From NCBI RefSeq assembly GCF_003185915.1, contig NZ_QHLZ01000001.1:729995-793994 (forward strand): a DNA stretch of 64,000 nt. The letters run 5' to 3'. Origin of the DNA: Arthrobacter psychrochitiniphilus. Lineage in GTDB: Bacteria; Actinomycetota; Actinomycetes; Actinomycetales; Micrococcaceae. The notes under the pieces were generated by a model that was given only the letters and a program-made list of their open reading frames with translations, had not been told where the DNA came from and did no database searches. A program made the position numbers and the translations under genes. Positions 1-64,000 of this stretch are shown here, piece by piece; the first letter of the stretch is position 1; each line of letters opens with the position of its first letter.

Positions 1-1323
1 GCACAGCTGGATAAAGTGAGCTGGGAGGAGATCGTCACAGCAACAGGCCTCACCGAAGCGCAGATCCGCACCACCGGCGAACGTCTCATTGCGTCCAAGG
101 CAACCGTGGTCTGCTGGGCCATGGGGCTGACCCAACACAAGCACTCGGTGGCCATGCTCCGTGACGTTGTCAACGTGCTGCTGCTGCAGGGCAACATTGG
201 TAAGCCCGGCGCCGGTGTCTGCCCCGTCCGCGGTCACTCCAACGTCCAGGGCGATAGGACCATGGGCATTTTTGAGCGCATGCCAGCCTCCTTCCTGGAT
301 GCGCTCGACGCAGAATTCTCCTTCGCCTCTCCGCGCCCAGACGGCTTTGATACCGTGGCCGCCATCGAGGCGATGCGTGATGGCAAGGCTGGAGTCTTCG
401 TAGGCATGGGTGGTAACTTTGTCCGTGCCACACCGGATTCTTCAGTCACCGAGGCCGCCCTGAACAAGCTCTCCCTGACGGCGCAAATCTCTACCAAACT
501 CAATAAGTCCCACCTGATCACGGGCCGCTCGGCGCTTATTCTGCCCACCCTGGGCCGCACCGAGCGCGATACCCAGGCCAGTGGCGATCAGCGCGTCACA
601 GTGGAGGACTCCATGAGCGCCGTACACGCCTCACGCGGGCGTCTCACACCGGCGTCGGGCATGCTGCTCTCCGAGGTGGCCATTGTCTGCCAGCTTGCCA
701 AGCTGCTGTTTTCCACAGACGACGGCGGCACCCGTCCCAATGCGCCCGTGGCCGACTGGGAAGCGCTAGCAGGGAACTACAGCCTGATCCGCTCCCACAT
801 TGCTGCAGTAGTGCCCGGATTCGAGGACTTCGAGGCGAAGATCGACGTGCCCGGCGGCTTTGTGTTGCCGCACGGCCCGCGTGATTCCCGCACCTTCACC
901 ACAGATTCCGGCCTGGCACATTTCACGGGCAATGAGATGGAGTACCCGCGGGTTCCGGAAGGGCGGCTGCTGCTGCAGACCCTGCGCTCCCACGACCAGT
1001 ACAACACCACCATTTACGGCAAGGATGACCGCTACCGCGGCATCAAGAACGGACGCCGCGTGGTGTTCGTGAACCAGAAGGATCTGGACACCTTCGGCCT
1101 TGCCGACGGCGCCATGGTTGATCTGGTCTCCGAGTGGAAGGACGGGGTGGATCGCCGCGCCCCGGGCTTTCGTGTGGTGGCGTATTCCACGCCCGTGGGC
1201 TGCGCCGCAGCGTACTATCCCGAGACGAATGTGCTGGTTCCACTGGATTCAAAGGCCGATGTCAGCGGAACTCCCACGTCAAAGTCAGTGGTGATCCGGC
1301 TGGAGCCAGTCGCCACCGATTGA
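1..1323 (+). CDS. FdhF/YdeP-like molybdopterin oxidoreductase (C-terminal part)
   Basis: The frame is open from the first base, so the gene starts before the window; 440 residues are visible of a family that usually has about 750. The segment MGGNFVRATPD, then a stretch with TLGRTERD and VEDSMSAVHASRGRL, matches the late catalytic region of the FdhF/YdeP group of the DMSO-reductase superfamily. The end (YNTTIYGKDDRYRGI onward, roughly residues 330-440) fits a molybdopterin-dinucleotide binding domain. The family binds bis-MGD and is often annotated as formate dehydrogenase alpha, but the substrate is not settled for YdeP-type proteins. The convergent mobA-DUF6457-moeA operon that would make its cofactor lies 1.5 kb away, which supports the assignment. 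Family confidence is high; substrate is unknown. Confidence 0.88.
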   Translation, partial: AQLDKVSWEEIVTATGLTEAQIRTTGERLIASKATVVCWAMGLTQHKHSVAMLRDVVNVLLLQGNIGKPGAGVCPVRGHSNVQGDRTMGIFERMPASFLDALDAEFSFASPRPDGFDTVAAIEAMRDGKAGVFVGMGGNFVRATPDSSVTEAALNKLSLTAQISTKLNKSHLITGRSALILPTLGRTERDTQASGDQRVTVEDSMSAVHASRGRLTPASGMLLSEVAIVCQLAKLLFSTDDGGTRPNAPVADWEALAGNYSLIRSHIAAVVPGFEDFEAKIDVPGGFVLPHGPRDSRTFTTDSGLAHFTGNEMEYPRVPEGRLLLQTLRSHDQYNTTIYGKDDRYRGIKNGRRVVFVNQKDLDTFGLADGAMVDLVSEWKDGVDRRAPGFRVVAYSTPVGCAAAYYPETNVLVPLDSKADVSGTPTSKSVVIRLEPVATD

Positions 1324-1332
1324 GCCCGTCAC

Positions 1333-1430
1333 CGCTGATTCAGCCCGCCGGAATCAGCGCCCAGCGCTGTTTGTTCCCGCCGGAATCAGGGCCCAGCGCT
1401 GATTGAACCCACTGGAATCAGGCCAGTGGA
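1333..1430. repeat. Three imperfect 32-bp direct repeats with a hairpin, after the oxidoreductase
   Basis: Units at 1335-1366, 1367-1398 and 1399-1430 share the core ggaatcag and the tail gcccagcg, decaying in the third. The first unit also forms a 9-bp stem (cgctgattc, 1333-1341, with gaatcagcg, 1351-1359) ten bases after the stop codon, so it may end the upstream transcript, although no T-run follows. The rest of 1431-1677 shows only the long palindrome at 1506-1563 and no gene. Confidence 0.6.
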
Positions 1431-1505
1431 TCGTGGGCAGCACTGTCCTAGTGCTCACACTCGCCATTTCTTCCCGTTCCGCCCCACTCCGCCAGCATTC
1501 CTCCC

Positions 1506-1563
1506 TTGATCCGTGAGAAAAGGTCGCTTTCACGGGTGAGAGCGACCTTTTCTCACGGATCAA
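1506..1563. repeat. Perfect 23-bp inverted repeat upstream of the nuclease gene
   Basis: The left arm at 1506-1528 and right arm at 1541-1563 are exact reverse complements around a 12-base loop. The core ccgtgagaaaaggt recurs in the palindrome at 2692-2749 on the other side of the gene. It could be a repetitive extragenic palindrome, a terminator or a recognition site. It is too perfect to be chance. Confidence 0.85.
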
Positions 1564-1677
1564 TTTCGGATAACGGCGACTCGGGCTTCGGGAATCTCTC
1601 CCTTCTTTCCTCCACAGCAGCAGCGCTTTGCCAAGTGATGCACAAAAGCCACGAGCTAGCTGGGATGCGCCGCCTAA

Positions 1678-2688
1678 ATGGTCCTCAATAAGGACATGAG
1701 AAATCCACAGCAGCTCCCCTGGAACCTAGCCGGGAAGCCATTCACACTGACTCAAGCCCGCCAAGCCGGTATAAGCCGAGGTAGAACCCGGGCCTCAGAC
1801 CTGTGGACACCATGCCGGGAAGTACGTATGCCTCAAGGCATGAACGTTAGCCTCCTTGATAGCTGCCGGGCCATCACGTCCGTGACTAACTCAAGTCTCA
1901 TCAGCCACATCACAGCAGCAAAGCTTCATCAATTCCGGCTCCCCCTCCGGTATCTCACTAATGAAGAGATCCACTTGTCCAAGAATCTTGGACAAGGCAG
2001 ACCACAGCGCAGCCGAGTTCACGGTCATGAGCTGTCCCTGACCGCCCGTGATTACGCCATGGTTGAAGGTATTCCCGTCACATCCGTTCAAAGAACGCTG
2101 GTGGACATTGCAGCAATTCTCACGGTCAATGAACTGGTTGCTGTTGCCGACCAGATCGTTTGTGCCCATAACCTGCATTTTGGTCCCAGAAAGCTCCCGC
2201 TAGTGGAAATCAGTGAACTGAATGCGTACATTGCCCAGCACCCACACCAGCGCGGCATACGCACGCTCACGGCAGCCATGAAGCTGGTGCGGGTGGGCGC
2301 AGATTCAGCACCGGAGACCCAGCTCAGGCTGTCCATCCAACGTTCAGGGCTCCCAGAATTCATCTGTAACTTTGAAATTAGGGATAATGCCGGGAACCCT
2401 AAAATTGCTCCAGATTTGTCATGCCCTCGGTACCGTACGTGCGCAGAATATGATGGCGCACATCATCTAAGTGCCGAACAACAATCAAAGGACCATGACC
2501 GCAACTTTCTCACCAGTACGCTGGGGTGGCACCAGGCCGTGATCAACAAGAACGATATGGGAAATGGCGCCCGAGTCGCAATTATCAAAATAGCGCGGAT
2601 GCTAGTTCTCGGCGGGTGGAATGATCCGGAAAATTTGGCCAAAGGCTCACTGCTTGGCCAGCTGCATGTCCGCAAGGACGTCTTCTGA
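1678..2688 (+). CDS. AbiEi-like / Vsr-type PD-(D/E)XK nuclease family protein
   Basis: The 336-residue product resembles a family common in Micrococcaceae genomes: an N-terminal winged-helix part related to AbiEi antitoxins, and a C-terminal Vsr-like nuclease domain. The C-terminal motif is visible around residues 240-285: a PDL, then CAEYDGAHH, then a charged stretch ending in TLGWHQAV, which matches the acidic and histidine positions of these nucleases. The start is uncertain; an ATG at 1696 is also possible and neither has a strong ribosome site. Base composition is noticeably more AT-rich than the neighbours, and the gene is bracketed by two related palindromes, both of which suggest horizontal acquisition. 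Biological role is unknown; no partner toxin or methylase is adjacent. Confidence 0.7.
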   Translation: MVLNKDMRNPQQLPWNLAGKPFTLTQARQAGISRGRTRASDLWTPCREVRMPQGMNVSLLDSCRAITSVTNSSLISHITAAKLHQFRLPLRYLTNEEIHLSKNLGQGRPQRSRVHGHELSLTARDYAMVEGIPVTSVQRTLVDIAAILTVNELVAVADQIVCAHNLHFGPRKLPLVEISELNAYIAQHPHQRGIRTLTAAMKLVRVGADSAPETQLRLSIQRSGLPEFICNFEIRDNAGNPKIAPDLSCPRYRTCAEYDGAHHLSAEQQSKDHDRNFLTSTLGWHQAVINKNDMGNGARVAIIKIARMLVLGGWNDPENLAKGSLLGQLHVRKDVF

Positions 2689-2691
2689 GAA

Positions 2692-2764
2692 TTCACCCGT
2701 GAGAAAAGGCTGCTCTAGCCCCACAGAGCAACCTTTTCTCACGGGTCAATGCAGCGCTGGGCGC
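2692..2764. repeat. 25-bp inverted repeat plus 13-bp element downstream of the nuclease gene
   Basis: Arms at 2692-2716 and 2725-2749 pair with two mismatches around an 8-base loop and share ccgtgagaaaagg with the palindrome at 1506-1563. Just outside it, cagcgctgggcgc (2752-2764) is the exact reverse complement of gcgcccagcgctg at 1357-1369. The hairpin begins four bases after the nuclease stop codon, so it may also act as its terminator. Confidence 0.75.
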
Positions 2765-2805
2765 TCATCCAGCCGGGCAAGCGAATTCGACTTCCGTGAC
2801 GGTGT

Positions 2806-4092
2806 TTACTTCCACGGCAGGTGCATGGCAGGCAAACTCTCACCCATCTTGGCTCCGTGCGGCAACACCGCCATGAGGCCATCGGCCGCTGCGAGTCCGC
2901 GCATCATGGCGGAGTCCGTATGGGCACAAGGTGAGGCCAGGCCGTACACCAGCCGGTAGGGCATGAGCCGGGTGGGCCCGTGGAATTCTTTGATGGGCGC
3001 TCCACACCGCACCTCTGTCAACGCAGGCTTCGCCATACTACCGAGCCGCGCCAGCAGCGGCGCTCCCAAGGTCATGAGCCCCACCATGGCCGCCAACGGG
3101 TTCCCCGGCAAGCCTACAATGAAGCGCCCATCCGGCAGTTCCGCCAGCAGGGTGGGGTGTCCGGGACGCATGGCGATCTGCGGGACGTGAAAAATTCCGC
3201 CCATGGCCGTGATGGCTGCACGCAGGAAATCGGCGCTGGAATGTCCTGTTGCGCCCGTGGTAATTACGACGTCGGCCGGGTCCTCTTCGTCGTCGGCCAG
3301 CGCATCCAGCATGGAGACAAGGTTATCTGCGGCCCGTTGCAGGCCCACTACGGTACCGCCCAGTAGGCTGAGAACGGCGCCCAGCTGAGGCGAGAAGGCA
3401 TCCCGTACAAAACCAGGTTCAGGCACTCCTGCGGACACCACCTCATCTCCCGTCAGGACAATCTTGACGGCGGGCCGCCCCATCACGGGAAGTTCGTCGA
3501 GTCCGCCCAGGGCGGCCAGTGATACGTGTGCCGGGTTCAGCATGACTCCTGCCTTGATCAGCAATTCCGCTTCAGCAGCCTCCTGACCAGCAGGGCGGAT
3601 GTGCTGGCCGTTTTTTGGCTCTCCCGGACGGGCACCAGCCCCACGCACCAAAATCGGCAGGCTATCCTCGTCGGTGGAGATCTCGCCCGATTCGCTGCGC
3701 AGCACAGCCTTGGCGCCGGGAGGAATCAGCCCACCGGTGACTATAGGTGCGGCCTGCCCCGGGGTGATCCGACTGCCCTTCTCGGCCAGAATCCATGGCG
3801 GACTCCCCGCAACCGCCCACCCATCCATGGCTGAGGATGCATAGTGTGGCATGGCGTGGCAGGAGACTACATCTGCCGCGAGAATTCGCCCCACAGCCAG
3901 TGCGAGTGGAACAGTGTGGGCAGCCAAAGGACGGGCCACACTCCACGCGTGATCGCGGGCTTCGATCCACGTAAGGGGCAGCGCCCGCGACTTCGCAGCC
4001 TGCGCGGCAACCCCCTCAGCGGCTGTTGCCTGGGCAACCCCCTCAGGGGCATCTCTGGCAACCTCCCCGGCTGCCATACTGGCACGATTCAT
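2806..4092 (-). CDS. moeA: Molybdopterin molybdenumtransferase MoeA
   Basis: MoeA inserts molybdate into adenylylated molybdopterin to give Moco. The 428-residue product has the MoeA N-terminal hallmark SAMDGWAV near residue 87, a beta-barrel region with GGLIPPGA, and the MoCF-binding domain with ITTGATGHSSADFL, AMRPGHPTL and GLPGNPLAAMVG. The C-terminal domain IV follows. The first 35 residues are a low-complexity Ala/Glu extension, so translation may begin further in. It is the last gene of a mobA-DUF6457-moeA operon on the minus strand, 10 bases after DUF6457. The convergent molybdoenzyme at the left edge is a plausible client. Confidence 0.93.
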   Translation of the reverse strand: MNRASMAAGEVARDAPEGVAQATAAEGVAAQAAKSRALPLTWIEARDHAWSVARPLAAHTVPLALAVGRILAADVVSCHAMPHYASSAMDGWAVAGSPPWILAEKGSRITPGQAAPIVTGGLIPPGAKAVLRSESGEISTDEDSLPILVRGAGARPGEPKNGQHIRPAGQEAAEAELLIKAGVMLNPAHVSLAALGGLDELPVMGRPAVKIVLTGDEVVSAGVPEPGFVRDAFSPQLGAVLSLLGGTVVGLQRAADNLVSMLDALADDEEDPADVVITTGATGHSSADFLRAAITAMGGIFHVPQIAMRPGHPTLLAELPDGRFIVGLPGNPLAAMVGLMTLGAPLLARLGSMAKPALTEVRCGAPIKEFHGPTRLMPYRLVYGLASPCAHTDSAMMRGLAAADGLMAVLPHGAKMGESLPAMHLPWK

Positions 4093-4102
4093 CTTGGTCG
4101 CC

Positions 4103-4441
4103 CTATTGTCCTGCGGAGTCAGTGGAGTCAGTAGCGCCTGCGGAGTCAGTGGCGCCAGTGGCGTCTTCAGCCGCGGGCGCCTGTGCTGCCGCCAACTGCT
4201 TCGCCATCCGAAGAGTTACCTTCATGGCTGCCTCCTCGGTGGCCTGGCCCGAACCTGCTGCCAAACCGGCAGCCAACCCGGCAATGAAGGTGGTCAGCGG
4301 TGCTGCCGGACGCACGATTGAATGCGCCGCAACCCCTGCCACGTTTAAGACAGCGTGCACGTCGACCTCAAGGTCACCAATTTCAAAGGCATCCAGCAAT
4401 GTATGCGTCCACTTTTGCAATAATTCGTCGTGATCTTCCAA
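4103..4441 (-). CDS. DUF6457 domain protein
   Basis: A 112-residue protein beginning with TTG, preceded by a ggaagga ribosome site. The N-terminal 85 residues match the small DUF6457 proteins that sit between mobA-like and moeA-like genes in Micrococcaceae. The tail is a repetitive Ala/Thr/Asp/Ser stretch (AGATDSTDSAGQ). There is no signal peptide or membrane segment. The gene starts four bases after the mobA stop and ends ten bases before moeA, so all three are almost certainly co-transcribed. A role in molybdenum cofactor metabolism is inferred from position only. Confidence 0.75.
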   Translation of the reverse strand: MEDHDELLQKWTHTLLDAFEIGDLEVDVHAVLNVAGVAAHSIVRPAAPLTTFIAGLAAGLAAGSGQATEEAAMKVTLRMAKQLAAAQAPAAEDATGATDSAGATDSTDSAGQ

Positions 4442-4444
4442 CGC

Positions 4445-5131
4445 TCATCCTTCCGCAGCGGGCGGCCCGGCCGCGATCCCCTGCGAACGGGCGTCCGCCC
4501 AAGTATCAATGTCTGCCGTCAGCTGCGCTGGTACAGCAACCTCCAACATGTTCAGCCTAGCAATCAGGGAGAAAACCGAAGCATTCTCCAGTCTGTGTGA
4601 TGCCCGCGCCGCATCAGCCGCCGCACGTAGTTCCGCCAGCGGGTAGATGGCCGCCAACGGCTGCTGCTTGCCCGCAGCCACAGCCATGACCCCCTCACCG
4701 GGCGAACAATCAGCAAGTTTTGCCACCAAAAAACGTGCCACCTCGCCAGCATGGGGCATGTCGCAGGCAAGGACTAAAACATGCCCGGACTCTCCTGCCA
4801 AAGCTCCTGTACCCGCAGCAATGCCGGCCGCCGGACCGCAATAGGGCGGGTTCTCCTGCACCGCCACCGCCTGCCCGCGGTGTTTGGCAGTTGCCAGCCA
4901 GCCAGCAATCTTCTCCACTGGACCCACGACGGCGATGCCACCGTCGCCTTTTCCTGCCCCGGACGCCGTGGTCCGGTGGGCTGCGATGACGCACGCGGCA
5001 GCGTCCACCGTGCGTGCCAGTAGCGTTTGTTCCTCGAGCATGAGCCCCGCTTTGGCCACCCCGCCCAGTCTTCGCGAGAGTCCGCCGGCCAGGATCAGGG
5101 CGTGCAAATCTCCTCCGTCAATGTCAGTCAT
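4445..5131 (-). CDS. mobA: MobA-like NTP transferase (molybdenum cofactor guanylyltransferase)
   Basis: MobA-type enzymes transfer GMP from GTP to molybdopterin. The 228-residue product opens with the nucleotide-binding motif LILAGGLSRRLGG at residues 12-24 followed by a lysine, and has the metal-binding segment LVLACDMPHAGEV near residue 120. Length is a little above the usual 190-210. An Ala/Gly-rich tail follows the domain. It is the first gene of the mobA-DUF6457-moeA operon. Members of this family can also make the cytosine dinucleotide (MocA), so the base used is inferred rather than seen. Confidence 0.85.
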   Translation of the reverse strand: MTDIDGGDLHALILAGGLSRRLGGVAKAGLMLEEQTLLARTVDAAACVIAAHRTTASGAGKGDGGIAVVGPVEKIAGWLATAKHRGQAVAVQENPPYCGPAAGIAAGTGALAGESGHVLVLACDMPHAGEVARFLVAKLADCSPGEGVMAVAAGKQQPLAAIYPLAELRAAADAARASHRLENASVFSLIARLNMLEVAVPAQLTADIDTWADARSQGIAAGPPAAEG

Positions 5132-5218
5132 GGGGCCATAGTATCGGCACTGAGCAGCTGAGAATTCTCCACACCCTCAAGAGCTCAGCGAAAAATGAAA
5201 AAGTATTTGTGCACTCAT

Positions 5219-5230
5219 TGCAAATTTGCA
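5219..5230. promoter_or_regulatory. Candidate TetR operator tgcaaatttgca
   Basis: A perfect 12-bp palindrome lying 75 bases before the start of the TetR gene at 5306. A similar palindrome (ttgcacaagtgcaa) lies before the paralogous TetR gene at 49.8 kb, which makes an autoregulatory operator likely. Confidence 0.55.
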
Positions 5231-5305
5231 GGAACTGCAATTATTCTGACTTTGTGCCCAACGGAACAGCGTGGCACAGACTGCGCACCTTATTTTGGAG
5301 CCGTC

Positions 5306-5986
5306 ATGAAAATTGATCTGCCGAACCACACAGCATCTCAACTCTGCTCCGATGATGATTCCGATCAGCATTCTTTGCGGAGTAGAAAACGTGCCGCGAC
5401 CCGCCTCACCATTCGCCGCGAAGCCATTGCACTGGGACTAGCCCACGGCTATGAAAACGTCACAGTGGAGATGATCTGTGCCGCAAGTACCGTCTCCCCG
5501 CGCACCTTCTTCAACTACTTTGGCAGCAAGGAAGGCGCCTACATTAGTGCCCATAAGCCACTGCCCACGGCGCAACAACACAGGGACTTCGTGGAAGGCG
5601 CCGGGCCCAGTGTGTTCCGTGAACTCTTTGAACTCATCTGCGGCACCTTCCTCGCAGCGGAAACGGATCTGGAACTGTTCCAGGGCAGGCACCGCCTCAT
5701 CTACCAAACACCCGAGCTGCTAAATAGGGAAAAGTCCCGCATCAGTGAAATGGAAGAAATCTTTGCGGGGTACGTTCTGGAGCGTTTCCAGCACGAGGGG
5801 CGCAGCACCACGGACACCCCGGATCTCGAGGACGAGGCGCATATGGTGGTTGCCCTGGCCTCAGGGGCTCTGCGGTTTGCCTTGCAAAAATGGGTTGCTG
5901 GCAATTTCACCTCGACTAGGGAAACACTCATGCGCACCACCTCCGCACTGATCCAGCGGGTCACCACCAACGAACACTGGCCCTGA
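5306..5986 (+). CDS. TetR family transcriptional regulator
   Basis: The 226-residue regulator has an N-terminal TetR helix-turn-helix: RLTIRREAIALGLAHG, a recognition region with SPRTFFNYFGSKEGAY, and then an all-helical ligand-binding half. The start at 5306 was preferred over earlier in-frame starts because ggag lies five bases upstream and the HTH then sits at the usual distance from the N terminus. It lies 140 bases before, and on the same strand as, a 14-TM efflux pump, and the pair is paralogous to the TetR-MFS pair at 47.5-49.8 kb. It probably represses the pump and itself through the palindrome at 5219-5230. The inducer is unknown. Confidence 0.9.
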   Translation: MKIDLPNHTASQLCSDDDSDQHSLRSRKRAATRLTIRREAIALGLAHGYENVTVEMICAASTVSPRTFFNYFGSKEGAYISAHKPLPTAQQHRDFVEGAGPSVFRELFELICGTFLAAETDLELFQGRHRLIYQTPELLNREKSRISEMEEIFAGYVLERFQHEGRSTTDTPDLEDEAHMVVALASGALRFALQKWVAGNFTSTRETLMRTTSALIQRVTTNEHWP

Positions 5987-6126
5987 GCACTCAGGCGCCC
6001 GCCGCCTGGCCCGCCCCCCAACGCAAAGCCGGCGTGACCGGCCAAGGCGACGGCACGGCGTCGTACTACTTTTGACAATAGATACCCAAAAACTCCTGCA
6101 CATCATCCGGCCGCTAGGAATCAGCC

Positions 6127-7806
6127 ATGACTTTAACTACCAAAATTGTGAATCCACCCGCAGCATCGGATCGCCGCAGCATTCTCCTGGTTTTCGCAGG
6201 ACTGATGTTGACCATGCTGTTGGCCTCCCTTGACCAAACCATTTTCAGCACGGCGCTTCCCACCATTGTTGGCGAGCTCAATGGCGTCAACGAGATGCTG
6301 TGGGTCATCACGATCTACATTTTGGCCTCCACCATCATGCTTCCCATTTACGGCAAACTGGGCGATCTCATGGGCCGTAAAGGCCTCTTCATTGGGGCCA
6401 TCTCAGTGTTCATTCTCGGTTCGATCGTGGGCGGCCTGGCACCTGACATGACGTGGCTGATCATAGGCCGCGGTGTTCAGGGCCTCGGTGGCGGCGGTTT
6501 GATGCTGCTCTCTCAAGCCATCATTGCCGATGTTGTTCCCGCCCGTGAACGTGGCCGGTACATGGGTATCCTAGGTGGCGTGTTTGCCCTATCCTCGGTG
6601 GCCGGGCCGCTGCTGGGCGGCTGGTTCACCGACGGGATCGGCTGGCGGTGGGGCCTGTGGATGAACATCCCGCTGGGCTTGCTCGCCATTGTCTGCGCCA
6701 TCTTCTTCCTGCGACTGCCGGCCCATCCAAAGGTTAAGGTCCGTGTGGATGTGGCTGGCATGGCACTTCTTGGCATCACCTCCACGCTTCTGGTACTGGT
6801 CAGTACGTGGGGCGGCACCAAGTACAGCTGGGGTTCCCCGCAGATCATTGGTATGAGTGCAGGCACGGTACTTGCCGCCTGCCTGTTCGTCTGGGTGGAG
6901 AGTAGGGCTGAGCATCCCATCATGTCACTGCACCTCTTCAAGGACCGCAACTTTAACCTAACGACGGCGGCCGGGCTCATCACCGGAATTGCCATGTTCG
7001 GCACACTGGCCTACATGCCCACGTTCTTGCAGATGGTCACGGGAGCCAATGCCACCCAGGCAGGCTTCCTCATGATCCCCATGATGGCTGGCTTGCTGGT
7101 CACCTCGATCCTGTCGGGGCAGATCGTCAGCCGCACCGGGCGGTACAAGTGGCTCCCTGTTGCGGGCATGTTCATTGTGGCTATTGCCTTGGTACTGCTC
7201 TCCACCATGTCCGCCACCATGCAGGTCTGGTTGATCTGCTGCTACCTGGCCCTTATGGGAATTGGACTGGGCACCTCAATGCAGATTCTGGTGTTGATTG
7301 TGCAAAACCAGTTCCCCAACTCGCAGGTTGGCATGGCCACCGCATCCAACAACTACTTCCGCCAGATCGGCGCTTCGCTGGGTTCTGCCGTGGTGGGGAG
7401 CCTCTTTGCTCACAGGCTGGCAACACTGCTGACAGAGCGTATCCCGGCTGGCGCGTCCGGCGGCAGCGGTAGCACCGGCATCAACTCTCTGACACCGGCT
7501 AAAGTACGGGCGCTGCCTGAGCAATTGCGCACCGTGGTGATCGGCTCCTACAGTGACGCGCTGACACCCATCTTTGTTTACATGGTGCCGCTACTTGTGC
7601 TGGCCGGAATCCTGTTAATGTTCGTCAAGGAAATTCCGCTGGCCACCTCCATCCACCATGGCGGACCCGCCGAGGATGCCCAAGGCAGGGATGGGGTGGG
7701 TGCACACGGCGCCGACGCTGAAGGTGCCGACGCGGAAGGTGCCGGTCCGGACGCTCTAGACATGCCGGATCAGGAGCTCACTGTTCATCGCATACTCCCG
7801 GCATAG
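6127..7806 (+). CDS. DHA2-family MFS multidrug efflux transporter (14 TM)
   Basis: The 559-residue membrane protein matches the EmrB/QacA drug:H+ antiporter-2 group. Visible motifs are LDQTIFSTALPTI in TM1, the motif A loop GKLGDLMGRKG, and motif C-like SSVAGPLLGGWF in TM5. The first helix is at about residues 20-40 and the last ends near residue 505. A soluble tail of about 50 residues has alternating Asp/Glu/Ala/Gly (GADAEGADAEGAG). The start has aggaat six bases upstream. It should export a hydrophobic or cationic toxic compound under control of the TetR protein just upstream. A close paralogue lies at 47.5-49.2 kb. Confidence 0.92.
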   Translation: MTLTTKIVNPPAASDRRSILLVFAGLMLTMLLASLDQTIFSTALPTIVGELNGVNEMLWVITIYILASTIMLPIYGKLGDLMGRKGLFIGAISVFILGSIVGGLAPDMTWLIIGRGVQGLGGGGLMLLSQAIIADVVPARERGRYMGILGGVFALSSVAGPLLGGWFTDGIGWRWGLWMNIPLGLLAIVCAIFFLRLPAHPKVKVRVDVAGMALLGITSTLLVLVSTWGGTKYSWGSPQIIGMSAGTVLAACLFVWVESRAEHPIMSLHLFKDRNFNLTTAAGLITGIAMFGTLAYMPTFLQMVTGANATQAGFLMIPMMAGLLVTSILSGQIVSRTGRYKWLPVAGMFIVAIALVLLSTMSATMQVWLICCYLALMGIGLGTSMQILVLIVQNQFPNSQVGMATASNNYFRQIGASLGSAVVGSLFAHRLATLLTERIPAGASGGSGSTGINSLTPAKVRALPEQLRTVVIGSYSDALTPIFVYMVPLLVLAGILLMFVKEIPLATSIHHGGPAEDAQGRDGVGAHGADAEGADAEGAGPDALDMPDQELTVHRILPA

Positions 7807-7900
7807 ACGCGCGGAATACTTCCCAGGTAGCCGAATGCTCACAGCGCTCGAATATTCGGGGACCGCGGGTACTCCCCGGATAGACGAGGGATTAAATGCC

Positions 7901-7926
7901 AAAGCCCCGTCGAATGACGGGGCTTT
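7901..7926. terminator. Bidirectional terminator
   Basis: An 11-bp stem (aaagccccgtc and gacggggcttt) with a 4-base loop sits between the convergent efflux pump and NlpC/P60 genes. The A and T tracts at both stem ends fit rho-independent termination in either direction. Confidence 0.85.
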
Positions 7927-7947
7927 GAGCACGAAAGCTGGTACTAC

Positions 7948-8745
7948 TTAGTGACCCACTGCAATGAAGACCGGTGCCGAGGCTCCCGGTATGCTGGCTC
8001 CGGCGATCTGGGTGTTTCCCATGTAACCGCCGTGAACTGCCTGGCCGTTGCCAATGTAAACAGCAATGTGGGCCAGGCCCACGCCACCATCTGCATAGTA
8101 AATCAAGTCGCCGGGCTGGGCTTCGCCCTGGGATACTAGACGGCCCTTGTTCAGGTAGTCACCAGGCCAGCCTACCCAGGAAATCCCTGCAGCAGACAGA
8201 GCGTTGCGGACCAGCGCGGTGCAGTCCTGAACCACACCAAGCTGAGCCAAGGCAGCGCTGGCAATGATTGAGCCGACTCCGCTATTGGCTACTACCTTGG
8301 GAGCTTCCGGCTCAGGGCTAGCAACGGTAAGCGTCGGAGCTGTTGCTGCTGTTGCTGCTTCTGCTACTGCAGGCGCTGCTACCGCTTCAACTTCGCTGGA
8401 CTGGGCCTCTACAACTGCCGGCTCTTCAACTACTACAGGAGCCGGGGTGGAGGTGATGGCGGGGGTGGCGAAGGAAATCTTCACCGTGGATGCTGCCGTG
8501 ATCGCGGAAGCAAGTTCCGTGTTCAGGTTCAGCGTGGTAGCACCGTCGGAAGCGCGCTCCACGGTGGGAGTTGCAGCGTTTGCGGCGATACCTGAAGTCA
8601 GTACCAATCCTGACGCTGCTGCGATTACAGCGGCCTGACGACCAACCCCACCGACATTGAAACTGACGGCTTTCGTGAGGGTGGAGATCGGACTGGTCTT
8701 AACAACCTCGGCGCGGTGGCGCCCGAGGGCAGTGTTTGAAGCCAA
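7948..8745 (-). CDS. Secreted NlpC/P60-family peptidoglycan hydrolase
   Basis: NlpC/P60 proteins cleave peptide stems of peptidoglycan. The 265-residue product starts with TTG at 8745, chosen because ggagagga lies seven bases upstream and because the riboswitch ends just before it; earlier GTG frames fall inside the riboswitch. A basic N-terminal segment and a hydrophobic stretch (AAVIAAASGLVLTSGIAANA) form a signal peptide with an extended n-region. A Pro/Ala/Thr/Val-rich linker follows. The C-terminal domain (from about residue 160) has the catalytic Cys in DCTALV (C175), His in GLAHIAVYIG (H226) and a third polar residue, H238. The domain is short, with DCT where most have DCS. Expression should be governed by the c-di-AMP riboswitch in its leader. 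Confidence 0.88.
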   Translation of the reverse strand: MASNTALGRHRAEVVKTSPISTLTKAVSFNVGGVGRQAAVIAAASGLVLTSGIAANAATPTVERASDGATTLNLNTELASAITAASTVKISFATPAITSTPAPVVVEEPAVVEAQSSEVEAVAAPAVAEAATAATAPTLTVASPEPEAPKVVANSGVGSIIASAALAQLGVVQDCTALVRNALSAAGISWVGWPGDYLNKGRLVSQGEAQPGDLIYYADGGVGLAHIAVYIGNGQAVHGGYMGNTQIAGASIPGASAPVFIAVGH

Positions 8746-8761
8746 GAAGGATTCCTCTCCC

Positions 8762-8936
8762 AAAGCCTGCGAGGTAAGCTGTCGGATTCGGATGGGAGTC
8801 ACCCGGCCGCTCCACGTTGGCGCACCTAAGGAATTTCTTCCTATTCAGTGTTTGAACGCTTCGCGGCTTCACCCCTAGGGTTTCGCAAAAATAACGCGAA
8901 TCCCGATTATTGGTTCCCCCGCCCCTGCCAGACGAT
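8762..8936 (-). promoter_or_regulatory. c-di-AMP riboswitch (ydaO/yuaA)
   Basis: On the minus strand the leader of the NlpC/P60 gene carries conserved ydaO blocks in order: gggggaacca, then aggggtgaagcc, then ccgaatccgacagcttacc followed by tcgcaggc. In actinobacteria this riboswitch precedes cell-wall hydrolase and resuscitation-factor genes, and c-di-AMP binding usually turns expression off. A second copy lies at 9934-10136. The exact outer boundaries were placed by eye. Confidence 0.92.
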
Positions 8937-9101
8937 TGATACGAACGGACCATGAGTAGTGGCAGAGCTAGGCAATCAACTCATGGACGCCGACTTGATT
9001 CAAAGTTGGCGCGATTACGACGGTACAACAGATTTTTCCCAATGTCACGTTCAGGTCACGGTCCTGTGACTAAGTCGTAACTAAAAGGGCCTGTGGAGGA
9101 G

Positions 9102-9911
9102 TTAGAGCCAACCCATGGGATCGACAACTTCATCGTCAATAATGACTTCAAAGTGGAGGTGGCAACCTGTGGAGGCGCCCGTTGTTCCGCTGAGGCCTAC
9201 CTGGTCTCCGCGCTCAAGCTTCTGCCCCACCTTGACGCCGAGGCTGCTCATGTGGTTGTAGGAAGTGGACAGACCGTTACCGTGGTTCACAACCACCCTG
9301 TTGCCGCCGCCGTAATTGTGCCAGCCAGCGAACGTCACTACGCCGCCTGCGGCAACGAAAACGTCGGAGGAGCACGGGGCGGCAAAGTCCTGACCAGTGT
9401 GCTGTTCACCGATTTGGCCGGTGATGGGGCTGATGCGGTTTCCGAAGGGTGAGGTGGTCTCAATGTGCTTCAGGGGCGCTGAAAGGGTTCCCTTGGCCGC
9501 CTGAGGGGCCACGTTGGAGGCGTTGACCTTCAGCGTTTCCTTCAGTTGACCATCGGGATTCAGGGCGCTGGCAATGTCCGGAGTAGCAAAAGTAATGGGG
9601 ATCTGAGCGCCGGCTGTGACTGGACTCTCCAGTGAAACCGCGGCTGCAGCATCCATGGGGAATTCATCCGCACCTTGGGCTGAGGGAAGCGTGACAGCCA
9701 GGACCAGGCCTGTGGCTGCCATGGCAACACCCATTTTCTGGCCGGCGCCGCTGGAGGCTCCGGCACGCAGCAGCTGGGCTACTGAAATTCCTGAAGGGGC
9801 AGCTGCCCGCTCTGCGGCAATCAGTTCACGTCGGCTCCCGGGCACTGACATGAGCTCATGAGTTGCCTGCGATGACGCGCGACGGCGTCCCCGCTGTTTA
9901 ACCTCTGACAC
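9102..9911 (-). CDS. Secreted M23-family (LytM-type) peptidoglycan endopeptidase
   Basis: A 269-residue protein with start GTG at 9911, six bases after agagagg; earlier starts run into the riboswitch. A long charged n-region (RRRASSQATHELMS) precedes a hydrophobic signal (VAMAATGLVLAVTLPSAQGA). The C-terminal M23 domain covers roughly residues 150-269, with zinc ligands in GEQHTGQDF and HLHFEVII. The LytM fold cuts peptide cross-links or stems in peptidoglycan; nothing indicates the exact bond. It has no SH3 or LysM wall-binding module. It lies in tandem with the NlpC/P60 gene, and each has its own c-di-AMP riboswitch, so they look co-regulated but separately transcribed. Confidence 0.92.
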   Translation of the reverse strand: MSEVKQRGRRRASSQATHELMSVPGSRRELIAAERAAAPSGISVAQLLRAGASSGAGQKMGVAMAATGLVLAVTLPSAQGADEFPMDAAAAVSLESPVTAGAQIPITFATPDIASALNPDGQLKETLKVNASNVAPQAAKGTLSAPLKHIETTSPFGNRISPITGQIGEQHTGQDFAAPCSSDVFVAAGGVVTFAGWHNYGGGNRVVVNHGNGLSTSYNHMSSLGVKVGQKLERGDQVGLSGTTGASTGCHLHFEVIIDDEVVDPMGWL

Positions 9912-9933
9912 TAAAAACCTCTCTACATAAAGC

Positions 9934-10136
9934 ACCTGCGAAGTTAGCTGTCGGATTCGGATCAGAGAGTGTAACTTTCGATCCGGCCTACGCCCTTAGG
10001 CACACGCATAGCCATGGCGCAGTCCAACAGGATGCTGCGTCAGGGTTGTTGCGGGTATTGCATTCGAGTGTGGACTTCACCCCAAGACGGCCTATTGGGC
10101 CGTCAAAAGTGGTTCCCCCGCCCTTGCCTAAATGAT
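9934..10136 (-). promoter_or_regulatory. c-di-AMP riboswitch (ydaO/yuaA), second copy
   Basis: Minus-strand blocks gggggaaccac, ggggtgaagtcc and ccgaatccgacagctaac followed by ttcgcagg match the ydaO consensus in the right order. A variable insert (hairpin gacggcccaataggccgtc) lies between the first two. It ends about 25 bases before the M23 peptidase start. Confidence 0.92.
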
Positions 10137-10280
10137 TACTGGCCGGGCTGCGAAGGCAAGGTTCGGTGTCGCAGAACGGTAACGCTTTGATTACGGCGTC
10201 AGATAAATACTATACGGCACAAGCGGTAAACGTAACAATTCCGTTACCTGTTCTATTGAAAATGCCGTGTCAAAAATCTC

Positions 10281-10976
10281 TTAACCCATGGAGACGAACA
10301 CGTGGGATGCCACTTCTGGCGGCAATTCCAAGGCGCCTTCAATGCCGGGAACCCGTACGGAGATGTACTCGCCCACCTGGGCTAGGGAGATACGGGCCCC
10401 TGGGCGCAGCCCACCCTCATCCAATTGGAGCAGGAGCTCGGGCTCCACCTGTATCCTTTCGGACAGCCGGTGGATGATCACTTCCTGTTCGGGAGCATAG
10501 GCGGCCATGGCAGCAACGAGTGTGACCAATCCGGCAGCAAATAAGGGCGCCACTTCGCCACCTAGCTCTTCCAACCCCGGAATGGGGTTTCCGTACGGCG
10601 ATTCCTTGGGGTGGCCTAGCAAGTCGAACAAGCGCTGCTCAACTCTTTCGCTCATGACGTGTTCCCAACGGCAGGCTTCTTCGTGCACATAAGCCCAGTC
10701 CAGACCAATAACATCCGCGAGAAGCCGCTCCGCCAGACGGTGTTTGCGCATGACACGGGTTGCCTTCTCACGGCCGGCTGTGGTCAGTTCCAGATGCCTG
10801 TCACCGGAGACGATCACTAAGCCATCGCGTTCCATCCGCCCAATGGTCTGGGAGACTGTGGGCCCAGAATGGTGAAGGCGTTCGGCGATGCGGGCCCGTA
10901 GAGCCACAATGCTCTCTTCTTCCAATTCCAGGATGGTCCGCAAATACATTTCAGTCGTGTCAATCAGATCGGCCAC
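10281..10976 (-). CDS. DtxR/IdeR-family metal-dependent transcriptional regulator
   Basis: The 231-residue product has the three-part DtxR layout. An N-terminal winged helix (MADLIDTTEMYLRTILELEEE, with recognition helix SGPTVSQTIGRMERDGLV) is followed by a dimerisation/metal domain with HEEACRWEHVMS near residues 98-109, which supplies Cys, Glu and His metal ligands, and a C-terminal SH3-like domain from about residue 150. Length and the Cys in EACRWEH point to the iron-sensing IdeR/DtxR branch rather than the shorter MntR branch. A DtxR-type box precedes the siderophore-interacting protein gene at 43 kb, a likely target. It is transcribed alone. Confidence 0.93.
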   Translation of the reverse strand: MADLIDTTEMYLRTILELEEESIVALRARIAERLHHSGPTVSQTIGRMERDGLVIVSGDRHLELTTAGREKATRVMRKHRLAERLLADVIGLDWAYVHEEACRWEHVMSERVEQRLFDLLGHPKESPYGNPIPGLEELGGEVAPLFAAGLVTLVAAMAAYAPEQEVIIHRLSERIQVEPELLLQLDEGGLRPGARISLAQVGEYISVRVPGIEGALELPPEVASHVFVSMG

Positions 10977-11191
10977 GGCAGCATCCTCCTGTTTTGGGCA
11001 AGAATATTGAGCAAAGTCTTTTCATCTCTACGTTAGCCTGAATACCATACCTGTTGGTAACCAGTCCATCCCTGGCAGCCGTTCTCCGTTGAACAATATT
11101 TTTCGTTTCCCACTCATTTTTCCGCTCAGCGAACTTCTACGGCAGAATTGGCAAGAGTCCTTGATCAACCAAGGAAACTTCCATCGCTTAA

Positions 11192-12334
<1,143 letters not shown>

Positions 12335-12383
12335 TAGCAATTAGCCAGCAGCCCACGAAGGCACAGCAGGCAAAGTAAACACA

Positions 12384-12420
12384 GTAAAGGCCCCCTCCGG
12401 AGAACGGTGGGGGCCTTTAC
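12384..12420 (+). terminator. serC terminator
   Basis: A 12-bp perfect stem (gtaaaggccccc and gggggcctttac) encloses a short loop 50 bases after the serC stop. The opposing DUF3027 gene ends just beyond, so it may serve both strands. Confidence 0.85.
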
Positions 12421-12463
12421 TGTGCCTACTGTGTACTAACTGCTTTTGCTAGGCGGTAGGGAA

Positions 12464-12973
12464 TTAGTCTTCTGTGTCTTCTGAGGCGCCGTCTTCTGAG
12501 CCGCCGTGCTCCGAGTGAGTATCGCTACCGTGCTCAGCGTGCCCGTGCCCCGCCGGCCCATGGGCAGCAGCCAGAGCGGCAGCCGCTTCTTCTTCCTCTT
12601 GCCGATCCTCCGGGCGAACCCGATCAGACCAAGGCACCCACGGCGGTGCCAATACAGAGCTCTCTGTAGGCAACATGCCCACTTCATTGACAGTGGAGTA
12701 CTTGCCACGCGCAATCCGGCTCAAGGAAGCGAACCACACCCACCCGGCATAGCCCGGCTGAAGAGATTCGAACAAGTGGCTCACGCAGCGAACACCTTCA
12801 CTGCGGGCACCCAGATGCTTGCCAATGAACGCACCATCGGCAATGGTCAACACCGCGTCGCGCGCAGTATCGACGTCGGCCGCAAGGAAAGCGTCCGGCT
12901 TTCCCACCCGCCACGCCGGAACACCGGGCAGCGGTGCAGGAATGGCGGTTGTAGTGCTGGGAATTTCGGTCAT
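12464..12973 (-). CDS. DUF3027 family protein
   Basis: A 169-residue protein whose first 130 residues match actinobacterial DUF3027 proteins (AFIGKHLGARSEGVRCVSH, then GYAGWVWFASLSRI and PPWVPWSDRVRPED). The tail is low complexity, rich in Ala, His, Gly and Asp, and could bind metal through its His repeats. It lies 11 bases downstream of the cold-shock gene on the same strand, the standard arrangement for DUF3027. Start at the ATG 12973; a GTG at 12982 is also in frame. Function is unknown. Confidence 0.82.
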   Translation of the reverse strand: MTEIPSTTTAIPAPLPGVPAWRVGKPDAFLAADVDTARDAVLTIADGAFIGKHLGARSEGVRCVSHLFESLQPGYAGWVWFASLSRIARGKYSTVNEVGMLPTESSVLAPPWVPWSDRVRPEDRQEEEEAAAALAAAHGPAGHGHAEHGSDTHSEHGGSEDGASEDTED

Positions 12974-12984
12974 GGTGGGCACCG

Positions 12985-13365
12985 TTACGCGTCGAAGTTG
13001 TCGGCAACCTTGCGCAGCGCAGCAGCAATCTTGCTTGCGTCGCCGTCAGGATATTTGCCGTTGGTCAGTGAACCAACCGAGTGTTCAAGCAGGGAAAGCA
13101 GGTCCTGGACAATGGGTGCAAGATCCCGGGCGGGCATCCGCTTGGCCTTCGCCACGGAGGCGCTGCGGTCTAGAACCTTCGCGGCCATGGCCTGAGCGCC
13201 CTTGCGCCCATCCGCCACACCAAATTCCAGCCGCATGCCGGGCTTGATGTCACCGGCATCGGCGGGCAGGGCGTTCGCGCGCAAAAACACCTCGCGGCCG
13301 TCGTCGGCGGCAATGATGCCAAAGCCTTTTTCGTTGTCGTACCACTTCACTTTGCCGATAGGCAC
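12985..13365 (-). CDS. Cold-shock domain protein with C-terminal extension
   Basis: A 126-residue protein. Residues 1-65 are a cold-shock domain with RNP1-like KGFGIIA and RNP2-like EVFLRANAL, which binds single-stranded nucleic acid. The remaining 60 residues (from MPARDLAPIVQDLLSLLEHS) form a helical extension typical of the actinobacterial CspA-like protein encoded next to DUF3027. The aromatic trio of RNP motifs is reduced (FGII where FGFI is usual). It leads a two-gene operon with DUF3027. Confidence 0.9.
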   Translation of the reverse strand: MPIGKVKWYDNEKGFGIIAADDGREVFLRANALPADAGDIKPGMRLEFGVADGRKGAQAMAAKVLDRSASVAKAKRMPARDLAPIVQDLLSLLEHSVGSLTNGKYPDGDASKIAAALRKVADNFDA

Positions 13366-13558
13366 TTGCTTTACCCCTTAAAAGTTGAAATTCGTGAAAC
13401 GCATTCCGCGCCTGCGCGGTTGCTCTACGCCGTTCCCGGTCCCGGGAATCTGGCGGGCGGTGCCTGCAATGGCGGGTTGTGCAGCTCTACTGAGTACTAG
13501 GTTACCGCCTTGATGAAACCCGTGTGGCTTTGTGCCACACCTGTCCGCTGTTAGCGTT

Positions 13559-13804
13559 ATGACTATGAGCCCCCATTTTTCTGCCCCGCAACGGTTGAAC
13601 CGCGGCTGGGCGATCTTCAATTACACGGCCATGGCGCTGGCTGTCATCGCCCTGATCGCCCTCATTGTGGTTCTTATCAGCAAGTGGGCCGGCGGCCTCC
13701 CCTGGCCCGGATTCAACTGGATTGCCATGCTCGCCCTTCCCGCAGCCTTCCTGATGATGGGCACCAGCGTCCTGTACGCAGTGGCCGCCCGCCGCCGCTC
13801 CTAA
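13559..13804 (+). CDS. Small two-TM membrane protein
   Basis: An 81-residue protein from the ATG at 13559. Two hydrophobic segments are clear: residues about 20-45 (AMALAVIALIALIVVLI) and 52-76 (WIAMLALPAAFLMMGTSVL). The end is basic (ARRRS), suggesting a cytoplasmic C terminus. It lies 20 bases ahead of the XPB-like helicase pair and is divergent from csp. No family was recognised; the linkage may only reflect conserved actinobacterial gene order. Confidence 0.65.
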   Translation: MTMSPHFSAPQRLNRGWAIFNYTAMALAVIALIALIVVLISKWAGGLPWPGFNWIAMLALPAAFLMMGTSVLYAVAARRRS

Positions 13805-13824
13805 CCCGCCTGACTCGCTGCTCT

Positions 13825-15594
13825 ATGGGCACCTTGGCGGCGTTTGCGGCGGATCTTGCCAACCGCCCGGAGCCGGCCCTGCGCAAACTTCTGCTGCTGC
13901 GCCCCGATGCCTTGAACCCGCCGGTGCCCACATTCGTGGCCTTGGCTGCCCGGCTTTCCACCGCCTCCTGCATTTCCCGCGCCCTGGATGCACTCAACGC
14001 CCCGGCCCTGCAACACCTTGGAACCGGCCCGTGGAATGCTCAGACTTCCCCCAACTCTTCCCTTATGCCGGAGCTCTATGCCCGCGGCCTACTGCTCCTT
14101 CAAACGGATAACCAGACGGACGACGCCGGGACCGGGCACTACATGCATGCCCCCTATGTGCTTCCCCTGGCCCTTGTTCCCAACCCGCAGATGCCCTCCT
14201 CAACTCTTCCGCCCGAACCTGTGGTGCGTGCGGTCACCGAGGCTGTGTGCAAGAACGCGGCGGGAAGTGCCGCAGATGCCTTGTTACGATCCGTCGATAC
14301 GCTCGCGGACCTCGCTGCGCACACACCATTGCAGGCGCTTCGCAGTGGCCAGTTCGCGGCACGTACAGTGCGCCTCGTGGCCCAAAACTTGGAAACGGAT
14401 GAACTACACACCCATTTTCTTCTGGACCTGTGCGCCACGGCAGGGCTGTTGACGTTCCAGACTTCCACCCGGGACTGGCGGTGGGCAGCCCCTTGGTGGA
14501 GCGAGCTGGAACGGCAGGAGCAATGGGTGGGCTTGATCCGCTCCTGGCTTAGCTCCCCCGCAACAGCTGGCGAGCCAGCACTAACTAGCAGGGCGAGGCT
14601 GCTGTCAGTGGTGGCTGGCAGACCGGCTTGGGCCCCGGTCGCCGTCACCAGCTCTGCCACCACCTCTGTCTCGCCCTCCGGGATCACCTCAGCCGGGGCC
14701 CTGAGCCTGAATTCAGTCGTGGAATCTTATTTGTGGAATCACCCGCGTACAGCAACGGCGGAGGTGGCAGCACTTCCGGAATTACTCACCCACTTGGAAT
14801 GGCTGGGTCTGACGGGCGCCGGGGCCTGCAGTTGCGCCGGGGACGCCGCCGCCCGGAACGATTGGTTACAGGCTGCGAGCGCTGTGGCGCAGCTCTTGCC
14901 TGCGGCGATTGATCGCTTTGTCATTCAAGGCGATCTCACGGCCATCGCCCCGGGCCCCCTCCTTCCCCACATCGCGGCACAACTGAGGTGCGTGAGCGTT
15001 GTGGAGGGGCGGGGTCCGGCCGGAATCTTCCGTTTCAGCGAATTGTCCCTGACCGCTGCCATGGGAGCTGGCATGTCCGCCGAAACCATCCTAAATTTTC
15101 TCAAACGGTATTCAAGCACAACTGTGCCACCATCATTGGAATTTCTTATTGCGGAAGCGGCCCGGGCGCAAAGAACGCTGGCGCCAACTCCCACACAATG
15201 CCTTTTTGCACCCCAGCAACCGGCACCCCCGCACTGGGTGGGGGACGCGCCATGGCCAGGCTCCGGCGTCGTACTTCTCGAAGAAGTGGAAGCACAGCTG
15301 GCACTCTTACGGGCGGCAGGGAAAAATACGGCCGGGAAAAATGAGGCAGGGCAGGGTGAGGTAGGGCCCGCCCTGGTGCTGGAGGGGGTGCGCCGAGCTG
15401 TTGCCTGCGGATTGAAGATACGGGTTCATGCGGTCAATAATGTAGGCGTAACTGAACACGTGACGGCGGTGCCAGTCTCATTTTCGGGTGGGCTGCTGCT
15501 CACCCGCCTGGCTGACACCGGCGCGCCCCGGCGTTTTAGTATTCACCGAATTCAGAGTGTGGACGTGCTGGAAGGAGAGGAGCTCCGTGGCTGA
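13825..15594 (+). CDS. XPB/Ssl2-type helicase N-terminal-domain protein
   Basis: A 589-residue protein of the actinobacterial family annotated as helicase-associated or XPB/Ssl2-like N-terminal domain. It starts MGTLAAFAADLANRPEPAL and includes VEGRGPAGIFRFSELSL and ETILNFLKRYS around residues 390-430, which resemble the regulatory domain of eukaryotic XPB. No Walker motifs are present. Its 3' end overlaps the start of the XPB helicase gene by 8 bases, so the two are translationally coupled and probably act together in DNA repair. Residues 230-330 are Ala/Ser/Thr-rich. The start lacks a strong ribosome site. Confidence 0.82.
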   Translation: MGTLAAFAADLANRPEPALRKLLLLRPDALNPPVPTFVALAARLSTASCISRALDALNAPALQHLGTGPWNAQTSPNSSLMPELYARGLLLLQTDNQTDDAGTGHYMHAPYVLPLALVPNPQMPSSTLPPEPVVRAVTEAVCKNAAGSAADALLRSVDTLADLAAHTPLQALRSGQFAARTVRLVAQNLETDELHTHFLLDLCATAGLLTFQTSTRDWRWAAPWWSELERQEQWVGLIRSWLSSPATAGEPALTSRARLLSVVAGRPAWAPVAVTSSATTSVSPSGITSAGALSLNSVVESYLWNHPRTATAEVAALPELLTHLEWLGLTGAGACSCAGDAAARNDWLQAASAVAQLLPAAIDRFVIQGDLTAIAPGPLLPHIAAQLRCVSVVEGRGPAGIFRFSELSLTAAMGAGMSAETILNFLKRYSSTTVPPSLEFLIAEAARAQRTLAPTPTQCLFAPQQPAPPHWVGDAPWPGSGVVLLEEVEAQLALLRAAGKNTAGKNEAGQGEVGPALVLEGVRRAVACGLKIRVHAVNNVGVTEHVTAVPVSFSGGLLLTRLADTGAPRRFSIHRIQSVDVLEGEELRG

Positions 15595-17236
15595 TGGCCC
15601 GCTGATTGTTCAAGGGGATAAGACGATTCTGCTGGAGGTGGCGCACCCGGATGCGCACGAGGCTCGCCACGCCATTGCCAGCTTCGCCGAGCTGGAGCGC
15701 GCGCCGGAACACATGCACAGTTACCGGATCACCCCGCTGGGGTTGTGGAATGCGCGTGCCGCCGGTCACGACGCCGAGCATGTAGTGGACGCCCTCCTGC
15801 GCTTCTCCCGTTATCCAGTGCCTCACCCGCTGCTGCTGGATATTGCCGAGACTATGGCCCGGTATGGCCGGCTGCGGCTTGAGAAGGACCCCGTGCACGG
15901 GCTGGTTCTACGCAGTGACGATGAGATGATCCTGGCCGAGGTCAGCCACACCAAAAAGGTTGCCGCGCTGCTTGGTAGCCGCATTGATCCGCTGACGGCG
16001 GTGGTGCATGGTTCGGCCCGCGGCGAGCTCAAGGCCCTGCTACTCAAGGCCGGGTGGCCCGCCGAAGACCTAGCCGGCTATGTTGACGGGACGGCGCACC
16101 TGATAGCGCTGACGGACGGCACGGCGCCGGGACAGTGGACGTTACGCCCCTACCAACGCCGGGCCGTGGAGAATTTTTGGGCCGGAGGATCAGGCGTTGT
16201 AGTGCTCCCCTGCGGTGCCGGCAAAACCATTGTGGGCGCGGCGGCCATGGCGGCATCGGGAACCACCGTCCTGATCCTTGTCACCAACACCGTCTCAGCC
16301 CGGCAATGGAAAGCGGAACTGCTCAAACGCACCTCACTGACGGAGTCGGAGATTGGCGAATACTCAGGTGCCGTGAAGGAGGTCCGTCCCGTCACCATCG
16401 CCACCTACCAGGTCCTGACCACGCGCCGCAATGGCATCTACCCGCATCTGGAACTGCTCAATGACCATGACTGGGGACTGTTGGTGTACGACGAAGTTCA
16501 CCTTCTACCTGCCCCCATTTTCCGCATGAGCGCGGATCTGCAGGCCCGCCGTCGTCTGGGGTTGACCGCCACCTTGGTGCGGGAGGATGGCCGCGAGGGC
16601 GAGGTGTTCGCCCTGATCGGCCCCAAGCGCTTCGACGCCCCCTGGAAGGAAATTGAGGCCCAGGGTTACATTGCCCCAGCAGATTGTGTTGAGGTTCGTG
16701 TTGATCTCTCCCGGCCCGAGCACCTTGCCTATGCCACAGCGGACGACGGCGAGAGGTACCGTTTGGCGGCTACCTCACCAGCGAAGACGGTTGTTGCCCA
16801 GGCTCTTGTGGCCGCGCATCCCGGGGAACAAATCCTGGTGATGGGCACGTATCTGGACCAGCTCGACGAGTTGGCGGAACGGCTGGATGCACCCCTCATC
16901 AAGGGCAACACGAAGGTGGCAGAACGCGAACGGCTCTTCGAGGACTTCCGGCAGGGCCTTATTTCGGTGCTGGTGGTCTCCAAGGTGGCCAATTTTTCCC
17001 TCGATCTGCCGGAAGCCTCAGTGGCTATTCAAGTCTCCGGATCCTTTGGTTCCAGGCAGGAAGAGGCGCAACGCTTAGGCCGGCTCATGCGGCCCAAGAA
17101 GGATGGCCGGACCGCACGCTTTTACACACTCGTGGCCCGCAATACCGTGGATGCCGAGTTCGCCGCCAAACGCCAACGCTTCCTGGCCGAACAAGGCTAC
17201 GCCTATCGGATCATTGACGCCGCGGACATTCGCTAA
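15587..17236 (+). CDS. DNA repair helicase XPB (superfamily 2)
   Basis: A 549-residue SF2 helicase starting with GTG at 15587. Motifs in order: Q-like LRPYQRRAVENFW, Walker A VLPCGAGKTIVGA near residue 210, Walker B LLVYDEVHLLPAP (DEVH box), motif III RLGLTATLVREDGREGE, the RED-containing XPB hallmark, and motif VI QEEAQRLGRLMRPKKDGR. XPB homologues unwind DNA 3'-5' and in bacteria pair with the Bax1 nuclease or act alone; the immediately upstream N-terminal-domain protein is the likely partner. Length matches mycobacterial XPB. Both genes overlap by 8 bases. Confidence 0.94.
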   Translation: MADGPLIVQGDKTILLEVAHPDAHEARHAIASFAELERAPEHMHSYRITPLGLWNARAAGHDAEHVVDALLRFSRYPVPHPLLLDIAETMARYGRLRLEKDPVHGLVLRSDDEMILAEVSHTKKVAALLGSRIDPLTAVVHGSARGELKALLLKAGWPAEDLAGYVDGTAHLIALTDGTAPGQWTLRPYQRRAVENFWAGGSGVVVLPCGAGKTIVGAAAMAASGTTVLILVTNTVSARQWKAELLKRTSLTESEIGEYSGAVKEVRPVTIATYQVLTTRRNGIYPHLELLNDHDWGLLVYDEVHLLPAPIFRMSADLQARRRLGLTATLVREDGREGEVFALIGPKRFDAPWKEIEAQGYIAPADCVEVRVDLSRPEHLAYATADDGERYRLAATSPAKTVVAQALVAAHPGEQILVMGTYLDQLDELAERLDAPLIKGNTKVAERERLFEDFRQGLISVLVVSKVANFSLDLPEASVAIQVSGSFGSRQEEAQRLGRLMRPKKDGRTARFYTLVARNTVDAEFAAKRQRFLAEQGYAYRIIDAADIR

Positions 17237-17361
17237 AGACTACAGTTTTTGAAGGCGCATTAACTTGGCCGCCGAACTTGCCACGTGTCGGTTGGCACTC
17301 GGCGGAGTAGGATCAAAAAATGCGGGGCCCTCCGCACTTTGCTCGCGCCAAGGGAGACGCC

Positions 17362-18153
17362 ATGAACACCGAGGAGTCTGTTGCCGCCCACTACGGACGC
17401 GGCAAGGTAGAGGAACAGTTACTGGGGATCATTAAGGCCGGCGGCGGGAACCCCGAGCACTTTGCCCCAGCCGATCTGCACGGCGCAGACCAGCTCCACA
17501 TTGGTGGGGCAGCCGCAACCACGCGCATAGCCCAGCAGTCGGGCATCAATGCCAGCACCCGGGTCCTTGATTTGGGGTCAGGTACCGGCGGGGTATCCCG
17601 CCATATAGCCCACAGCTTCGGTGCCACCGTTCACGGCGTGGACCTCACCCCGGAATTCGTGGAGCTGGCCCGCTCACTCACGGCCCGCACTGGACTCACT
17701 GACCAGGTGGCGTTCAGTCAGGGGAGCATCCTCTCACTGCCCTTCGACGATGATTGCTTTGACGTGGCTCTCCTGATCCATGTGGGGATGAACATCCAGG
17801 ACAAGGACACCGTCTTTGCCGAGGCGGCCAGGGTACTGCGTCCCGGCGGTGTCTTCGCCATTTACGATGTCATGCTCATGGGCGGGGACGTTGAAGGGTA
17901 TCCGCTGCCGTGGGCACTCACGGCGGACACTTCCTTTATGCAGCCTCCGCTCGCCTATAGCGACGCCCTGTCCCAGACCGGATTCATTGTGGACAGGGAG
18001 GCCAAACCGTTGGCTCCGGGAATTGCGTTTCTGGAAAGAGCCACCAGCTCAGGAGGACCTGCCGGGGTGGATTTGCCCGCCATGGTGAACTTGCTGGCGG
18101 CCTTCCGGTCAGGGGTTTTGGCACCCGTGGAAATATACGCCCACCTGGGCTGA
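17362..18153 (+). CDS. Class I SAM-dependent methyltransferase
   Basis: A 263-residue Rossmann methyltransferase starting at 17362 after an agggaga site. Motif I is VLDLGSGTGGVSRHIA near residues 66-81, motif II includes VHGVDLTPEFVELAR, and the post-I region has DVALLIHVGMNIQDKD and LRPGGVFAIYDVMLMG. This is the UbiE/glycine-sarcosine methyltransferase-like group of small-molecule methyltransferases. It stands alone after XPB and ends 31 bases before a convergent sulfatase. The substrate cannot be told from the sequence. Confidence 0.85.
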   Translation: MNTEESVAAHYGRGKVEEQLLGIIKAGGGNPEHFAPADLHGADQLHIGGAAATTRIAQQSGINASTRVLDLGSGTGGVSRHIAHSFGATVHGVDLTPEFVELARSLTARTGLTDQVAFSQGSILSLPFDDDCFDVALLIHVGMNIQDKDTVFAEAARVLRPGGVFAIYDVMLMGGDVEGYPLPWALTADTSFMQPPLAYSDALSQTGFIVDREAKPLAPGIAFLERATSSGGPAGVDLPAMVNLLAAFRSGVLAPVEIYAHLG

Positions 18154-18184
18154 ACCCTGCACTCCAGCACTAGATTCGCCCGTC

Positions 18185-19612
18185 CTAGACGCAGGCCCCG
18201 TCCACGTGTCTCCCCCAAGCCTGATGTAAGGCGAGGAGTTCAGCGGCGAGGGCTGGTTCGGCGTCGTACAGGTTGGTGGTTTCGGCAGGGTCCGTAGCCA
18301 GGTTGGTCAGGAAGAAGCCGCTGCCGGGCTCGGCGTGCTCCACCTCCCTGATGGCCGCCGCGACGGGCGAACCGGGCTCAACCCACACCAATTTCCAGTC
18401 CCCACGCCGCACAGACCACTGCCAGCCGCAGTCCCAATGCAGGGCGTCGTGACTGGATGTGGCCAGCAGATCGCGGCCGTCGCTGTGCGCATAGCGGGAC
18501 GGGTCCGCGCCGGCTGCAGCCATTGCCGTGGGCAGGATGTCCATGGAACTCGTGAGCCCGGCCAGCGTGGTGCCGGCCTCCACGTGCCCGGGCCAGCGCA
18601 GGAGGAACGGCACGCGCACGCCGCCTTCCCACAGGGTGTACTTTGTCCCACGTAGCGGCAGGTTCACACCGTAGTTGCAGGTGGATCCGCCATTGTCAGT
18701 GAGGTAGATGACGATGGTGTCCTCGGTGAGGCCCAGCTCATCGAGTTGGTCCAGGATGAGCCCAATTTGGGCATCCATGAGCTCCAGCTGGGCCAAATAG
18801 TAGGCGCGGCCGTTTTCCAGGTGCGGGCTGATGGCGCCGTCATACCAGTCAATGTACTCACCGGCGCCGGGGTTCCAGTCCTCGTAGGCGGGCAGCCCGC
18901 GCTTCTCCAGCTCCTCGGCGGGTAGCTGCCAGCAGAAGTTGTGGACGGCGTTGAACGCGACGGTGGCCAGGAACGGCGTCTGCGCGTGCTCGGCCACGAA
19001 CTGGCGGGTCCGCTCACCAATGGCGTCGGTCAGGAAGCCCTCGAGCTCCTGGGGCTCCTCACCGTTCCACAGCGGCTGGACAGCCATGGGGAATGCGGCC
19101 TCGCCGTACTCTGCCACCGACTCCTCCGAGTGGTGCAGGTAGTTGAGCCGGCCCATGGATTCCCCGGCCAGGCCGTAAAACGATTCGTCGTAGCCGTGTT
19201 GCGGAGGGGTGCCGCGGTGGCCGTGGTGTTCGCTGCCGTAATGCACTTTGCCGAAGTAGCCGGTGGTGTACCCCTCCGCGCGCAGCAGCTCGGCGATGGT
19301 GGGCACGCTCTCCGGGCCAATTTCTGAGTCCGTGAACCAGCGCGCACCCCATCGCTGCTGGTAGCTGCCGGCGGCAAGTCCCGCCCTGGACGGCGAGCAG
19401 ATAGGCGCCGTGACGTACGCGTTGGAGTACGAGGCGCCTTCCCGTGCCAGCCGGTCCATGTGCGGGGTAGCAACATCGTTCTGCACGCCGAGGATGGAGC
19501 GGTCGGCGTAGCCGTGATCATCGGAAATGATGACCATGATGTTGGGCTGGCTGGATGTGCGCGGCTGGTTGGGCTGGCGCTTACTGACGGGCTTGCTTAC
19601 AGACGAGGGCAT
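18185..19612 (-). CDS. Formylglycine-type sulfatase (family S1), cytoplasmic
   Basis: A 475-residue alkaline-phosphatase-fold sulfatase. The catalytic motif is ICSPSRAG with Cys72, which must be converted to formylglycine. Metal ligands appear in ISDDHGYAD and YLTDNGGSTCNYG. The start at 19612 has an aggag site; the earlier frame extension is non-conserved. No signal peptide follows: the first 22 residues are polar and basic, so the enzyme is probably cytoplasmic. It is 41 bases downstream of a TIM-barrel isomerase gene on the same strand and belongs to the polysaccharide locus. It probably removes sulfate from imported oligosaccharides; regiospecificity is unknown. Confidence 0.9.
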   Translation of the reverse strand: MPSSVSKPVSKRQPNQPRTSSQPNIMVIISDDHGYADRSILGVQNDVATPHMDRLAREGASYSNAYVTAPICSPSRAGLAAGSYQQRWGARWFTDSEIGPESVPTIAELLRAEGYTTGYFGKVHYGSEHHGHRGTPPQHGYDESFYGLAGESMGRLNYLHHSEESVAEYGEAAFPMAVQPLWNGEEPQELEGFLTDAIGERTRQFVAEHAQTPFLATVAFNAVHNFCWQLPAEELEKRGLPAYEDWNPGAGEYIDWYDGAISPHLENGRAYYLAQLELMDAQIGLILDQLDELGLTEDTIVIYLTDNGGSTCNYGVNLPLRGTKYTLWEGGVRVPFLLRWPGHVEAGTTLAGLTSSMDILPTAMAAAGADPSRYAHSDGRDLLATSSHDALHWDCGWQWSVRRGDWKLVWVEPGSPVAAAIREVEHAEPGSGFFLTNLATDPAETTNLYDAEPALAAELLALHQAWGRHVDGACV

Positions 19613-19653
19613 GGCTGCTCCTGTAGGTGTTGAATGAGGGGGCAAGTTCAGGG

Positions 19654-20505
19654 TTACGGAGCCAGTACGGCCTTGAGCGATTCCAATGCCTGTGCCACGG
19701 GCGGCAGCGTTGGATGCCAGGCACGTTCCCATTCAAGGGAAATCCATGGCTCGGTAGTACCGCGGGTGGCCAAAATTCCTGCCACCAGATCCCGCATCTG
19801 CGCCAGCGGCAGCTCTCCGGCGCCGGGCAGGGTGAGGCTCACCGCATTGGTGCCCTGCTGACGAACGCCGTCCTTGTATTGGGCGTAGGCCAGCGAGTCC
19901 GCGAGCAACTCGGCAGTGCGCGCGGGCGCCTCGTCGTAGCGCCACGGGTGCATCAGGTCCCAAATCACCTGGACAGGCGCGTCCGCGTCAACATGAGCCA
20001 GAATCCGCACTATATCCTGCGCCCGCGGGTGCGAATCGTGAGTTTCCAACAGCATGCTCACGCCACGGGCCCGGGCATGGGCGGCTGCAGCGTTGAGCCG
20101 GGCGGCACCGTGCTGATCCGCCGCCAGCAGTTCCGCGGACGGCTCCTCCCCCGGCCCACACGGCTCAACGCCGGCCCCCGGGAAAACCCTGACCTGTGCG
20201 GCGGACAGATCTGCGGCAAGGTCCACGGCGGCCAACAGTTCCGCGAGCACCGGATCGTTTACGCCCACCCCCTCGTGGGGGACGGCACAGACCCGGACGT
20301 AGCTGGCCAGGGCCAGGACAGTGATCCCGGCAGCGGCGAGGGTGCCCGCCACGTGGGCGCGCCCGGCCGCATCCATGGAAGGGAAGACGAACTCGCCGTC
20401 GGCGGCACGGAGCTCCACACCAGTTGCCCCCGATGCGTGGGCGGTGGCAATCACCTGTTCCAGAGAATCCCCGGGACACCCCAGGGTGGAAAACGCCAAC
20501 GGCAT
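19654..20505 (-). CDS. Sugar phosphate isomerase/epimerase family (AP endonuclease-2 TIM barrel)
   Basis: A 283-residue xylose-isomerase-like TIM barrel, beginning MPLAFSTLGCPGDSLEQVI at 20505, eight bases after aaagga. Typical metal-site segments are seen: LLETHDSHPRAQDIVRIL near residue 150, VIWDLMHPWRY, and ISLEWERAW near the end, which would supply Glu, His and Asp ligands. These enzymes isomerise or epimerise sugars or cyclitols. It is divergent from the sulfatase at 20657 with a shared control region and is followed by a co-directional sulfatase. It probably processes a monosaccharide released in this locus; the actual substrate is unknown. Confidence 0.82.
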   Translation of the reverse strand: MPLAFSTLGCPGDSLEQVIATAHASGATGVELRAADGEFVFPSMDAAGRAHVAGTLAAAGITVLALASYVRVCAVPHEGVGVNDPVLAELLAAVDLAADLSAAQVRVFPGAGVEPCGPGEEPSAELLAADQHGAARLNAAAAHARARGVSMLLETHDSHPRAQDIVRILAHVDADAPVQVIWDLMHPWRYDEAPARTAELLADSLAYAQYKDGVRQQGTNAVSLTLPGAGELPLAQMRDLVAGILATRGTTEPWISLEWERAWHPTLPPVAQALESLKAVLAP

Positions 20506-20553
20506 GGCAATCCTTTCATCGGCAAACAACGGCAGTCCCATTAACTCTAGTGC

Positions 20554-20567
20554 GGAAAACGCTTTCC
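20554..20567. promoter_or_regulatory. LacI-type operator ggaaaacgctttcc
   Basis: The pseudo-palindrome ggaaa-acgc-tttcc has the central CG and outer AT-rich arms of LacI/CcpA-type operators. It lies between the divergent isomerase and sulfatase genes, close to the isomerase start. Confidence 0.6.
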
Positions 20568-20588
20568 ATCAATGTTTGCGGTCTATTG

Positions 20589-20607
20589 AGTCCTCCTTTA
20601 TTCCTCT
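20589..20607 (-). promoter_or_regulatory. Shared locus operator, copy 1
   Basis: The minus strand reads agaggaataaaggaggact, 50 bases before the sulfatase start at 20657. It matches the sites at 22222-22240 and 27031-27049 in at least 14 of 19 positions, with agaggaata invariant. Confidence 0.65.
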
Positions 20608-20656
20608 GCCGGAACACTGGTATTGATAAGGGTTAAACACCTTTGAAGGAGCACTC

Positions 20657-22150
20657 GTGACCGGCCAGCCTGCCAGCAAGCCCAACATCATTTTCATCCT
20701 CAGCGATGATCAAGGCCCGTGGGCGCTGGGCTGCGCCGGAAATGATGACATCCACACTCCCGTGCTGGATTCCCTGGCCGCCAACGGCACCAGATTGGAG
20801 AATTTCTTCGCCGTCTCCCCCGTCTGCTCCCCCGCCCGTGCCAGCCTCATGACGGGGCAGATCCCGTCCCGACACGGCGTCCACGACTACCTCACCGGAG
20901 TGGAGGTCGGAGCCGGGGCCCCGGATTATCTGGCCGGGCAGGAAATCTTCACCGACGTGTTGGCCGATCACGGCTACCGGATGGGACTGTCCGGAAAGTG
21001 GCATCTGGGCGCCAATGACGCCCCGCGCAAGGGATTTGTGCACTGGTACGGACTAGAAGGCGGCGGCAGCCCGTATACCGGCGCCACCATGTACCGCAAC
21101 GGCGAGCGCGAGGAAACCACCACCTACCTGACCGACGCCATCACCGAGGACGCCCTCGCCTTCCTGGCACGGGAAGGTGCCCGGCGGCAGGAATCAGCTG
21201 CAGCCCGACCTGGAGAAGTGGAGCCGTTCTTCCTGGCTGTGAACTACACGGCACCGCACAAACCGTGGAAGGGCCAGCACCCCAAAGAGTTCGAGGACCT
21301 GTACGCGGACTGCGCCTTCGAGAGCTGCCCGCAGGAGGAGCCGCACCCGTGGCAGCCTACCGTGAACGGGGTGGCGATTGGCGGGGAACCGGACGTCCGG
21401 GGCGCCCTAGTGGGCTACTTTGCCGCCGTTAGCGCCATGGATGCGGCTATTGGGCGGCTCATGGCGCACCTTCAGGAGCTGGGCCTGCGTGAGGACACCC
21501 TTGTCATTTTCAGCAGCGACAACGGCTTCAATTGCGGCCACCACGGCGTGTGGGGCAAGGGCAACGGCACGTTCCCGCAGAACATGTACGACTCCTCTGT
21601 CAAGGTTCCTGCCATCTTCAACTGGCCCGGACGCATTGCCCCCGACCTTATCCGTCACGAGCTGCTCTCCGCGTACGACATCGCAGCCACCATCCTGGAC
21701 CTGGTCGGCGTGGACCCGGCACCGTTTGAAACGGGGCCCGGCTCATCCTTTGCCCCGCTGCTGCGTTCCGGTGGGGTGGCGTCCGGGAGGGCGGGAGACG
21801 CCGTCGTGGTTTATGACGAATACGGCCCGGTCCGGATGATCCGCACCCACGAATTCAAGTACGTGCACCGCCACCCGCACGGCCCGCACGAGCTCTATGA
21901 CCTGGTGGCCGACCCTGGTGAGCGCAGGAATTTAATGAACGACGCCGCCCCGCACCTTGCGCTGGTGGGTTTGCGTTCGCAGCTGGCTGGCTGGTTTGCC
22001 AAGCATGGGGTACCGGAGTTTGATGGCGCAGCGCTCCCGGTTGCCGGTGCGGGCCAGCACAGTCCGTTGCGGGCCGTGACCCTGGGGTCTGTGACAGGAG
22101 CCGCGGATCCGCTCGGCGCCTTCACGGGCCCCAATTGGGATGGTGTGTAA
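20657..22150 (+). CDS. Formylglycine-type sulfatase (family S1), cytoplasmic
   Basis: A 497-residue sulfatase starting with GTG six bases after aaggag. The motif VCSPARASLMTG places the catalytic Cys at residue 57. ILSDDQGPWALG gives the N-terminal metal aspartates, and FSSDNGFNCGHHGVWGKGN the later Asp/Asn and His. The N terminus is polar and leads straight into the first beta strand, so there is no export signal. It is the first gene of a rightward unit ahead of the PL8 lyase, with its own copy of the shared agaggaata operator. Likely substrate is a sulfated oligosaccharide product of the lyase. Confidence 0.9.
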   Translation: MTGQPASKPNIIFILSDDQGPWALGCAGNDDIHTPVLDSLAANGTRLENFFAVSPVCSPARASLMTGQIPSRHGVHDYLTGVEVGAGAPDYLAGQEIFTDVLADHGYRMGLSGKWHLGANDAPRKGFVHWYGLEGGGSPYTGATMYRNGEREETTTYLTDAITEDALAFLAREGARRQESAAARPGEVEPFFLAVNYTAPHKPWKGQHPKEFEDLYADCAFESCPQEEPHPWQPTVNGVAIGGEPDVRGALVGYFAAVSAMDAAIGRLMAHLQELGLREDTLVIFSSDNGFNCGHHGVWGKGNGTFPQNMYDSSVKVPAIFNWPGRIAPDLIRHELLSAYDIAATILDLVGVDPAPFETGPGSSFAPLLRSGGVASGRAGDAVVVYDEYGPVRMIRTHEFKYVHRHPHGPHELYDLVADPGERRNLMNDAAPHLALVGLRSQLAGWFAKHGVPEFDGAALPVAGAGQHSPLRAVTLGSVTGAADPLGAFTGPNWDGV

Positions 22151-22221
22151 GAAAAGAAAATCCCGTCGCGCTACGGGGAACGGCAGCGAGAAAAGCACTA
22201 TCCGAAAGGTTGGTCCCTACC

Positions 22222-22240
22222 AGTTGTCCTTTATTCCTCT
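22222..22240 (-). promoter_or_regulatory. Shared locus operator, copy 2
   Basis: The minus strand reads agaggaataaaggacaact, 79 bases before the PL8 lyase start. The 13 bases cctttattcctct are identical to the plus strand at 20595-20607. Confidence 0.65.
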
Positions 22241-22318
22241 CTTGCGCTGCTTCTGTACTGCTAGGTATCAAAGGGCCCTGCATCCAGTGCGGCGCCCGTG
22301 GAGTAAAGGAAACTTGCC

Positions 22319-24691
22319 ATGACGCATGGACTGACCAGACGGCACATTCTACAAGGCGCTGGAGCCTTGACCTTCGCCGGACTTCTTACGGGCGGTTTTG
22401 CTCCGCTGGCTCAGGCCGCGGAGACCGCCACGGCTCCGGAGCTTGATGCCTTGCGGGAACGCTGGGTTAATCAGATCACGGGCCGCAAGCTCATCACGGC
22501 CGGCGATCCCGAATTTGAAACAGCGCTAGTCCGACTAGACACCGAGGTGACCTCCTCAATTTCCAAGCTACTACCCGTCGGTAACCGTGTGCAGATTTTT
22601 TCGGACGCCGCGTTCAGTGCTGATACCCACATGGTCACCACGTACAAGCGGCTGGCTCAAATGGCTACGGCGTGGGCCACCCCGGGGTCAGCGCATGAGG
22701 GCAATGCCGAACTTCTCCATCATCTGCTGGCCGCTTTGGAAGATGGCAACAAATTGATTTACAACACCTCACAACCGGAATTCGGCAACTGGTGGAACTG
22801 GGAAATCGGTGTTCCCCGTCCCTTGGGTGATGCTCTGGCAATCTTGGGATCGCACGTCCCGGTGGAACTACTGGGACGGTATATGGCCGCCGTGGATCAT
22901 TTCATTCCGGATCCAACCAAGCAGTTCTCGGCAGAGCGCGGGCCTATCCTCTCCGAAGGAGCCAACCGTGTGGACATCTGCCAGGGCAGCATCATCCGCG
23001 CCATTGTTGGCCATGACCCGGCCCGGTTGGCACAGGCCATCAATGCACTGAGTCCGGTATGGCAGTACGTTACCAGCGGCAACGGATTCTTTGACGACGG
23101 CTCGTTTGTGCAGCACTCAACCATCGCGTACACGGGAACGTATGGGCTGGTACTGCTCAGTGGGCTTTCTAAATTGTTCTCGTTGCTCAGCGAATCCGAG
23201 CACGCCGTCTCCGATCCCAGCCGGGACATCCTGTTCAAGACCGTCGAGGATTCCTTCGCGCCGTTCATACACAATGGCCAGATGATGGATTCTGTGCGCG
23301 GCCGCGCCATCTCACGCACGCAGGAACGCAGCTACGACAATGGTGACATGGCCATTGAAGCGATCCTGTGGCTGGCCCGCGCTGTGGACCCTGCCACTGC
23401 CAAGCGCTGGCGCAGGCTCTGCCAGGGCTGGATCTCACGCAACACCTTTGAACACCCCATGACGGGGGCGTCGATCCCCCGCACAGCACTGCTGAAGGAC
23501 TTGGCAGCTGCACACGTAAGTCCACTCGCTGAGAATTCCGGGCACAGCTTCTTTGCAGGCATGGACCGCTCCGTTTACCGTGGAAGCGGCTGGGCGCTCA
23601 GCCTAGGCCTGTGCAGCAACCGCATCGCCTGGTATGAGTGTGGCAACGGCGAGAATGATTTAGGAGCCCAGACCGGTTCCGGCATGACCTACCTGTACAC
23701 GGGTAAAGCGGACCACTTTGACGACAATTTCTGGCCCACCGCAAATCTGGCCAAGCTACCAGGGACCACGGTGGACACCACCCCCCTGCCCCCACGAGTT
23801 GAGGGGCAGTGGGGAGAGCGTACGCCTGGGAACGACTGGACCGGAGGAGTCAGCCTGGGCACCAGTGGCGCTGTGGGCATGCACCTCCTCGCCCCGGGTG
23901 GCACCGGCATGCAGGCACGCAAGGCCTGGTTTTACGCCCCGGACATGGTAGTGGCGCTCGGGGCCGGCATCCACTCGCCATCAGAGGCTAGGGTGGAGAC
24001 CGTTGTGGAGCACCGCAATCTGGGCCCTGCGGGAGGCCAGAAGATCACCCTCGACGGCCGCAGAGTGGCTTCCGCAGCCGGCTCACCGAGCATCCACAAA
24101 AACCCGAAATGGGCCCACGTGGAAGGGACCGGCGGCTACCTGCTGTTGGGTAGCACCGCACTGACAGTGTTGCGCGAACAGCGCACGGGGGCGTGGAAAA
24201 ATATCAATAGCGGCGGCCCCGCAGATATCATCCAGCGTGAATACGCCACGCTGCTCATAGACCACGGAAAACAACCGAAAAAGGCCAGCTACGCCTACGC
24301 ACTGCTACCGGGAGCCACTGCCAAGACTACCGAAAAGGCAGCTCGCAAGGCACCGCGCATCCTGCGCAATGACACTGTAGGACAAGGCGTTGCGTTAGGA
24401 CACAAGGAATCCGCAGCAGTGTTCTGGCAGGCAGGTTGGGTAGGTAACATTTTTGCCAATGGACCCGCGTGTGTACTTTATTCGGGTAATCCAGGTCACG
24501 GCCGTCTCGCGGTAGCTGACCCCACCCATGCTGCCGAGTACTTGGCGATCACGCTCAAGGGCACAAAATACCGCCGCGTCACGGGTGGAACAGGCGCCAC
24601 TCTCTCACGCGATGCAGCTGGCAACACGGTGGTCACAGTACGGGTGGCAACACTGCTGGGCCGGACAGTGGAGCTGAGCCTGCAGCGCTAA
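22319..24691 (+). CDS. Tat-exported polysaccharide lyase family 8 (hyaluronate/chondroitin lyase-like)
   Basis: A 790-residue PL8 enzyme, which cuts uronate-containing polymers by beta-elimination. The N terminus has a twin-arginine signal (LTRRHILQGAG, then a hydrophobic stretch ending in AQAAE). The catalytic set is intact and spaced as in streptococcal hyaluronate lyase: Trp158-Trp159 in NWWNWEIG, Asn216 in EGANRVD, His266 and Tyr275 in VQHSTIAYTGTYG, and Arg329 in RGRAISR. The gaps of 58, 50, 9 and 54 residues equal those remembered for the pneumococcal enzyme. The C-terminal half is beta-rich as in the family. Surrounding sulfatases favour chondroitin sulfate or another sulfated glycosaminoglycan; xanthan lyases are also PL8, so the substrate remains an inference. 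Confidence 0.93.
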   Translation: MTHGLTRRHILQGAGALTFAGLLTGGFAPLAQAAETATAPELDALRERWVNQITGRKLITAGDPEFETALVRLDTEVTSSISKLLPVGNRVQIFSDAAFSADTHMVTTYKRLAQMATAWATPGSAHEGNAELLHHLLAALEDGNKLIYNTSQPEFGNWWNWEIGVPRPLGDALAILGSHVPVELLGRYMAAVDHFIPDPTKQFSAERGPILSEGANRVDICQGSIIRAIVGHDPARLAQAINALSPVWQYVTSGNGFFDDGSFVQHSTIAYTGTYGLVLLSGLSKLFSLLSESEHAVSDPSRDILFKTVEDSFAPFIHNGQMMDSVRGRAISRTQERSYDNGDMAIEAILWLARAVDPATAKRWRRLCQGWISRNTFEHPMTGASIPRTALLKDLAAAHVSPLAENSGHSFFAGMDRSVYRGSGWALSLGLCSNRIAWYECGNGENDLGAQTGSGMTYLYTGKADHFDDNFWPTANLAKLPGTTVDTTPLPPRVEGQWGERTPGNDWTGGVSLGTSGAVGMHLLAPGGTGMQARKAWFYAPDMVVALGAGIHSPSEARVETVVEHRNLGPAGGQKITLDGRRVASAAGSPSIHKNPKWAHVEGTGGYLLLGSTALTVLREQRTGAWKNINSGGPADIIQREYATLLIDHGKQPKKASYAYALLPGATAKTTEKAARKAPRILRNDTVGQGVALGHKESAAVFWQAGWVGNIFANGPACVLYSGNPGHGRLAVADPTHAAEYLAITLKGTKYRRVTGGTGATLSRDAAGNTVVTVRVATLLGRTVELSLQR

Positions 24692-24716
24692 CCACCCGGA
24701 CATAACACGCTCCACT

Positions 24717-24782
24717 GAAGACGGGGCCAACCCGCGAAACGGCTGCATAAATACACCCTTCTCGCGGGGTGGCCCCGTCTTC
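24717..24782. terminator. Bidirectional terminator between lyase and oxidoreductase
   Basis: Long near-perfect arms: gaagacggggcca, one mismatch, then cccgcga, pair with tcgcggg and tggccccgtcttc on the other side of a roughly 24-base loop. It separates the convergent PL8 and Gfo/Idh genes. Confidence 0.8.
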
Positions 24783-24824
24783 ACTCCACCCCGTATTTGC
24801 GAAAGCTCAGCGTACTTGAAAAGC

Positions 24825-25814
24825 TCAGCGCACCAACGCCGGTGTCAACTCAACGGACTCACCGCTCTGAGCAGATTCGTAGGCGGCCAGCACCAGCTCG
24901 ACCACGTGCTTGGCGTGCGTGCCACTGACGGCTGGCGCAGCCCCGCGCACGGCAGCGTGAAAGTCAGCGAGCTGGGCCGTGAAGGCATTCTGAATATCAT
25001 CTGCCGAGCTTGTGTGCAGGACTGTGCGGACGCCGTCGATCTTCATGAAAGTACCTCTGCGTGGATCAGCAGTGATGGTGCCCCGCTCGCCCACCACGAG
25101 TACTTCATCGATGTTTTCCGGAGTGTCGGAGACAATAGTGATGCGTAGCTGCACATCATTGGCGAGGCGCAATTCCATGGTCCCGTCAGTTTCAACGGGT
25201 GCGCCGAATCGGTTCAACGTGCTCGAGGTGATCCGCACGGCGGGCGCACCGCCAATCCACAAACTCCGGTCCAGGCAGTGTGCACCGATGTTGATAAAGG
25301 CGCCGCCGCCGGAAACAGCTTTATCAAAGAACCAGTCTGGGCGGGACCCTGGACGGTAGTCGGTGCTTCGGTAATCGTGGATCATCAGCACCCGGCCCAG
25401 GACACCGCTCTGAAGCGCCGCCATGAGGGCCAGCTTTTCAGCCATGAAGTGCTGGATCATCCCCACCACCATGACTACCCCGGCTGCCTCGCAGGCCGCC
25501 TCCATAATCTTGGCGTCCTCAAGCGTGGTGGCCATAGGCTTTTCCACCAGCACGTGCACGCCATGGGATGCGGCAGCCACCACCATGTCCTTGTGCAGGC
25601 TGTGCGGGGTGTTAATAACAACCGCGTCCACCACCCCCCCAGTCAACATTTCCTGATAGTCGGTGTAGACGCTCGCCCCCCAGGGTTGGGCAACGTTGCC
25701 GGCAGTTTCCGCGTTCAGGTCACAGACCGCGGTGAGGGTTAGCCCCGCAATGTCCGCAATTCCTTGTGCATGAAATCCGGCCACCGCACCTGCCCCAATA
25801 ATTCCCAAGCGCAT
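24825..25814 (-). CDS. Gfo/Idh/MocA family oxidoreductase
   Basis: A 329-residue NAD(P)-dependent sugar oxidoreductase. It starts MRLGIIGAGAVAGFHAQGI at 25814 with a Rossmann GxGxxAxxH pattern, and has the family lysine motif in HVLVEKPMATTLEDA near residue 95. The C-terminal alpha/beta domain contains GGAFINIGAHCLDRSLW with the usual catalytic His. The start was set by the fold and an agagag site; the longer frame overlaps the upstream regulator. It lies 16 bases after the GntR/LacI regulator gene on the same strand and is co-transcribed. It probably oxidises or epimerises a sugar or uronate from this locus. Confidence 0.88.
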   Translation of the reverse strand: MRLGIIGAGAVAGFHAQGIADIAGLTLTAVCDLNAETAGNVAQPWGASVYTDYQEMLTGGVVDAVVINTPHSLHKDMVVAAASHGVHVLVEKPMATTLEDAKIMEAACEAAGVVMVVGMIQHFMAEKLALMAALQSGVLGRVLMIHDYRSTDYRPGSRPDWFFDKAVSGGGAFINIGAHCLDRSLWIGGAPAVRITSSTLNRFGAPVETDGTMELRLANDVQLRITIVSDTPENIDEVLVVGERGTITADPRRGTFMKIDGVRTVLHTSSADDIQNAFTAQLADFHAAVRGAAPAVSGTHAKHVVELVLAAYESAQSGESVELTPALVR

Positions 25815-25830
25815 GATTGACTCTCTTTCA

Positions 25831-26982
25831 TTAGCGTTGTTGTAGTTTGTGGGCGCGTGTGTCAGCGCCGTGTTTAGCTCCACAGGAGTCCCTGATAACC
25901 AGCCTGGGCCGCAGCCGTACCTGATGGACGGGGCAGTCGTCACCTTCTACCAGTCGGCGCAGCAAGATTTCAGCCGCCATCTTTCCCATCCGATGCTTGG
26001 CCGGTGCAACCGCTGTCAGGGGAACTTCAGCCAAATCAGCGAGCTCATCATCATAAGAAACCAAAGCCAAGTCATGCGGGATTGCCACCCCTGCCCGCCT
26101 AGCCGCCGCCTCAAGCAAGGCCGCCTCCCTATCACCAAAGACCAAGGCCGCTGCTGAACCGCTGGAGAGTACTTCTTGGAGGAGTTGCTCCGCCGCCCCT
26201 GATTCCCACTCCGACTTCAACGCCCGGCGCACCAGAGGAGTGAAGCCCAGATCTGCCGCCGCACGCTTATAACCTTCCACAATGGCTGCCTCGGTTGGCG
26301 TGTTGGATCTGGTCAGGAGGGAAACCGTTGGGTGCCCCAACTCCAAAAGGTGGGTGACGGCGTCGTATGCACCACCTTGATGGTCCGAGCAAACATGCTC
26401 AGTCCTATCCCCTGGGCCCAAATCCATCAGACTACGCTCGAGCAAAACCACCGGGACATTGAGCGAACTCAATTCACGCACCCGCTGTTTCGGATCCGCA
26501 ATCCCTGCCAGTGTGGGCACCAGGATCAGCCCGTCAACCCCAGAGTCGATCAGGAATTGGATACTTGAATCTTCCCGCGCAGGATCATAGTTGTAGGTAG
26601 CCAAGCGCAAGCTGACATCGTGGCTTGAGAGCGTTTCCTCAATGCCTTGCAGCACCCGTGGGTAATAGAGCTGAGTGTCTGGCAGGAGAACACCCACCGT
26701 AAAGCGAGAACGTCGCCGGGCAGGCTGGCGCTCAGCTACAAAGCTACCTGCGCCTTGGCGCCGTACTACGAACCGTTCCGTTTCCAGTTCCTCATAGGCC
26801 CGGCGCACAGTGGTCAGAGACATGCCGGTCTCGGCCGCCAGCTGAGCCTCGGTGGGCAACTTGGCACCCACGGCCCAGGTCCCAGCCAGTATGCCGCGGC
26901 GCAGATCGCCCGCCAGAGCTTGAAATTTCAGCTCTCTGGTGTCCGCGTCCCGAATCCTTTTACCCTGTGATGTGTTCTTCAA
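25831..26982 (-). CDS. GntR/LacI hybrid transcriptional regulator (AraR-like)
   Basis: A 383-residue regulator with an N-terminal GntR winged helix (LRRGILAGTWAVGAKLPTE, then TTVRRAYEELETERFVVRRQG, residues about 20-85) joined to a periplasmic-binding-protein-like sugar sensor (FTVGVLLPDTQLYYPRVLQG to VALVSYDDELADLAEVPLT). The TTG at 26982 was preferred because ggagaggg precedes it and the frame upstream runs into the operator region at 27031-27063. AraR-type regulators repress sugar operons until an intracellular sugar binds. Position between the oxidoreductase and the ABC transporter, plus four agaggaata-like sites, makes it the likely regulator of the whole locus. Confidence 0.88.
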   Translation of the reverse strand: MKNTSQGKRIRDADTRELKFQALAGDLRRGILAGTWAVGAKLPTEAQLAAETGMSLTTVRRAYEELETERFVVRRQGAGSFVAERQPARRRSRFTVGVLLPDTQLYYPRVLQGIEETLSSHDVSLRLATYNYDPAREDSSIQFLIDSGVDGLILVPTLAGIADPKQRVRELSSLNVPVVLLERSLMDLGPGDRTEHVCSDHQGGAYDAVTHLLELGHPTVSLLTRSNTPTEAAIVEGYKRAAADLGFTPLVRRALKSEWESGAAEQLLQEVLSSGSAAALVFGDREAALLEAAARRAGVAIPHDLALVSYDDELADLAEVPLTAVAPAKHRMGKMAAEILLRRLVEGDDCPVHQVRLRPRLVIRDSCGAKHGADTRAHKLQQR

Positions 26983-27030
26983 TGTTCCCTCTCCAGCTAC
27001 TGCTGCGCTTGAGTCTGCCAAAGGTATAAG

Positions 27031-27063
27031 AGAGGAATATATGAGTACTTTGCATATTCCTCT
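27031..27063. promoter_or_regulatory. Shared locus operator, copy 3, as an inverted pair
   Basis: agaggaatat (27031-27040) and atattcctct (27054-27063) are exact reverse complements across 13 bases. The plus strand 27031-27049 reads agaggaatatatgagtact, aligning with the sites before the sulfatase and lyase. It lies in the divergent region between the regulator and ABC transporter genes. Confidence 0.7.
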
Positions 27064-27162
27064 TGTAGCCTGCACCGCACCTTTGCGTCACTACCCATTA
27101 AATGCGCGAGTTATGGGTCAACGCCTTGAGGGTAGCGGTAAAACTAAGATAAAGATAACTCT

Positions 27163-27193
27163 AAGTACTCATTGAATCCTATCTTTATTCACT
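27163..27193. promoter_or_regulatory. Partial fourth operator before the ABC transporter
   Basis: aagtactcat is the reverse complement of 27041-27050, and ctttattc (27183-27190) repeats the core of the other sites. It lies 80-110 bases before the binding-protein gene. The match is incomplete. Confidence 0.4.
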
Positions 27194-27272
27194 GTTTGAG
27201 TATTCTCACTGGCCCGTGACGCAGAGCACAACTCCACGCAGGGCACAATTACTTCTAGCAAGGGTGTACGCA

Positions 27273-28586
27273 ATGACAACCAAATTCCGTTTTGCACGGA
27301 CACTGGCCGTGATGGCCGGCGCAGCCTTGGCACTCTCCGCCTGTGGTGGCGGCACCAACGGTTCAGCAGGAGATGGCGGCACAGAGGGCGGTACATTGTC
27401 GTACTGGTCCATGTGGAAAGAGGGCGAGCAGCAGCAACTGATTATTGCCCGCGCCATTAAGGATTTTGAAGCTGAAACAGGCGCAACTGTCAACGTCCAG
27501 TGGCAGGGACGTTCCAACGTCCAAAAGCTCGTCCCCGCTCTGAATACCAACAATGTCCCTGACATTGTTGATGGCTCCTACGCCAAGCTGGCCCCTATTC
27601 TGGGCGACACCGGACAGGCTCTTCCCTTGGGCGATGCTTATGCCGCTGAGGTTGAGGGCACCAAAGTTTCCGATCTGATTCCGAAAAAGTACCTTACTGC
27701 GAACAACATTCTCGATGCTGACGGGACGCCCTGGATGCTGCCCTACAGCCTCACATCGGATGGTTTCTGGTTTGACGCAGCGCAGCACCCCGAGCTGGAG
27801 ACCGCTCCGCCGGCATCATGGGATGACTTCATTGCACTATTAGATAAGTACAAGGCAGAGGGCAAGGTTCCGCTGGCAGCCGACGGCGACATTGGCGGCT
27901 ACAACTCCATGTGGTTCACCACCGCACTGGTGCGCACCGACGGAGCAGGCTCCTTCGCGAAGGTGGTCCAGGATAAGACAGGCGCCGCTTGGGATGCTCC
28001 GAATGTCTTGGCCGCAGCCAAGAGGGTTGAACAAGTTGTCAAGGGCGATTATCTGATCAAGGGCTATAACGCCAGCAAGTGGCCTGCCCAGCAGCAGGTT
28101 TGGGCCACGGGTGGAGCCGAGCTCATGCTCAACGGTTCCTGGATCCCGACGGAAACAGGTACTTACGCTTCCGAAGGTTTCAAATTCTCATCCTTTCCAT
28201 TCCCTGCCGAAGCCGGACAACCAGCATCGGTACGCGCAGACTTTGGCGGTTGGGCCATTCCCAAAAAAGCCAAGAACCCGGAACTGGCTCAGAAACTGGC
28301 CACCTTCTTGCTGAAGAAGGACTACCAGGACGCCTACGGCACCGAAGCTAAAGTCCTGCCTATCCGCACCGATGCAGCCACCTCTCCGGAAATGGCATCT
28401 GTGAAGAAGTCCATTGACGGGGCCAAAGAAATCTACCTACAGAACGACGGCGTCACGGCCCCCGGCTACGTTGAGAAAGTCTTCTGGCCCATCAACGATG
28501 AGCTGTTCCTTGGCAAGATCAACGCTGGAGAATTCGTCCAAAAGATGAAAACCGCAACGGTTCAGTACTGGAAGGACAACAGCTAA
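27273..28586 (+). CDS. ABC sugar transporter substrate-binding lipoprotein
   Basis: A 437-residue CUT1-type (family 1) solute-binding protein starting at 27273. A lipoprotein signal is clear: MTTKFRFARTLAVMAGAALA then the lipobox LSAC, followed by a Gly-rich tether. The mature part has LSYWSMWKEGEQQQ and a C-terminal region with APGYVEKVFWPINDELF typical of sugar-binding proteins. It should capture oligosaccharides released by the PL8 lyase. It is the first gene of an operon with two permeases and two sulfatases; permease 1 begins at its stop codon (taatg). Confidence 0.92.
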   Translation: MTTKFRFARTLAVMAGAALALSACGGGTNGSAGDGGTEGGTLSYWSMWKEGEQQQLIIARAIKDFEAETGATVNVQWQGRSNVQKLVPALNTNNVPDIVDGSYAKLAPILGDTGQALPLGDAYAAEVEGTKVSDLIPKKYLTANNILDADGTPWMLPYSLTSDGFWFDAAQHPELETAPPASWDDFIALLDKYKAEGKVPLAADGDIGGYNSMWFTTALVRTDGAGSFAKVVQDKTGAAWDAPNVLAAAKRVEQVVKGDYLIKGYNASKWPAQQQVWATGGAELMLNGSWIPTETGTYASEGFKFSSFPFPAEAGQPASVRADFGGWAIPKKAKNPELAQKLATFLLKKDYQDAYGTEAKVLPIRTDAATSPEMASVKKSIDGAKEIYLQNDGVTAPGYVEKVFWPINDELFLGKINAGEFVQKMKTATVQYWKDNS

Positions 28587-29542
28587 TGTCACGCACCACA
28601 ACCCGCCGCTCCCTTTCCGCGGCAGCAGCCGCGGAGAGGGGGCAGGGTGGCAGCAGCATTGACCGTCAGCGGCGCAAGCTTCTTGTACCGTTTGTTGGCC
28701 CCGCCTTCATTGTCTACACGCTTCTGTTCATTATTCCCGCCATCGGCGCGGCCTGGATCAGCTTGCATGAATGGGCCGGCTCCGGCCCCATGAAGTTTGT
28801 AGGTGTGAAGAACTACATCAGGGTATTCCAAGACGATCTGTTTATGAAGTCCTTTGGCAACACACTCCTGCTGTTGTTCGTGGTTGGTGCTGCCATCTTC
28901 ATCCTTGCCTTCGCCATGACGTTGGTGCTGCGGGATATGGCCGGGAAAAAGATTGTCCGCAACGTCATCTTCTTCCCGCACCTGATCAATGCCCTCGTTT
29001 TCGGCGTACTGGCCGGCTTCATCTTCAACCCGGGCGGCATGGTCAACACTCTACTGAAGCCTTTTGGTGTCACTGAACCACCCGCTTGGCTGGCCCAAGA
29101 CAACATCTTCCCGCTCATCATGGCCACACTGGTGGCCACCACCACCGGTTATTTCACCACCATCTTGATGGCTGGTGTAGATCGCATTCCTCCTTACTAC
29201 TACGAGGATTGCGCCCTGGCCGGCGCCAATGCATGGCAGCGTCTGAGGTATGTGATTCTGCCCCTAACCTGGGACGTGTTTGGCACCTGCGCTGTGCTGT
29301 GGACCATCTCCTCCGTGAAGATCTTTGAGATCATCTGGGTATTCGGCGGCAGCAGCGGTGCCGGTATTCCACCCACACAGAGCTGGACCACCGCCGTGTA
29401 CACGTACGTCACGGCCTTTTCCGGCCAGTCCACACCTGCCTATGGGGCGGCCACCGCCTCGGCCATCATCTCTTTGGCCTTGGTATCCGTCCTCGTGGTG
29501 TTCCTGCGCCGCGCTATGCGCCGTGACGCCGTTGAATTCTAA
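28586..29542 (+). CDS. ABC sugar transporter permease (MalF-like)
   Basis: A 318-residue membrane protein whose ATG overlaps the stop of the binding-protein gene by one base. Six hydrophobic helices follow an N-terminal polar arm of about 35 residues. The EAA loop that docks the ATPase is seen as EDCALAGANAWQRLRYVILPLTW near residues 210-232. It is the MalF/UgpA-type partner of the next gene. The locus has no ATPase gene; CUT1 systems in Gram-positives commonly use a shared MsmK/UgpC-type ATPase encoded elsewhere. Confidence 0.92.
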   Translation: MSRTTTRRSLSAAAAAERGQGGSSIDRQRRKLLVPFVGPAFIVYTLLFIIPAIGAAWISLHEWAGSGPMKFVGVKNYIRVFQDDLFMKSFGNTLLLLFVVGAAIFILAFAMTLVLRDMAGKKIVRNVIFFPHLINALVFGVLAGFIFNPGGMVNTLLKPFGVTEPPAWLAQDNIFPLIMATLVATTTGYFTTILMAGVDRIPPYYYEDCALAGANAWQRLRYVILPLTWDVFGTCAVLWTISSVKIFEIIWVFGGSSGAGIPPTQSWTTAVYTYVTAFSGQSTPAYGAATASAIISLALVSVLVVFLRRAMRRDAVEF

Positions 29543-29552
29543 GGATCAGCCC

Positions 29553-30497
29553 ATGTCTACTCTCACCGCACCCGACCAGGTACCGAATCAGGCACCGGAT
29601 TCACGCACCGATACGCCCGGGAAGAAGCGCAGCAAGAACTACCGCGGCGTCAGCCCGGCCCTGCGCGCTGAAAGCAACATCATCCGCAGCATCGGCGTGT
29701 TCTTGTTGTGGGCTGTGGTTGCCGTCAGCATCGCCATGCTGCTGTGGATGGTCCTGCAGGCATTCCGCGACACCCGTTCTATCCTTTCCAGCCCTTGGGG
29801 AATGCCGGAAAGCCTAGACTTCTCCAACTTCGTGCGGGCCTGGACTGTTGGTGACTTTGCCACAGCAACGTTCAATTCTGTCATCACCACTGCTGTGTCC
29901 TCGTTTATAACGGTGGCTCTTGCAGCACCCGCGGCGTACTACCTCAGCCGTGTTGAAAGCCGCCTGACCAACGGGCTGAGCCTGTACTTCATCCTTGGCT
30001 TGGGTATCCCGGCGCAGGTCATCTTGATCCCGCTGTTCGTGATGCTGAACAAGGTTTACCTGACGGACAGCCTGATTGGGCTGAACTTGGTCTACATTGC
30101 CGGTTCCATGCCGTTCACCGTATTCCTGCTGACGGCGTTCTTCCGCAGCCTGCCCATGGAGATGGAGGAGGCCGCCGCTCTCGACGGCGCCACTGCCCTG
30201 CGCACCTTCGTCCAGATCACCCTCCCACTGGCCAAGGGAGGCATCCTGACCGCATTTGTTCTGCAGGTGGTAGCGCACTGGAATGAAACGCTACTGGCGC
30301 TGACACTGATCCAGTCCACCGAAAAGTACACCCTGCCCGTTGCGTTGATTTCCTTTGTGCAGCAGCAAACCTATTCAGGTGCTGATTGGGGCGGACTCTT
30401 CGCCGGCCTCTGCATCGTAGTCCTGCCCATGCTGGCCATCTACATCTGGCTGGGACGCCGGCTCACGGAGGGCCTGACCTTGGGAATGGGCAAGTAG
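29553..30497 (+). CDS. ABC sugar transporter permease (MalG-like)
   Basis: A 314-residue permease starting at 29553, ten bases after permease 1, with aaggatcag upstream. The frame is open for 76 codons before this ATG, but that part is the shadow of permease 1. Six hydrophobic segments are present, and the EAA motif is EEAAALDGATALRTFVQI followed by TLPLAKGG. The polar N terminus of about 45 residues ends near the first helix (GVFLLWAVVAVSIAMLLWMV). It ends one base into the next sulfatase gene, so translation is coupled. Confidence 0.92.
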   Translation: MSTLTAPDQVPNQAPDSRTDTPGKKRSKNYRGVSPALRAESNIIRSIGVFLLWAVVAVSIAMLLWMVLQAFRDTRSILSSPWGMPESLDFSNFVRAWTVGDFATATFNSVITTAVSSFITVALAAPAAYYLSRVESRLTNGLSLYFILGLGIPAQVILIPLFVMLNKVYLTDSLIGLNLVYIAGSMPFTVFLLTAFFRSLPMEMEEAAALDGATALRTFVQITLPLAKGGILTAFVLQVVAHWNETLLALTLIQSTEKYTLPVALISFVQQQTYSGADWGGLFAGLCIVVLPMLAIYIWLGRRLTEGLTLGMGK

Positions 30498-31960
30498 TGC
30501 CCACTCCCAACCTGCTGTTCATTGTCGCCGACCAGTTCCGGGCCATGTGCTTGGAGCCGGGCGGCGACCCTGTTTCCACCCCTAATCTGGATGCCATGGC
30601 CTCCGACGGCGTATCCCTGGCCCACGCTGTCAGCAGCTACCCGGTGTGTAGTCCGCACCGGGCCATGATGATCAGTGGGCAATATCCGGACGCGAACGGG
30701 GTCACCCACAATGTGAACTCGCAGACCGCCACTTGGGGCGTTGGCTTACGCCCGGATGCCCCCTCGTGGGCTTCGGCACTCAGGGATGCCGGATACAACA
30801 CCGGCTACATTGGCAAGTGGCATTTGGAGGCCCCAGTGCCCGAGGATGCCATCCACGGCACCGGTCCGCTGGAAGATGGGCGGTACTGGGATGCTTGGTC
30901 GCCGCCGGATCGCCGCCACGGCTTTGATTTTTGGTATTCCTACGGCTGTTGCGATGAGCACCTCACCCCTCACTATTGGACCTCCGACGCCGGACGGCAC
31001 CAGCGCACTAACGTCGCCGGGTGGTCAGCCGCCCATGAAACGGACGTGGCCATTGGCTTTCTAGAACGCGCCGCATCCATGGCCTCCGGGGATGCGGACC
31101 GGACGCCCTTTGCCTTGGCTGTTTCCTGGAACCCACCGCACCAGCCCTACGATCAGCTGCCGCTGGTGCACAACACCAGCTACGGCGCCCTTCCCCCCGC
31201 AGAGCTATTGAACCGTCCCAACGTGGACCTCGACTCCCCCGCCGGGCGCGAGGCCGCCACTATTGCACCCCTCTATTACGCAGCCGTTTCTGCCATCGAT
31301 GCGCAGGTGGGACGGTTGCTGGCAACCCTGGACGCTCTGCATCTGGCGCAGGACACACTCGTCATTTTTACCTCGGACCACGGCCAGCAAATGGGGAGCC
31401 AGGGCCTTATCTACAAGAATGTGCCGTACGAAGAGTCCATGCGGATACCGTGGGTCATGCGCTGGCCCGGGCGCCTGACCTCCTCTGCCGCGGACAGTGT
31501 GGGGATATCCAGTGTGGACATAGCACCTACTCTGTTGGGACTGCTCGGACTGGGCGAGCAAGTCCCCGCAGCAATGCACGGCACCGATGTCTCGCCTGCG
31601 TTACTCGCCCACGGTGGCGAGGCCCAAGGGGGTGGCGCTCAGGGGGGTGAAGCTGGGAATCTGGGTACGCCGTCGTCCTTGTATTTCTACTACCCGCGCA
31701 ACAGTTCCGATGTAGATATCCGGGGGTTGCGCACAGCCTCCACCAAGTTCATTGCCCGTTTCCAGCCAGCCTCCGGGCTGTCCACAGAGCTGTTTGATCT
31801 GGCCGGAGATCCATTCGAATTAGAGAACATCACCGATCCCTCCGCAATCCGGCACTGGGCGGGGAGCCTTTCAAACGCCTTGGCAGCGGCGGGCCATTCA
31901 TGGAACGGCGACCAAGCACTGAAAGTATTGGCAAACACTAAGTTGGGAGTGCAACTATGA
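30497..31960 (+). CDS. Formylglycine-type sulfatase (family S1), cytoplasmic
   Basis: A 487-residue sulfatase starting with GTG that shares a base with the permease stop codon. The motif VCSPHRAMMISG gives catalytic Cys51; FIVADQFRA and FTSDHGQQMGSQG supply metal ligands. No signal peptide. Around residue 375 there is a Gly/Ala/Gln insert (GGGAQGGEAG) not expected in the family core. It overlaps the next sulfatase by four bases (atga), so the two are co-translated and may act in sequence on the same imported sugar. Confidence 0.9.
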   Translation: MPTPNLLFIVADQFRAMCLEPGGDPVSTPNLDAMASDGVSLAHAVSSYPVCSPHRAMMISGQYPDANGVTHNVNSQTATWGVGLRPDAPSWASALRDAGYNTGYIGKWHLEAPVPEDAIHGTGPLEDGRYWDAWSPPDRRHGFDFWYSYGCCDEHLTPHYWTSDAGRHQRTNVAGWSAAHETDVAIGFLERAASMASGDADRTPFALAVSWNPPHQPYDQLPLVHNTSYGALPPAELLNRPNVDLDSPAGREAATIAPLYYAAVSAIDAQVGRLLATLDALHLAQDTLVIFTSDHGQQMGSQGLIYKNVPYEESMRIPWVMRWPGRLTSSAADSVGISSVDIAPTLLGLLGLGEQVPAAMHGTDVSPALLAHGGEAQGGGAQGGEAGNLGTPSSLYFYYPRNSSDVDIRGLRTASTKFIARFQPASGLSTELFDLAGDPFELENITDPSAIRHWAGSLSNALAAAGHSWNGDQALKVLANTKLGVQL

Positions 31961-33276
31961 ACATCCTTCTCATCATGGCCGACCAGTTTGCTGCCCACGC
32001 ACTGGCACGCAGCCGTTCCACCGACGCGCATTTCAAAACGCCCAACCTTGACCGGTTAGCGTCTGTCTCCACGGTTTTTACCCAGGCCTACACGCCGTTT
32101 CCGCTGTGCGTGCCGGCCCGCAGCTCCATGATTACCGGAAAATATCCGCACCAGCTGGGCATCATGAACAATAAGTCTGCAGATGCTGCTCCGCGCTCCG
32201 AGCCTGGCCACGGTTCACAGTCACTTGGCCATTGGTTCACCGCGGCGGGCTATGACTGTGCCTACGCAGGCAAATGGCATGCCCTCCAGGCCAGCGCTTC
32301 CGTGAATGACGGCTTTGCCCCCATCCACCCCTTCGGCGACGAGGGTCTGGTGGAGGCGTGCCATGACTGGCTGGGGCAGCGTAGTGGCGAACGCCCGTTC
32401 CTACTGGTGGCATCCTTTGACGATCCTCACACCATTTGCGAATACGCCCGTTCTCAGCCCATGCCTTACGGGGATGTGCCAGCCGCCGCCGTTGCTGAGG
32501 CTCCCCCGCTGCCGGCTAACTTCTATAAGGCGCCCTACGCCTCTGAGGCACCAGCCATGGAACAGGTTGCAGCGGCACGTCTCTACGGCACGGCTGGATT
32601 CAGTCCCGATGACTGGCGCAGCTACCGCGCCACCTATGCCGCACTGGTTCAGCGCGTTGACCAACGCATTGGGCAGCTGCTGGACGGGATTGATGTGGCG
32701 AGTACCTCCGTCATATTTGTCAGTGACCACGGTGACGGCGACGCGTCGCACGGCTGGAACCAAAAGACTGCCCTGTACCAGGAATGCATTAAGGTGCCAT
32801 TTCTGGTGCAGGTGCCAGGGCGGCCCGCAGCGGTTGTCACTGAGCCTGTGGCAGCCGTGCTGGGGCTGCTACCTACGCTGTGCGAAATCGCGGGAATACA
32901 GGTGCCGGAGGGCCTCGCCGCACCATCAGCACTGCAGCGGGACGGGAATCCGGTGGTGGTGGAAACAGCGTTCGCGGACGCAGCAGCATTGCCCGGTGCA
33001 CGAACATCGGGCCGGGCGCTCATCCTGGGGCACTGGAAATACACGGTATACGGGTGGGGACAATACCGAGAGCAGCTCCATGATCTGGCCGCCGATCCGC
33101 AAGAGCAGCGCAACCTGGCCGTGGAAAATGCTTTCGCGCCGGAGCTCGAACGCATGCGGACGGAGCTATTGCGCTGGTGTGAGGAGACTGGGGATACGGC
33201 ATTCCGCAAGCGTCTGGTGCTGCCGAAAACGGCGCCGGCTGGAAAACATCAAGAGATCTTTCGGGTTCCCTACTAG
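31957..33276 (+). CDS. Formylglycine-type sulfatase (family S1), cytoplasmic
   Basis: A 439-residue sulfatase, last gene of the transporter operon. LCVPARSSMITGKYPHQLG gives catalytic Cys51 in the C-x-P-x-R motif. Metal ligands appear in LLIMADQF and FVSDHGDGDASHGWNQK. The start is the ATG of an atga overlap with the previous sulfatase. There is no export signal. It is the shortest of the four and differs most from the others in the middle third, which suggests a different position specificity on the sugar. Confidence 0.9.
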   Translation: MNILLIMADQFAAHALARSRSTDAHFKTPNLDRLASVSTVFTQAYTPFPLCVPARSSMITGKYPHQLGIMNNKSADAAPRSEPGHGSQSLGHWFTAAGYDCAYAGKWHALQASASVNDGFAPIHPFGDEGLVEACHDWLGQRSGERPFLLVASFDDPHTICEYARSQPMPYGDVPAAAVAEAPPLPANFYKAPYASEAPAMEQVAAARLYGTAGFSPDDWRSYRATYAALVQRVDQRIGQLLDGIDVASTSVIFVSDHGDGDASHGWNQKTALYQECIKVPFLVQVPGRPAAVVTEPVAAVLGLLPTLCEIAGIQVPEGLAAPSALQRDGNPVVVETAFADAAALPGARTSGRALILGHWKYTVYGWGQYREQLHDLAADPQEQRNLAVENAFAPELERMRTELLRWCEETGDTAFRKRLVLPKTAPAGKHQEIFRVPY

Positions 33277-33360
33277 CAGCTGGGAACTAACTGGGCGTAA
33301 GCTGACAGTACATACCCACGGAATATCCAGCGTATTCCCAGCTAATGGTCGGAGACTGAA

Positions 33361-34074
33361 ATGGTGAAAAAGACTGGACCTGAAGCCAAGCTGCTCGTTG
33401 TTGACGACGAGCCCAATATTCGTGAGCTCCTATCCACTTCCCTGCGTTTCGCCGGGTTTGAGGTTATCGCCGCCGCCAATGGCCGCGATGCCTTGGCTGC
33501 TGCTGAGGAGCACAATCCTGACCTGGCCGTTCTGGATGTCATGCTCCCGGACATGGACGGATTCACCGTGACCCGCCGGTTGCGTGCAGCCGGGCGGCAC
33601 TTCCCTGTGCTGTTTTTGACGGCCCGCGATGACACCGAAGATAAGGTCACAGGCCTGACAGTTGGCGGCGATGATTACGTCACCAAGCCCTTCAGTTTGG
33701 ATGAGGTGGTGGCCCGCATCCGTGCGGTTCTGCGCCGCACCCAGCCCACGGAGGACGATGACGCGGTACTGCGCGTTGCCGATCTGGAGCTCGACGACGA
33801 TGCCCACGAGGTGCGCCGCGCCGGCAAGACCGTGGAACTGTCCCCCACCGAGTTCAAGCTGCTGCGTTATTTGATGCTGAACCCCAACCGTGTGCTGTCC
33901 AAGGCCCAGATCCTCGACCACGTATGGGAGTACGATTTCAACGGCGACGCCTCCATTGTGGAATCCTACATTTCCTATCTTCGCCGCAAGGTGGATATTG
34001 ATGCCTCCCTCCCCGCCCTGATTCAGACCAAGCGCGGCGTGGGGTACGTGCTGCGAACGGCTGACAAGCGCTAA
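33361..34074 (+). CDS. OmpR-family response regulator
   Basis: A 237-residue regulator with an N-terminal receiver domain (LLVVDDEPNIRELL acidic pair, phospho-acceptor Asp in AVLDVMLPDMDG, switch Thr in LFLTARDD, Lys in DDYVTKPFS) and a C-terminal winged helix (ELSPTEFKLLRYLMLNPNRV through IQTKRGVGYVLR). It resembles the actinobacterial TrcR/MprA group. The partner kinase starts 16 bases downstream. Whether it controls the neighbouring sulfatase operon or WXG100 gene cannot be told; the pair has its own short leader at 33277-33360. Confidence 0.94.
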   Translation: MVKKTGPEAKLLVVDDEPNIRELLSTSLRFAGFEVIAAANGRDALAAAEEHNPDLAVLDVMLPDMDGFTVTRRLRAAGRHFPVLFLTARDDTEDKVTGLTVGGDDYVTKPFSLDEVVARIRAVLRRTQPTEDDDAVLRVADLELDDDAHEVRRAGKTVELSPTEFKLLRYLMLNPNRVLSKAQILDHVWEYDFNGDASIVESYISYLRRKVDIDASLPALIQTKRGVGYVLRTADKR

Positions 34075-34089
34075 CGCACACCCAGTCCA

Positions 34090-35580
34090 TTGATTACGTT
34101 GTGGAAAAACGCCTCCCTGCGCTCACAGCTGGTGGCCATCATCAGCGCCCTGTTGAGTGTGTCTTTGTTGGCGCTGGGAGCCACAACGTTTCTTTTGCTG
34201 CATTCCTTTCTGGAAGACCAGATGGACACGCAGCTGACCACTTTCCAGCGCTCCATTGTGGGCTACGGAACCGTGGATTCGCAGAACACCGGACAGACCC
34301 CGTTTGCCTTTGACTACTATGTGGGTTTCCACTTTTCCAATGGTTCGCTGGCTGATCAAAACCGTTCAGGGCAGGACAAGCCGGTCTACCCGGGCCTATC
34401 CATGGCCGAGGCACAGGCCCTCAATGGTAAGAAGTTTTCGGTCCCGAGCAGCGATGGTGGAGCTCCGTGGCGGGTGACTGTTATTGCCCCTCAGAAGTTC
34501 AGCTTTGGCACGGTGGAAATGAATCAGGGAGGCACTCCCTATGTGGGTTATGTGGTGGTGGGGCTTCCCTACGAAAACCTCAACATCACCATGGAGCGCT
34601 TGGCTGTGGTCATTGCCGGGGTTGCCATCCTAGCCGTCACCTTGGGCACCATGATCGCCTATTGGACGGTCACCCGCTCCTTCAGACCGCTGGGCCGCGT
34701 GGAAAAGACGGCCGCGGCCATTGCTGCTGGCGATCTGTCCCGGCGCGTGGATATTGAGAATCCCGCCACGGAAGTGGGCCGGCTATCCGGCTCCCTGAAC
34801 GCCATGCTGGCCCATATTGAACATGCTTTTGCTGCACAGACAGCGTCAGAAAAGAAGATGCGCCGCTTTGTGGCTGATGCTTCCCATGAACTGCGCACCC
34901 CCTTGGTCACTATTCGCGGCTTCTCCGAGCTGTACCGGCACGGCGCCCTTCAGACCCCGGACGATGTCGGCACAGCCATGGGCCGCATTGAAAGCGAGGC
35001 CAAGCGCATGGGCGAGCTGGTCGAGGACCTGCTGATGCTGGCCCGCATTGACGAGCAGCGTCCGCTGCAGCTCAAGCCCGTGGACCTGCTCATCATTGGC
35101 CACGACGCCGTCCTGGACGCCAAGGCCACAGCCACGGACCGTACCTTTAGAGTCACCGGGCTCGACGGCGGCCCCGGAACCCCTGCCACTGCGGTGGGAG
35201 ACGAGGCGAAATTGCGTCAGGTGGTGACGAACCTGATGGGCAATGCGCTGCGCTACACCCCCGATGGCTCCCCCATCGAGATCATGGTCGGGACCCGCCA
35301 CGATGGTGAGGCCCAGTATTCTGTGATCAAGATTCGCGATCATGGCCCCGGCATCTCAGCCGAAGAAGCTCCTCGGGTGTTTGAACGGTTCTACCGCGCG
35401 GATTCCTCACGCGATCGGAACACCGGCGGCAGCGGACTCGGCTTGGCCATTGTTTCAGCCATCGTGGCGTCCCATGAGGGAACTGTCAGGTTGGAAAACA
35501 CCCCCGGCGGAGGGGCCACCATGGCGATTGAGCTGCCCTTTAGGGAAGACAGCACTGACGCTGATTCCTCCACAGACTAG
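34090..35580 (+). CDS. Sensor histidine kinase
   Basis: A 496-residue membrane kinase, TTG start (another TTG at 34099 is possible). One TM helix near residues 14-36, an extracytoplasmic domain to about residue 170, a second TM helix (VVIAGVAILAVTLGTMIAYW), a HAMP region, then HisKA with phospho-acceptor His in FVADASHELRTPLVTIRG near residue 267. HATPase motifs are NLMGNALRYTP, DHGPGISAEE and GGSGLGLAIV. It forms a two-component system with the upstream OmpR-type regulator. The signal is unknown. Confidence 0.93.
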   Translation: MITLWKNASLRSQLVAIISALLSVSLLALGATTFLLLHSFLEDQMDTQLTTFQRSIVGYGTVDSQNTGQTPFAFDYYVGFHFSNGSLADQNRSGQDKPVYPGLSMAEAQALNGKKFSVPSSDGGAPWRVTVIAPQKFSFGTVEMNQGGTPYVGYVVVGLPYENLNITMERLAVVIAGVAILAVTLGTMIAYWTVTRSFRPLGRVEKTAAAIAAGDLSRRVDIENPATEVGRLSGSLNAMLAHIEHAFAAQTASEKKMRRFVADASHELRTPLVTIRGFSELYRHGALQTPDDVGTAMGRIESEAKRMGELVEDLLMLARIDEQRPLQLKPVDLLIIGHDAVLDAKATATDRTFRVTGLDGGPGTPATAVGDEAKLRQVVTNLMGNALRYTPDGSPIEIMVGTRHDGEAQYSVIKIRDHGPGISAEEAPRVFERFYRADSSRDRNTGGSGLGLAIVSAIVASHEGTVRLENTPGGGATMAIELPFREDSTDADSSTD

Positions 35581-35713
35581 AGCAGGGGCGAGCCTGTCCA
35601 CGGGCCGGGCATCAAGTGTTCCGCTGCCCCAGTGCGCCTCTTAGGCTGAGCTTACCCAGTGACATTCGCTGGACATAGGCACAAGCCCTAGGTTTGAAGG
35701 CAAGGTAACCCCC

Positions 35714-36007
35714 ATGGCACAGTTCAACGTCAACAGTGACGATCTCGCCCTGAAAAGCACCGCAGTCAAAGGCTCAGTGGAACGAATCCGGACCGAGGTA
35801 GACGCCATGAAGCGCAACCTCCTGGATCTGCAGTCATCATGGACAGGGACAGCGGCCACCAACTTTCAGTCGCTCATGACGGAATGGCACGCCACCGAGC
35901 TAAAGGTGGAAGCATCTTTGGAAAGCATCAACTCCGCACTGTCCATGGCTGCAACTCAGTACGCTCAAGCTGAGGCGGCCAACACCCGCATGTTCACCAT
36001 TCGCTGA
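35714..36007 (+). CDS. WXG100-family (Esx-like) protein
   Basis: A 97-residue helical-hairpin protein with SWTG at residues 42-45 as the WXG turn and the C-terminal type VII secretion signal YAQAE (YxxxE). Length matches the family exactly. It is preceded by aaggcaagg. Normally Esx proteins lie in pairs next to EccC ATPase genes; here the gene is alone, between a kinase and an HNH nuclease, with no secretion component in the window. It may homodimerise and use a type VII system encoded elsewhere. Confidence 0.88.
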   Translation: MAQFNVNSDDLALKSTAVKGSVERIRTEVDAMKRNLLDLQSSWTGTAATNFQSLMTEWHATELKVEASLESINSALSMAATQYAQAEAANTRMFTIR

Positions 36008-36057
36008 GCTGTCAGGGCTAGTTGGGTTGGGACGGGTTGGGTTGGCCCAACCAGCTT

Positions 36058-36122
36058 CAAATATAGAAACTATATATTAGAAAATTCTATCCATATGGTA
36101 AAGATTCATATATAATTATGGT
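36058..36122 (+). promoter_or_regulatory. AT-rich leader/promoter region of the DUF222-HNH gene
   Basis: About 65 bases with very high A+T (for example atagaaactatatatta and catatataattatgg) break sharply from the GC-rich surroundings and run right up to the start codon. It may hold a strong -10 region or mark acquired DNA. No clear ribosome site is visible. Confidence 0.5.
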
Positions 36123-38096
36123 ATGGGCACGGCCAATTGGCCCGGATCTTCAGAGGAATCCAACCTTTCCGGACCGTCAGTTTCAGGAGTCAATCTCGAG
36201 AAGGCTCTCGAGAATTACTTCTCCACGGCCTTCCACTTCCCCGTAGAACCCTCCTCCGGGAACCAACACCAGGATCTTTTTTTCTCCGATCTTCCAGATC
36301 TTCCAGAAGGTGCTGACGATGGTCTGATCGATGAAGAAATGTTCTTCGACGCGGTGGCAGAACAAGCCCGGCGAGAATCTGCAGCCAGCTTCGGAGGCGC
36401 TGAAAGCTGCGGTGAAGGATTTGGTGAAGGATTTGAAGGATACGACCCCGCGCTCCAAGACAATCGGCTGCCGTACAATCCACTGGCTTGCGATCCACTG
36501 GCTGGCGAACCACTGGCAGACAATCCGCTGGCAGCCAATCCACTGCCAGCAGGCATGGCGCGGAAGTACCTCGATGTCCTGCGCTTCGCCGAGCCACTGA
36601 TTATGCCACCCCCACTGAGGGTGGCTGTTTATGGTGGGAGCAAACGTGTTCAGCGGCTGCTCCCCACCCTAACGGCTGAAGAGCAAGCTCACTACATTCA
36701 GTGGACACCCGAGCTGGGTGCGGCAGCATTGGCTGGCTTGGATCCCGCGAACCTCTCGGACGAAGAACTCCTCACCTACATTCAGGCCACGGAGCGTCAG
36801 GCCTCCTGGTCCATGGCCCGGCAGGCAGCGGCCATCAATGAGTTTTCCACGCGTCGACCGCCTGTGTGCGGCGAAGAACCACCCGAGAAGCACCCGGACC
36901 GCTCCCGTTATGCGGCGGCAGAGCTCATGGCCATGTTTGCTATCAGCACCGGCGCCGCTGAACGGCTCATTACCGACGCTGAGCTTCTGACCCGGCACCT
37001 GCCTGATACCTTCGCAGAATTTGATCAAGGCTCGCTGGACATCCGCAGGGTCCGCTCAGTGATCAGGGGATGCCAGAACACTCCCCCGGAAATTCTCCAC
37101 GAACTGGAACCCAAATTTCTCAACCAAGCCATGAACAGCAATCCCAACTCGCTGACGCGAAAAGTTCGCGGGCTCGCCGAACGTCACAATCCAGAGCCCA
37201 TTTCAGAACGTCATCGCAGGGCACGCACTGGCAGGGATGTTTGGCTCACGCCGTTGCCAGATGGCATGGCCCTCCTGGGAGCACGCTTGCCAGCCACTGA
37301 TGCCACCCTACTTTTTAACTCGCTCGATGAGTGGGCACGGTCAGCCAAGCTGAACGGTGAGGATAGCCATGGAATCACTCCCACAGGGCGTCCATCTCGT
37401 TCGCTCAGCGAATACCGGGCGGATGTGCTGATCGATCTGCTGCACCAAGTCCTGCTGCACTCATCCACCCCGCCGCCGAACACTTCTGGAGTGAACAGTT
37501 CCGGAGCAAACAGTTCTGGCGAAGAGGCGAACGGCGCAGGCTGGAGCGGTGCAGGGCCGTACTTCAGGAATCGAATTCCGGCCATTCTAAATATCACGGT
37601 TTCGGCGGACAGGCTCCTGGGGAAGTCGGCAGATCCTGTGATACTTGATGGATTCGGCCCCATCCCGGTAGACGATGTCAACCACCTAGCCGCCACTGCA
37701 AAGTTTTGGCGAAGATTCCTCACCGACCCGGATACTGGGAGAATGGTGAGCATTGGCCGGAAATCACGAAAACCGCCAAAAGCCATGGCTCGTGAAGTTC
37801 GGTTTAGGGACCCCGTCTGTACCGGTATTGGGTGTGACCGTCCCGCCCGCTCCTGCGAATTGGACCACACGAACCCCTTCAACAGAATCACGTACTCCTC
37901 AGATGGCAGCGAACTGCCGCCCGGAGAAACCAGCATCGAGAACCTGCGCCCACGCTGCCCTTACTGCCACCACCTCAAGGACGATCCTCATACAGGGTGG
38001 ACTGTGGAGCATGTCAGCCCGGGCGTCACCAAGACAACAACACCAACTGGGCGCGTGTACATACAGACCCAAGCTGGCGTCGAGGCCCCCGTCTAG
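36123..38096 (+). CDS. DUF222 / HNH endonuclease (13E12-repeat type)
   Basis: A 657-residue protein with a central DUF222 region (roughly residues 190-450, including LADRAHSS-type helical blocks and DVWLTPLPDGMALLGARLP) and a C-terminal HNH nuclease domain: CTGIGCDRPARSCELDHTNP, then LRPRCPYCHHLKD. These proteins are multicopy in actinobacteria, often beside mobile DNA; some lie in 13E12 repeat families. Residues 119-143 are degenerate pentapeptide repeats of the NPLAx type coded by five 15-base units at 36477-36551. The first 150 residues are acidic and low complexity. Role unknown; a nuclease in mobile or defence context is plausible. Confidence 0.88.
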   Translation: MGTANWPGSSEESNLSGPSVSGVNLEKALENYFSTAFHFPVEPSSGNQHQDLFFSDLPDLPEGADDGLIDEEMFFDAVAEQARRESAASFGGAESCGEGFGEGFEGYDPALQDNRLPYNPLACDPLAGEPLADNPLAANPLPAGMARKYLDVLRFAEPLIMPPPLRVAVYGGSKRVQRLLPTLTAEEQAHYIQWTPELGAAALAGLDPANLSDEELLTYIQATERQASWSMARQAAAINEFSTRRPPVCGEEPPEKHPDRSRYAAAELMAMFAISTGAAERLITDAELLTRHLPDTFAEFDQGSLDIRRVRSVIRGCQNTPPEILHELEPKFLNQAMNSNPNSLTRKVRGLAERHNPEPISERHRRARTGRDVWLTPLPDGMALLGARLPATDATLLFNSLDEWARSAKLNGEDSHGITPTGRPSRSLSEYRADVLIDLLHQVLLHSSTPPPNTSGVNSSGANSSGEEANGAGWSGAGPYFRNRIPAILNITVSADRLLGKSADPVILDGFGPIPVDDVNHLAATAKFWRRFLTDPDTGRMVSIGRKSRKPPKAMAREVRFRDPVCTGIGCDRPARSCELDHTNPFNRITYSSDGSELPPGETSIENLRPRCPYCHHLKDDPHTGWTVEHVSPGVTKTTTPTGRVYIQTQAGVEAPV

Positions 38097-38129
38097 GGCA
38101 ACTGCTGAAAACTGCCCCGGCTATCCGCA

Positions 38130-39077
38130 CTACCGTTCTGTGGTCCCTTGATGAAAGCGCAGACGCCATTGTTGGCCATCCAGCTGCCACAGAGAACTTC
38201 GCAGGGTGTTTCCATTCGTTGAAAGAGTGCGGTAGCTCAGCAGGGCAGTGGCAGCGTCCACCTTGTTCAGGTTGAGAACTTCCATTTCAACGTCTGCGGC
38301 CACCTCATCAGCTAGTAGTTCCAGCGTTTCCGCACGCGAACGCAGGCTTCCGGAGGCACCAATCTCTTCAAAGTCGGGGTGCAACAGCTCCGCTAAACGG
38401 AGCGGATTGGAGCGGACACTCGGGTCAAGTAGTTCCTGCTCGAGCTCGCGCACAACATCCAGGCTGCTCTCAACTGGGAGCGCGAACGAGGGATCAGGCT
38501 CATCGTCCAGCATGGAGAACAGCTCCGGTTGTGCTTGCCCTGCAGGCTGCCCCGACCCTGAGGAAGCAGAGTTGGCGGCAGGAATAGCGGCAGGGTTAGC
38601 ACCAAGGTTCGCGCCGGGGAATCCGGGCCCGGCGTTGGGGGAACGTTTGGCCTGGTGTGCGGTGGCTGCGTCCCGTGCGCGGTCATCAGCGGCCTCGTTC
38701 AGCTCATGCCCGGCATGGCCTTTGACCCACTCAAAGGTGAATTTGCGGCCCACAAGCGCGGCATCAATCTCCTTGAGAAGGTCCAGGTTCAGAACGGGCT
38801 TGCCGTCCGATTTTCGCCAGCCTTTGCGCTTCCAACCTGGCATCCACTTAGTGACGCTGTTGATCACGTACTGACTGTCGCACAGGATGTGCAGTGGTTC
38901 CTCCGGCATGTGTGCCGTGGATTTGAAGAGGTCAAGGACTGCCATGAGCTCACCCATGTTGTTGGTGCCGTGGTCCCAACCACCAGCACGCCAGCAGTTG
39001 TCATTCACATACCATGCCCAGCCAGCCGGACCGGGGTTTCCTAGAGCCGAACCATCGGCGGCAGCAACAATTGTCAT
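38130..39077 (-). CDS. rnhA: Ribonuclease HI with C-terminal NTF2-like (DUF4440) domain
   Basis: A 315-residue protein. Residues 1-145 are RNase HI with the acidic active site in VAAADGSALGNPGPAG, the Glu in TNNMGELMAVLD, Asp in HILCDSQYVI and Asp in EAADDRARDAA, plus the substrate-handling WVKGHAGHELNE. A Pro/Ala linker follows, then about 120 residues (ESSLDVVRELEQELLDPSVR to the end) resembling DUF4440/SnoaL-like NTF2 folds. RNase HI removes RNA from RNA:DNA hybrids. The fusion is longer than the usual 150-residue enzyme; the role of the second domain is unknown. Confidence 0.88.
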   Translation of the reverse strand: MTIVAAADGSALGNPGPAGWAWYVNDNCWRAGGWDHGTNNMGELMAVLDLFKSTAHMPEEPLHILCDSQYVINSVTKWMPGWKRKGWRKSDGKPVLNLDLLKEIDAALVGRKFTFEWVKGHAGHELNEAADDRARDAATAHQAKRSPNAGPGFPGANLGANPAAIPAANSASSGSGQPAGQAQPELFSMLDDEPDPSFALPVESSLDVVRELEQELLDPSVRSNPLRLAELLHPDFEEIGASGSLRSRAETLELLADEVAADVEMEVLNLNKVDAATALLSYRTLSTNGNTLRSSLWQLDGQQWRLRFHQGTTER

Positions 39078-39150
39078 GTGTTACATACTTTCAGACTCCA
39101 CCGACACTCAGGCACCAAAGGGGCGCCAACACCCCGCCGTCAGGGAAAGA

Positions 39151-39231
39151 AAAAACACCCCTGCCTGTAGCGGGGATAGATTTCGCATGCTTTTTGCGAA
39201 ATCTTACTGCCCGCGGGGCAGGGGTGTTTTT
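39151..39231 (-). terminator. groL terminator (compound hairpin)
   Basis: Outer arms aaaaacacccctgcc (39151-39165) and ggcaggggtgttttt (39217-39231) are exact complements and enclose a second hairpin (gatttcgca with tgcgaaatc). It lies 23 bases past the groL stop and, with tracts at both ends, could also stop transcripts from the other side. Confidence 0.88.
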
Positions 39232-39253
39232 ACTTGAGCGATAAGACGGTGGG

Positions 39254-41035
<1,782 letters not shown>

Positions 41036-41042
41036 CTAGAAA

Positions 41043-41069
41043 TTAGCAGTCACCACCTCAGAGTGCTAA
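41043..41069 (-). promoter_or_regulatory. CIRCE operator 1 (HrcA site)
   Basis: ttagcagtc, nine bases, gagtgctaa: one mismatch from the CIRCE consensus TTAGCACTC-N9-GAGTGCTAA. It lies 164 bases before groL. Confidence 0.93.
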
Positions 41070-41077
41070 CTCAATAA

Positions 41078-41104
41078 TTAGCACTCGGTACCTCAGAGTG
41101 CAAG
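41078..41104 (-). promoter_or_regulatory. CIRCE operator 2 (HrcA site)
   Basis: ttagcactc, nine bases, gagtgcaag: the left half is perfect and the right half has two changes. Only eight bases separate it from CIRCE 1, and the spacers of both share acctca. Confidence 0.88.
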
Positions 41105-41222
41105 CGGGAGCGGCACTATGTGCTTGCGGCGAACGGCCGGGCAGGGGCTGGGCCGGGCATTCCCGAAGCTGGCGCAGGGCTTCACTGCAGTTGGCGCCGG
41201 GCCTGCAGAGGGGTAAAAAAAC

Positions 41223-41837
41223 TTACGCCCCCGGGCCCAACACAACCGCTAGGGGAAGCCCGAGTTCTGCAGTATCCACCAACTCAGTGATATTCAGCAG
41301 CCCTCCGAGGGCTACAGCATTGGCCTTCTGCTCGAGGCCGCTGTAGAAAATAACCGATGTATTTTGCGGCTGCCCGCCCCAGTTGGAGGACTGTGACACA
41401 ACCCATCCATCGCCCTGGACTGTACCGGCGTAGCGTGCGGCAAGTCCCGGTACTCCGGTGGCGTTGAAGATGGCCACGGTAACGCTCTTATCAACCACTG
41501 ATTCGGGAGTTGCTTCAGCTGTGGGTGTTGACGTCGGCGTTTCCGTAGGCTTCGTGGTGGCAGAATCGGTCGCGGCGGGTGCCGTGGTGGCAGGCGCCGT
41601 CGGCGCAAGTGTCGGTGCCGCGGTGGTTTGGTTGGCCACAAGGGGCGGCGGCGTGGTGTTACCGAGAATTTTCGGCATGATGAAAAAGGCCAGAAGACCA
41701 ACACACAAGGCGGCGACGCCAACAATCATCAAAGGCATTAAGGAGCGCCCCTGGGCTTCCATCGAAGACCGGTGGACGCCGTGGCGTGCCGAGTTCTCCT
41801 CGACGGCGTCGAATTCATCCCGCGGGTAATTACTCAT
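41223..41837 (-). CDS. Membrane-anchored LytR C-terminal domain protein
   Basis: A 204-residue protein with a cytoplasmic N terminus of about 33 residues, one TM helix (LMIVGVAALCVGLLAFFIM), a long Thr/Pro/Ala linker (about residues 60-115), and a LytR_C domain starting SVTVAIFNATGVPGLAARYAG. LytR_C domains occur with LytR-CpsA-Psr proteins in wall polymer attachment, but here the LCP domain is absent. It pairs with the upstream DUF3263 gene on the same strand, a conserved actinobacterial arrangement beside ung. Confidence 0.86.
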   Translation of the reverse strand: MSNYPRDEFDAVEENSARHGVHRSSMEAQGRSLMPLMIVGVAALCVGLLAFFIMPKILGNTTPPPLVANQTTAAPTLAPTAPATTAPAATDSATTKPTETPTSTPTAEATPESVVDKSVTVAIFNATGVPGLAARYAGTVQGDGWVVSQSSNWGGQPQNTSVIFYSGLEQKANAVALGGLLNITELVDTAELGLPLAVVLGPGA

Positions 41838-41879
41838 TGTGCAGTGTGGTCCTTGTGGGTACGGTGGCGAAGGCGTGCG

Positions 41880-42245
41880 TTAGTTCCCGAGCCGCCGTGC
41901 GGAACGGGCCTGTTGCCGTGACAAACGTAGTCTACGCAACCGTTTGACCAGCATGGGGTCATAGGCCAGCGCGGCTTCCGTGTCGATCAACGCATTCAGA
42001 ACTTGATAATAGTGGGTAGCTGAGAGCTCAAACTTCTCTCTGATGGCCTGCTCCTTCGCGCCGGCATACTTCCACCATTGGCGTTCCAGATCCAGCATCT
42101 GTTGCTCGCGCGCACTGAGCCCCACAGGAGTCCCCAGCGTTGCGGTAGTTTCTGCGGAGGGCTCTGCGGAAGCAGTCTCGTGATGGAGCGCTTCAGTCAC
42201 AACAGTCCCTTTTCCGCTTGTCTCTCCCGTTCGGGCAGCAATCAT
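41880..42245 (-). CDS. DUF3263 domain protein
   Basis: A 121-residue protein. The C-terminal 80 residues (LSAREQQMLDLERQWWKYAGAKE, then ATHYYQVLNALIDTEAAL and basic RRLRRLRLSRQQAR) match DUF3263, a small helical family of actinobacteria that looks like a sigma-region-4-type helix-turn-helix. The first 40 residues are poorly conserved, so translation may start later. It precedes the LytR_C gene by 42 bases and is divergent from ung. A DNA-binding role is inferred only from the fold-like pattern. Confidence 0.82.
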   Translation of the reverse strand: MIAARTGETSGKGTVVTEALHHETASAEPSAETTATLGTPVGLSAREQQMLDLERQWWKYAGAKEQAIREKFELSATHYYQVLNALIDTEAALAYDPMLVKRLRRLRLSRQQARSARRLGN

Positions 42246-42373
42246 GAGCCCGCTCTGTCAATGATAGGGGTGAATTACCGCCCTGTCATTTGGGATTGCG
42301 TGGATGGGCCGGGCACTAGTGGGCGCTGTGGAGGAAGTCTCCTTCCCCCCACCATGGCCCACAATGGCCCACA

Positions 42374-43138
42374 ATGGAGAGCATGGACAGCGCACCCAGC
42401 CTTTTTGACCTGCCGGCCCCGGAACCCTGGGATGGAACACAATTGCAGGCCCTTGCCGCCTTGAAATCCGCTCCCCTGACACAAATGGCCCCTGATTGGG
42501 CCACAGCATTGGCCCCCTCGGAGGCCACCTTGGCGAGCTTGGGCGCCATGCTTGAACATGAGTACGATTCCGGAACTCGCTTCCTGCCTCTACCCACCCA
42601 GGTGCTGCGCGCCCTGGGTACCCCCTTGGCCGAAGTGAAGGTGTTGATTGTGGGCCAAGATCCCTACCCCACACCGGGACATTCAGTAGGTCTGGCGTTT
42701 TCCGTGGACCGCTCAACGCATCCGCTGCCTCGGAGCCTGAACAATATTTTCAAGGAATTGAACAGTGACTTGGGCATCCCACCTGCCACCCATGGAGATC
42801 TGGGTGCCTGGTCCCGTCAAGGCGTCCTGCTCCTGAACAGAGTACTCACGGTGGCGCCAGGAGCGGCAGGTTCACACCGCCGTCGTGGGTGGGAAGAGGT
42901 CACCGAGGCTGTTATTAGAATCCTCGCAGCACGGAAACAGCCGCTAGTGAGCGTGCTGTGGGGCAAGGACGCCCAACGGCTGGCGCCGCTTCTCACCGGA
43001 ACCCCCGTGATTGAATCGGCACACCCAAGCCCACTGTCCGCGTCCCGCGGCTTCTTCGGATCCAAGCCCTTTAGCCGCATCAACAATCAGCTATTAGCGC
43101 AAGGTGCCACCCCCGTGGACTGGCAATTACCACAATGA
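42374..43138 (+). CDS. ung: Uracil-DNA glycosylase
   Basis: A 254-residue family 1 uracil-DNA glycosylase that removes uracil from DNA. The water-activating motif is [20 protein letters not shown] near residue 92, the uracil-specific LLLNRVLTV follows, and the minor-groove loop is [13 protein letters not shown] near residue 216. The N-terminal 40 residues are variable. The start is uncertain between 42374 and an ATG at 42383 that has ggag just upstream. A DtxR-type iron box lies 6 bases past its stop and belongs to the next gene. Confidence 0.96.
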
Positions 43139-43143
43139 ACTAG

Positions 43144-43162
43144 ACTGGTTAGGACAACCTAA
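43144..43162 (+). promoter_or_regulatory. DtxR/IdeR-type iron box
   Basis: The palindrome gttagg-acaa-cctaac (43148-43163) aligns with 14 of 16 positions of GGTTAGSCTAACCTAA, the main part of the IdeR consensus. It lies 60 bases before the siderophore-interacting protein gene, and an IdeR-like regulator is encoded at 10.3-11.0 kb. Confidence 0.75.
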
Positions 43163-43221
43163 CTTGGCGCTGTTTCCGCGCCCACCAGGCCGGCCTGCTT
43201 ACCCGGCACCAGGAGCTCACC

Positions 43222-44076
43222 ATGACCTCACCACAGCCCGCCGCCACCCGCACCATGGCACCTGCCGTGAAACCGCGCACCCAATACACCCTCAATGTGC
43301 TGCGCAAGGAACAACTCAGTCCACACATGGTGCGCATCATTGCCGGCGGGCCCGGGCTGGCAAAATTTGAGCCCAAGGACGCCACAGACATGTACGTGAA
43401 GATCCACTTCCTGCACCCGGGCGTGGAATACACGGAGCCGGTGGATGTGTTTGCACTGCGCGAAAGCATGCCCCGTGAGCTGTGGCCCGTGACCCGCACT
43501 TACACGGTCCGCTGGATCGATCTGGCCGCGCAGGAGATTGCGATCGATTTTGTGCTGCACGGCAGTTCCGGGCTGGCCGGTCCCTGGGCGGCTGCGGCCA
43601 TCCCCGGCGACAGGATTATTTTCTCCGGTCCCGGTGGCGGCTATCAGCCCAACCCCGACGCCGACTGGCATCTGCTCGCCGGCGACGAAGCCGCACTGCC
43701 TGCCATTGCTGCAGCCTTGGAAGCTCTGCCCGCAGAAGCCGCCGGCCACGCCTACCTAGAGGTTGATTCGGCCGCTGACATCCAGCCCCTGGACAAGCCC
43801 CACGGCGTAGGCCTTACCTGGGTGTTCCGCAACGGGACCACCCCCGCCGAGTCCACGGCCCTCTTGGATGCCGTGCGCAACGGACCCTGGCCAGAAGGCA
43901 CGGTTCATGCCTTTGTGCATGGCGAGCGTGAATACATGAAGGCGCTGCGGGACCTCCTTTTCAAACAGCGCGGCCTGGAACGAGCACAAGTTTCACTCTC
44001 GGGATACTGGGCCTACGGACGCACAGAAGACTATTTCCAGGCCGAAAAGCGCGAACCCATCGGCAAGATCCTCTAA
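43222..44076 (+). CDS. Siderophore-interacting protein (ferric-siderophore reductase, SIP/ViuB family)
   Basis: A 284-residue flavoprotein. The FAD-binding barrel includes TRTYTVRWIDLAAQEIAIDF and HGSSGLAGPWAAAA (residues about 90-130), and the NAD-binding half has LLAGDEAALPAIAAALEAL and VSLSGYWAYGRTED near the end. SIP proteins use NAD(P)H to reduce imported Fe(III)-siderophores in the cytoplasm. It is a single gene with an upstream iron box, so it should be induced under iron limitation through the DtxR/IdeR homologue. Confidence 0.93.
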   Translation: MTSPQPAATRTMAPAVKPRTQYTLNVLRKEQLSPHMVRIIAGGPGLAKFEPKDATDMYVKIHFLHPGVEYTEPVDVFALRESMPRELWPVTRTYTVRWIDLAAQEIAIDFVLHGSSGLAGPWAAAAIPGDRIIFSGPGGGYQPNPDADWHLLAGDEAALPAIAAALEALPAEAAGHAYLEVDSAADIQPLDKPHGVGLTWVFRNGTTPAESTALLDAVRNGPWPEGTVHAFVHGEREYMKALRDLLFKQRGLERAQVSLSGYWAYGRTEDYFQAEKREPIGKIL

Positions 44077-44112
44077 CCCGTACGATCCTTGCGCCGGCGA
44101 GGAACTACCAGG

Positions 44113-45582
44113 TCAACGGCGGCGGTTCCTGCGCCGGTCCTTCGTGCCCTTGATATGCGTGAACGGACGGGCGGCGTTGTCTCCTAGCACCACGCCCGCG
44201 GCAACAGCCAGGATGACAATCAGGGCGTTGAAGAGGCCCACGAACCCGGTGATTGACTCTTCGGGTGTGAGGGTCATGACAAACATGGCGCGGAAGATGG
44301 ACAGTCCCACCAGCAAGAAGATGATGGACGGGACGGCCACCACCAGTTGCGGGGCACCAAGCCTAAGAGCAATGATGCGGGCCAACATTCCTATCACCAC
44401 GGCTGCAACAGCTGGTGCGAAGCGACCGCCCAAACCCCAATACATGCCCAAGTAGTAAACCAGATAGCCGATCAACGCCACGGCAACCGTTGGCAACAGC
44501 AACCGGACGGCAGTTTGTTCTGCAATGCAGATAGCCACTGTGGCCACGGCCACAAGGCCCAGCACAGAATACAAAGGAAGCAAGCTGTTGATGGTCTCGG
44601 CCACGTTGAGGCGCTCGGCCCCAAACAAGGCCCCGGTAACTAGTGCCACCGCAATACCTGCCACGATGGCACCAAAGCTCAGGAAGGCGGAGAGAAAACG
44701 TCCAGCGGCGGTGACAGGGAAGCCGTTGATAGCATCCTGAACAGCTGAGACCAGCCGCCCTGAAGGCAGCATCAGCAAGATTCCACCGGCCACCACCACC
44801 GATGGGCTCAAAGGCACGCGAGCCATAAAGCACAGCACCGCCACAATGGTGACAATGAAGGAACTGATGGCCGTGACAAAGAAGTCAGGGACCCGCCATT
44901 TACCCAGGACACGAGCAGTTTGCCCGGCCAGGAGGATGGTGATCAGGGCAACGATCATGCCAAAGGGTGTGCCACCAATGACGCCCACCACGGCGGCAGC
45001 AAAAACAGCTTCAGCAACAGCAACCATCCACCGAGGGAACGGTTTGGGCTTCTTGACAATGACATCCAGGCGCCGGTAGGCCTCATCCCGGCTGACACCA
45101 CCGGCGGTGATATCGGTGACCAGCTCATGCACTGCCACCAAACCGGCATAGTTGTTGGTCCAGGAACGAACCACCCGCAAAAGTGTGATGGGGACGGCGT
45201 CCCGCGGCGCATAGTTGATGATGACCGACTGGTTGGTGATGTCGACTTCAATGTGGCGCAACCCCAACGCCGCAGTGACGGCAATAATACTTGTTTCAAC
45301 TTCCAGGGCACCGGCTCCGTACCGGAACATGGTTTCGGCAAGGTGCAGGGCAAAGTCAATGGTTTTGCGCGCCGATTCCTCTGCCTTGCCCACCTGAATA
45401 GTGAAGTTGGCATACGGGCTGCCTGCCAGCCGGTCAACAATCTTCATGGGCGCTGTAGGTGGCGACTCTCCCTGAACCAGCTTGCGCAGGATGTTCTTGG
45501 CAACGGCATTAGCGTGAGCTGGCTGCAGCATATCTTTTTTCGGCACATCCTTCGAGGCCTGAATCCGGCGGTCAGATCCCAC
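44113..45582 (-). CDS. ThrE-like threonine/serine exporter family protein
   Basis: A 489-residue membrane protein. The N-terminal cytoplasmic domain (about residues 60-190, with VGKAEESARKTIDFALHLAE and GAGALEVETSIIAVTAALGL) matches the ThrE/DUF1212 domain, and about ten hydrophobic helices follow, including the second DUF3815-like half. The tail is strongly basic (KGTKDRRRNRRR). ThrE of Corynebacterium exports threonine and serine; this close fold suggests amino acid export, but specificity is not visible. GTG start with aaagg six bases upstream. Confidence 0.88.
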   Translation of the reverse strand: MGSDRRIQASKDVPKKDMLQPAHANAVAKNILRKLVQGESPPTAPMKIVDRLAGSPYANFTIQVGKAEESARKTIDFALHLAETMFRYGAGALEVETSIIAVTAALGLRHIEVDITNQSVIINYAPRDAVPITLLRVVRSWTNNYAGLVAVHELVTDITAGGVSRDEAYRRLDVIVKKPKPFPRWMVAVAEAVFAAAVVGVIGGTPFGMIVALITILLAGQTARVLGKWRVPDFFVTAISSFIVTIVAVLCFMARVPLSPSVVVAGGILLMLPSGRLVSAVQDAINGFPVTAAGRFLSAFLSFGAIVAGIAVALVTGALFGAERLNVAETINSLLPLYSVLGLVAVATVAICIAEQTAVRLLLPTVAVALIGYLVYYLGMYWGLGGRFAPAVAAVVIGMLARIIALRLGAPQLVVAVPSIIFLLVGLSIFRAMFVMTLTPEESITGFVGLFNALIVILAVAAGVVLGDNAARPFTHIKGTKDRRRNRRR

Positions 45583-45650
45583 AAGTCACCTTTCCAGTGT
45601 TTCCTTTTCTCTCACACGGCTGCTGCAAGACAGCAGCCGCGGGCAATGCC

Positions 45651-46724
45651 CTAGTAAAATTTTTGTCCCGTGCGCCGCACATAAATCTGGCGCGCAACCC
45701 GTTCCCCAACTGCCGTCCACACCTTGTATCTCCAGGGTGAGAGCGGCAGATCCCAGCAACCTATGAAGTCAGTGACGGTCTTTGTAAAACTGGTCTTGAA
45801 CAGGCCCAGCCCGTGGTGCGGGTGGGTGGGGTCCTTGAGCCGGTCCGAAGGCGGCGTGCCGCAAAAATCGTATTCCACCGCCCCCAACTCCTGCATAGCC
45901 AAAATGGCTTCCCACTGAATCAAGTGGGAGTCCCCGTACTGGGAGCGCTTCTGCAACGAGCCCCCATCTTTGTAGGTGGCTTTGGAACCGTAATTGATGA
46001 CAAAGGCACCAACGGAGGGAACACCGTTTTCATGGACAAAGAAGAACTGGCCCTGACCGCGGGCGCAGAACTCGCCCCAGAACTGCTGGAAGTAGGCAAA
46101 CTCACGGGCCTTGCCCGCATTCTTCGCCTCAAACGTCCCTTCCATGAGCCCGTACAGGGTCCGCATGGTTTCTTCCGTGGGCTCCGCCCGCTGGACCTCC
46201 ACACCTTCACGGATGGCCCGGCGAATCGCGTTGCGGCCGCGGGAGTGGAGCTTGCGCAGCAGTTCTTGGGGTTCGGGGGTGATGTCCAAAATTGCTGTGT
46301 GATCGTTGGGCTGCAAGTCATCAACCTTGATTAAACCTGCACCGGCGAAGATGGAGCGTACCTCATCTGAGGCCACAAGGTCAGGCTCAATTTTCGCGGC
46401 GAACACGTTGAGGCGGGCCCGCTTCACGAATGCCTGCAGCGCCTCCAACATGGCAGGAACGTGGGCCGCCTCAGCTGTGTCAGGGCCTTTCATGAGGTAC
46501 CAAAGCTTGCCTAGCACCGGGAAGGATTTCTCCAGAATGAGATTGTAGCTGGTGTAGCCAGCCCCCTCGAATGCGATGAATTGGGTGCCCCAGCCGTAGT
46601 TTTTCTTCACGGTCGCAAAGGCTAGGGACTGCAGCAAGTTCCCGCCGTTGGGGTTGGCGGTGACATGCCCATCCCAGTGGGCAATCTCGGCGGCTGTGGC
46701 AAATCGGGCGGTAAATTCTGGCAA
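45651..46724 (-). CDS. FemAB/FemX-type peptidoglycan bridge aminoacyltransferase
   Basis: A 357-residue double-GNAT protein of the lipid II interpeptide-bridge family. It carries KNYGWGTQFIAFEG, LHSRGRNAIRRAIREGVEV near residue 165 and the C-terminal GAVEYDFCGTPPSD, all seen in FemX/MurM-like enzymes. These transfer amino acids from aminoacyl-tRNA to lipid II to build the cross-bridge. The TTG at 46724 was preferred over the TTG at 46736 because gaggt lies five bases before it. It is followed by the ThrE-like gene after 68 bases. Confidence 0.87.
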   Translation of the reverse strand: MPEFTARFATAAEIAHWDGHVTANPNGGNLLQSLAFATVKKNYGWGTQFIAFEGAGYTSYNLILEKSFPVLGKLWYLMKGPDTAEAAHVPAMLEALQAFVKRARLNVFAAKIEPDLVASDEVRSIFAGAGLIKVDDLQPNDHTAILDITPEPQELLRKLHSRGRNAIRRAIREGVEVQRAEPTEETMRTLYGLMEGTFEAKNAGKAREFAYFQQFWGEFCARGQGQFFFVHENGVPSVGAFVINYGSKATYKDGGSLQKRSQYGDSHLIQWEAILAMQELGAVEYDFCGTPPSDRLKDPTHPHHGLGLFKTSFTKTVTDFIGCWDLPLSPWRYKVWTAVGERVARQIYVRRTGQKFY

Positions 46725-46877
46725 GTGAGACCTCAATTACGTTGGCGTGTATTCACTGCGTCCAGTCTACCGGGCCGGGTTCTCACAGCTCACACACAGC
46801 GGCTCCATGATCAAAGCCAAAGTCCCCGCCAGAACATTGCTACGTACGGCTGCCAGAAGGGTGCCCACCCTGGCAGG

Positions 46878-47438
46878 GAGCATGAGATGGGTGTGGTTTC
46901 TCGAGGTGCGGGTAACGCGTTTCGCAACAAGGTGCGTAGCGGCGCCGTCGTGGTGACTTTGGCGCCGTCGTGGTGACTTTGGCGGTGGTCAGTGGTTTGG
47001 CGCTGGCCATGCTGGTCGCCAACCAGGCGGTTGGCGCCAAAGTAGACTCGCTCAAAGCCTCGGTGGGCGCCAGCACCGCCGTGAATCCAGCAGAATCCCG
47101 TGGCGGGCGAGGTGGTGGAACCCAGAACGCAGTACCCGGGCCGCCGAACTGCTCAACCAGGTAGGGCTGACCGATCAAATGCGCGGACGCAAGGCCAACA
47201 AGCTCTCCGGTGGCATGCAACAGCGTGTAGCCATTGCCCGAGCGCTCGCCTGGCGCACGAGGAACAGTGCACTATTTTGGCACTCACCCATGATCATGCC
47301 TTGGTAGCCCAGACGGACCGCCGGTTCCGGCTTGCCCGTGGCAACCTCACCGAGGATGCCACACCAGAGCCGGCACCTCCAGTATCCGCAACACCAGAGT
47401 CAGCCCCGCCAGCGCCCACAACACCAGATTCACTTTAA
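46878..47438 (+). pseudogene. Collapsed ABC exporter: MacB-like permease N terminus joined to ATPase remains
   Basis: The first part encodes [18 protein letters not shown], then in another frame [20 protein letters not shown], which match the N-terminal region and first helix of MacB/FtsX-type permeases. The frame changes at an exact 20-base tandem duplication. Around 47100-47160 the sequence jumps to ATPase material: a stretch ending [17 protein letters not shown] (the ABC signature), then broken pieces including [18 protein letters not shown] (D-loop/H-loop region). The permease C-terminal half and the ATPase N terminus with Walker A are gone. The remaining piece runs to a stop near 47438. 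No intact gene exists between 46725 and 47520. Confidence 0.8.
46941..46980 (+). repeat. Exact 20-bp tandem duplication
   Basis: The unit ggcgccgtcgtggtgacttt occurs at 46941-46960 and again at 46961-46980. Twenty is not a multiple of three, so it shifts the frame of the permease remnant. Confidence 0.97.
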
Positions 47439-47441
47439 ACA

Positions 47442-47506
47442 GCTGCGGCGCAGCAACTCCAGGAAAAGTTCTCCTGTAGTTGCCGCGCCGTTAATTGCGC
47501 CGCAGC
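47442..47506 (-). terminator. Hairpin downstream of the second efflux pump gene
   Basis: gctgcggcgca (47442-47452) and tgcgccgcagc (47496-47506) are exact complements with a 43-base loop, 15 bases past the pump's stop. No clear T-run, so the terminator role is tentative. Confidence 0.5.
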
Positions 47507-47520
47507 AGGGGCTGCGTCAC

Positions 47521-49185
47521 TTACTGGCGCGAGTGGGAAGCCGCCGTCTCCAGCTCGTCCTGCGTTCCGGCGTCGTGCAAGGACTTTGAATCCTGTAAAT
47601 CGTTTTCAATGACGTCCGCTTCAAACTCAGCCATTTCCGGGGCAAGAGCCACAGGGGCTTCGCGGTTGATCTTGGTGGCCAACGGCACTTCCTTCACGAA
47701 GCACAGAACAATGGCGGCAAGAACAGCCAGCGGAACCATCCACATAAACATGGGGATCAAAGCCTCGTTGTAGGACTCGATGATCAGGGACTTGAACGGC
47801 TCAGGCAAGCTGTTGACGATATGGGGGGTGAACGAGTTGCCATCCCCTGCGCCACCGCCTGTTGGCAGCTTGTCTGCAATGAGGGACTTCAAACGGCTGG
47901 CGAACATGGCACCAACAACAGCTGAACCCAAGGTGGCACCCACCTGGCGGAAGTAGTTCTGCCCGGCAGTGGCCGTCCCCACGAACTTCAGCGGGAAGGA
48001 GTTCTGAGCCACTAGTGTCAGAATCTGCATGCTGGCACCGAGCCCAATACCCATGATGCCCAAGTAAACGCAGATCAAGTAGATGGGGCTATCAGCGTGA
48101 ATGGTAGCCAGCAATGCCAGCGCTACACCCAAGATGGCCGAACCAACAATGGGGGCAACCTTGTAGCGGCCAGTGTTGGAGACCCGGCGGCCAATGATGA
48201 CCGAGGTGACCAGCATGCAGGCCATCATGGGGATCATGAGCAAGCCAGCCTGGGTAGCGGAGTAGCCTGTGGCCATCTGCATGTAGGTCGGCATGTAGCC
48301 AATGGCACCGAACATGGCAATACCGGTCAGCAAACCAGCCAACGTGGTCAGGTTGAAGTTACGGTTCTTGAAGAGCATCAGCGGCATGACAGGCTCCGTG
48401 GCGCGGCTTTCTACAAAGACGAACAAGACACCGGTAACTACTGCAATGATGGCTAGGCCAATGATCTCCGGGGAGTTCCAGCTGTACTGGGAACCGCCCC
48501 AGGTGCCTACCAGAACAAGTGCCGTGGTGGCTACGGCAATGAGCATCATGCCCAAGTAGTCAATCTTGGGACGGGTTGCGTGCACTACTTTGGGGATGTG
48601 CAGCAAGAAGACCGTGGCAACAATGGCCAGCAATGCCAGCGGCACGTTCATCCAGAAGGTCCAGCGCCAGCCGGGTCCTTCCGTCAAGCCGCCACCAATC
48701 AGTGGTCCGGCAACGGAGGAGAAGGCGAAGACGCCGCCCATGATTCCCATGTACTTTCCGCGTTCACGGGCAGGGACCACATCAGCAATAGTTGCCTGAG
48801 AAAGGATCATCAAACCGCCGCCACCGAGGCCCTGAATGACGCGTGCCACAATGAGTGTGCCCATATCCGGCGCTAACGCACCGATCACCGAGCCCACCAA
48901 GAAAATGGAGATCGCGAACAACAGCATGGGCTTGCGGCCCAAGAGGTCACCGAGTTTGCCGTAAACCGGCATCATGATGGTGGAAGCCAGGATGAAGGCC
49001 GTAATGGCCCACGCCATATGCTCGACGCCGTTGAGCTCGCCCACCATGGTGGGCAGGGCGCTCGAAAGTACTGTCTGGTTCAGCGATGCCAGCAGCATGG
49101 TGACCATCAAGCCGGAGAACAAGAGGATTATTTTGCGCTTTTCGCCGGCGTCCACCGACGTTTCAACTATTTTTTGCTTACTCAT
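47521..49185 (-). CDS. DHA2-family MFS multidrug efflux transporter (14 TM)
   Basis: A 554-residue EmrB/QacA-type antiporter, clearly paralogous to the pump at 6.1-7.8 kb: both share NQTVLSSALPTMVGELNG-type TM1, GKLGDLLGRKPML motif A, and SSVAGPLIGG motif C. The C-terminal tail is acidic and without the Gly/Asp repeats of the paralogue. It starts four bases inside the end of the TetR gene (atga overlap), so regulator and pump are translationally coupled, unlike the first pair. Substrate unknown. Confidence 0.92.
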   Translation of the reverse strand: MSKQKIVETSVDAGEKRKIILLFSGLMVTMLLASLNQTVLSSALPTMVGELNGVEHMAWAITAFILASTIMMPVYGKLGDLLGRKPMLLFAISIFLVGSVIGALAPDMGTLIVARVIQGLGGGGLMILSQATIADVVPARERGKYMGIMGGVFAFSSVAGPLIGGGLTEGPGWRWTFWMNVPLALLAIVATVFLLHIPKVVHATRPKIDYLGMMLIAVATTALVLVGTWGGSQYSWNSPEIIGLAIIAVVTGVLFVFVESRATEPVMPLMLFKNRNFNLTTLAGLLTGIAMFGAIGYMPTYMQMATGYSATQAGLLMIPMMACMLVTSVIIGRRVSNTGRYKVAPIVGSAILGVALALLATIHADSPIYLICVYLGIMGIGLGASMQILTLVAQNSFPLKFVGTATAGQNYFRQVGATLGSAVVGAMFASRLKSLIADKLPTGGGAGDGNSFTPHIVNSLPEPFKSLIIESYNEALIPMFMWMVPLAVLAAIVLCFVKEVPLATKINREAPVALAPEMAEFEADVIENDLQDSKSLHDAGTQDELETAASHSRQ

Positions 49186-49814
49186 AGGGTTGCTTTAATT
49201 GCCTCTCGGAAAATTTCAATGGCCTCATCAATGGCCGTGCTTTGTTCGTTGGTGGCGGCGCTTGAATCCTTGGAGAAGGCAAACCGAATAACGGTTCCCG
49301 CCATCATCAACAAGGCCAGCGCCGAGTCTTTGCCGGGGAGATCCCCGGGTTCGGATAGTTCTTCTGACGGATCCGGGTAGCGCTCCATGAGGACGGCTTC
49401 AACCAGTTCCTCAGAGTCCCTCAAATGGTCAAAAATCCTTTTCCCCAGTTCCGGGTACTTCTGCTTTAGAAGCTTCCGGCGCTCCGCCTTGGATTCTTCG
49501 GGGAACATGGAGCGGATCACCGTCACCATCAGGCGCACTGTCCGGCCAAAAAGGTCCCCGGAGCTTTCGGCCCGGAAAGCCGCCAGGGTTTCCTCTGACA
49601 AGGTGGGCTGTTGCAGGCCCAGAATGGCGTCTTCCTTGGTGGGGAAATAGTTGAAGAAGGTGCGCTTGGAGATTCCAGCCGCATCAGCAATGGCTTCGAC
49701 CGTGGTCTTAGACATCCCCTGCTGGCACGCCATCGCTGAGGCCGCGTCATGAATCAAGGCCCACGTGTCCAAACGGTTACGTTCACGAAGCGGCACAGTT
49801 GCGGTTTTTTGCAT
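49182..49814 (-). CDS. TetR family transcriptional regulator
   Basis: A 210-residue regulator from the ATG at 49814 (MQKTATVPLRERNRLDTW). The HTH covers IHDAASAMACQQGMSKTTVE through AAGISKRTFFNYFPTKEDAI, the same recognition helix pattern (RTFFNYF) as the TetR protein at 5.3 kb. The longer frame to 49856 would run into the palindrome at 49843-49856 and was not used. It precedes the DHA2 pump with a four-base overlap, and presumably represses both genes from that palindrome. Confidence 0.9.
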   Translation of the reverse strand: MQKTATVPLRERNRLDTWALIHDAASAMACQQGMSKTTVEAIADAAGISKRTFFNYFPTKEDAILGLQQPTLSEETLAAFRAESSGDLFGRTVRLMVTVIRSMFPEESKAERRKLLKQKYPELGKRIFDHLRDSEELVEAVLMERYPDPSEELSEPGDLPGKDSALALLMMAGTVIRFAFSKDSSAATNEQSTAIDEAIEIFREAIKATL

Positions 49815-49842
49815 ATCCCCAGTATATGCACTCACGCACAAG

Positions 49843-49856
49843 TTGCACAAGTGCAA
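49843..49856. promoter_or_regulatory. Candidate TetR operator ttgcacaagtgcaa
   Basis: Arms ttgcac and gtgcaa are exact complements around two central bases, 29 bases before the TetR start. It resembles tgcaaatttgca at 5219-5230. Confidence 0.55.
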
Positions 49857-49902
49857 AGTTTGCAGGAGCGCATGGTTTTACTCACATCCTATGCAGGCTC
49901 CC

Positions 49903-50751
49903 CTACCCTTCGCGGGGACGCAACCAGGTGAATACCGGCGTTTCCTTGGCAAGGAATGCCTTAACACCAATGGCAGCATCCTCACTGATGGCCATCTGCC
50001 CCTGCCAGTACGCGCTGAGCTTTGCCACAGCAGCATCTCCGTCCCCAGCACTGATCGCATTGATCAAGGACTTGTGACCTTGAGCCGAGAACTGCGAGCG
50101 CTCTGCCAGGTGCAGGGCGAAGGTGTGGACTTCCTCCCAGAAATCGTCGAAACCAAGGACCTTGGTGGCCAAGCCCAGGCGAAGCGCCTGGTTGGCGTCG
50201 ACCAAGTCGCCACTGAACAACAAATATTTGGCCGCGGCTGGCCCCGTCAACTCCACGAGACGTTTAATGCCTGAGAGTGGGTAGACAATGCCGATCTTGG
50301 CCGGGGTGATGCCATATATGGCGCGGCTGGAGGCCAGACGAATGTCGCAGGCACCGGCAATCTGCCAGCCGCCACCCACACAGTAACCGTCTATCGCCGC
50401 AATCGTGGGTTTGCGGAAGTGCGCTAGGGCATTCTCCGCGACGGTGATGTCCCCGCCACTACTCTGCCCCGTGGCGGGGTCATGCAGGATCTGTTGAACG
50501 GAGGCGATGTCTGCTCCTGCCGAGAAGTGTGCGCCCTCCCCGCGCACTACCACCACCTTGACGGAGTCATCGGCGTCCAACTGTGCCAGCAAATCCTGGA
50601 ATTGCTGCCACATGCCCTGGGTGATGGCGTTGCGCATTCGAGGGTTGTCCATGACGAGCATGGCCACGGGACCCACCGTCTCAATGCGTAACCTGCCCAC
50701 TTGCTCTTTCACCGTGACCCCTTTCTCCCCTGCCTTCGTTGCGATGTTCAT
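49903..50751 (-). CDS. Enoyl-CoA hydratase/isomerase family protein
   Basis: A 282-residue crotonase-fold enzyme. The oxyanion-hole segments are HFSAGADIASVQQI near residue 85 and KPTIAAIDGYCVGGGWQIAGACDIRLAS near residues 130-157. The second acidic catalytic residue of true hydratases is not obvious at the usual place (ITPAKIGIVYPLSG), so isomerase or hydrolase activity is possible. It overlaps the CoA transferase gene by four bases and is last in an operon with a CoA transferase, an aldehyde dehydrogenase and a hydroxyisobutyrate dehydrogenase remnant. Confidence 0.9.
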   Translation of the reverse strand: MNIATKAGEKGVTVKEQVGRLRIETVGPVAMLVMDNPRMRNAITQGMWQQFQDLLAQLDADDSVKVVVVRGEGAHFSAGADIASVQQILHDPATGQSSGGDITVAENALAHFRKPTIAAIDGYCVGGGWQIAGACDIRLASSRAIYGITPAKIGIVYPLSGIKRLVELTGPAAAKYLLFSGDLVDANQALRLGLATKVLGFDDFWEEVHTFALHLAERSQFSAQGHKSLINAISAGDGDAAVAKLSAYWQGQMAISEDAAIGVKAFLAKETPVFTWLRPREG

Positions 50752-52028
50752 GTGGATGGCGCGGAATCAGATGGCTGAGAGCTAAGGCGCGGCGTAGCCA
50801 CTTGCACAATGCCGGTCGCCACCAGAGCCGTAATTTTCTCCTGCGTCAGTTCCAACCCTGCCAGCACCTCTAGGGTGTCCTCCCCTAACGACGGCGGGGC
50901 CTTGCGGATGCGCGGGGCCCGCCGGTTCACAGAAATGGGCCCTCGGACCAGCGGCAGTTCACTGCCATCGGCACGTTGCACGGTTTGCACCACACCCAGG
51001 GACTGCACCTGTTCATCGGCAAAGGCTTGTTCATAGTTGTAGATGGGCCCGGCCGGGATGGACGCAGCCCGCAGCAAGGGTAACCATTCGGCGGCGGGAC
51101 GGTGCGCCAGCAATGCCTCCAACTCTTCCTTGAGTGCGGCCTGGTTGCTATGACGCAGCGAACCTGTGGCGTATGTGGACCGCTGCGCCATATCCGGCTC
51201 CCCCAAAAGGGTGCACAGTTGGTGCCACTGCTTTTCACTGCCCACGGCGATAATGAGGGGTATATCCCGTGTGGCAAACACGCCGTAGGGGGTCAGTGCG
51301 GGGTGGGTGTTTCCCTGCGGCACAGGCAGCTTACCTGTGCTGAGGTACTGCTGGCCCTGGAACGCGCTCAGTGCCAGCCCGGTTTCCAGCAATGAGGTGG
51401 AGACCTCCATGCCCTCCCCCGTCCGCGCCCTACCCAGCAGTGCGGCTGCAATGGCCAGTGCCGTATTGATCCCGGACACCAGGTCCACGATCGGAACGCC
51501 AACACGGTAGGTGTGATCGGTATCCGGACCGGTCACCGACATCAGTCCGCTCATGCCCTGCGCCACCTGGTCCAGTCCAGGTGCCTGCGACAACGGCCCC
51601 GTGGCTCCGAATCCGCTCACCGTGGCCACCACCAGCTCCGGCTTGGCGGTGCGAAGCTTTTCCGGGGCAAGCCCCATGGCTGCCAAAACTCCGGGGCGGA
51701 AATTCTCCACGACCACGTCAGAGCTCAGCGCCAGATCCCACAACAACTCCTTGCCTGCGTCCGTGTAGTAATCAACGGCAATGGAGTGCTTGCCCCTGTT
51801 GACGGAGTCAAAGTACAGGCTGTGCTCATTCTCAAAAGGTGGCCAGGCACGGCTGGAATCACCACCCTTGATGCTTTCAACCTTAATGATCTGGGCGCCG
51901 AGATCGGACAACAGCGCCGTGGCGTATGGCCCGGCGAGGGCCCGGCTGAGGTCAAGAATGCGGATACCCGCCAGCGGCAGCTGCGGCACGTCACCCAAGA
52001 GGCCCGGGTCCCCCATCGGCATCTGCAT
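50748..52028 (-). CDS. Class III (CaiB/BaiF) CoA transferase
   Basis: A 426-residue family III CoA transferase starting about 52028; three closely spaced ATGs (52028, 52022, 52016) are all possible and none has a strong ribosome site. The N-terminal signature is RILDLSRALAGPYATALLSD with LGAQIIKVE, and the catalytic Asp is expected in the GLDQVAQGMSGLMSVTG region near residue 170. Such enzymes activate carboxylic acids with CoA from another acyl-CoA, feeding the enoyl-CoA hydratase encoded next. It follows the aldehyde dehydrogenase gene with a gap of 22 bases. Confidence 0.9.
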   Translation of the reverse strand: MQMPMGDPGLLGDVPQLPLAGIRILDLSRALAGPYATALLSDLGAQIIKVESIKGGDSSRAWPPFENEHSLYFDSVNRGKHSIAVDYYTDAGKELLWDLALSSDVVVENFRPGVLAAMGLAPEKLRTAKPELVVATVSGFGATGPLSQAPGLDQVAQGMSGLMSVTGPDTDHTYRVGVPIVDLVSGINTALAIAAALLGRARTGEGMEVSTSLLETGLALSAFQGQQYLSTGKLPVPQGNTHPALTPYGVFATRDIPLIIAVGSEKQWHQLCTLLGEPDMAQRSTYATGSLRHSNQAALKEELEALLAHRPAAEWLPLLRAASIPAGPIYNYEQAFADEQVQSLGVVQTVQRADGSELPLVRGPISVNRRAPRIRKAPPSLGEDTLEVLAGLELTQEKITALVATGIVQVATPRLSSQPSDSAPST

Positions 52029-52050
52029 CGGCTTATCCACCGGGCCCGGC

Positions 52051-53538
52051 TTATCCACGGGGCACCGCACGTAAACGCACATTGATCTGTTTGGTCTGGG
52101 TGAATCCGGCCAGCATGCCTTCTAGAGATACTTCTCGGCCCATGCCGCTTTGCTTGTATCCTCCATAGGATTGGCCTGCCACTTGCCCACCACCTTGGTT
52201 AACTTGCACCCAGCCGGCCTCGATCCGGTTGGCCGTATTCAACGCATTGTCCAGGTTGTGGCTCCATACATAGGCGGCGAGACCGTAGCTGGTGTCATTG
52301 GCCATCCTGATGACCTCCTCGGTATCCCTCCACGGGATGGCGACCAGCACGGGGCCAAAGATCTCTTCCTGTGCCAGCCGGAACCCGTTCCGTGCTCCGC
52401 TAAAGACTGTGGGCAGGTGGTAGTAGCCCTCCACCAGTGGCCCCTCGGTGGGGGCGCTGCCTCCCAGGACGGCTTTCATGCCGGGCGTGGCGCGGCCTTC
52501 ATCCAGATAGGCGGAGATGGAGGCATGTTGTTTGGCATTGATGATGGCGCCCATATCGCTCTCCTCGTCAAGTGGGTCACCCACCTTGAGCGCACCGAGC
52601 TTGTCACTGAGACGGGCCAGGACTTCCTCGTAAATGTCCTCATGGAGGAATAGACGGGAGCCGGCGGTACAGCTTTGGCCCTGCCTAGTAAACCGAGAGG
52701 CGGTCAGTAATCCATCGATGAGTTCCTCGTCCACAGCGTCAGGGAACACGATGGAGGGGCTTTTACCGCCGAGTTCCAAGGACATGTGGGCCAGACGTGC
52801 TGCTGCCGTGGAGGCCACCCCGCGCCCTACTTCGGTGGAGCCGGTGAAGGAGACCTTGTCCACGCCCGGGTGCTTGGCCAGTGCCTCGCCGATGACCGCA
52901 CCACGGCCCGTCATGGCATTGACGACGCCGGGCGGCAGGTGTTTGTTGCACACCTCGGCCAGCAGCAAAATGGTGAGCGGAGCGTCATCGGCGGCCTTCA
53001 TGATGACGGTGTTGCCTGCTGCGAGTGCGGCGGGGATCTTGAAGGCGGCGATCATGAGCGGCGAGTTCCACGGCAGGATGGCCGCGACCACGCCAAGAGG
53101 TTCAAGACGGGTGTACTGGAGCTGATCCTCACCTGCGGGCAAAGTGGTTCCCTTAACCTCCCCGGCAATGCCGGCAAAATAGCGGAACAGCGTGATCAGG
53201 CCAGTGACCTCGGGGCGGGCCTGTGTGCGCAAAGCGTTGCCGGTATCCAGCGCCGTGAGTCTGGCAAATTCCTCGGAACGGACTTCGAGCTCGTCCGCAA
53301 TGTCCAGCAGGGCCTTGGCTCGAGCGGTGAAATGCTGGGCGCGCCAGGCCGGGAAGGCTGCGCGGGCGGCGGCCACAGCCCGGTCCACATCTGCCTCATT
53401 ACCGGCCGGAACCCGCGCAATGGCAGCTTCTCGGCGGGCAGGGTTCATCACTGTGCGCCACGCCGAACTGGAGGAGGCCACTTCTTCTCCCCCAATCCAC
53501 ATGGGCCAATCACGGACAGCTGCTTGAATTTCAGTCAT
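52051..53538 (-). CDS. NAD(P)-dependent aldehyde dehydrogenase
   Basis: A 495-residue ALDH with the cofactor loop VSFTGSTEVGRGVAS, the general-base Glu in LELGGKSPSIVF near residue 255, and the catalytic Cys in TRQGQSCTAGSR near residue 290. PWNSPLMIAAFKIPAALAAG marks the substrate-cofactor channel. Length fits the family. It is divergent-side first intact gene of the operon after the disrupted hydroxyisobutyrate dehydrogenase. The specific aldehyde is not known, though the neighbours suggest branched-chain or carboxylic acid catabolism. Confidence 0.93.
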   Translation of the reverse strand: MTEIQAAVRDWPMWIGGEEVASSSSAWRTVMNPARREAAIARVPAGNEADVDRAVAAARAAFPAWRAQHFTARAKALLDIADELEVRSEEFARLTALDTGNALRTQARPEVTGLITLFRYFAGIAGEVKGTTLPAGEDQLQYTRLEPLGVVAAILPWNSPLMIAAFKIPAALAAGNTVIMKAADDAPLTILLLAEVCNKHLPPGVVNAMTGRGAVIGEALAKHPGVDKVSFTGSTEVGRGVASTAAARLAHMSLELGGKSPSIVFPDAVDEELIDGLLTASRFTRQGQSCTAGSRLFLHEDIYEEVLARLSDKLGALKVGDPLDEESDMGAIINAKQHASISAYLDEGRATPGMKAVLGGSAPTEGPLVEGYYHLPTVFSGARNGFRLAQEEIFGPVLVAIPWRDTEEVIRMANDTSYGLAAYVWSHNLDNALNTANRIEAGWVQVNQGGGQVAGQSYGGYKQSGMGREVSLEGMLAGFTQTKQINVRLRAVPRG

Positions 53539-53552
53539 GGCATTTTCCTTAT

Positions 53553-54179
53553 CTATTCACGGAAGGCAAGCTCCGGCAGGGAGCCATCCACCAAGAAGAC
53601 GATCTGAGTGCAATCCTTGGTTCCCTGGCCTTGGCGGGTGAGGCGTTGGCGGGTGAGGCGTTGGCGGGTGAGGCGTTGGCGGGTGAGGCGTTGGCGGGTG
53701 AGGCGTTGGAGCATCGCTTGGACGGGCTCACCTCTTCCCAAGGGAGTGTTGGCGCTTGGGCCGGCTGCAAGGGCCAACCCCCCGTCCTTGTTGGCCAACT
53801 CTGCGGTCAAGCTCGGTGCGAAGTTGCTGTTGGCCGCGGAAGTGGGGACAACTCCGGAGATGGGATACCAGGTGCGCAGAGCCCAGCTGTCGCCGGCGGA
53901 TACCGAGCCAATATCCCAGAACACTTGTTTGCCCAGGCCAAGGCTTTCTGAAGGGAAGGGTTCTGCGAGTACGCGGTCTATAGGGAGGCGCTCTCCAGGA
54001 ACGGCTCCTGGCCTGTGGCGGCCCCTCCCCTGGAGATAATATTTCCGGCCAGGGGCTTTGCCCGCGCGGAAGCTGCGGATGGTGTGCCCGACGCGCCCGG
54101 CCTTGACCGTGGTGGCAGCATTGGTGGCAGCCATGGGCCCGCCCATGTTGCCCAAACCAATCCAAGCCACAACTGCCAT
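53553..54179 (-). pseudogene. 3-hydroxyisobutyrate dehydrogenase-like gene, internally deleted
   Basis: The start encodes MAVVAWIGLGNMGGPMAA, the NAD-binding motif of the family, but about 100 residues of the middle are missing or scrambled. The end reads KQVFWDIGSVSAGDSWALRT, then GVVPTSAANSNF and NKDGGLALAAGPSANTPLG, which match the C-terminal domain, then a run of LTRQR repeats and QGTKDCTQIVFLV. The open frame survives as 208 residues against about 295 in the family, and the catalytic Lys region is lost. It lies 14 bases downstream of, and before, the aldehyde dehydrogenase start in the same operon, a usual mmsA-mmsB partnership. Confidence 0.78.
53631..53705. repeat. Five exact tandem copies of a 15-bp unit
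   Basis: The unit ttggcgggtgaggcg is repeated five times without a mismatch, coding LTRQR repeats on the minus strand. It lies in the hydroxyisobutyrate dehydrogenase remnant. Confidence 0.98.
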
Positions 54180-54294
54180 TTGAATGCTCCCTTGCGCCCA
54201 ATTCCCATTATGTCCCAAGGCCCCGACATTGACCGGCTATGACCATCATCACACCCTGATAGGGTGCAAACAAGGCTGAAATCAGCAGAGTGCA

Positions 54295-54310
54295 TGTGCA
54301 TTTTTGCACA
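54295..54310. promoter_or_regulatory. Candidate LysR operator tgtgcatttttgcaca
   Basis: Arms tgtgca and tgcaca are exact complements around tttt. It sits between the LysR gene and the divergent dehydrogenase operon, where LysR regulators normally bind. Confidence 0.5.
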
Positions 54311-54416
54311 ATGAAGCCTTGGTTGACTTGGCGGCACCTCCGCGGGGCACTCTGCACGCCTCACTATGAGCTCTCTCTATGAGGGCCTCTGCGGGTCTCT
54401 GGAAGGAAGTGGTGGC

Positions 54417-55364
54417 ATGGCGGATTTCCCACGGTTTCCCAGCCCGGATGATCTGCTGATTCTGCTCACAGTGGCTCGGCTGGGGCGGTTTACCGCAGTA
54501 GCCGACGCTCTCAAGACCACCCACACCACTGTCTCGCGCCGCATTCTGGCCTTGGAGCAACAATTGGGTGGGCGCACTTTGGAGCGGACCCCGCACGGGT
54601 GGGAACTGACAGAGCTGGGCCGGGCAGCAGTGACCGCCGCCGAAGGGATAGAGAAGAGCCTGGGCCAGTTGACCTCCGGCCTTGGCAACGGGGTGGATGC
54701 TGTGTCCGGGGTTGTGCGGATCAGCACCTCCGACGGCTTTGGCGCACTCATTGCAACGCCCGCCCTTGCAAGGCTGCAACTGAAGCATCCATCGCTGCGG
54801 GTGGAACTACTCAGCGCAACCCGCAGGCTGAGCAAAAACCGGTCAGGGATGGATCTGGAAGTGGTGGCCGGAAGTGTGGAGGCGGGCCGGGCCGAAACCC
54901 TCCACCTGAGCGACTATTCACTGCGGCTCTATGCTGGAACAGGCTACGCCCAGACACACGGATTGCCGGCCTCCGTGGCCGAGCTGGGCAACCACCGCTC
55001 TATTTCCTACGTGGAAACAACGTTGCAGGTCTCAGAGCTGGCCCTGCAGCGCCCTGCCCGCCCTCTGGATACGGCTCACTCTGCGCTCACAGCAAGCTCC
55101 GTGAACACGGCCCAGTTTCAAGCCACGAGCGTCTTCGCGCAGATTGAGGCAGTACGGGCCAACGCCGGCATTGGGATGTTGCCGGCGTTTATGGCAGAAG
55201 GGCAGGACGGATTGGTCCGGGTCCTGCCCAAGGAGGTTGAGCAGAGAGTGCAGTTCTGGGTTGCGGCCCGGGCAGAATCGCTCCGGTCACCAGCGGTGCA
55301 AGCCGTGCTGGGCGCGTTCCGTGACCAAATCCAGCGCATGGCGAACCGCCTCCTACCCGACTGA
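54417..55364 (+). CDS. LysR family transcriptional regulator
   Basis: A 315-residue regulator starting at 54417 after an aaggaag site. The N-terminal winged helix has LLILLTVARLGRFTAVADAL with the recognition region TTHTTVSRRILALEQQLGGR, and a C-terminal effector domain starting near residue 90 (GVVRISTSDGFGALIATPAL). It is divergent from the aldehyde dehydrogenase/CoA transferase operon, which it probably controls through the palindrome at 54295-54310. The inducer is not known. Confidence 0.9.
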   Translation: MADFPRFPSPDDLLILLTVARLGRFTAVADALKTTHTTVSRRILALEQQLGGRTLERTPHGWELTELGRAAVTAAEGIEKSLGQLTSGLGNGVDAVSGVVRISTSDGFGALIATPALARLQLKHPSLRVELLSATRRLSKNRSGMDLEVVAGSVEAGRAETLHLSDYSLRLYAGTGYAQTHGLPASVAELGNHRSISYVETTLQVSELALQRPARPLDTAHSALTASSVNTAQFQATSVFAQIEAVRANAGIGMLPAFMAEGQDGLVRVLPKEVEQRVQFWVAARAESLRSPAVQAVLGAFRDQIQRMANRLLPD

Positions 55365-55390
55365 CCCCTGAGCCGCAGAACCGGCAAGCG

Positions 55391-55865
55391 TCAGCCGCCC
55401 AACCCCGCATCACTGGCCCGCACCATGGCCTGGCCGCGGCCATCCACCCGCAGTTTCGCCAACAGGGATGAGACCACGTTGCGCACTGTTTTGGGGCGCA
55501 ATCCCAACGCTGCCGCAATCTGCGCATTGGTTTGACCGCGCGCCACATGTTCTAGCACTTCCCGCTACCGGGGCGTCAACCCGGGACACGGTTGGGCGGC
55601 AAGGGCCTGGGCGTGCCCACCGCCGGAGGAAGCGGCAAAGAATGCCTGCATGCGCCGGGCAGTCGCAGCCGAATACAGGGCCTCTCCCGCAGCCACAGCC
55701 CGCACCGCGCGTTCAATCCCGTCAATGTCGGCGCCTTTGAGCAGGTACCCCAGCGCCCCGGCGAGCTTGGAGGCGAACACGGAATCGTCGTCGTCGAACA
55801 TGGTCAGGATGCAGATCCGCACCCCCGTCACATCCCGGGCCAGGCGGCGATCCTGCTCACAACGG
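55391..55865 (-). pseudogene. NarL-type response regulator remnant A (amber stop in the HTH linker)
   Basis: The frame reads DVTGVRICILTMFDDDDSVF, then GYLLKGADIDGIERAVRAVA and LTPR, then a TAG (55565-55567 on the plus strand) where family members have Glu in TPRERE. Beyond it the HTH continues: REVLEHVARGQTNAQIAAAL, then GLRPKTVRNVVSSLLAKLRV to a natural stop at 55391. The receiver's first 60 or so residues are missing. So the gene has lost its 5' end and carries a nonsense change. Lies after LysR on the opposite strand. Confidence 0.85.
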
Positions 55866-56222
55866 GTGCCCGAGCGCTGGCACGCTGGAGCAGTCCCAGC
55901 AGGCCAGCCAGCATAAGTGTGATGCCCACGATGTTCATGGCGAGGCCTGCCATGCCCTGCGGCACCCTTCCGGCGCGCCCACGTCCCGGGCTCCTGCGTA
56001 GCCGGTGGCGGTGGCTCGGCGGCCGAAGAAGCGGTACATGGCGTCCTGCGTGCGCAGGCCAATGAGGTTCGGATCCTGGTAGTCGGCCATAGCGTCCGAT
56101 GCGGCGGCCACCATCGCAGAGATCTGGCTCACCCAATGGTTTTGAAGTGATCCCAGCCGTTGTGGGTAGCAAAGCCAGCAGATCCAGCAGACATCGGCGG
56201 CTCGGATAGGATGAAAAAGCAT
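55866..56222 (-). other. Degenerate coding fragments between the regulator remnant and the CAP gene
   Basis: In different minus-strand frames there are pieces such as NIVGITLMLAGLLGLLQRA (a membrane helix) and QDPNLIGLRTQDAMYRFF. They look like remains of a membrane protein, possibly the partner kinase, but no frame stays open and no family could be named. Confidence 0.4.
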
Positions 56223-56270
56223 CCTTGTCTCGAAGATGCCACGACCTATCGCGTTCTCTGGGGATTCACC

Positions 56271-57821
56271 ATGCGAAAAATTGCTTCTCTGCTGTGCGCC
56301 GTTGCGGCGTCGGCTGTCCTTGCGACCTCGGGGTTCTCACCTGCTCTGGCGCAATCCCCGGCACCCCCTTCCACCCCATCACCAACCTCTTCCGCCGCAC
56401 CCTTTTCAACCCCACGTACGACGGCGGATCCCTCACCGACCGCGTCACCCGCCGCCACCACGAGCACGGGTGCTGAGCCGGCTCCTGCTGAGGAAACCGG
56501 GGCGGCTGTTGCGTCCTCGTCTCCCATCATGACGGCAGACATCGCCGCAACTACACCGGCCAAGAGTCCTGTAGCTCGAGCACTATCCGGCATCTACGTC
56601 CCCGATACCAAAGACGTTTTTGCCTCGAAGGTGTTGGCCAGGGCCAACAGTTACCGAGCCCAAAACGGAGCGGCCCCGCTGGTCCTAAACACGGCCATTA
56701 GCGCCGGCTCACAAGAGTGGGTCCTGAAGTTAAACGGACAAATCAACGCTGACACGCTGGACATGGCCAAACTGCATCGCCCGGATTACGGTGCTTCTAT
56801 TCTCCCTGCCGGTTTTGACACTTACTCGGAAATTATCGGCATCAACAACACGGCCGAACAGATTGTTGACTGGTGGATGAACTCCCCCGGCCACCGCGCA
56901 GCGCTGATGGATAAACGATTCACTGACTTTGGGCTGGGCTACGTCAAGACCAGCAAGGCTGGCTGGAGCGGCATGAGCGTGGTTGCGGGCAATTTGGCCC
57001 GGTACCCGGCAACATTGCCAACCCCTGCTCCGAGTACCCCGGCGCCAAGCACCCCTACACCAAGCACCCCTGCACCAAATTCGGGCCCTGTCTTTGCAGC
57101 AGGCGACATCGCCGCCGTAAACTCCGCCGGCAGCCTGTACGTCTACCCTTCCGCCAAAGGAGGCGACTTGTGGCAGAGCAAGTTCATCTCACCGGGTTGG
57201 GCCGGAGTTCAGCAGTTGACAGTGGTGGACTACAACAACGACGGCATCCAAGACCTGGTCGCGGTATGGTCCGATGGCCGGCTCACAGTTAGCTTCGGCC
57301 AGACCAACGGCACTTTGAAGGCTGCGCAAAAGATCGGTACAGGATGGGGACCGCTTGACGTAGTCATTACGAAGTGGAAGTCCGGCTCGGTATACCCGTC
57401 TATCGTCGCGAAAAACCGTACCACCGGACAGCTATTTCTCTACCCAAACCTTGACGGCGTCCGGTTCGGTGCGCGCCAGCAGATTGGCCAAGGTTGGGGA
57501 TCGCTGACCATCATGGCCGCCGACTTTGACGGTGATAAGAGGCAAGACCTGCTGGCTCGCAGCACGGCTGGAAAGTTGCTGCTCTACCGCGGCAATGGCG
57601 CCGGTGGATTCATCAGTGAAACCCGCCGCCAGGTGGGGACCGGGTGGGGCTCCATGACTCATCTATCTGGCATCGCCAATCACGTAGGCGCGGGCAGTTA
57701 CGGCGTTCTTGCCCGCTCCTCGAGCGGCAATCTCTTGTATTACCCGATCCTGCGCAACTCTTGGGGTTCTAAGGAGCAGATCGGCACGGGTGGCTGGTCG
57801 GCGCTGAAGCTGGGTAGCTAG
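56271..57821 (+). CDS. Secreted CAP-domain protein with FG-GAP/VCBS-like repeats
   Basis: A 516-residue exported protein starting at 56271 after a gggga site. A signal peptide (MRKIASLLCAVAASAVLATS, ending near ALAQ) is followed by a Pro/Ser/Thr linker to about residue 100. A CAP (SCP/PR1-like) domain spans about residues 115-245: ARANSYRAQNGAAPLVLN, then EIIGINNTAEQIVDWWMNS and PGHRAALMDKRFTDFGLGYV. A second linker of PAPSTPTPST repeats leads to FG-GAP-like repeats (TVVDYNNDGIQDLVAVWSDG, then ADFDGDKRQDLLARS), a beta-propeller with Ca-binding Asp loops. CAP proteins act in extracellular interactions or as hydrolases; the role here is open. It is flanked on both sides by NarL-type regulator remains. 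Confidence 0.88.
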   Translation: MRKIASLLCAVAASAVLATSGFSPALAQSPAPPSTPSPTSSAAPFSTPRTTADPSPTASPAATTSTGAEPAPAEETGAAVASSSPIMTADIAATTPAKSPVARALSGIYVPDTKDVFASKVLARANSYRAQNGAAPLVLNTAISAGSQEWVLKLNGQINADTLDMAKLHRPDYGASILPAGFDTYSEIIGINNTAEQIVDWWMNSPGHRAALMDKRFTDFGLGYVKTSKAGWSGMSVVAGNLARYPATLPTPAPSTPAPSTPTPSTPAPNSGPVFAAGDIAAVNSAGSLYVYPSAKGGDLWQSKFISPGWAGVQQLTVVDYNNDGIQDLVAVWSDGRLTVSFGQTNGTLKAAQKIGTGWGPLDVVITKWKSGSVYPSIVAKNRTTGQLFLYPNLDGVRFGARQQIGQGWGSLTIMAADFDGDKRQDLLARSTAGKLLLYRGNGAGGFISETRRQVGTGWGSMTHLSGIANHVGAGSYGVLARSSSGNLLYYPILRNSWGSKEQIGTGGWSALKLGS

Positions 57822-57891
57822 AGCTTTCCTGAGCCACCGAAAGTGAATCCCGAGGGCAAGTAGGAACGAGACGGGAATCGGCAGGGGCCAG

Positions 57892-58160
57892 CTACCCGAT
57901 GCCAGCTTCCCTCTGGCCTGCCTCGCGGGCTCGCACGATCGTTTGACTGTGGCTTGCCACCCGTAATTTCGCCACCACCACCACGAGCTCAAAAGCTTGG
58001 TGTTCCCGCGGCGTCAGGTCCGCAGAAAGGGCTCACTTTACTGCCGGAAACGCCAGATCCTGCGGCGGCAAAGAATCCCTGCATCCGCCGGAGGATCGCC
58101 GCGTCAAAGACCTGCACCGGGATACCCTCGATCTCGGATTCGTGCACAATCTGCAATTTC
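57892..58160 (-). pseudogene. NarL-type response regulator remnant B
   Basis: Minus-strand frames read VFDAAILRRMQGFFAAAGSG, then after a frame change DLTPREHQAFELVVVVAKL and RVASHSQTIVRAREAG. This is the end of a NarL receiver linker and the HTH, with most of the HTH helices deleted (TPRE joined to VAKLRV). It resembles remnant A at 55.4-55.9 kb (LRRMQAFFAASSGG). The rest of 57822-58475 holds no convincing gene; a basic 65-codon frame at 58261-58458 was not accepted. Confidence 0.72.
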
Positions 58161-58475
58161 TAGGTCATCATGACCCCTTGATGCGGCCGGGCGTTCGGGC
58201 ACTTTCGTTAATTTCCTGTGGGGTTGCTTTCACGCTGCGCTACTTTCCACCAAGTGCGCCGTGTCGGCTGCAAGCTTAGCCACAAAGACCGCCCCTGCGA
58301 AAAAAGGCACCGTAGTTCGGCCAGCAGCCGGGCCCGGATCGGATCCAGCCAGGACCGGAGCTACTGCGGGACAGTGGCCGGCACTCGGACGTAAAGTGAG
58401 GAGGTTTTATCGGCGAACGGTTGCGCAACTGGCGCGCAAACACACTCCAACGAGTTAAATCTCGGAGGATGTAAG

Positions 58476-58514
58476 CTCAAACGCTCCAGCACCTGGGGTG
58501 CTGGAGCGTTTGAG
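58476..58514. terminator. Terminator downstream of bcp
   Basis: A perfect 17-bp stem (58476-58492 with 58498-58514, core aaacgctccagcac) and a five-base loop lie 32 bases past the bcp stop on its strand. Confidence 0.88.
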
Positions 58515-58545
58515 TGCGGTGCGTTGGGAGTGCGGGAGACCCGTC

Positions 58546-59016
58546 TTATGACCCTAGAAGTTCTTCGCGCAGGCGTGCCACGTGGCCATCAGCGTTGACG
58601 TTGTACTCGGCGCTCTTGACGGTGCCATCGGCATTGACCACCACGGTTGAACGCAAGGTCCCCACCATGGCGTTACCGTTGACAACCTTGTCGCCCCAGG
58701 CGCCCCAAGCCTCGGCAACCTCGTGTGCTTCGTCGGAGAGCAGCGGGAAATTCAGGTTAAATTCTTCCGTGAATGCGACAAGAGCTTCCTGCGGATCGGT
58801 GGAGATGCCGACAACTTCCACACCTGCGCTATGCAATGCCGCGAGGCTGTCACGGAAATCGCAGGCCTCAGTGGTGCACCCGGGGGTGGCAGCCTTGGGG
58901 TAGAAGTACACGATGACTTGGCGGCCTGCGTAATCCGAGAGGCTGACAGCGTTGCCCTGTGCATCGGGCAGGGTGAAGGCCGGTGCGATCGTTCCGGGCG
59001 TAAGGGGGGTAGTCAT
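58546..59016 (-). CDS. bcp: Thioredoxin-dependent thiol peroxidase Bcp (peroxiredoxin Q)
   Basis: A 156-residue peroxiredoxin that reduces peroxides. The peroxidatic and resolving Cys lie five residues apart in ATPGCTTEACDFRD (near residues 47 and 52), the BCP/PrxQ pattern. VIVYFYPKA precedes the active site and GTLRSTVVVNADG fits the C-terminal strand. It starts ATG at 59016 with aggagcgac upstream and is transcribed alone, divergent from the urate operon. Confidence 0.95.
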   Translation of the reverse strand: MTTPLTPGTIAPAFTLPDAQGNAVSLSDYAGRQVIVYFYPKAATPGCTTEACDFRDSLAALHSAGVEVVGISTDPQEALVAFTEEFNLNFPLLSDEAHEVAEAWGAWGDKVVNGNAMVGTLRSTVVVNADGTVKSAEYNVNADGHVARLREELLGS

Positions 59017-59331
59017 GTCGCTCCTAAGTTTTCATAAAGTGAAATTCAAATCTTGCTCTATGAAATAACTTAGTGGAGGCCCCGCGGCCCGTCAATGCCA
59101 TGCCGGTCATTGTGCCAGCACAAGCGCGTAAATCCGCAAGAGTGCCCCCCAGTGCAACCCAAGATGAACAAGAGGCACCCTAAGGGTTGAAATTTGTGTT
59201 TGACATCTCACCTGTGATGCGGTTCACTATTCATATGCTGAAATAACAGTTCCACGATACGAAAATAACTTGGTTGTTCTCGTATAGCCGACACCGTGGA
59301 TGCCAGCACTGACTCGCGAGGAATGCAAGCG
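59017..59331. promoter_or_regulatory. Divergent control region of bcp and the urate operon
   Basis: No gene was found in this 315-base stretch. tgaaataac occurs at 59061 and 59239, and gaaaataac at 59261. The short inverted pair atacga (59257-59262) and tcgtat (59280-59285) could be an operator for the urate genes. It is AT-richer near 59190-59285, as expected for promoters. Confidence 0.45.
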
Positions 59332-59829
59332 ATGATGCTTGAAGACTTTAACAGCGCAGAACCTGCAGAACTGATCTCAGTTTTGAAGCCCTGCATTGAT
59401 ATTGAACGCTGGGTAAACGAGATCATCGATGCCCGCCCGTTCTCTAGCAATGCCGAACTACTCTACTGTGCCCGGACTGCTGCAGAGCCATTCACCGATG
59501 AGGAAGTGGCCTCTGCTATGGCCCACCACCCCAGAATCGGCGAACGGGCAACCGGAGCTGGCGCAGAAGCCACATTGTCGCGTCAAGAGCAGTCCGGCGT
59601 AGATCCCGCCGATCAAGAGATCGCTACGGCACTCGCCGAAGGCAACCGAGCCTACGAAGCCAAATTTGACCAAGTCTTCCTGATCCGGGCTGCAGGACGC
59701 AGCCCACAGGAAATCATAAAAACCCTTCACCAGCGGATGGAAAACACCGCAGCTGAAGAAGCCCTCATAGTTGCCCAACAGCTGCGAGAAATCGCTGTGC
59801 TGCGGCTCGAAGGAGTGATGAGCGCGTGA
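59332..59829 (+). CDS. uraD: OHCU decarboxylase (2-oxo-4-hydroxy-4-carboxy-5-ureidoimidazoline decarboxylase)
   Basis: A 165-residue helical enzyme that makes S-allantoin from OHCU, the last step of urate breakdown before allantoin. The catalytic His lies in AHHPRIGERA near residue 63, and FDQVFLIRAAGRSPQEI is the family C-terminal block. The start at 59332 was preferred because gagga lies nine bases upstream; GTG 59296 and ATG 59323 are also in frame. It overlaps uraH by four bases and heads the urate operon. Confidence 0.92.
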   Translation: MMLEDFNSAEPAELISVLKPCIDIERWVNEIIDARPFSSNAELLYCARTAAEPFTDEEVASAMAHHPRIGERATGAGAEATLSRQEQSGVDPADQEIATALAEGNRAYEAKFDQVFLIRAAGRSPQEIIKTLHQRMENTAAEEALIVAQQLREIAVLRLEGVMSA

Positions 59830-60167
59830 GCGTCTCCCATATAACCACCCACATTCTGGATACCGCACTGGGGAAACCTGCTGCAGGTGTCGCCGTCGAG
59901 CTTTATGCCCGCGACGGCGAGGCATGGTTCCAGATTGCGTCGGGCACCACTGATGCTGACGGGCGGGTGAAAGATCTTGGCCCTGAGAAACTGCAAAGCG
60001 GAACGTACCAGTTGCGTTTTGACACTCAGGCCTACTTCGCCGGCATCAAGACGGACACCTTCTTCCCGGAGGTATCGCTGACCTTTGCGGTTCAGGCTAG
60101 CCAGGAGCACTATCACGTGCCCCTGCTCCTGAGTCCATTCGCCTATTCAACATATCGAGGAAGTTAA
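59826..60167 (+). CDS. uraH: 5-hydroxyisourate hydrolase (transthyretin-like)
   Basis: A 113-residue transthyretin-fold enzyme that hydrolyses 5-hydroxyisourate to OHCU. The N terminus ITTHILDTALGKPAAGV and the C-terminal tetrapeptide YRGS are the diagnostic signatures. The central His/Arg active-site set (Arg in TYQLRFDT, His at the ends) is present. It begins with GTG inside the end of uraD and ends four bases before the uricase gene, so uricase, HIU hydrolase and OHCU decarboxylase should be produced together. Confidence 0.96.
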   Translation: MSVSHITTHILDTALGKPAAGVAVELYARDGEAWFQIASGTTDADGRVKDLGPEKLQSGTYQLRFDTQAYFAGIKTDTFFPEVSLTFAVQASQEHYHVPLLLSPFAYSTYRGS

Positions 60168-60171
60168 TACC

Positions 60172-61083
60172 ATGAGCGATAACAACATAATCCTGGGCGC
60201 CAACCAGTACGGCAAGGCCGAAGTTCGCCTCGTCAAGATCACTCGCGACACTGACCGCCACGAGATTGAAGACCTCAATGTCACCTCGCAGCTGCGCGGC
60301 GACTTCCAGGCCGCCCACCTCGATGGCGACAACGGCCACGTGGTTCCCACTGACACTCAGAAGAACACCGTTTACGGCTTTGCCCGCGACGGAGTGGGCT
60401 CCCCCGAAGCATTCCTGCTTCGCCTCGGCGCACACTTCACCAGCGAGTTCGATTGGGTAACTGGCGGCCGCTGGGCAGCCGAGCAGTACGCATGGAACCG
60501 TATCCAGGCCAACGGCAAGGAACACGATCACTCCTTCGTCAAGAGCAACCAGGAAGTCCGCACCGCTGTTGTGGTCAAGGATGGCGAGAGCACCCACGTT
60601 CTCGCCGGCCTGAAGGACCTCACCGTCCTGAAGTCCACCCAGTCAGGTTTCTCCGGTTTCCCGGTTGACAAGTTCACCACCTTGGCCGAGACCAGCGATC
60701 GCATCCTCGCCACCGACGTGGCAGCACGCTGGCGCTTCAATGCCGATGCGATCTCTGCAGAGTTCGATTTCAACGCTTCTTACGAAAGCGTCAAGTCTCT
60801 CCTGCTAGAAGGCTTCACCGAAGGTTTCTCCCACGCACTCCAGACCACGCTGTTCGAAATGGGCACCAAGGTTCTACAAGCGCACCCCGAGATCGACGAA
60901 ATGAAGTTCTCCATGCCGAACAAGCACCACTTCTTGGTGGATCTGTCTCCGTTCGGCCAGGACAACCCCAACGAAGTGTTCTTCGCAGCAGATCGTCCGT
61001 ACGGTCTGATCGAAGCCACCGTCACCCGCGACAACGCCAGCGATGCAGGCAACGTCTGGGAAGGCGTAGCAGGTTTCTGCTAG
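60172..61083 (+). CDS. Urate oxidase (uricase)
   Basis: A 303-residue cofactor-free uricase that oxidises urate to 5-hydroxyisourate and peroxide. It begins NNIILGANQYGKAEVRLVKI with a catalytic Lys/Thr pattern, and carries the urate-site motif LKSTQSGFSGF near residue 155 and SMPNKHHFLVDLSPFG near 240. The conserved DVAARWRF follows. Both T-fold halves are complete. The start is four bases after the HIU hydrolase stop, in one operon with a urate/xanthine permease further on. Confidence 0.96.
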   Translation: MSDNNIILGANQYGKAEVRLVKITRDTDRHEIEDLNVTSQLRGDFQAAHLDGDNGHVVPTDTQKNTVYGFARDGVGSPEAFLLRLGAHFTSEFDWVTGGRWAAEQYAWNRIQANGKEHDHSFVKSNQEVRTAVVVKDGESTHVLAGLKDLTVLKSTQSGFSGFPVDKFTTLAETSDRILATDVAARWRFNADAISAEFDFNASYESVKSLLLEGFTEGFSHALQTTLFEMGTKVLQAHPEIDEMKFSMPNKHHFLVDLSPFGQDNPNEVFFAADRPYGLIEATVTRDNASDAGNVWEGVAGFC

Positions 61084-61096
61084 AAATTAGCGGCTG

Positions 61097-61187
61097 AACG
61101 TCAGCCCACGGCCATAATGGCCAGGGGTGGGCGGGGCTCCAATCCCCCGCCCACCCCGCACGTCATCTCCAAAAGTGGGCTGACGTT
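61097..61187 (+). promoter_or_regulatory. Three-way-junction structured element before the permease
   Basis: An outer 13-bp perfect stem (aacgtcagcccac, 61097-61109, with gtgggctgacgtt, 61175-61187) encloses two perfect hairpins: ggccataatggcc (61110-61122) and ggggtgggcgggg with ccccgcccacccc (61124-61157). It begins 13 bases after the uricase stop and ends 31 bases before the permease start. No T-run follows, so simple termination is not the only reading. Confidence 0.72.
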
Positions 61188-61218
61188 TGATGAAGGTAAG
61201 CAGACAAGGAGGTCCGCT

Positions 61219-62718
61219 ATGACCAAGAATTCACGATCCACCGCCGTAGCCCCCACCCGGCCAGAGGACGAGAAACTAGGAATCGGGGCAAGTTTTGCCT
61301 ACGGATTCCAGCACGTACTGACCATGTACGGTGGCATCATTGCCGTACCACTGATTGTTGGACAGGCCGCTGGTCTGGACCCGGCAGACATTGGCTTGCT
61401 CATTGCAGCCTGCTTGTTCATGGGTGGACTTGCCACTCTCTTACAGACCTTGGGTCTGCCGTTCTTCGGCTCCCAGCTCCCCTTGGTGCAGGGTGTTTCG
61501 TTTGCCGGGGTGGCCACCATGGTGGCTATTGTCAACGGTGGTGGAGGCATCCAGAGTGTTTTTGGTGCCGTCATAGTCTCCTCGGCACTTGGTCTGCTGA
61601 TCTCTCCGATTTTCTCCAAGATCATCAAGTTCTTCCCTCCGGTGGTGACCGGTACCGTCATCACGGTGATCGGATTGTCGCTCATGCCGGTGGCAGCTAA
61701 CTGGGCCATGGGCGGAAACAGGAAGGCGGAAGATTACGGCAGTGTCGCCAATATTGGTCTCGCCGCCCTGACTCTGGTCATTGTGCTGCTGTTGAGCAAG
61801 GTAGGCAATAGCACCATCTCCCGTCTTTCCATCCTGTTGGCCATCGTCATCGGCACCCTGATCGCCGTCGCTGTGGGAATGGCTAACTTCTCCAAGGTAA
61901 GCACCGGCCCCATCGTTGCCTTCCCAACACCGTTCCACCTGGGCATGCCCACCTTCCATATCGCCGCCATTGTCTCCATGTTCATTGTGGTTCTGGTCAT
62001 CATGGTGGAAACCTCTGCTGACATCCTGGCTGTTGCCGACATCGTGGACACCAAGGTTGACTCACGCCGCCTCGGCGACGGCCTGCGCGCCGACATGGCT
62101 GCCAGCGTCATTGCACCGGTCTTCGGTTCGTTCACACAGAGCGCCTTCGCTCAGAACGTGGGCCTGGTTGCCGTTACCGGCATCAAGAGCCGCTTTGTAG
62201 TGGCAGCCGGTGGCGTCATCCTGGTGATCTTGGGTGTTCTGCCCGTCATGGGCCGCGTTGTGGCCGCAGTGCCGCTGCCCGTCCTGGGCGGTGCCGGTAT
62301 TGTTCTGTTCGGTACGGTTGCAGCCAGCGGTATCCGCACGTTGTCCACTGTGAGCTACAAAAACAACATGAACATGATCATCGTTGCCACAGCTATCGGT
62401 GCTGGCATCATCCCGATCGCCGCACCCACGTTCTACGACAAGTTCCCGGAATGGTTCGCCACGATCTTCCACTCAGGCATCAGCTCCGCCGCTGTAGTAG
62501 CCATCTTGCTGAACCTGTTGTTCAACCACTTGAAGTTCGGCAACTCCGAGAACGCCTCCGTATTCGTAGCCGGCACGGACCGCTTGGTCGCTTCCGAAGT
62601 TATGGCATCACTGCAAGACGGTGACCGCTACGAGAACGGCAAATTGATCGATGCCGATGGCAACGAGATAACCATCACGGGAGAAGTACCTCTCACTCCC
62701 AAAGCAAACGAACACTAG
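61219..62718 (+). CDS. NCS2 (NAT) family urate/xanthine permease
   Basis: A 499-residue nucleobase:cation symporter of the UraA/PbuX/UacT fold starting at 61219, six bases after aaggagg. The TM1/TM3 block is YGFQHVLTMYGGIIAVPLIV and SQLPLVQGVSF; the NAT signature is QNVGLVAVTG near residue 310, preceded by a TM8 block with MVETSADILAVAD. About 14 hydrophobic segments are present. The QN-G-TG motif with a downstream uricase operon favours uric acid or xanthine. It is separated from uricase by the structured element, so expression may be set separately. Confidence 0.92.
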   Translation: MTKNSRSTAVAPTRPEDEKLGIGASFAYGFQHVLTMYGGIIAVPLIVGQAAGLDPADIGLLIAACLFMGGLATLLQTLGLPFFGSQLPLVQGVSFAGVATMVAIVNGGGGIQSVFGAVIVSSALGLLISPIFSKIIKFFPPVVTGTVITVIGLSLMPVAANWAMGGNRKAEDYGSVANIGLAALTLVIVLLLSKVGNSTISRLSILLAIVIGTLIAVAVGMANFSKVSTGPIVAFPTPFHLGMPTFHIAAIVSMFIVVLVIMVETSADILAVADIVDTKVDSRRLGDGLRADMAASVIAPVFGSFTQSAFAQNVGLVAVTGIKSRFVVAAGGVILVILGVLPVMGRVVAAVPLPVLGGAGIVLFGTVAASGIRTLSTVSYKNNMNMIIVATAIGAGIIPIAAPTFYDKFPEWFATIFHSGISSAAVVAILLNLLFNHLKFGNSENASVFVAGTDRLVASEVMASLQDGDRYENGKLIDADGNEITITGEVPLTPKANEH

Positions 62719-62750
62719 TAGCGCCGTAATCCCACGGTGACTGAGCACGG

Positions 62751-62779
62751 CGGTGGCCTCCTTCGCCAGGAGGCCACCG
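62751..62779. terminator. Terminator after the urate operon
   Basis: An 11-bp perfect stem (cggtggcctcc and ggaggccaccg) with a 7-base loop between the convergent permease and SDR genes. Confidence 0.8.
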
Positions 62780-62829
62780 ACGTAGTTGTCTATCTAGATA
62801 GCTGATCATCTAAGAGTTCGGCAGGAGCG

Positions 62830-63591
62830 CTAGCCGCGTCCCACAAACGGCATTCCTGCCGCCGTAATCACCAACTGGCCAATGGTGGCGCTGGCTGGCA
62901 ACCCGGCCATGAACAGCACCGTCCTGGCCGCTTCCTCCACGGGGAACATAGGCTCCACCAGCAGGGATCCATTAGCTTGCAGGGCACCCGTGGCAACATC
63001 TAATTCGTTCATGATGTCCGTGGCGGTGTTGCCAATATCGATCTGCCCGCAGCTGATTCCATAGGCCCGTCCGTCAAGCTCAATCGATTTGGTGAGTCCA
63101 CTGATGGCATGCTTGCTCACCGTGTAAGCCACCGATTTGGGGCGAGGCGAGTGAGCGGAAATGGACCCATTGTTGATGATCCGCCCACCGTGAGGAGTCT
63201 GAGATTTCATGGTGCGGACGGCCTGCGCCGCACACAACATGGATCCCGTAAGGTTCACAGCCAGGGTGTCATTCCAGCCGGTCAGGGAGATTTCATCCAC
63301 TGCCCCGGAGGGGCCAAACATGCCTGCATTGTTGAATAGAACATCCACCCGGCCAAAGTGTTCCACTGCGCGCTCAAATAATGTCCTAACAGCATCCACG
63401 TCGGTGACGTCTGTGGGTACCAGCAGTGCGTTTGGGGCGCTGGGTACACTTTCTGCCAGTTCCGCTGATCGCCGGCCAGCCAGCACTACTTTGTAGCCTT
63501 CAGCGATGGCACGGCGAGCCACTGCCCGCCCAATCCCGGATCCGGCTCCCGTAATGACCATGACCTTAGCGGCCGGTTTTTGCGTGTTCAT
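62830..63591 (-). CDS. Short-chain dehydrogenase/reductase
   Basis: A 253-residue classical SDR starting MNTQKPAAKVMVITGAGSG at 63591, after aaggagcac. The NAD(P)-binding GAGSGIGRAV, the NNAG motif (LFNNAGMFGP), the catalytic Ser in NGSISAHSPR and the YTVSKHA Tyr/Lys pair near residue 155 are all present. The start excludes an N-terminal 25-residue extension with no family match. It stands alone; the substrate is unknown. The long AT-rich gap upstream is shared with aceE. Confidence 0.92.
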   Translation of the reverse strand: MNTQKPAAKVMVITGAGSGIGRAVARRAIAEGYKVVLAGRRSAELAESVPSAPNALLVPTDVTDVDAVRTLFERAVEHFGRVDVLFNNAGMFGPSGAVDEISLTGWNDTLAVNLTGSMLCAAQAVRTMKSQTPHGGRIINNGSISAHSPRPKSVAYTVSKHAISGLTKSIELDGRAYGISCGQIDIGNTATDIMNELDVATGALQANGSLLVEPMFPVEEAARTVLFMAGLPASATIGQLVITAAGMPFVGRG

Positions 63592-63768
63592 CTGTGCTCC
63601 TTGCATGTGGGGATGTTGTGGCTGACTGTAGCCCGGGCGGTGGTGCTTGTGAAGTGACACATCCACTGTTTTTCGGCGAAAACACTCTCGAGGCCCCTGT
63701 CACATCACCACGCGTCTTGCGTCACACAATCAGGCGCAGTATTCTCAAGATACAATATTTTGTTTTCA

Positions 63769-63787
63769 CATAATGATAATAATCATC
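63769..63787. promoter_or_regulatory. Candidate Fur-family box
   Basis: cataatgataataatcatc matches 16 of 19 positions of the classical Fur box GATAATGATAATCATTATC. It lies between the SDR gene and aceE, in an AT-rich patch of a GC-rich genome. Confidence 0.5.
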
Positions 63788-63818
63788 TGGGTGCTCAACC
63801 AAGCCCAACCCAGCCAAC

Positions 63819-63838
63819 CCCGTTCGATGACGAACGGG
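63819..63838. promoter_or_regulatory. Hairpin in the aceE leader
   Basis: An 8-bp perfect stem (cccgttcg and cgaacggg) with loop atga, 69 bases before aceE. It has no T-run. It could lie in the 5' untranslated region or just before the promoter. Confidence 0.5.
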
Positions 63839-63906
63839 TGGCGGGTAAAACTACACACGCCTCACCAAAGTTAAGTTGTGTGAAGGCCCCGCGGAAAGAG
63901 ATACCA

Positions 63907-64000
63907 ATGCTTCAGCGTGACGAGAACTCCCATATCCTTAGCGGGTTGACTAACCAGCTACCTGATCGTGATCCGGAGGAGACTGCCGAGTGGCTTGAGT
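63907..64000 (+). CDS. aceE: Pyruvate dehydrogenase E1 component AceE (N terminus)
   Basis: The first 31 codons are in the window; the gene runs off the right edge. The sequence HILSGLTNQLPDRDPEE and then TAEWLE is the usual N terminus of the actinobacterial homodimeric E1 subunit, which decarboxylates pyruvate with ThDP for acetyl-CoA formation. Start ATG at 63907, preceded by an aaagag site. The leader at 63592-63906 holds the Fur-like box and hairpin but no other gene. Confidence 0.93.
   Translation, partial: MLQRDENSHILSGLTNQLPDRDPEETAEWLE

Follow-up and report, generated by a model that had tools for sequence, protein, structure and literature searches.

A predicted chondroitin sulfate locus of Arthrobacter psychrochitiniphilus lacking recognizable GH88/GH105, with a Gfo/Idh dehydrogenase as a candidate replacement

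How would a bacterium split the unsaturated disaccharides released by a polysaccharide lyase if its genome codes for no recognizable unsaturated uronyl hydrolase? Glycosaminoglycan (GAG) use after lyase cutting is normally drawn through GH88, and the locus described here, found in a 64-kb stretch of the Arthrobacter psychrochitiniphilus genome (the window), points to a second biochemical solution. The conserved locus should yield the same unsaturated disaccharides without a recognizable GH88 and, in the genome of the window, also without KduI. Our interpretation, held at slightly less than even confidence, is that the cluster would use chondroitin sulfate in a genome without recognizable GH88/GH105 and that a Gfo/Idh dehydrogenase replaces the glycosidase via NAD-dependent chemistry.

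All the genes named in the original prediction, which was made from the sequence alone, corresponded to open reading frames (ORFs) at the expected coordinates, and the locus content was borne out by Pfam (Table 1), with corrections of the starts of the Gfo/Idh gene, permease 2, and possibly the TIM barrel. The ORF of the regulator is open from 27075, its start at 26982 being taken from relatives. Sulfatase A and the TIM barrel form an apparent operon, while the GTG start of sulfatase C overlaps the permease stop and the ATG of sulfatase D overlaps the stop of sulfatase C. No ATPase gene for the importer was found among the locus genes, and the 15 weak PDB matches of the binding protein were sugar-binding proteins that do not indicate its substrate. 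A 14-bp element, TCCTTTATTCCTCT, had three matches in the 64 kb at two or fewer mismatches (0.12 expected) and at least one in the loci of 21 of 22 relatives. Its presence at three promoter regions suggests a single regulon.

Table 1. Features of the predicted chondroitin sulfate locus (positions in the window).
Feature	Coordinates	Strand	Evidence
S1-type sulfatase A, Cys72 (CSPSR)	18185..19612	-	PF00884 7.7e-47
TIM barrel, xylose-isomerase-like	19654..20541 (start possibly 20505)	-	PF01261 6.3e-22
Promoter element TCCTTTATTCCTCT copy 1, divergent TIM/sulfatase B promoter region	20594..20607	+	motif scan
S1-type sulfatase B, Cys57 (CSPAR)	20657..22150	+	PF00884 2.1e-44
Promoter element TCCTTTATTCCTCT copy 2, lyase promoter region	22227..22240	+	motif scan
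PL8 lyase, chondroitin AC type, Tat-type signal peptide	22319..24691	+	PF08124/PF02278/PF02884; 1rwa
Gfo/Idh/MocA-type dehydrogenase	24825..25814	-	PF01408 3.3e-28, PF22725
GntR-headed regulator, LacI-type sensor domain	25831..26982	-	PF00392 1.1e-16, PF13377 2.8e-28
Promoter element copy 3, two mismatches, divergent regulator/importer promoter region	27031..27044	-	motif scan
CUT1 solute-binding lipoprotein, LSAC lipobox	27273..28586	+	PF01547 1e-25
ABC permease 1	28586..29542	+	PF00528 5e-07
ABC permease 2	29553..30497	+	PF00528 1.6e-19
S1-type sulfatase C, Cys51 (CSPHR), chondroitin 4-O-sulfatase type	30497..31960	+	best PDB 6j66 3.4e-96
S1-type sulfatase D, Cys51 (CVPAR), GAG 2-O-sulfatase type	31957..33276	+	PF00884 8.7e-37

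The lyase contains all three Lyase_8 domains, and its residues 39 to 790 align with 1rwa (also 1rw9), the Arthrobacter aurescens chondroitinase AC (ArthroAC), which is the closest solved relative (823 bits, E 1.5e-246). The catalytic residues Asn183, His233, and Tyr242 of ArthroAC correspond to the identical N216, H266, and Y275. The Tat-type signal claimed originally is visible as a twin-arginine start (MTHGLTRRHILQG...LAQA), which appears in 20 of the 24 PL8 starts compared (this lyase included). An identity as xanthan lyase was discarded (344 bits versus 823 for the chondroitin AC type). The scores on the NCBIfam chondroitinase-AC equivalog (169 bits, cutoff 1000) and the HylB model (375 bits, cutoff 1350) are below the cutoffs; the term "chondroitin AC type" therefore stands for proximity to the solved ArthroAC and not for an assignment by the NCBI model.

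The four sulfatases all carry PF00884 and Cys-x-Pro-x-Arg, with the cysteines at the predicted positions when numbered from the starts 19612, 20657, 30497, and 31957, which were taken directly from the sequence. As anticipated, no signal-like hydrophobic stretch was seen by eye before the first catalytic strand, which begins ca. 2 to 25 residues after the start, and the same was true of relatives' sulfatases with short called starts (some over-long ORFs of relatives were uninformative). The four proteins look cytosolic. By PDB comparison, sulfatase A was closest to the exo-4S carrageenan sulfatase 6prm and also matched the GalNAc-6-sulfatase 7stt; sulfatase B, to the GlcNAc-6-sulfatase 5g2v and 7stt; sulfatase C, to 6j66 followed by 2qzu, 8di0, and 6s21, nearest to chondroitin 4-O-sulfatases; and sulfatase D, to 3b5q and 5g2t, a 2-O GAG sulfatase (ca. 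1.5e-36). None reached the choline-sulfatase cutoff (TIGR03417, 116 to 178 bits versus 433), and the genome codes for the FGE required for formylglycine maturation (best 6e-74). Given that the nearest relatives of sulfatases C and D are GAG 4-O- and 2-O-sulfatases, chondroitin sulfate is the likely substrate, in line with the proposal made at the outset of a multiply sulfated substrate such as chondroitin sulfate. The contrast then drawn with the Bacteroides layout also holds, with no visible sulfatase signal peptides and no SusC/SusD pair recognized by Pfam in the 11 locus genes.

The chondroitin AC-type lyase and the cytosolic-looking sulfatases agree with the pathway foreseen by the original prediction, which overlooked the absence of GH88/GH105. 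A profile search of the genome, rated 100% complete, gave no match to PF07470 (GH88/GH105) and none to KduI (PF04962). It is this lack of a detectable hydrolase in locus or genome that turns the Gfo/Idh and TIM barrel genes into the interesting part. Among the 23 genomes of the same family with an AC-type lyase, 22 had no PF07470 match, the exception (G374) having a partial one of 35.5 bits ca. 190 kb from the locus. Since tblastn with a GH105 protein as the query did not retrieve Paenibacillus GH88 genes, we scanned ORFs for the GH88 signature W-S/T-R-G and confirmed matches with Pfam. No such ORF was found in the 23 AC-type neighborhoods, and 8 of 15 non-actinobacterial PL8 control loci had one within ca. 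10 kb (8/8 confirmed as PF07470). The other seven had none in the locus stretch that was scanned, which shows that a locus without such an ORF is in itself nothing uncommon.

These figures bear on one unlikely alternative, in which the chondroitin sulfate locus is ordinary: the profile would overlook an existing hydrolase, GH88-like but diverged or of another kind, and the Gfo/Idh protein would act on some minor product, for instance one derived from GalNAc. PF07470 could miss such diverged proteins, as seven Paenibacillus GH88 proteins score just 55 to 74 bits, and the seven control loci and the weak G374 match point the same way. Against it stand the lack of any PF07470 candidate in the genome, the 0/23 neighborhoods with a signature ORF, and the fact that distant genomes, too, keep the Gfo/Idh gene together with such a locus (below). 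DUF2264 proteins, found next to the Gfo/Idh gene in 11 of 23 loci, were rejected as the missing hydrolase: their characterized relatives introduce the double bond instead of removing it, the genome of the window has only a 43% paralog (visual inspection of the ORFs in the surrounding 13 kb revealed no lyase or sulfatase), and two of the 23 genomes (G024 and G192) have none at E 1e-5.

The Gfo/Idh protein belongs to its superfamily by the NAD-binding PF01408 and C-terminal PF22725 domains and by its model. Its gene (54 to 100% identity) lies within ca. 7 kb of the AC-type PL8 in all 23 genomes, and in 21 genomes whose PL8 lyases are all of other types no match exceeded 37% identity (Fisher 5e-13, for genomes that are not independent). 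All 23 are from one family, so that the association partly reflects shared descent. Lys93, Asn176, and His180 (N176-x-x-x-H180) and the residues of the Arg-rich RSTDYRPGxR were present in 47/47 aligned homologs. Proteins of this type are now annotated as "oxidoreductase" or "phthalate 4,5-cis-dihydrodiol dehydrogenase." The nearest structures were 7x2y, WlbA, and DgpA (by name, phthalate dihydrodiol dehydrogenase, WlbA, and DgpA); the GH188 entries 8qc3 and 8qc2 (9e-16 and 2e-15) came behind other dehydrogenases, and no GH109 entry was recognized, among the best 60 of 91 PDB matches.

In three distant genomes, a core of the Gfo/Idh gene, sulfatase, and importer is found again, each time with another source of delta-4,5-uronate: PL8 in G463, a heparinase II/III-type protein in Nonomuraea, and a DUF2264 dehydratase in G711, where no PL8 was found in 40 kb. 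PF07470 was missing in G711 and sub-threshold in G463. Sulfatase B accompanies the Gfo/Idh gene in 22 of the 23 loci and in all three distant genomes (60% in Nonomuraea). DUF2264 is related to the beta-D-glucuronic acid dehydratase 9o4u, the source of the delta-4,5-GlcA on which GH88 acts in Bacteroides caccae (PMC12269599). One relative does not fit: Arthrobacter sp. B2a2-09 (L043), with a 57% lyase, lacks this type of Gfo/Idh gene in its 21 kb, and its genome has no PF07470 match, which may point to another route.

In the pathway that we propose, the Tat-exported PL8 would release delta-4,5-GlcA-GalNAc disaccharides with the sulfate retained, as expected from its family; the CUT1 importer, served by an ATPase probably encoded elsewhere, would take them up intact; and the four sulfatases would desulfate them inside, with 4-O, 2-O, and probably 6-O specificities. 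The new step would follow, the Gfo/Idh protein with bound NAD+ oxidizing the allylic C3-OH of delta-4,5-GlcA. Water would then add to C5, the ring open, GalNAc leave, and the ketone be re-reduced, giving DHU with no net redox change. As a variant, the step could be an elimination to comenate (5-hydroxy-4-oxo-pyran-2-carboxylate). With less support, the TIM barrel might isomerize DHU in place of the absent KduI. By analogy with GH188 and YjhC, relatives that play such a role for other sugars, the Gfo/Idh protein would be an NAD-dependent substitute for the glycosidase. Somewhat more tentatively, we suggest that it founds an enzyme family of its own, NAD-dependent hydrolases of unsaturated uronyl groups, as an actinobacterial counterpart of GH88 opening delta-4,5-GlcA by transient C3 oxidation downstream of three makers (PL8, heparinase-type lyase, and glucuronate dehydratase). 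No report of such a hydrolase was found among the literature matches listed (15 of 617 and 12 of 21). If true, this would be a new enzyme family, would explain the use of animal matrix by Arthrobacter-like bacteria, and would correct the present Gfo/Idh annotations.

The TIM barrel, encoded at most 10.5 kb from the lyase in 19 of the 23 genomes, was originally labeled an isomerase. The fold stands, and the label is not secured. The sequence had no PDB match, and the predicted model (pLDDT 94.9) fits isomerases, epimerases, hydratases, and 3-keto-glycoside eliminases, with DgpB-DgpC and AtHYD among the structural matches and plain isomerases scoring equal or higher, so that the fold does not discriminate between candidate activities. 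The protein may replace KduI or be an accessory lyase. KduI was present in all four genomes without a nearby TIM barrel and in 5 of the 19 others (p 0.014; 6/19 counting a weaker match in G221), although three of the four are from one genus in which 15/15 PL8 genomes have KduI. The TIM barrel is in turn kept without the Gfo/Idh gene in G239 and G291.

A further alternative, with about the same low probability as an ordinary locus, is that both proteins act after the cut, on DHU, as a non-homologous replacement of the KduI-KduD pair, an unrecognized hydrolase elsewhere splitting the disaccharide. The missing KduI and the three PF01081 (KDPG-type) aldolases of the genome are consistent with it, and pairs of isomerase and reductase that include non-homologous proteins have been described in GAG use (PMC12838403). 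However, the Gfo/Idh gene is kept alongside KduI (9 or 10 of the 23 genomes) and in the four without a nearby TIM barrel, which indicates that the two are not an obligate pair, and neither PF07470 in the genome nor the signature scan of the loci gave a hydrolase candidate. Five of 25 genomes lack PF01081, so that the end of the route from DHU to pyruvate is not secured. Quite improbable is a two-enzyme route in which oxidation of C3 by the Gfo/Idh protein is followed by elimination of the glycosidic bond by the TIM barrel, giving comenate and GalNAc: the E166-x-H168, D195, and E270 of the TIM barrel (with Q221, in 46/46 aligned homologs) resemble the metal-ligand and catalytic-His spacing of 3-keto-glycoside eliminases (PMC10628242), and DgpB-DgpC and AtHYD are among its structural matches, but plain isomerases match as well or better, the metal-binding His of the eliminases is apparently Gln221 here by strand order, the gene is not nearby in 4/23 loci, and a literature search (best 20 of 6,317 matches) found no known use of comenate.

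The arrangement of an exported lyase, ABC import, and cytosolic sulfatase is not new. The Streptobacillus moniliformis GAG cluster (Smon0120-0127) shares a secreted PL8 lyase, a binding-protein ABC importer that takes up sulfated unsaturated disaccharides, and a predicted cytosolic sulfatase (PMC5430744); it has GH88 and one sulfatase, unlike the four sulfatases and no GH88 of our locus. The likeness to A. aurescens chondroitinase AC is one of the lyase itself, which is known as a single enzyme. Bacteroides caccae PUL25 (BcPL35, BcGDH, and BcGH88) is connected through the DUF2264 proteins of relatives of our locus, which are related to BcGDH, although in this Bacteroides PUL the cut is done by GH88. 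As for the proposed NAD-dependent step, the PDB search placed other proteins closer to the Gfo/Idh protein than GH188 and YjhC. GH188 (SqgA, 8qc3) is a Gfo/Idh-type protein that, by transiently oxidizing C3, stands in where a sulfoquinovosidase is missing, Arthrobacter included (PMC10755693); it acts on another substrate, is only a moderate match, and in ArSqgA has Glu189 before His193, where our protein has Asn176 four residues before the invariant His180. YjhC and RgNanOx are also Gfo/Idh enzymes, and YjhC hydrates an enol-ether carboxylate, 2,3-ene Neu5Ac, with NAD+ via a proposed keto intermediate (PMC7315737 and PMC7535918), but their substrate is sialic acid, with no glycosidic uronate, and their sequences are distant (6o15, 5e-17). 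Finally, P2B11 glucuronide-3-dehydrogenase (8tdi, named after its PDB entry) and DgpA, which oxidizes C3 of glycosides (PMC11239390), are Gfo/Idh proteins among the PDB matches that act on saturated glycosides and depend on separate eliminases.

The gene list and coordinates of the original prediction were correct, with a family match for every gene, and the locus is probably divided into five transcription units. One divergent promoter region is common to the TIM barrel/sulfatase A unit and sulfatase B, while a second lies between the regulator/Gfo/Idh unit and the importer/sulfatase C/D unit. The 14-base element TCCTTTATTCCTCT occurred at all three promoter regions and at no other site in the 64 kb (expected matches, 0.12) and, allowing up to two mismatches, in the loci of 21 of the 22 relatives (locus L146 was the exception). 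We infer that the locus would form one regulon, probably governed by the GntR/LacI protein.

Probable transcription units and copies of the 14-base element (window positions)
Feature	Strand	Position	Remark
Unit 1: TIM barrel, sulfatase A	minus		
Unit 2: sulfatase B	plus		
Unit 3: PL8 lyase	plus		
Unit 4: regulator, Gfo/Idh	minus	Gfo/Idh, 24825-25814	
Unit 5: importer, sulfatases C and D	plus		stop/start codon overlaps at 30497 and 31957
Element		20594	exact
Element		22227	exact
Element		27031	two mismatches

Residues 39-790 of the lyase align with the chondroitin AC lyase 1rwa of Arthrobacter aurescens, and hyaluronate and xanthan lyases rank behind. The closest relatives were chondroitin 4-O-sulfatases (6j66 and 6s21) for sulfatase C, a GAG 2-O-sulfatase (5g2t) for D, GlcNAc-6 and GalNAc-6 sulfatases for B, and exo-4S carrageenan sulfatases followed by a GalNAc-6 sulfatase for A. 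The substrate is likely chondroitin or dermatan sulfate, with hyaluronan a further possible one. Extra genes absent from the window were found among the 22 relatives' loci, counted from sequence clusters with Pfam run on one or two members each: a chondroitinase-ABC-like PL8 (9 loci), a DUF2264 protein (11), and a GH29-type fucosidase (5). The fucosidase genes lie within the chondroitin loci L133, L134, L135, L136, and L139, which suggests that fucosylated chondroitin sulfate is among their substrates. The locus of G098 also contains an FGE sulfatase-maturase gene (L141, 13980-15035).

In other bacteria, GH88 removes the delta-4,5-uronate starting the lyase products (PMC5430744, PMC12269599). 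In the window's family (395 genomes), a search with the lyase found matches in 44 at E 1e-30, 23 with the AC type (48-100% identity) and 21 with other PL8 types only (29-38%); the homologue names (Arthrobacter, Specibacter, and Pseudarthrobacter) indicated Micrococcaceae. In one of the 23, G192, the PL8 gene is broken (C1:364546-365308, L149) and the remaining locus is largely kept. PF07470, a profile we take to cover GH88 and GH105, gave zero matches in the source genome (rated 100% complete) and was absent from 22 of the 23 AC-type genomes; G374 had a partial, weak match ca. 190 kb from the locus. As a control, 8 of 15 non-actinobacterial PL8 loci (L044-L058) had a GH88-signature ORF in the stretch examined, all eight confirmed by PF07470, and seven had none, so GH88 next to PL8 is common, not universal. 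None of the 23 AC-type loci had such an ORF, and the genome-wide absence is a stronger fact than absence from the locus.

The Gfo/Idh gene was near the lyase in all 23 AC-type genomes, which are kin, sulfatase B in 22, and the TIM barrel in 19; in G231 the locus consists of just the lyase, importer genes, the regulator, and Gfo/Idh. The 21 genomes with other PL8 types had no Gfo/Idh match above 37% identity (E 1e-30). Searching 396 genomes of the order (E 1e-80) gave two matches outside the family. In G463, PL8, TIM barrel, sulfatases B and C, regulator, binding protein, and permease surround the gene. In G711, it accompanies a binding protein, permease, regulator, sulfatases B and D, and a dehydratase-type DUF2264 gene, with no PL8 in the 40 kb covered (L187, L188); this locus possibly uses saturated GlcA-GalNAc oligosaccharides. 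In another order, 25 kb of Nonomuraea gerenzanensis hold importer, regulator, Gfo/Idh (45%), and sulfatase B (60%), together with a heparinase II/III-type protein and a stretch resembling GH29. The strongest argument that the Gfo/Idh protein acts on the unsaturated end is that the probable maker of this end varies while the Gfo/Idh gene stays.

Arthrobacter sp. B2a2-09 (L043, 8720-11077) has an AC-type PL8 (57%) beside different importer genes and a 655-aa protein without Pfam match; the locus-type Gfo/Idh gene is absent within 21 kb and PF07470 from the genome. KduI (PF04962) was absent from the source genome and 12 further genomes among the 23 and present in all four TIM-less ones, a comparison confounded by genus; KduI replacement, 3-keto eliminase, and hydratase are all compatible roles for the TIM barrel. 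Apparent remnants of the locus occur in G239 and G291 (L150, L151), which have the TIM barrel, and in G239 sulfatase A too, next to the same flanking genes, with lyase, importer, and Gfo/Idh absent in 20 kb. An Arthrobacter-type locus also appears in NZ_JADHDY010000004.1 (L042), whose Sporosarcina beigongshangi label is probably wrong.

By analogy with YjhC and GH188, the Gfo/Idh protein would oxidize C3 of delta-4,5-GlcA to an enone, after which water addition at C5 and ring opening would release GalNAc. Among solved structures, phthalate cis-4,5-dihydrodiol dehydrogenase comes closest to it both by sequence and by Foldseek rank; that enzyme oxidizes a ring hydroxyl that lies next to a double bond and near a carboxylate. 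All 47 aligned homologues share Lys93, Asn176, His180, and an Arg-rich segment, which Nonomuraea retains as well; in a Paenibacillus locus that carries GH88, two Gfo/Idh proteins show Asp at the Asn176 position. Nasseri and colleagues have reportedly done wider work on "alternative glycan breakdown." YjhC belongs to the Gfo/Idh superfamily and, recycling NAD+, adds water to an enol-ether carboxylate through a proposed keto intermediate (PMC7315737); RgNanOx is related to it (PMC7535918). GH188 is a case in which a Gfo/Idh-type protein can stand in for a classical glycosidase through C3 oxidation (PMC10755693). In the latter source, Glu189 of ArSqgA, four residues before the catalytic His, holds the C4-OH; the substrate proposed here lacks a C4-OH, and this comparison is our own reading. 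One DUF2264 protein from these loci has as a relative the glucuronate dehydratase of B. caccae, which makes a delta-4,5-GlcA end for GH88 (PMC12269599); the loci here have no GH88, and DUF2264 lies next to the Gfo/Idh gene. The layout highlighted originally, with cleavage outside and desulfation inside the cell, is of a kind already known; the new variant lies in a wiring that lacks GH88 and has a conserved Gfo/Idh protein of predicted function.
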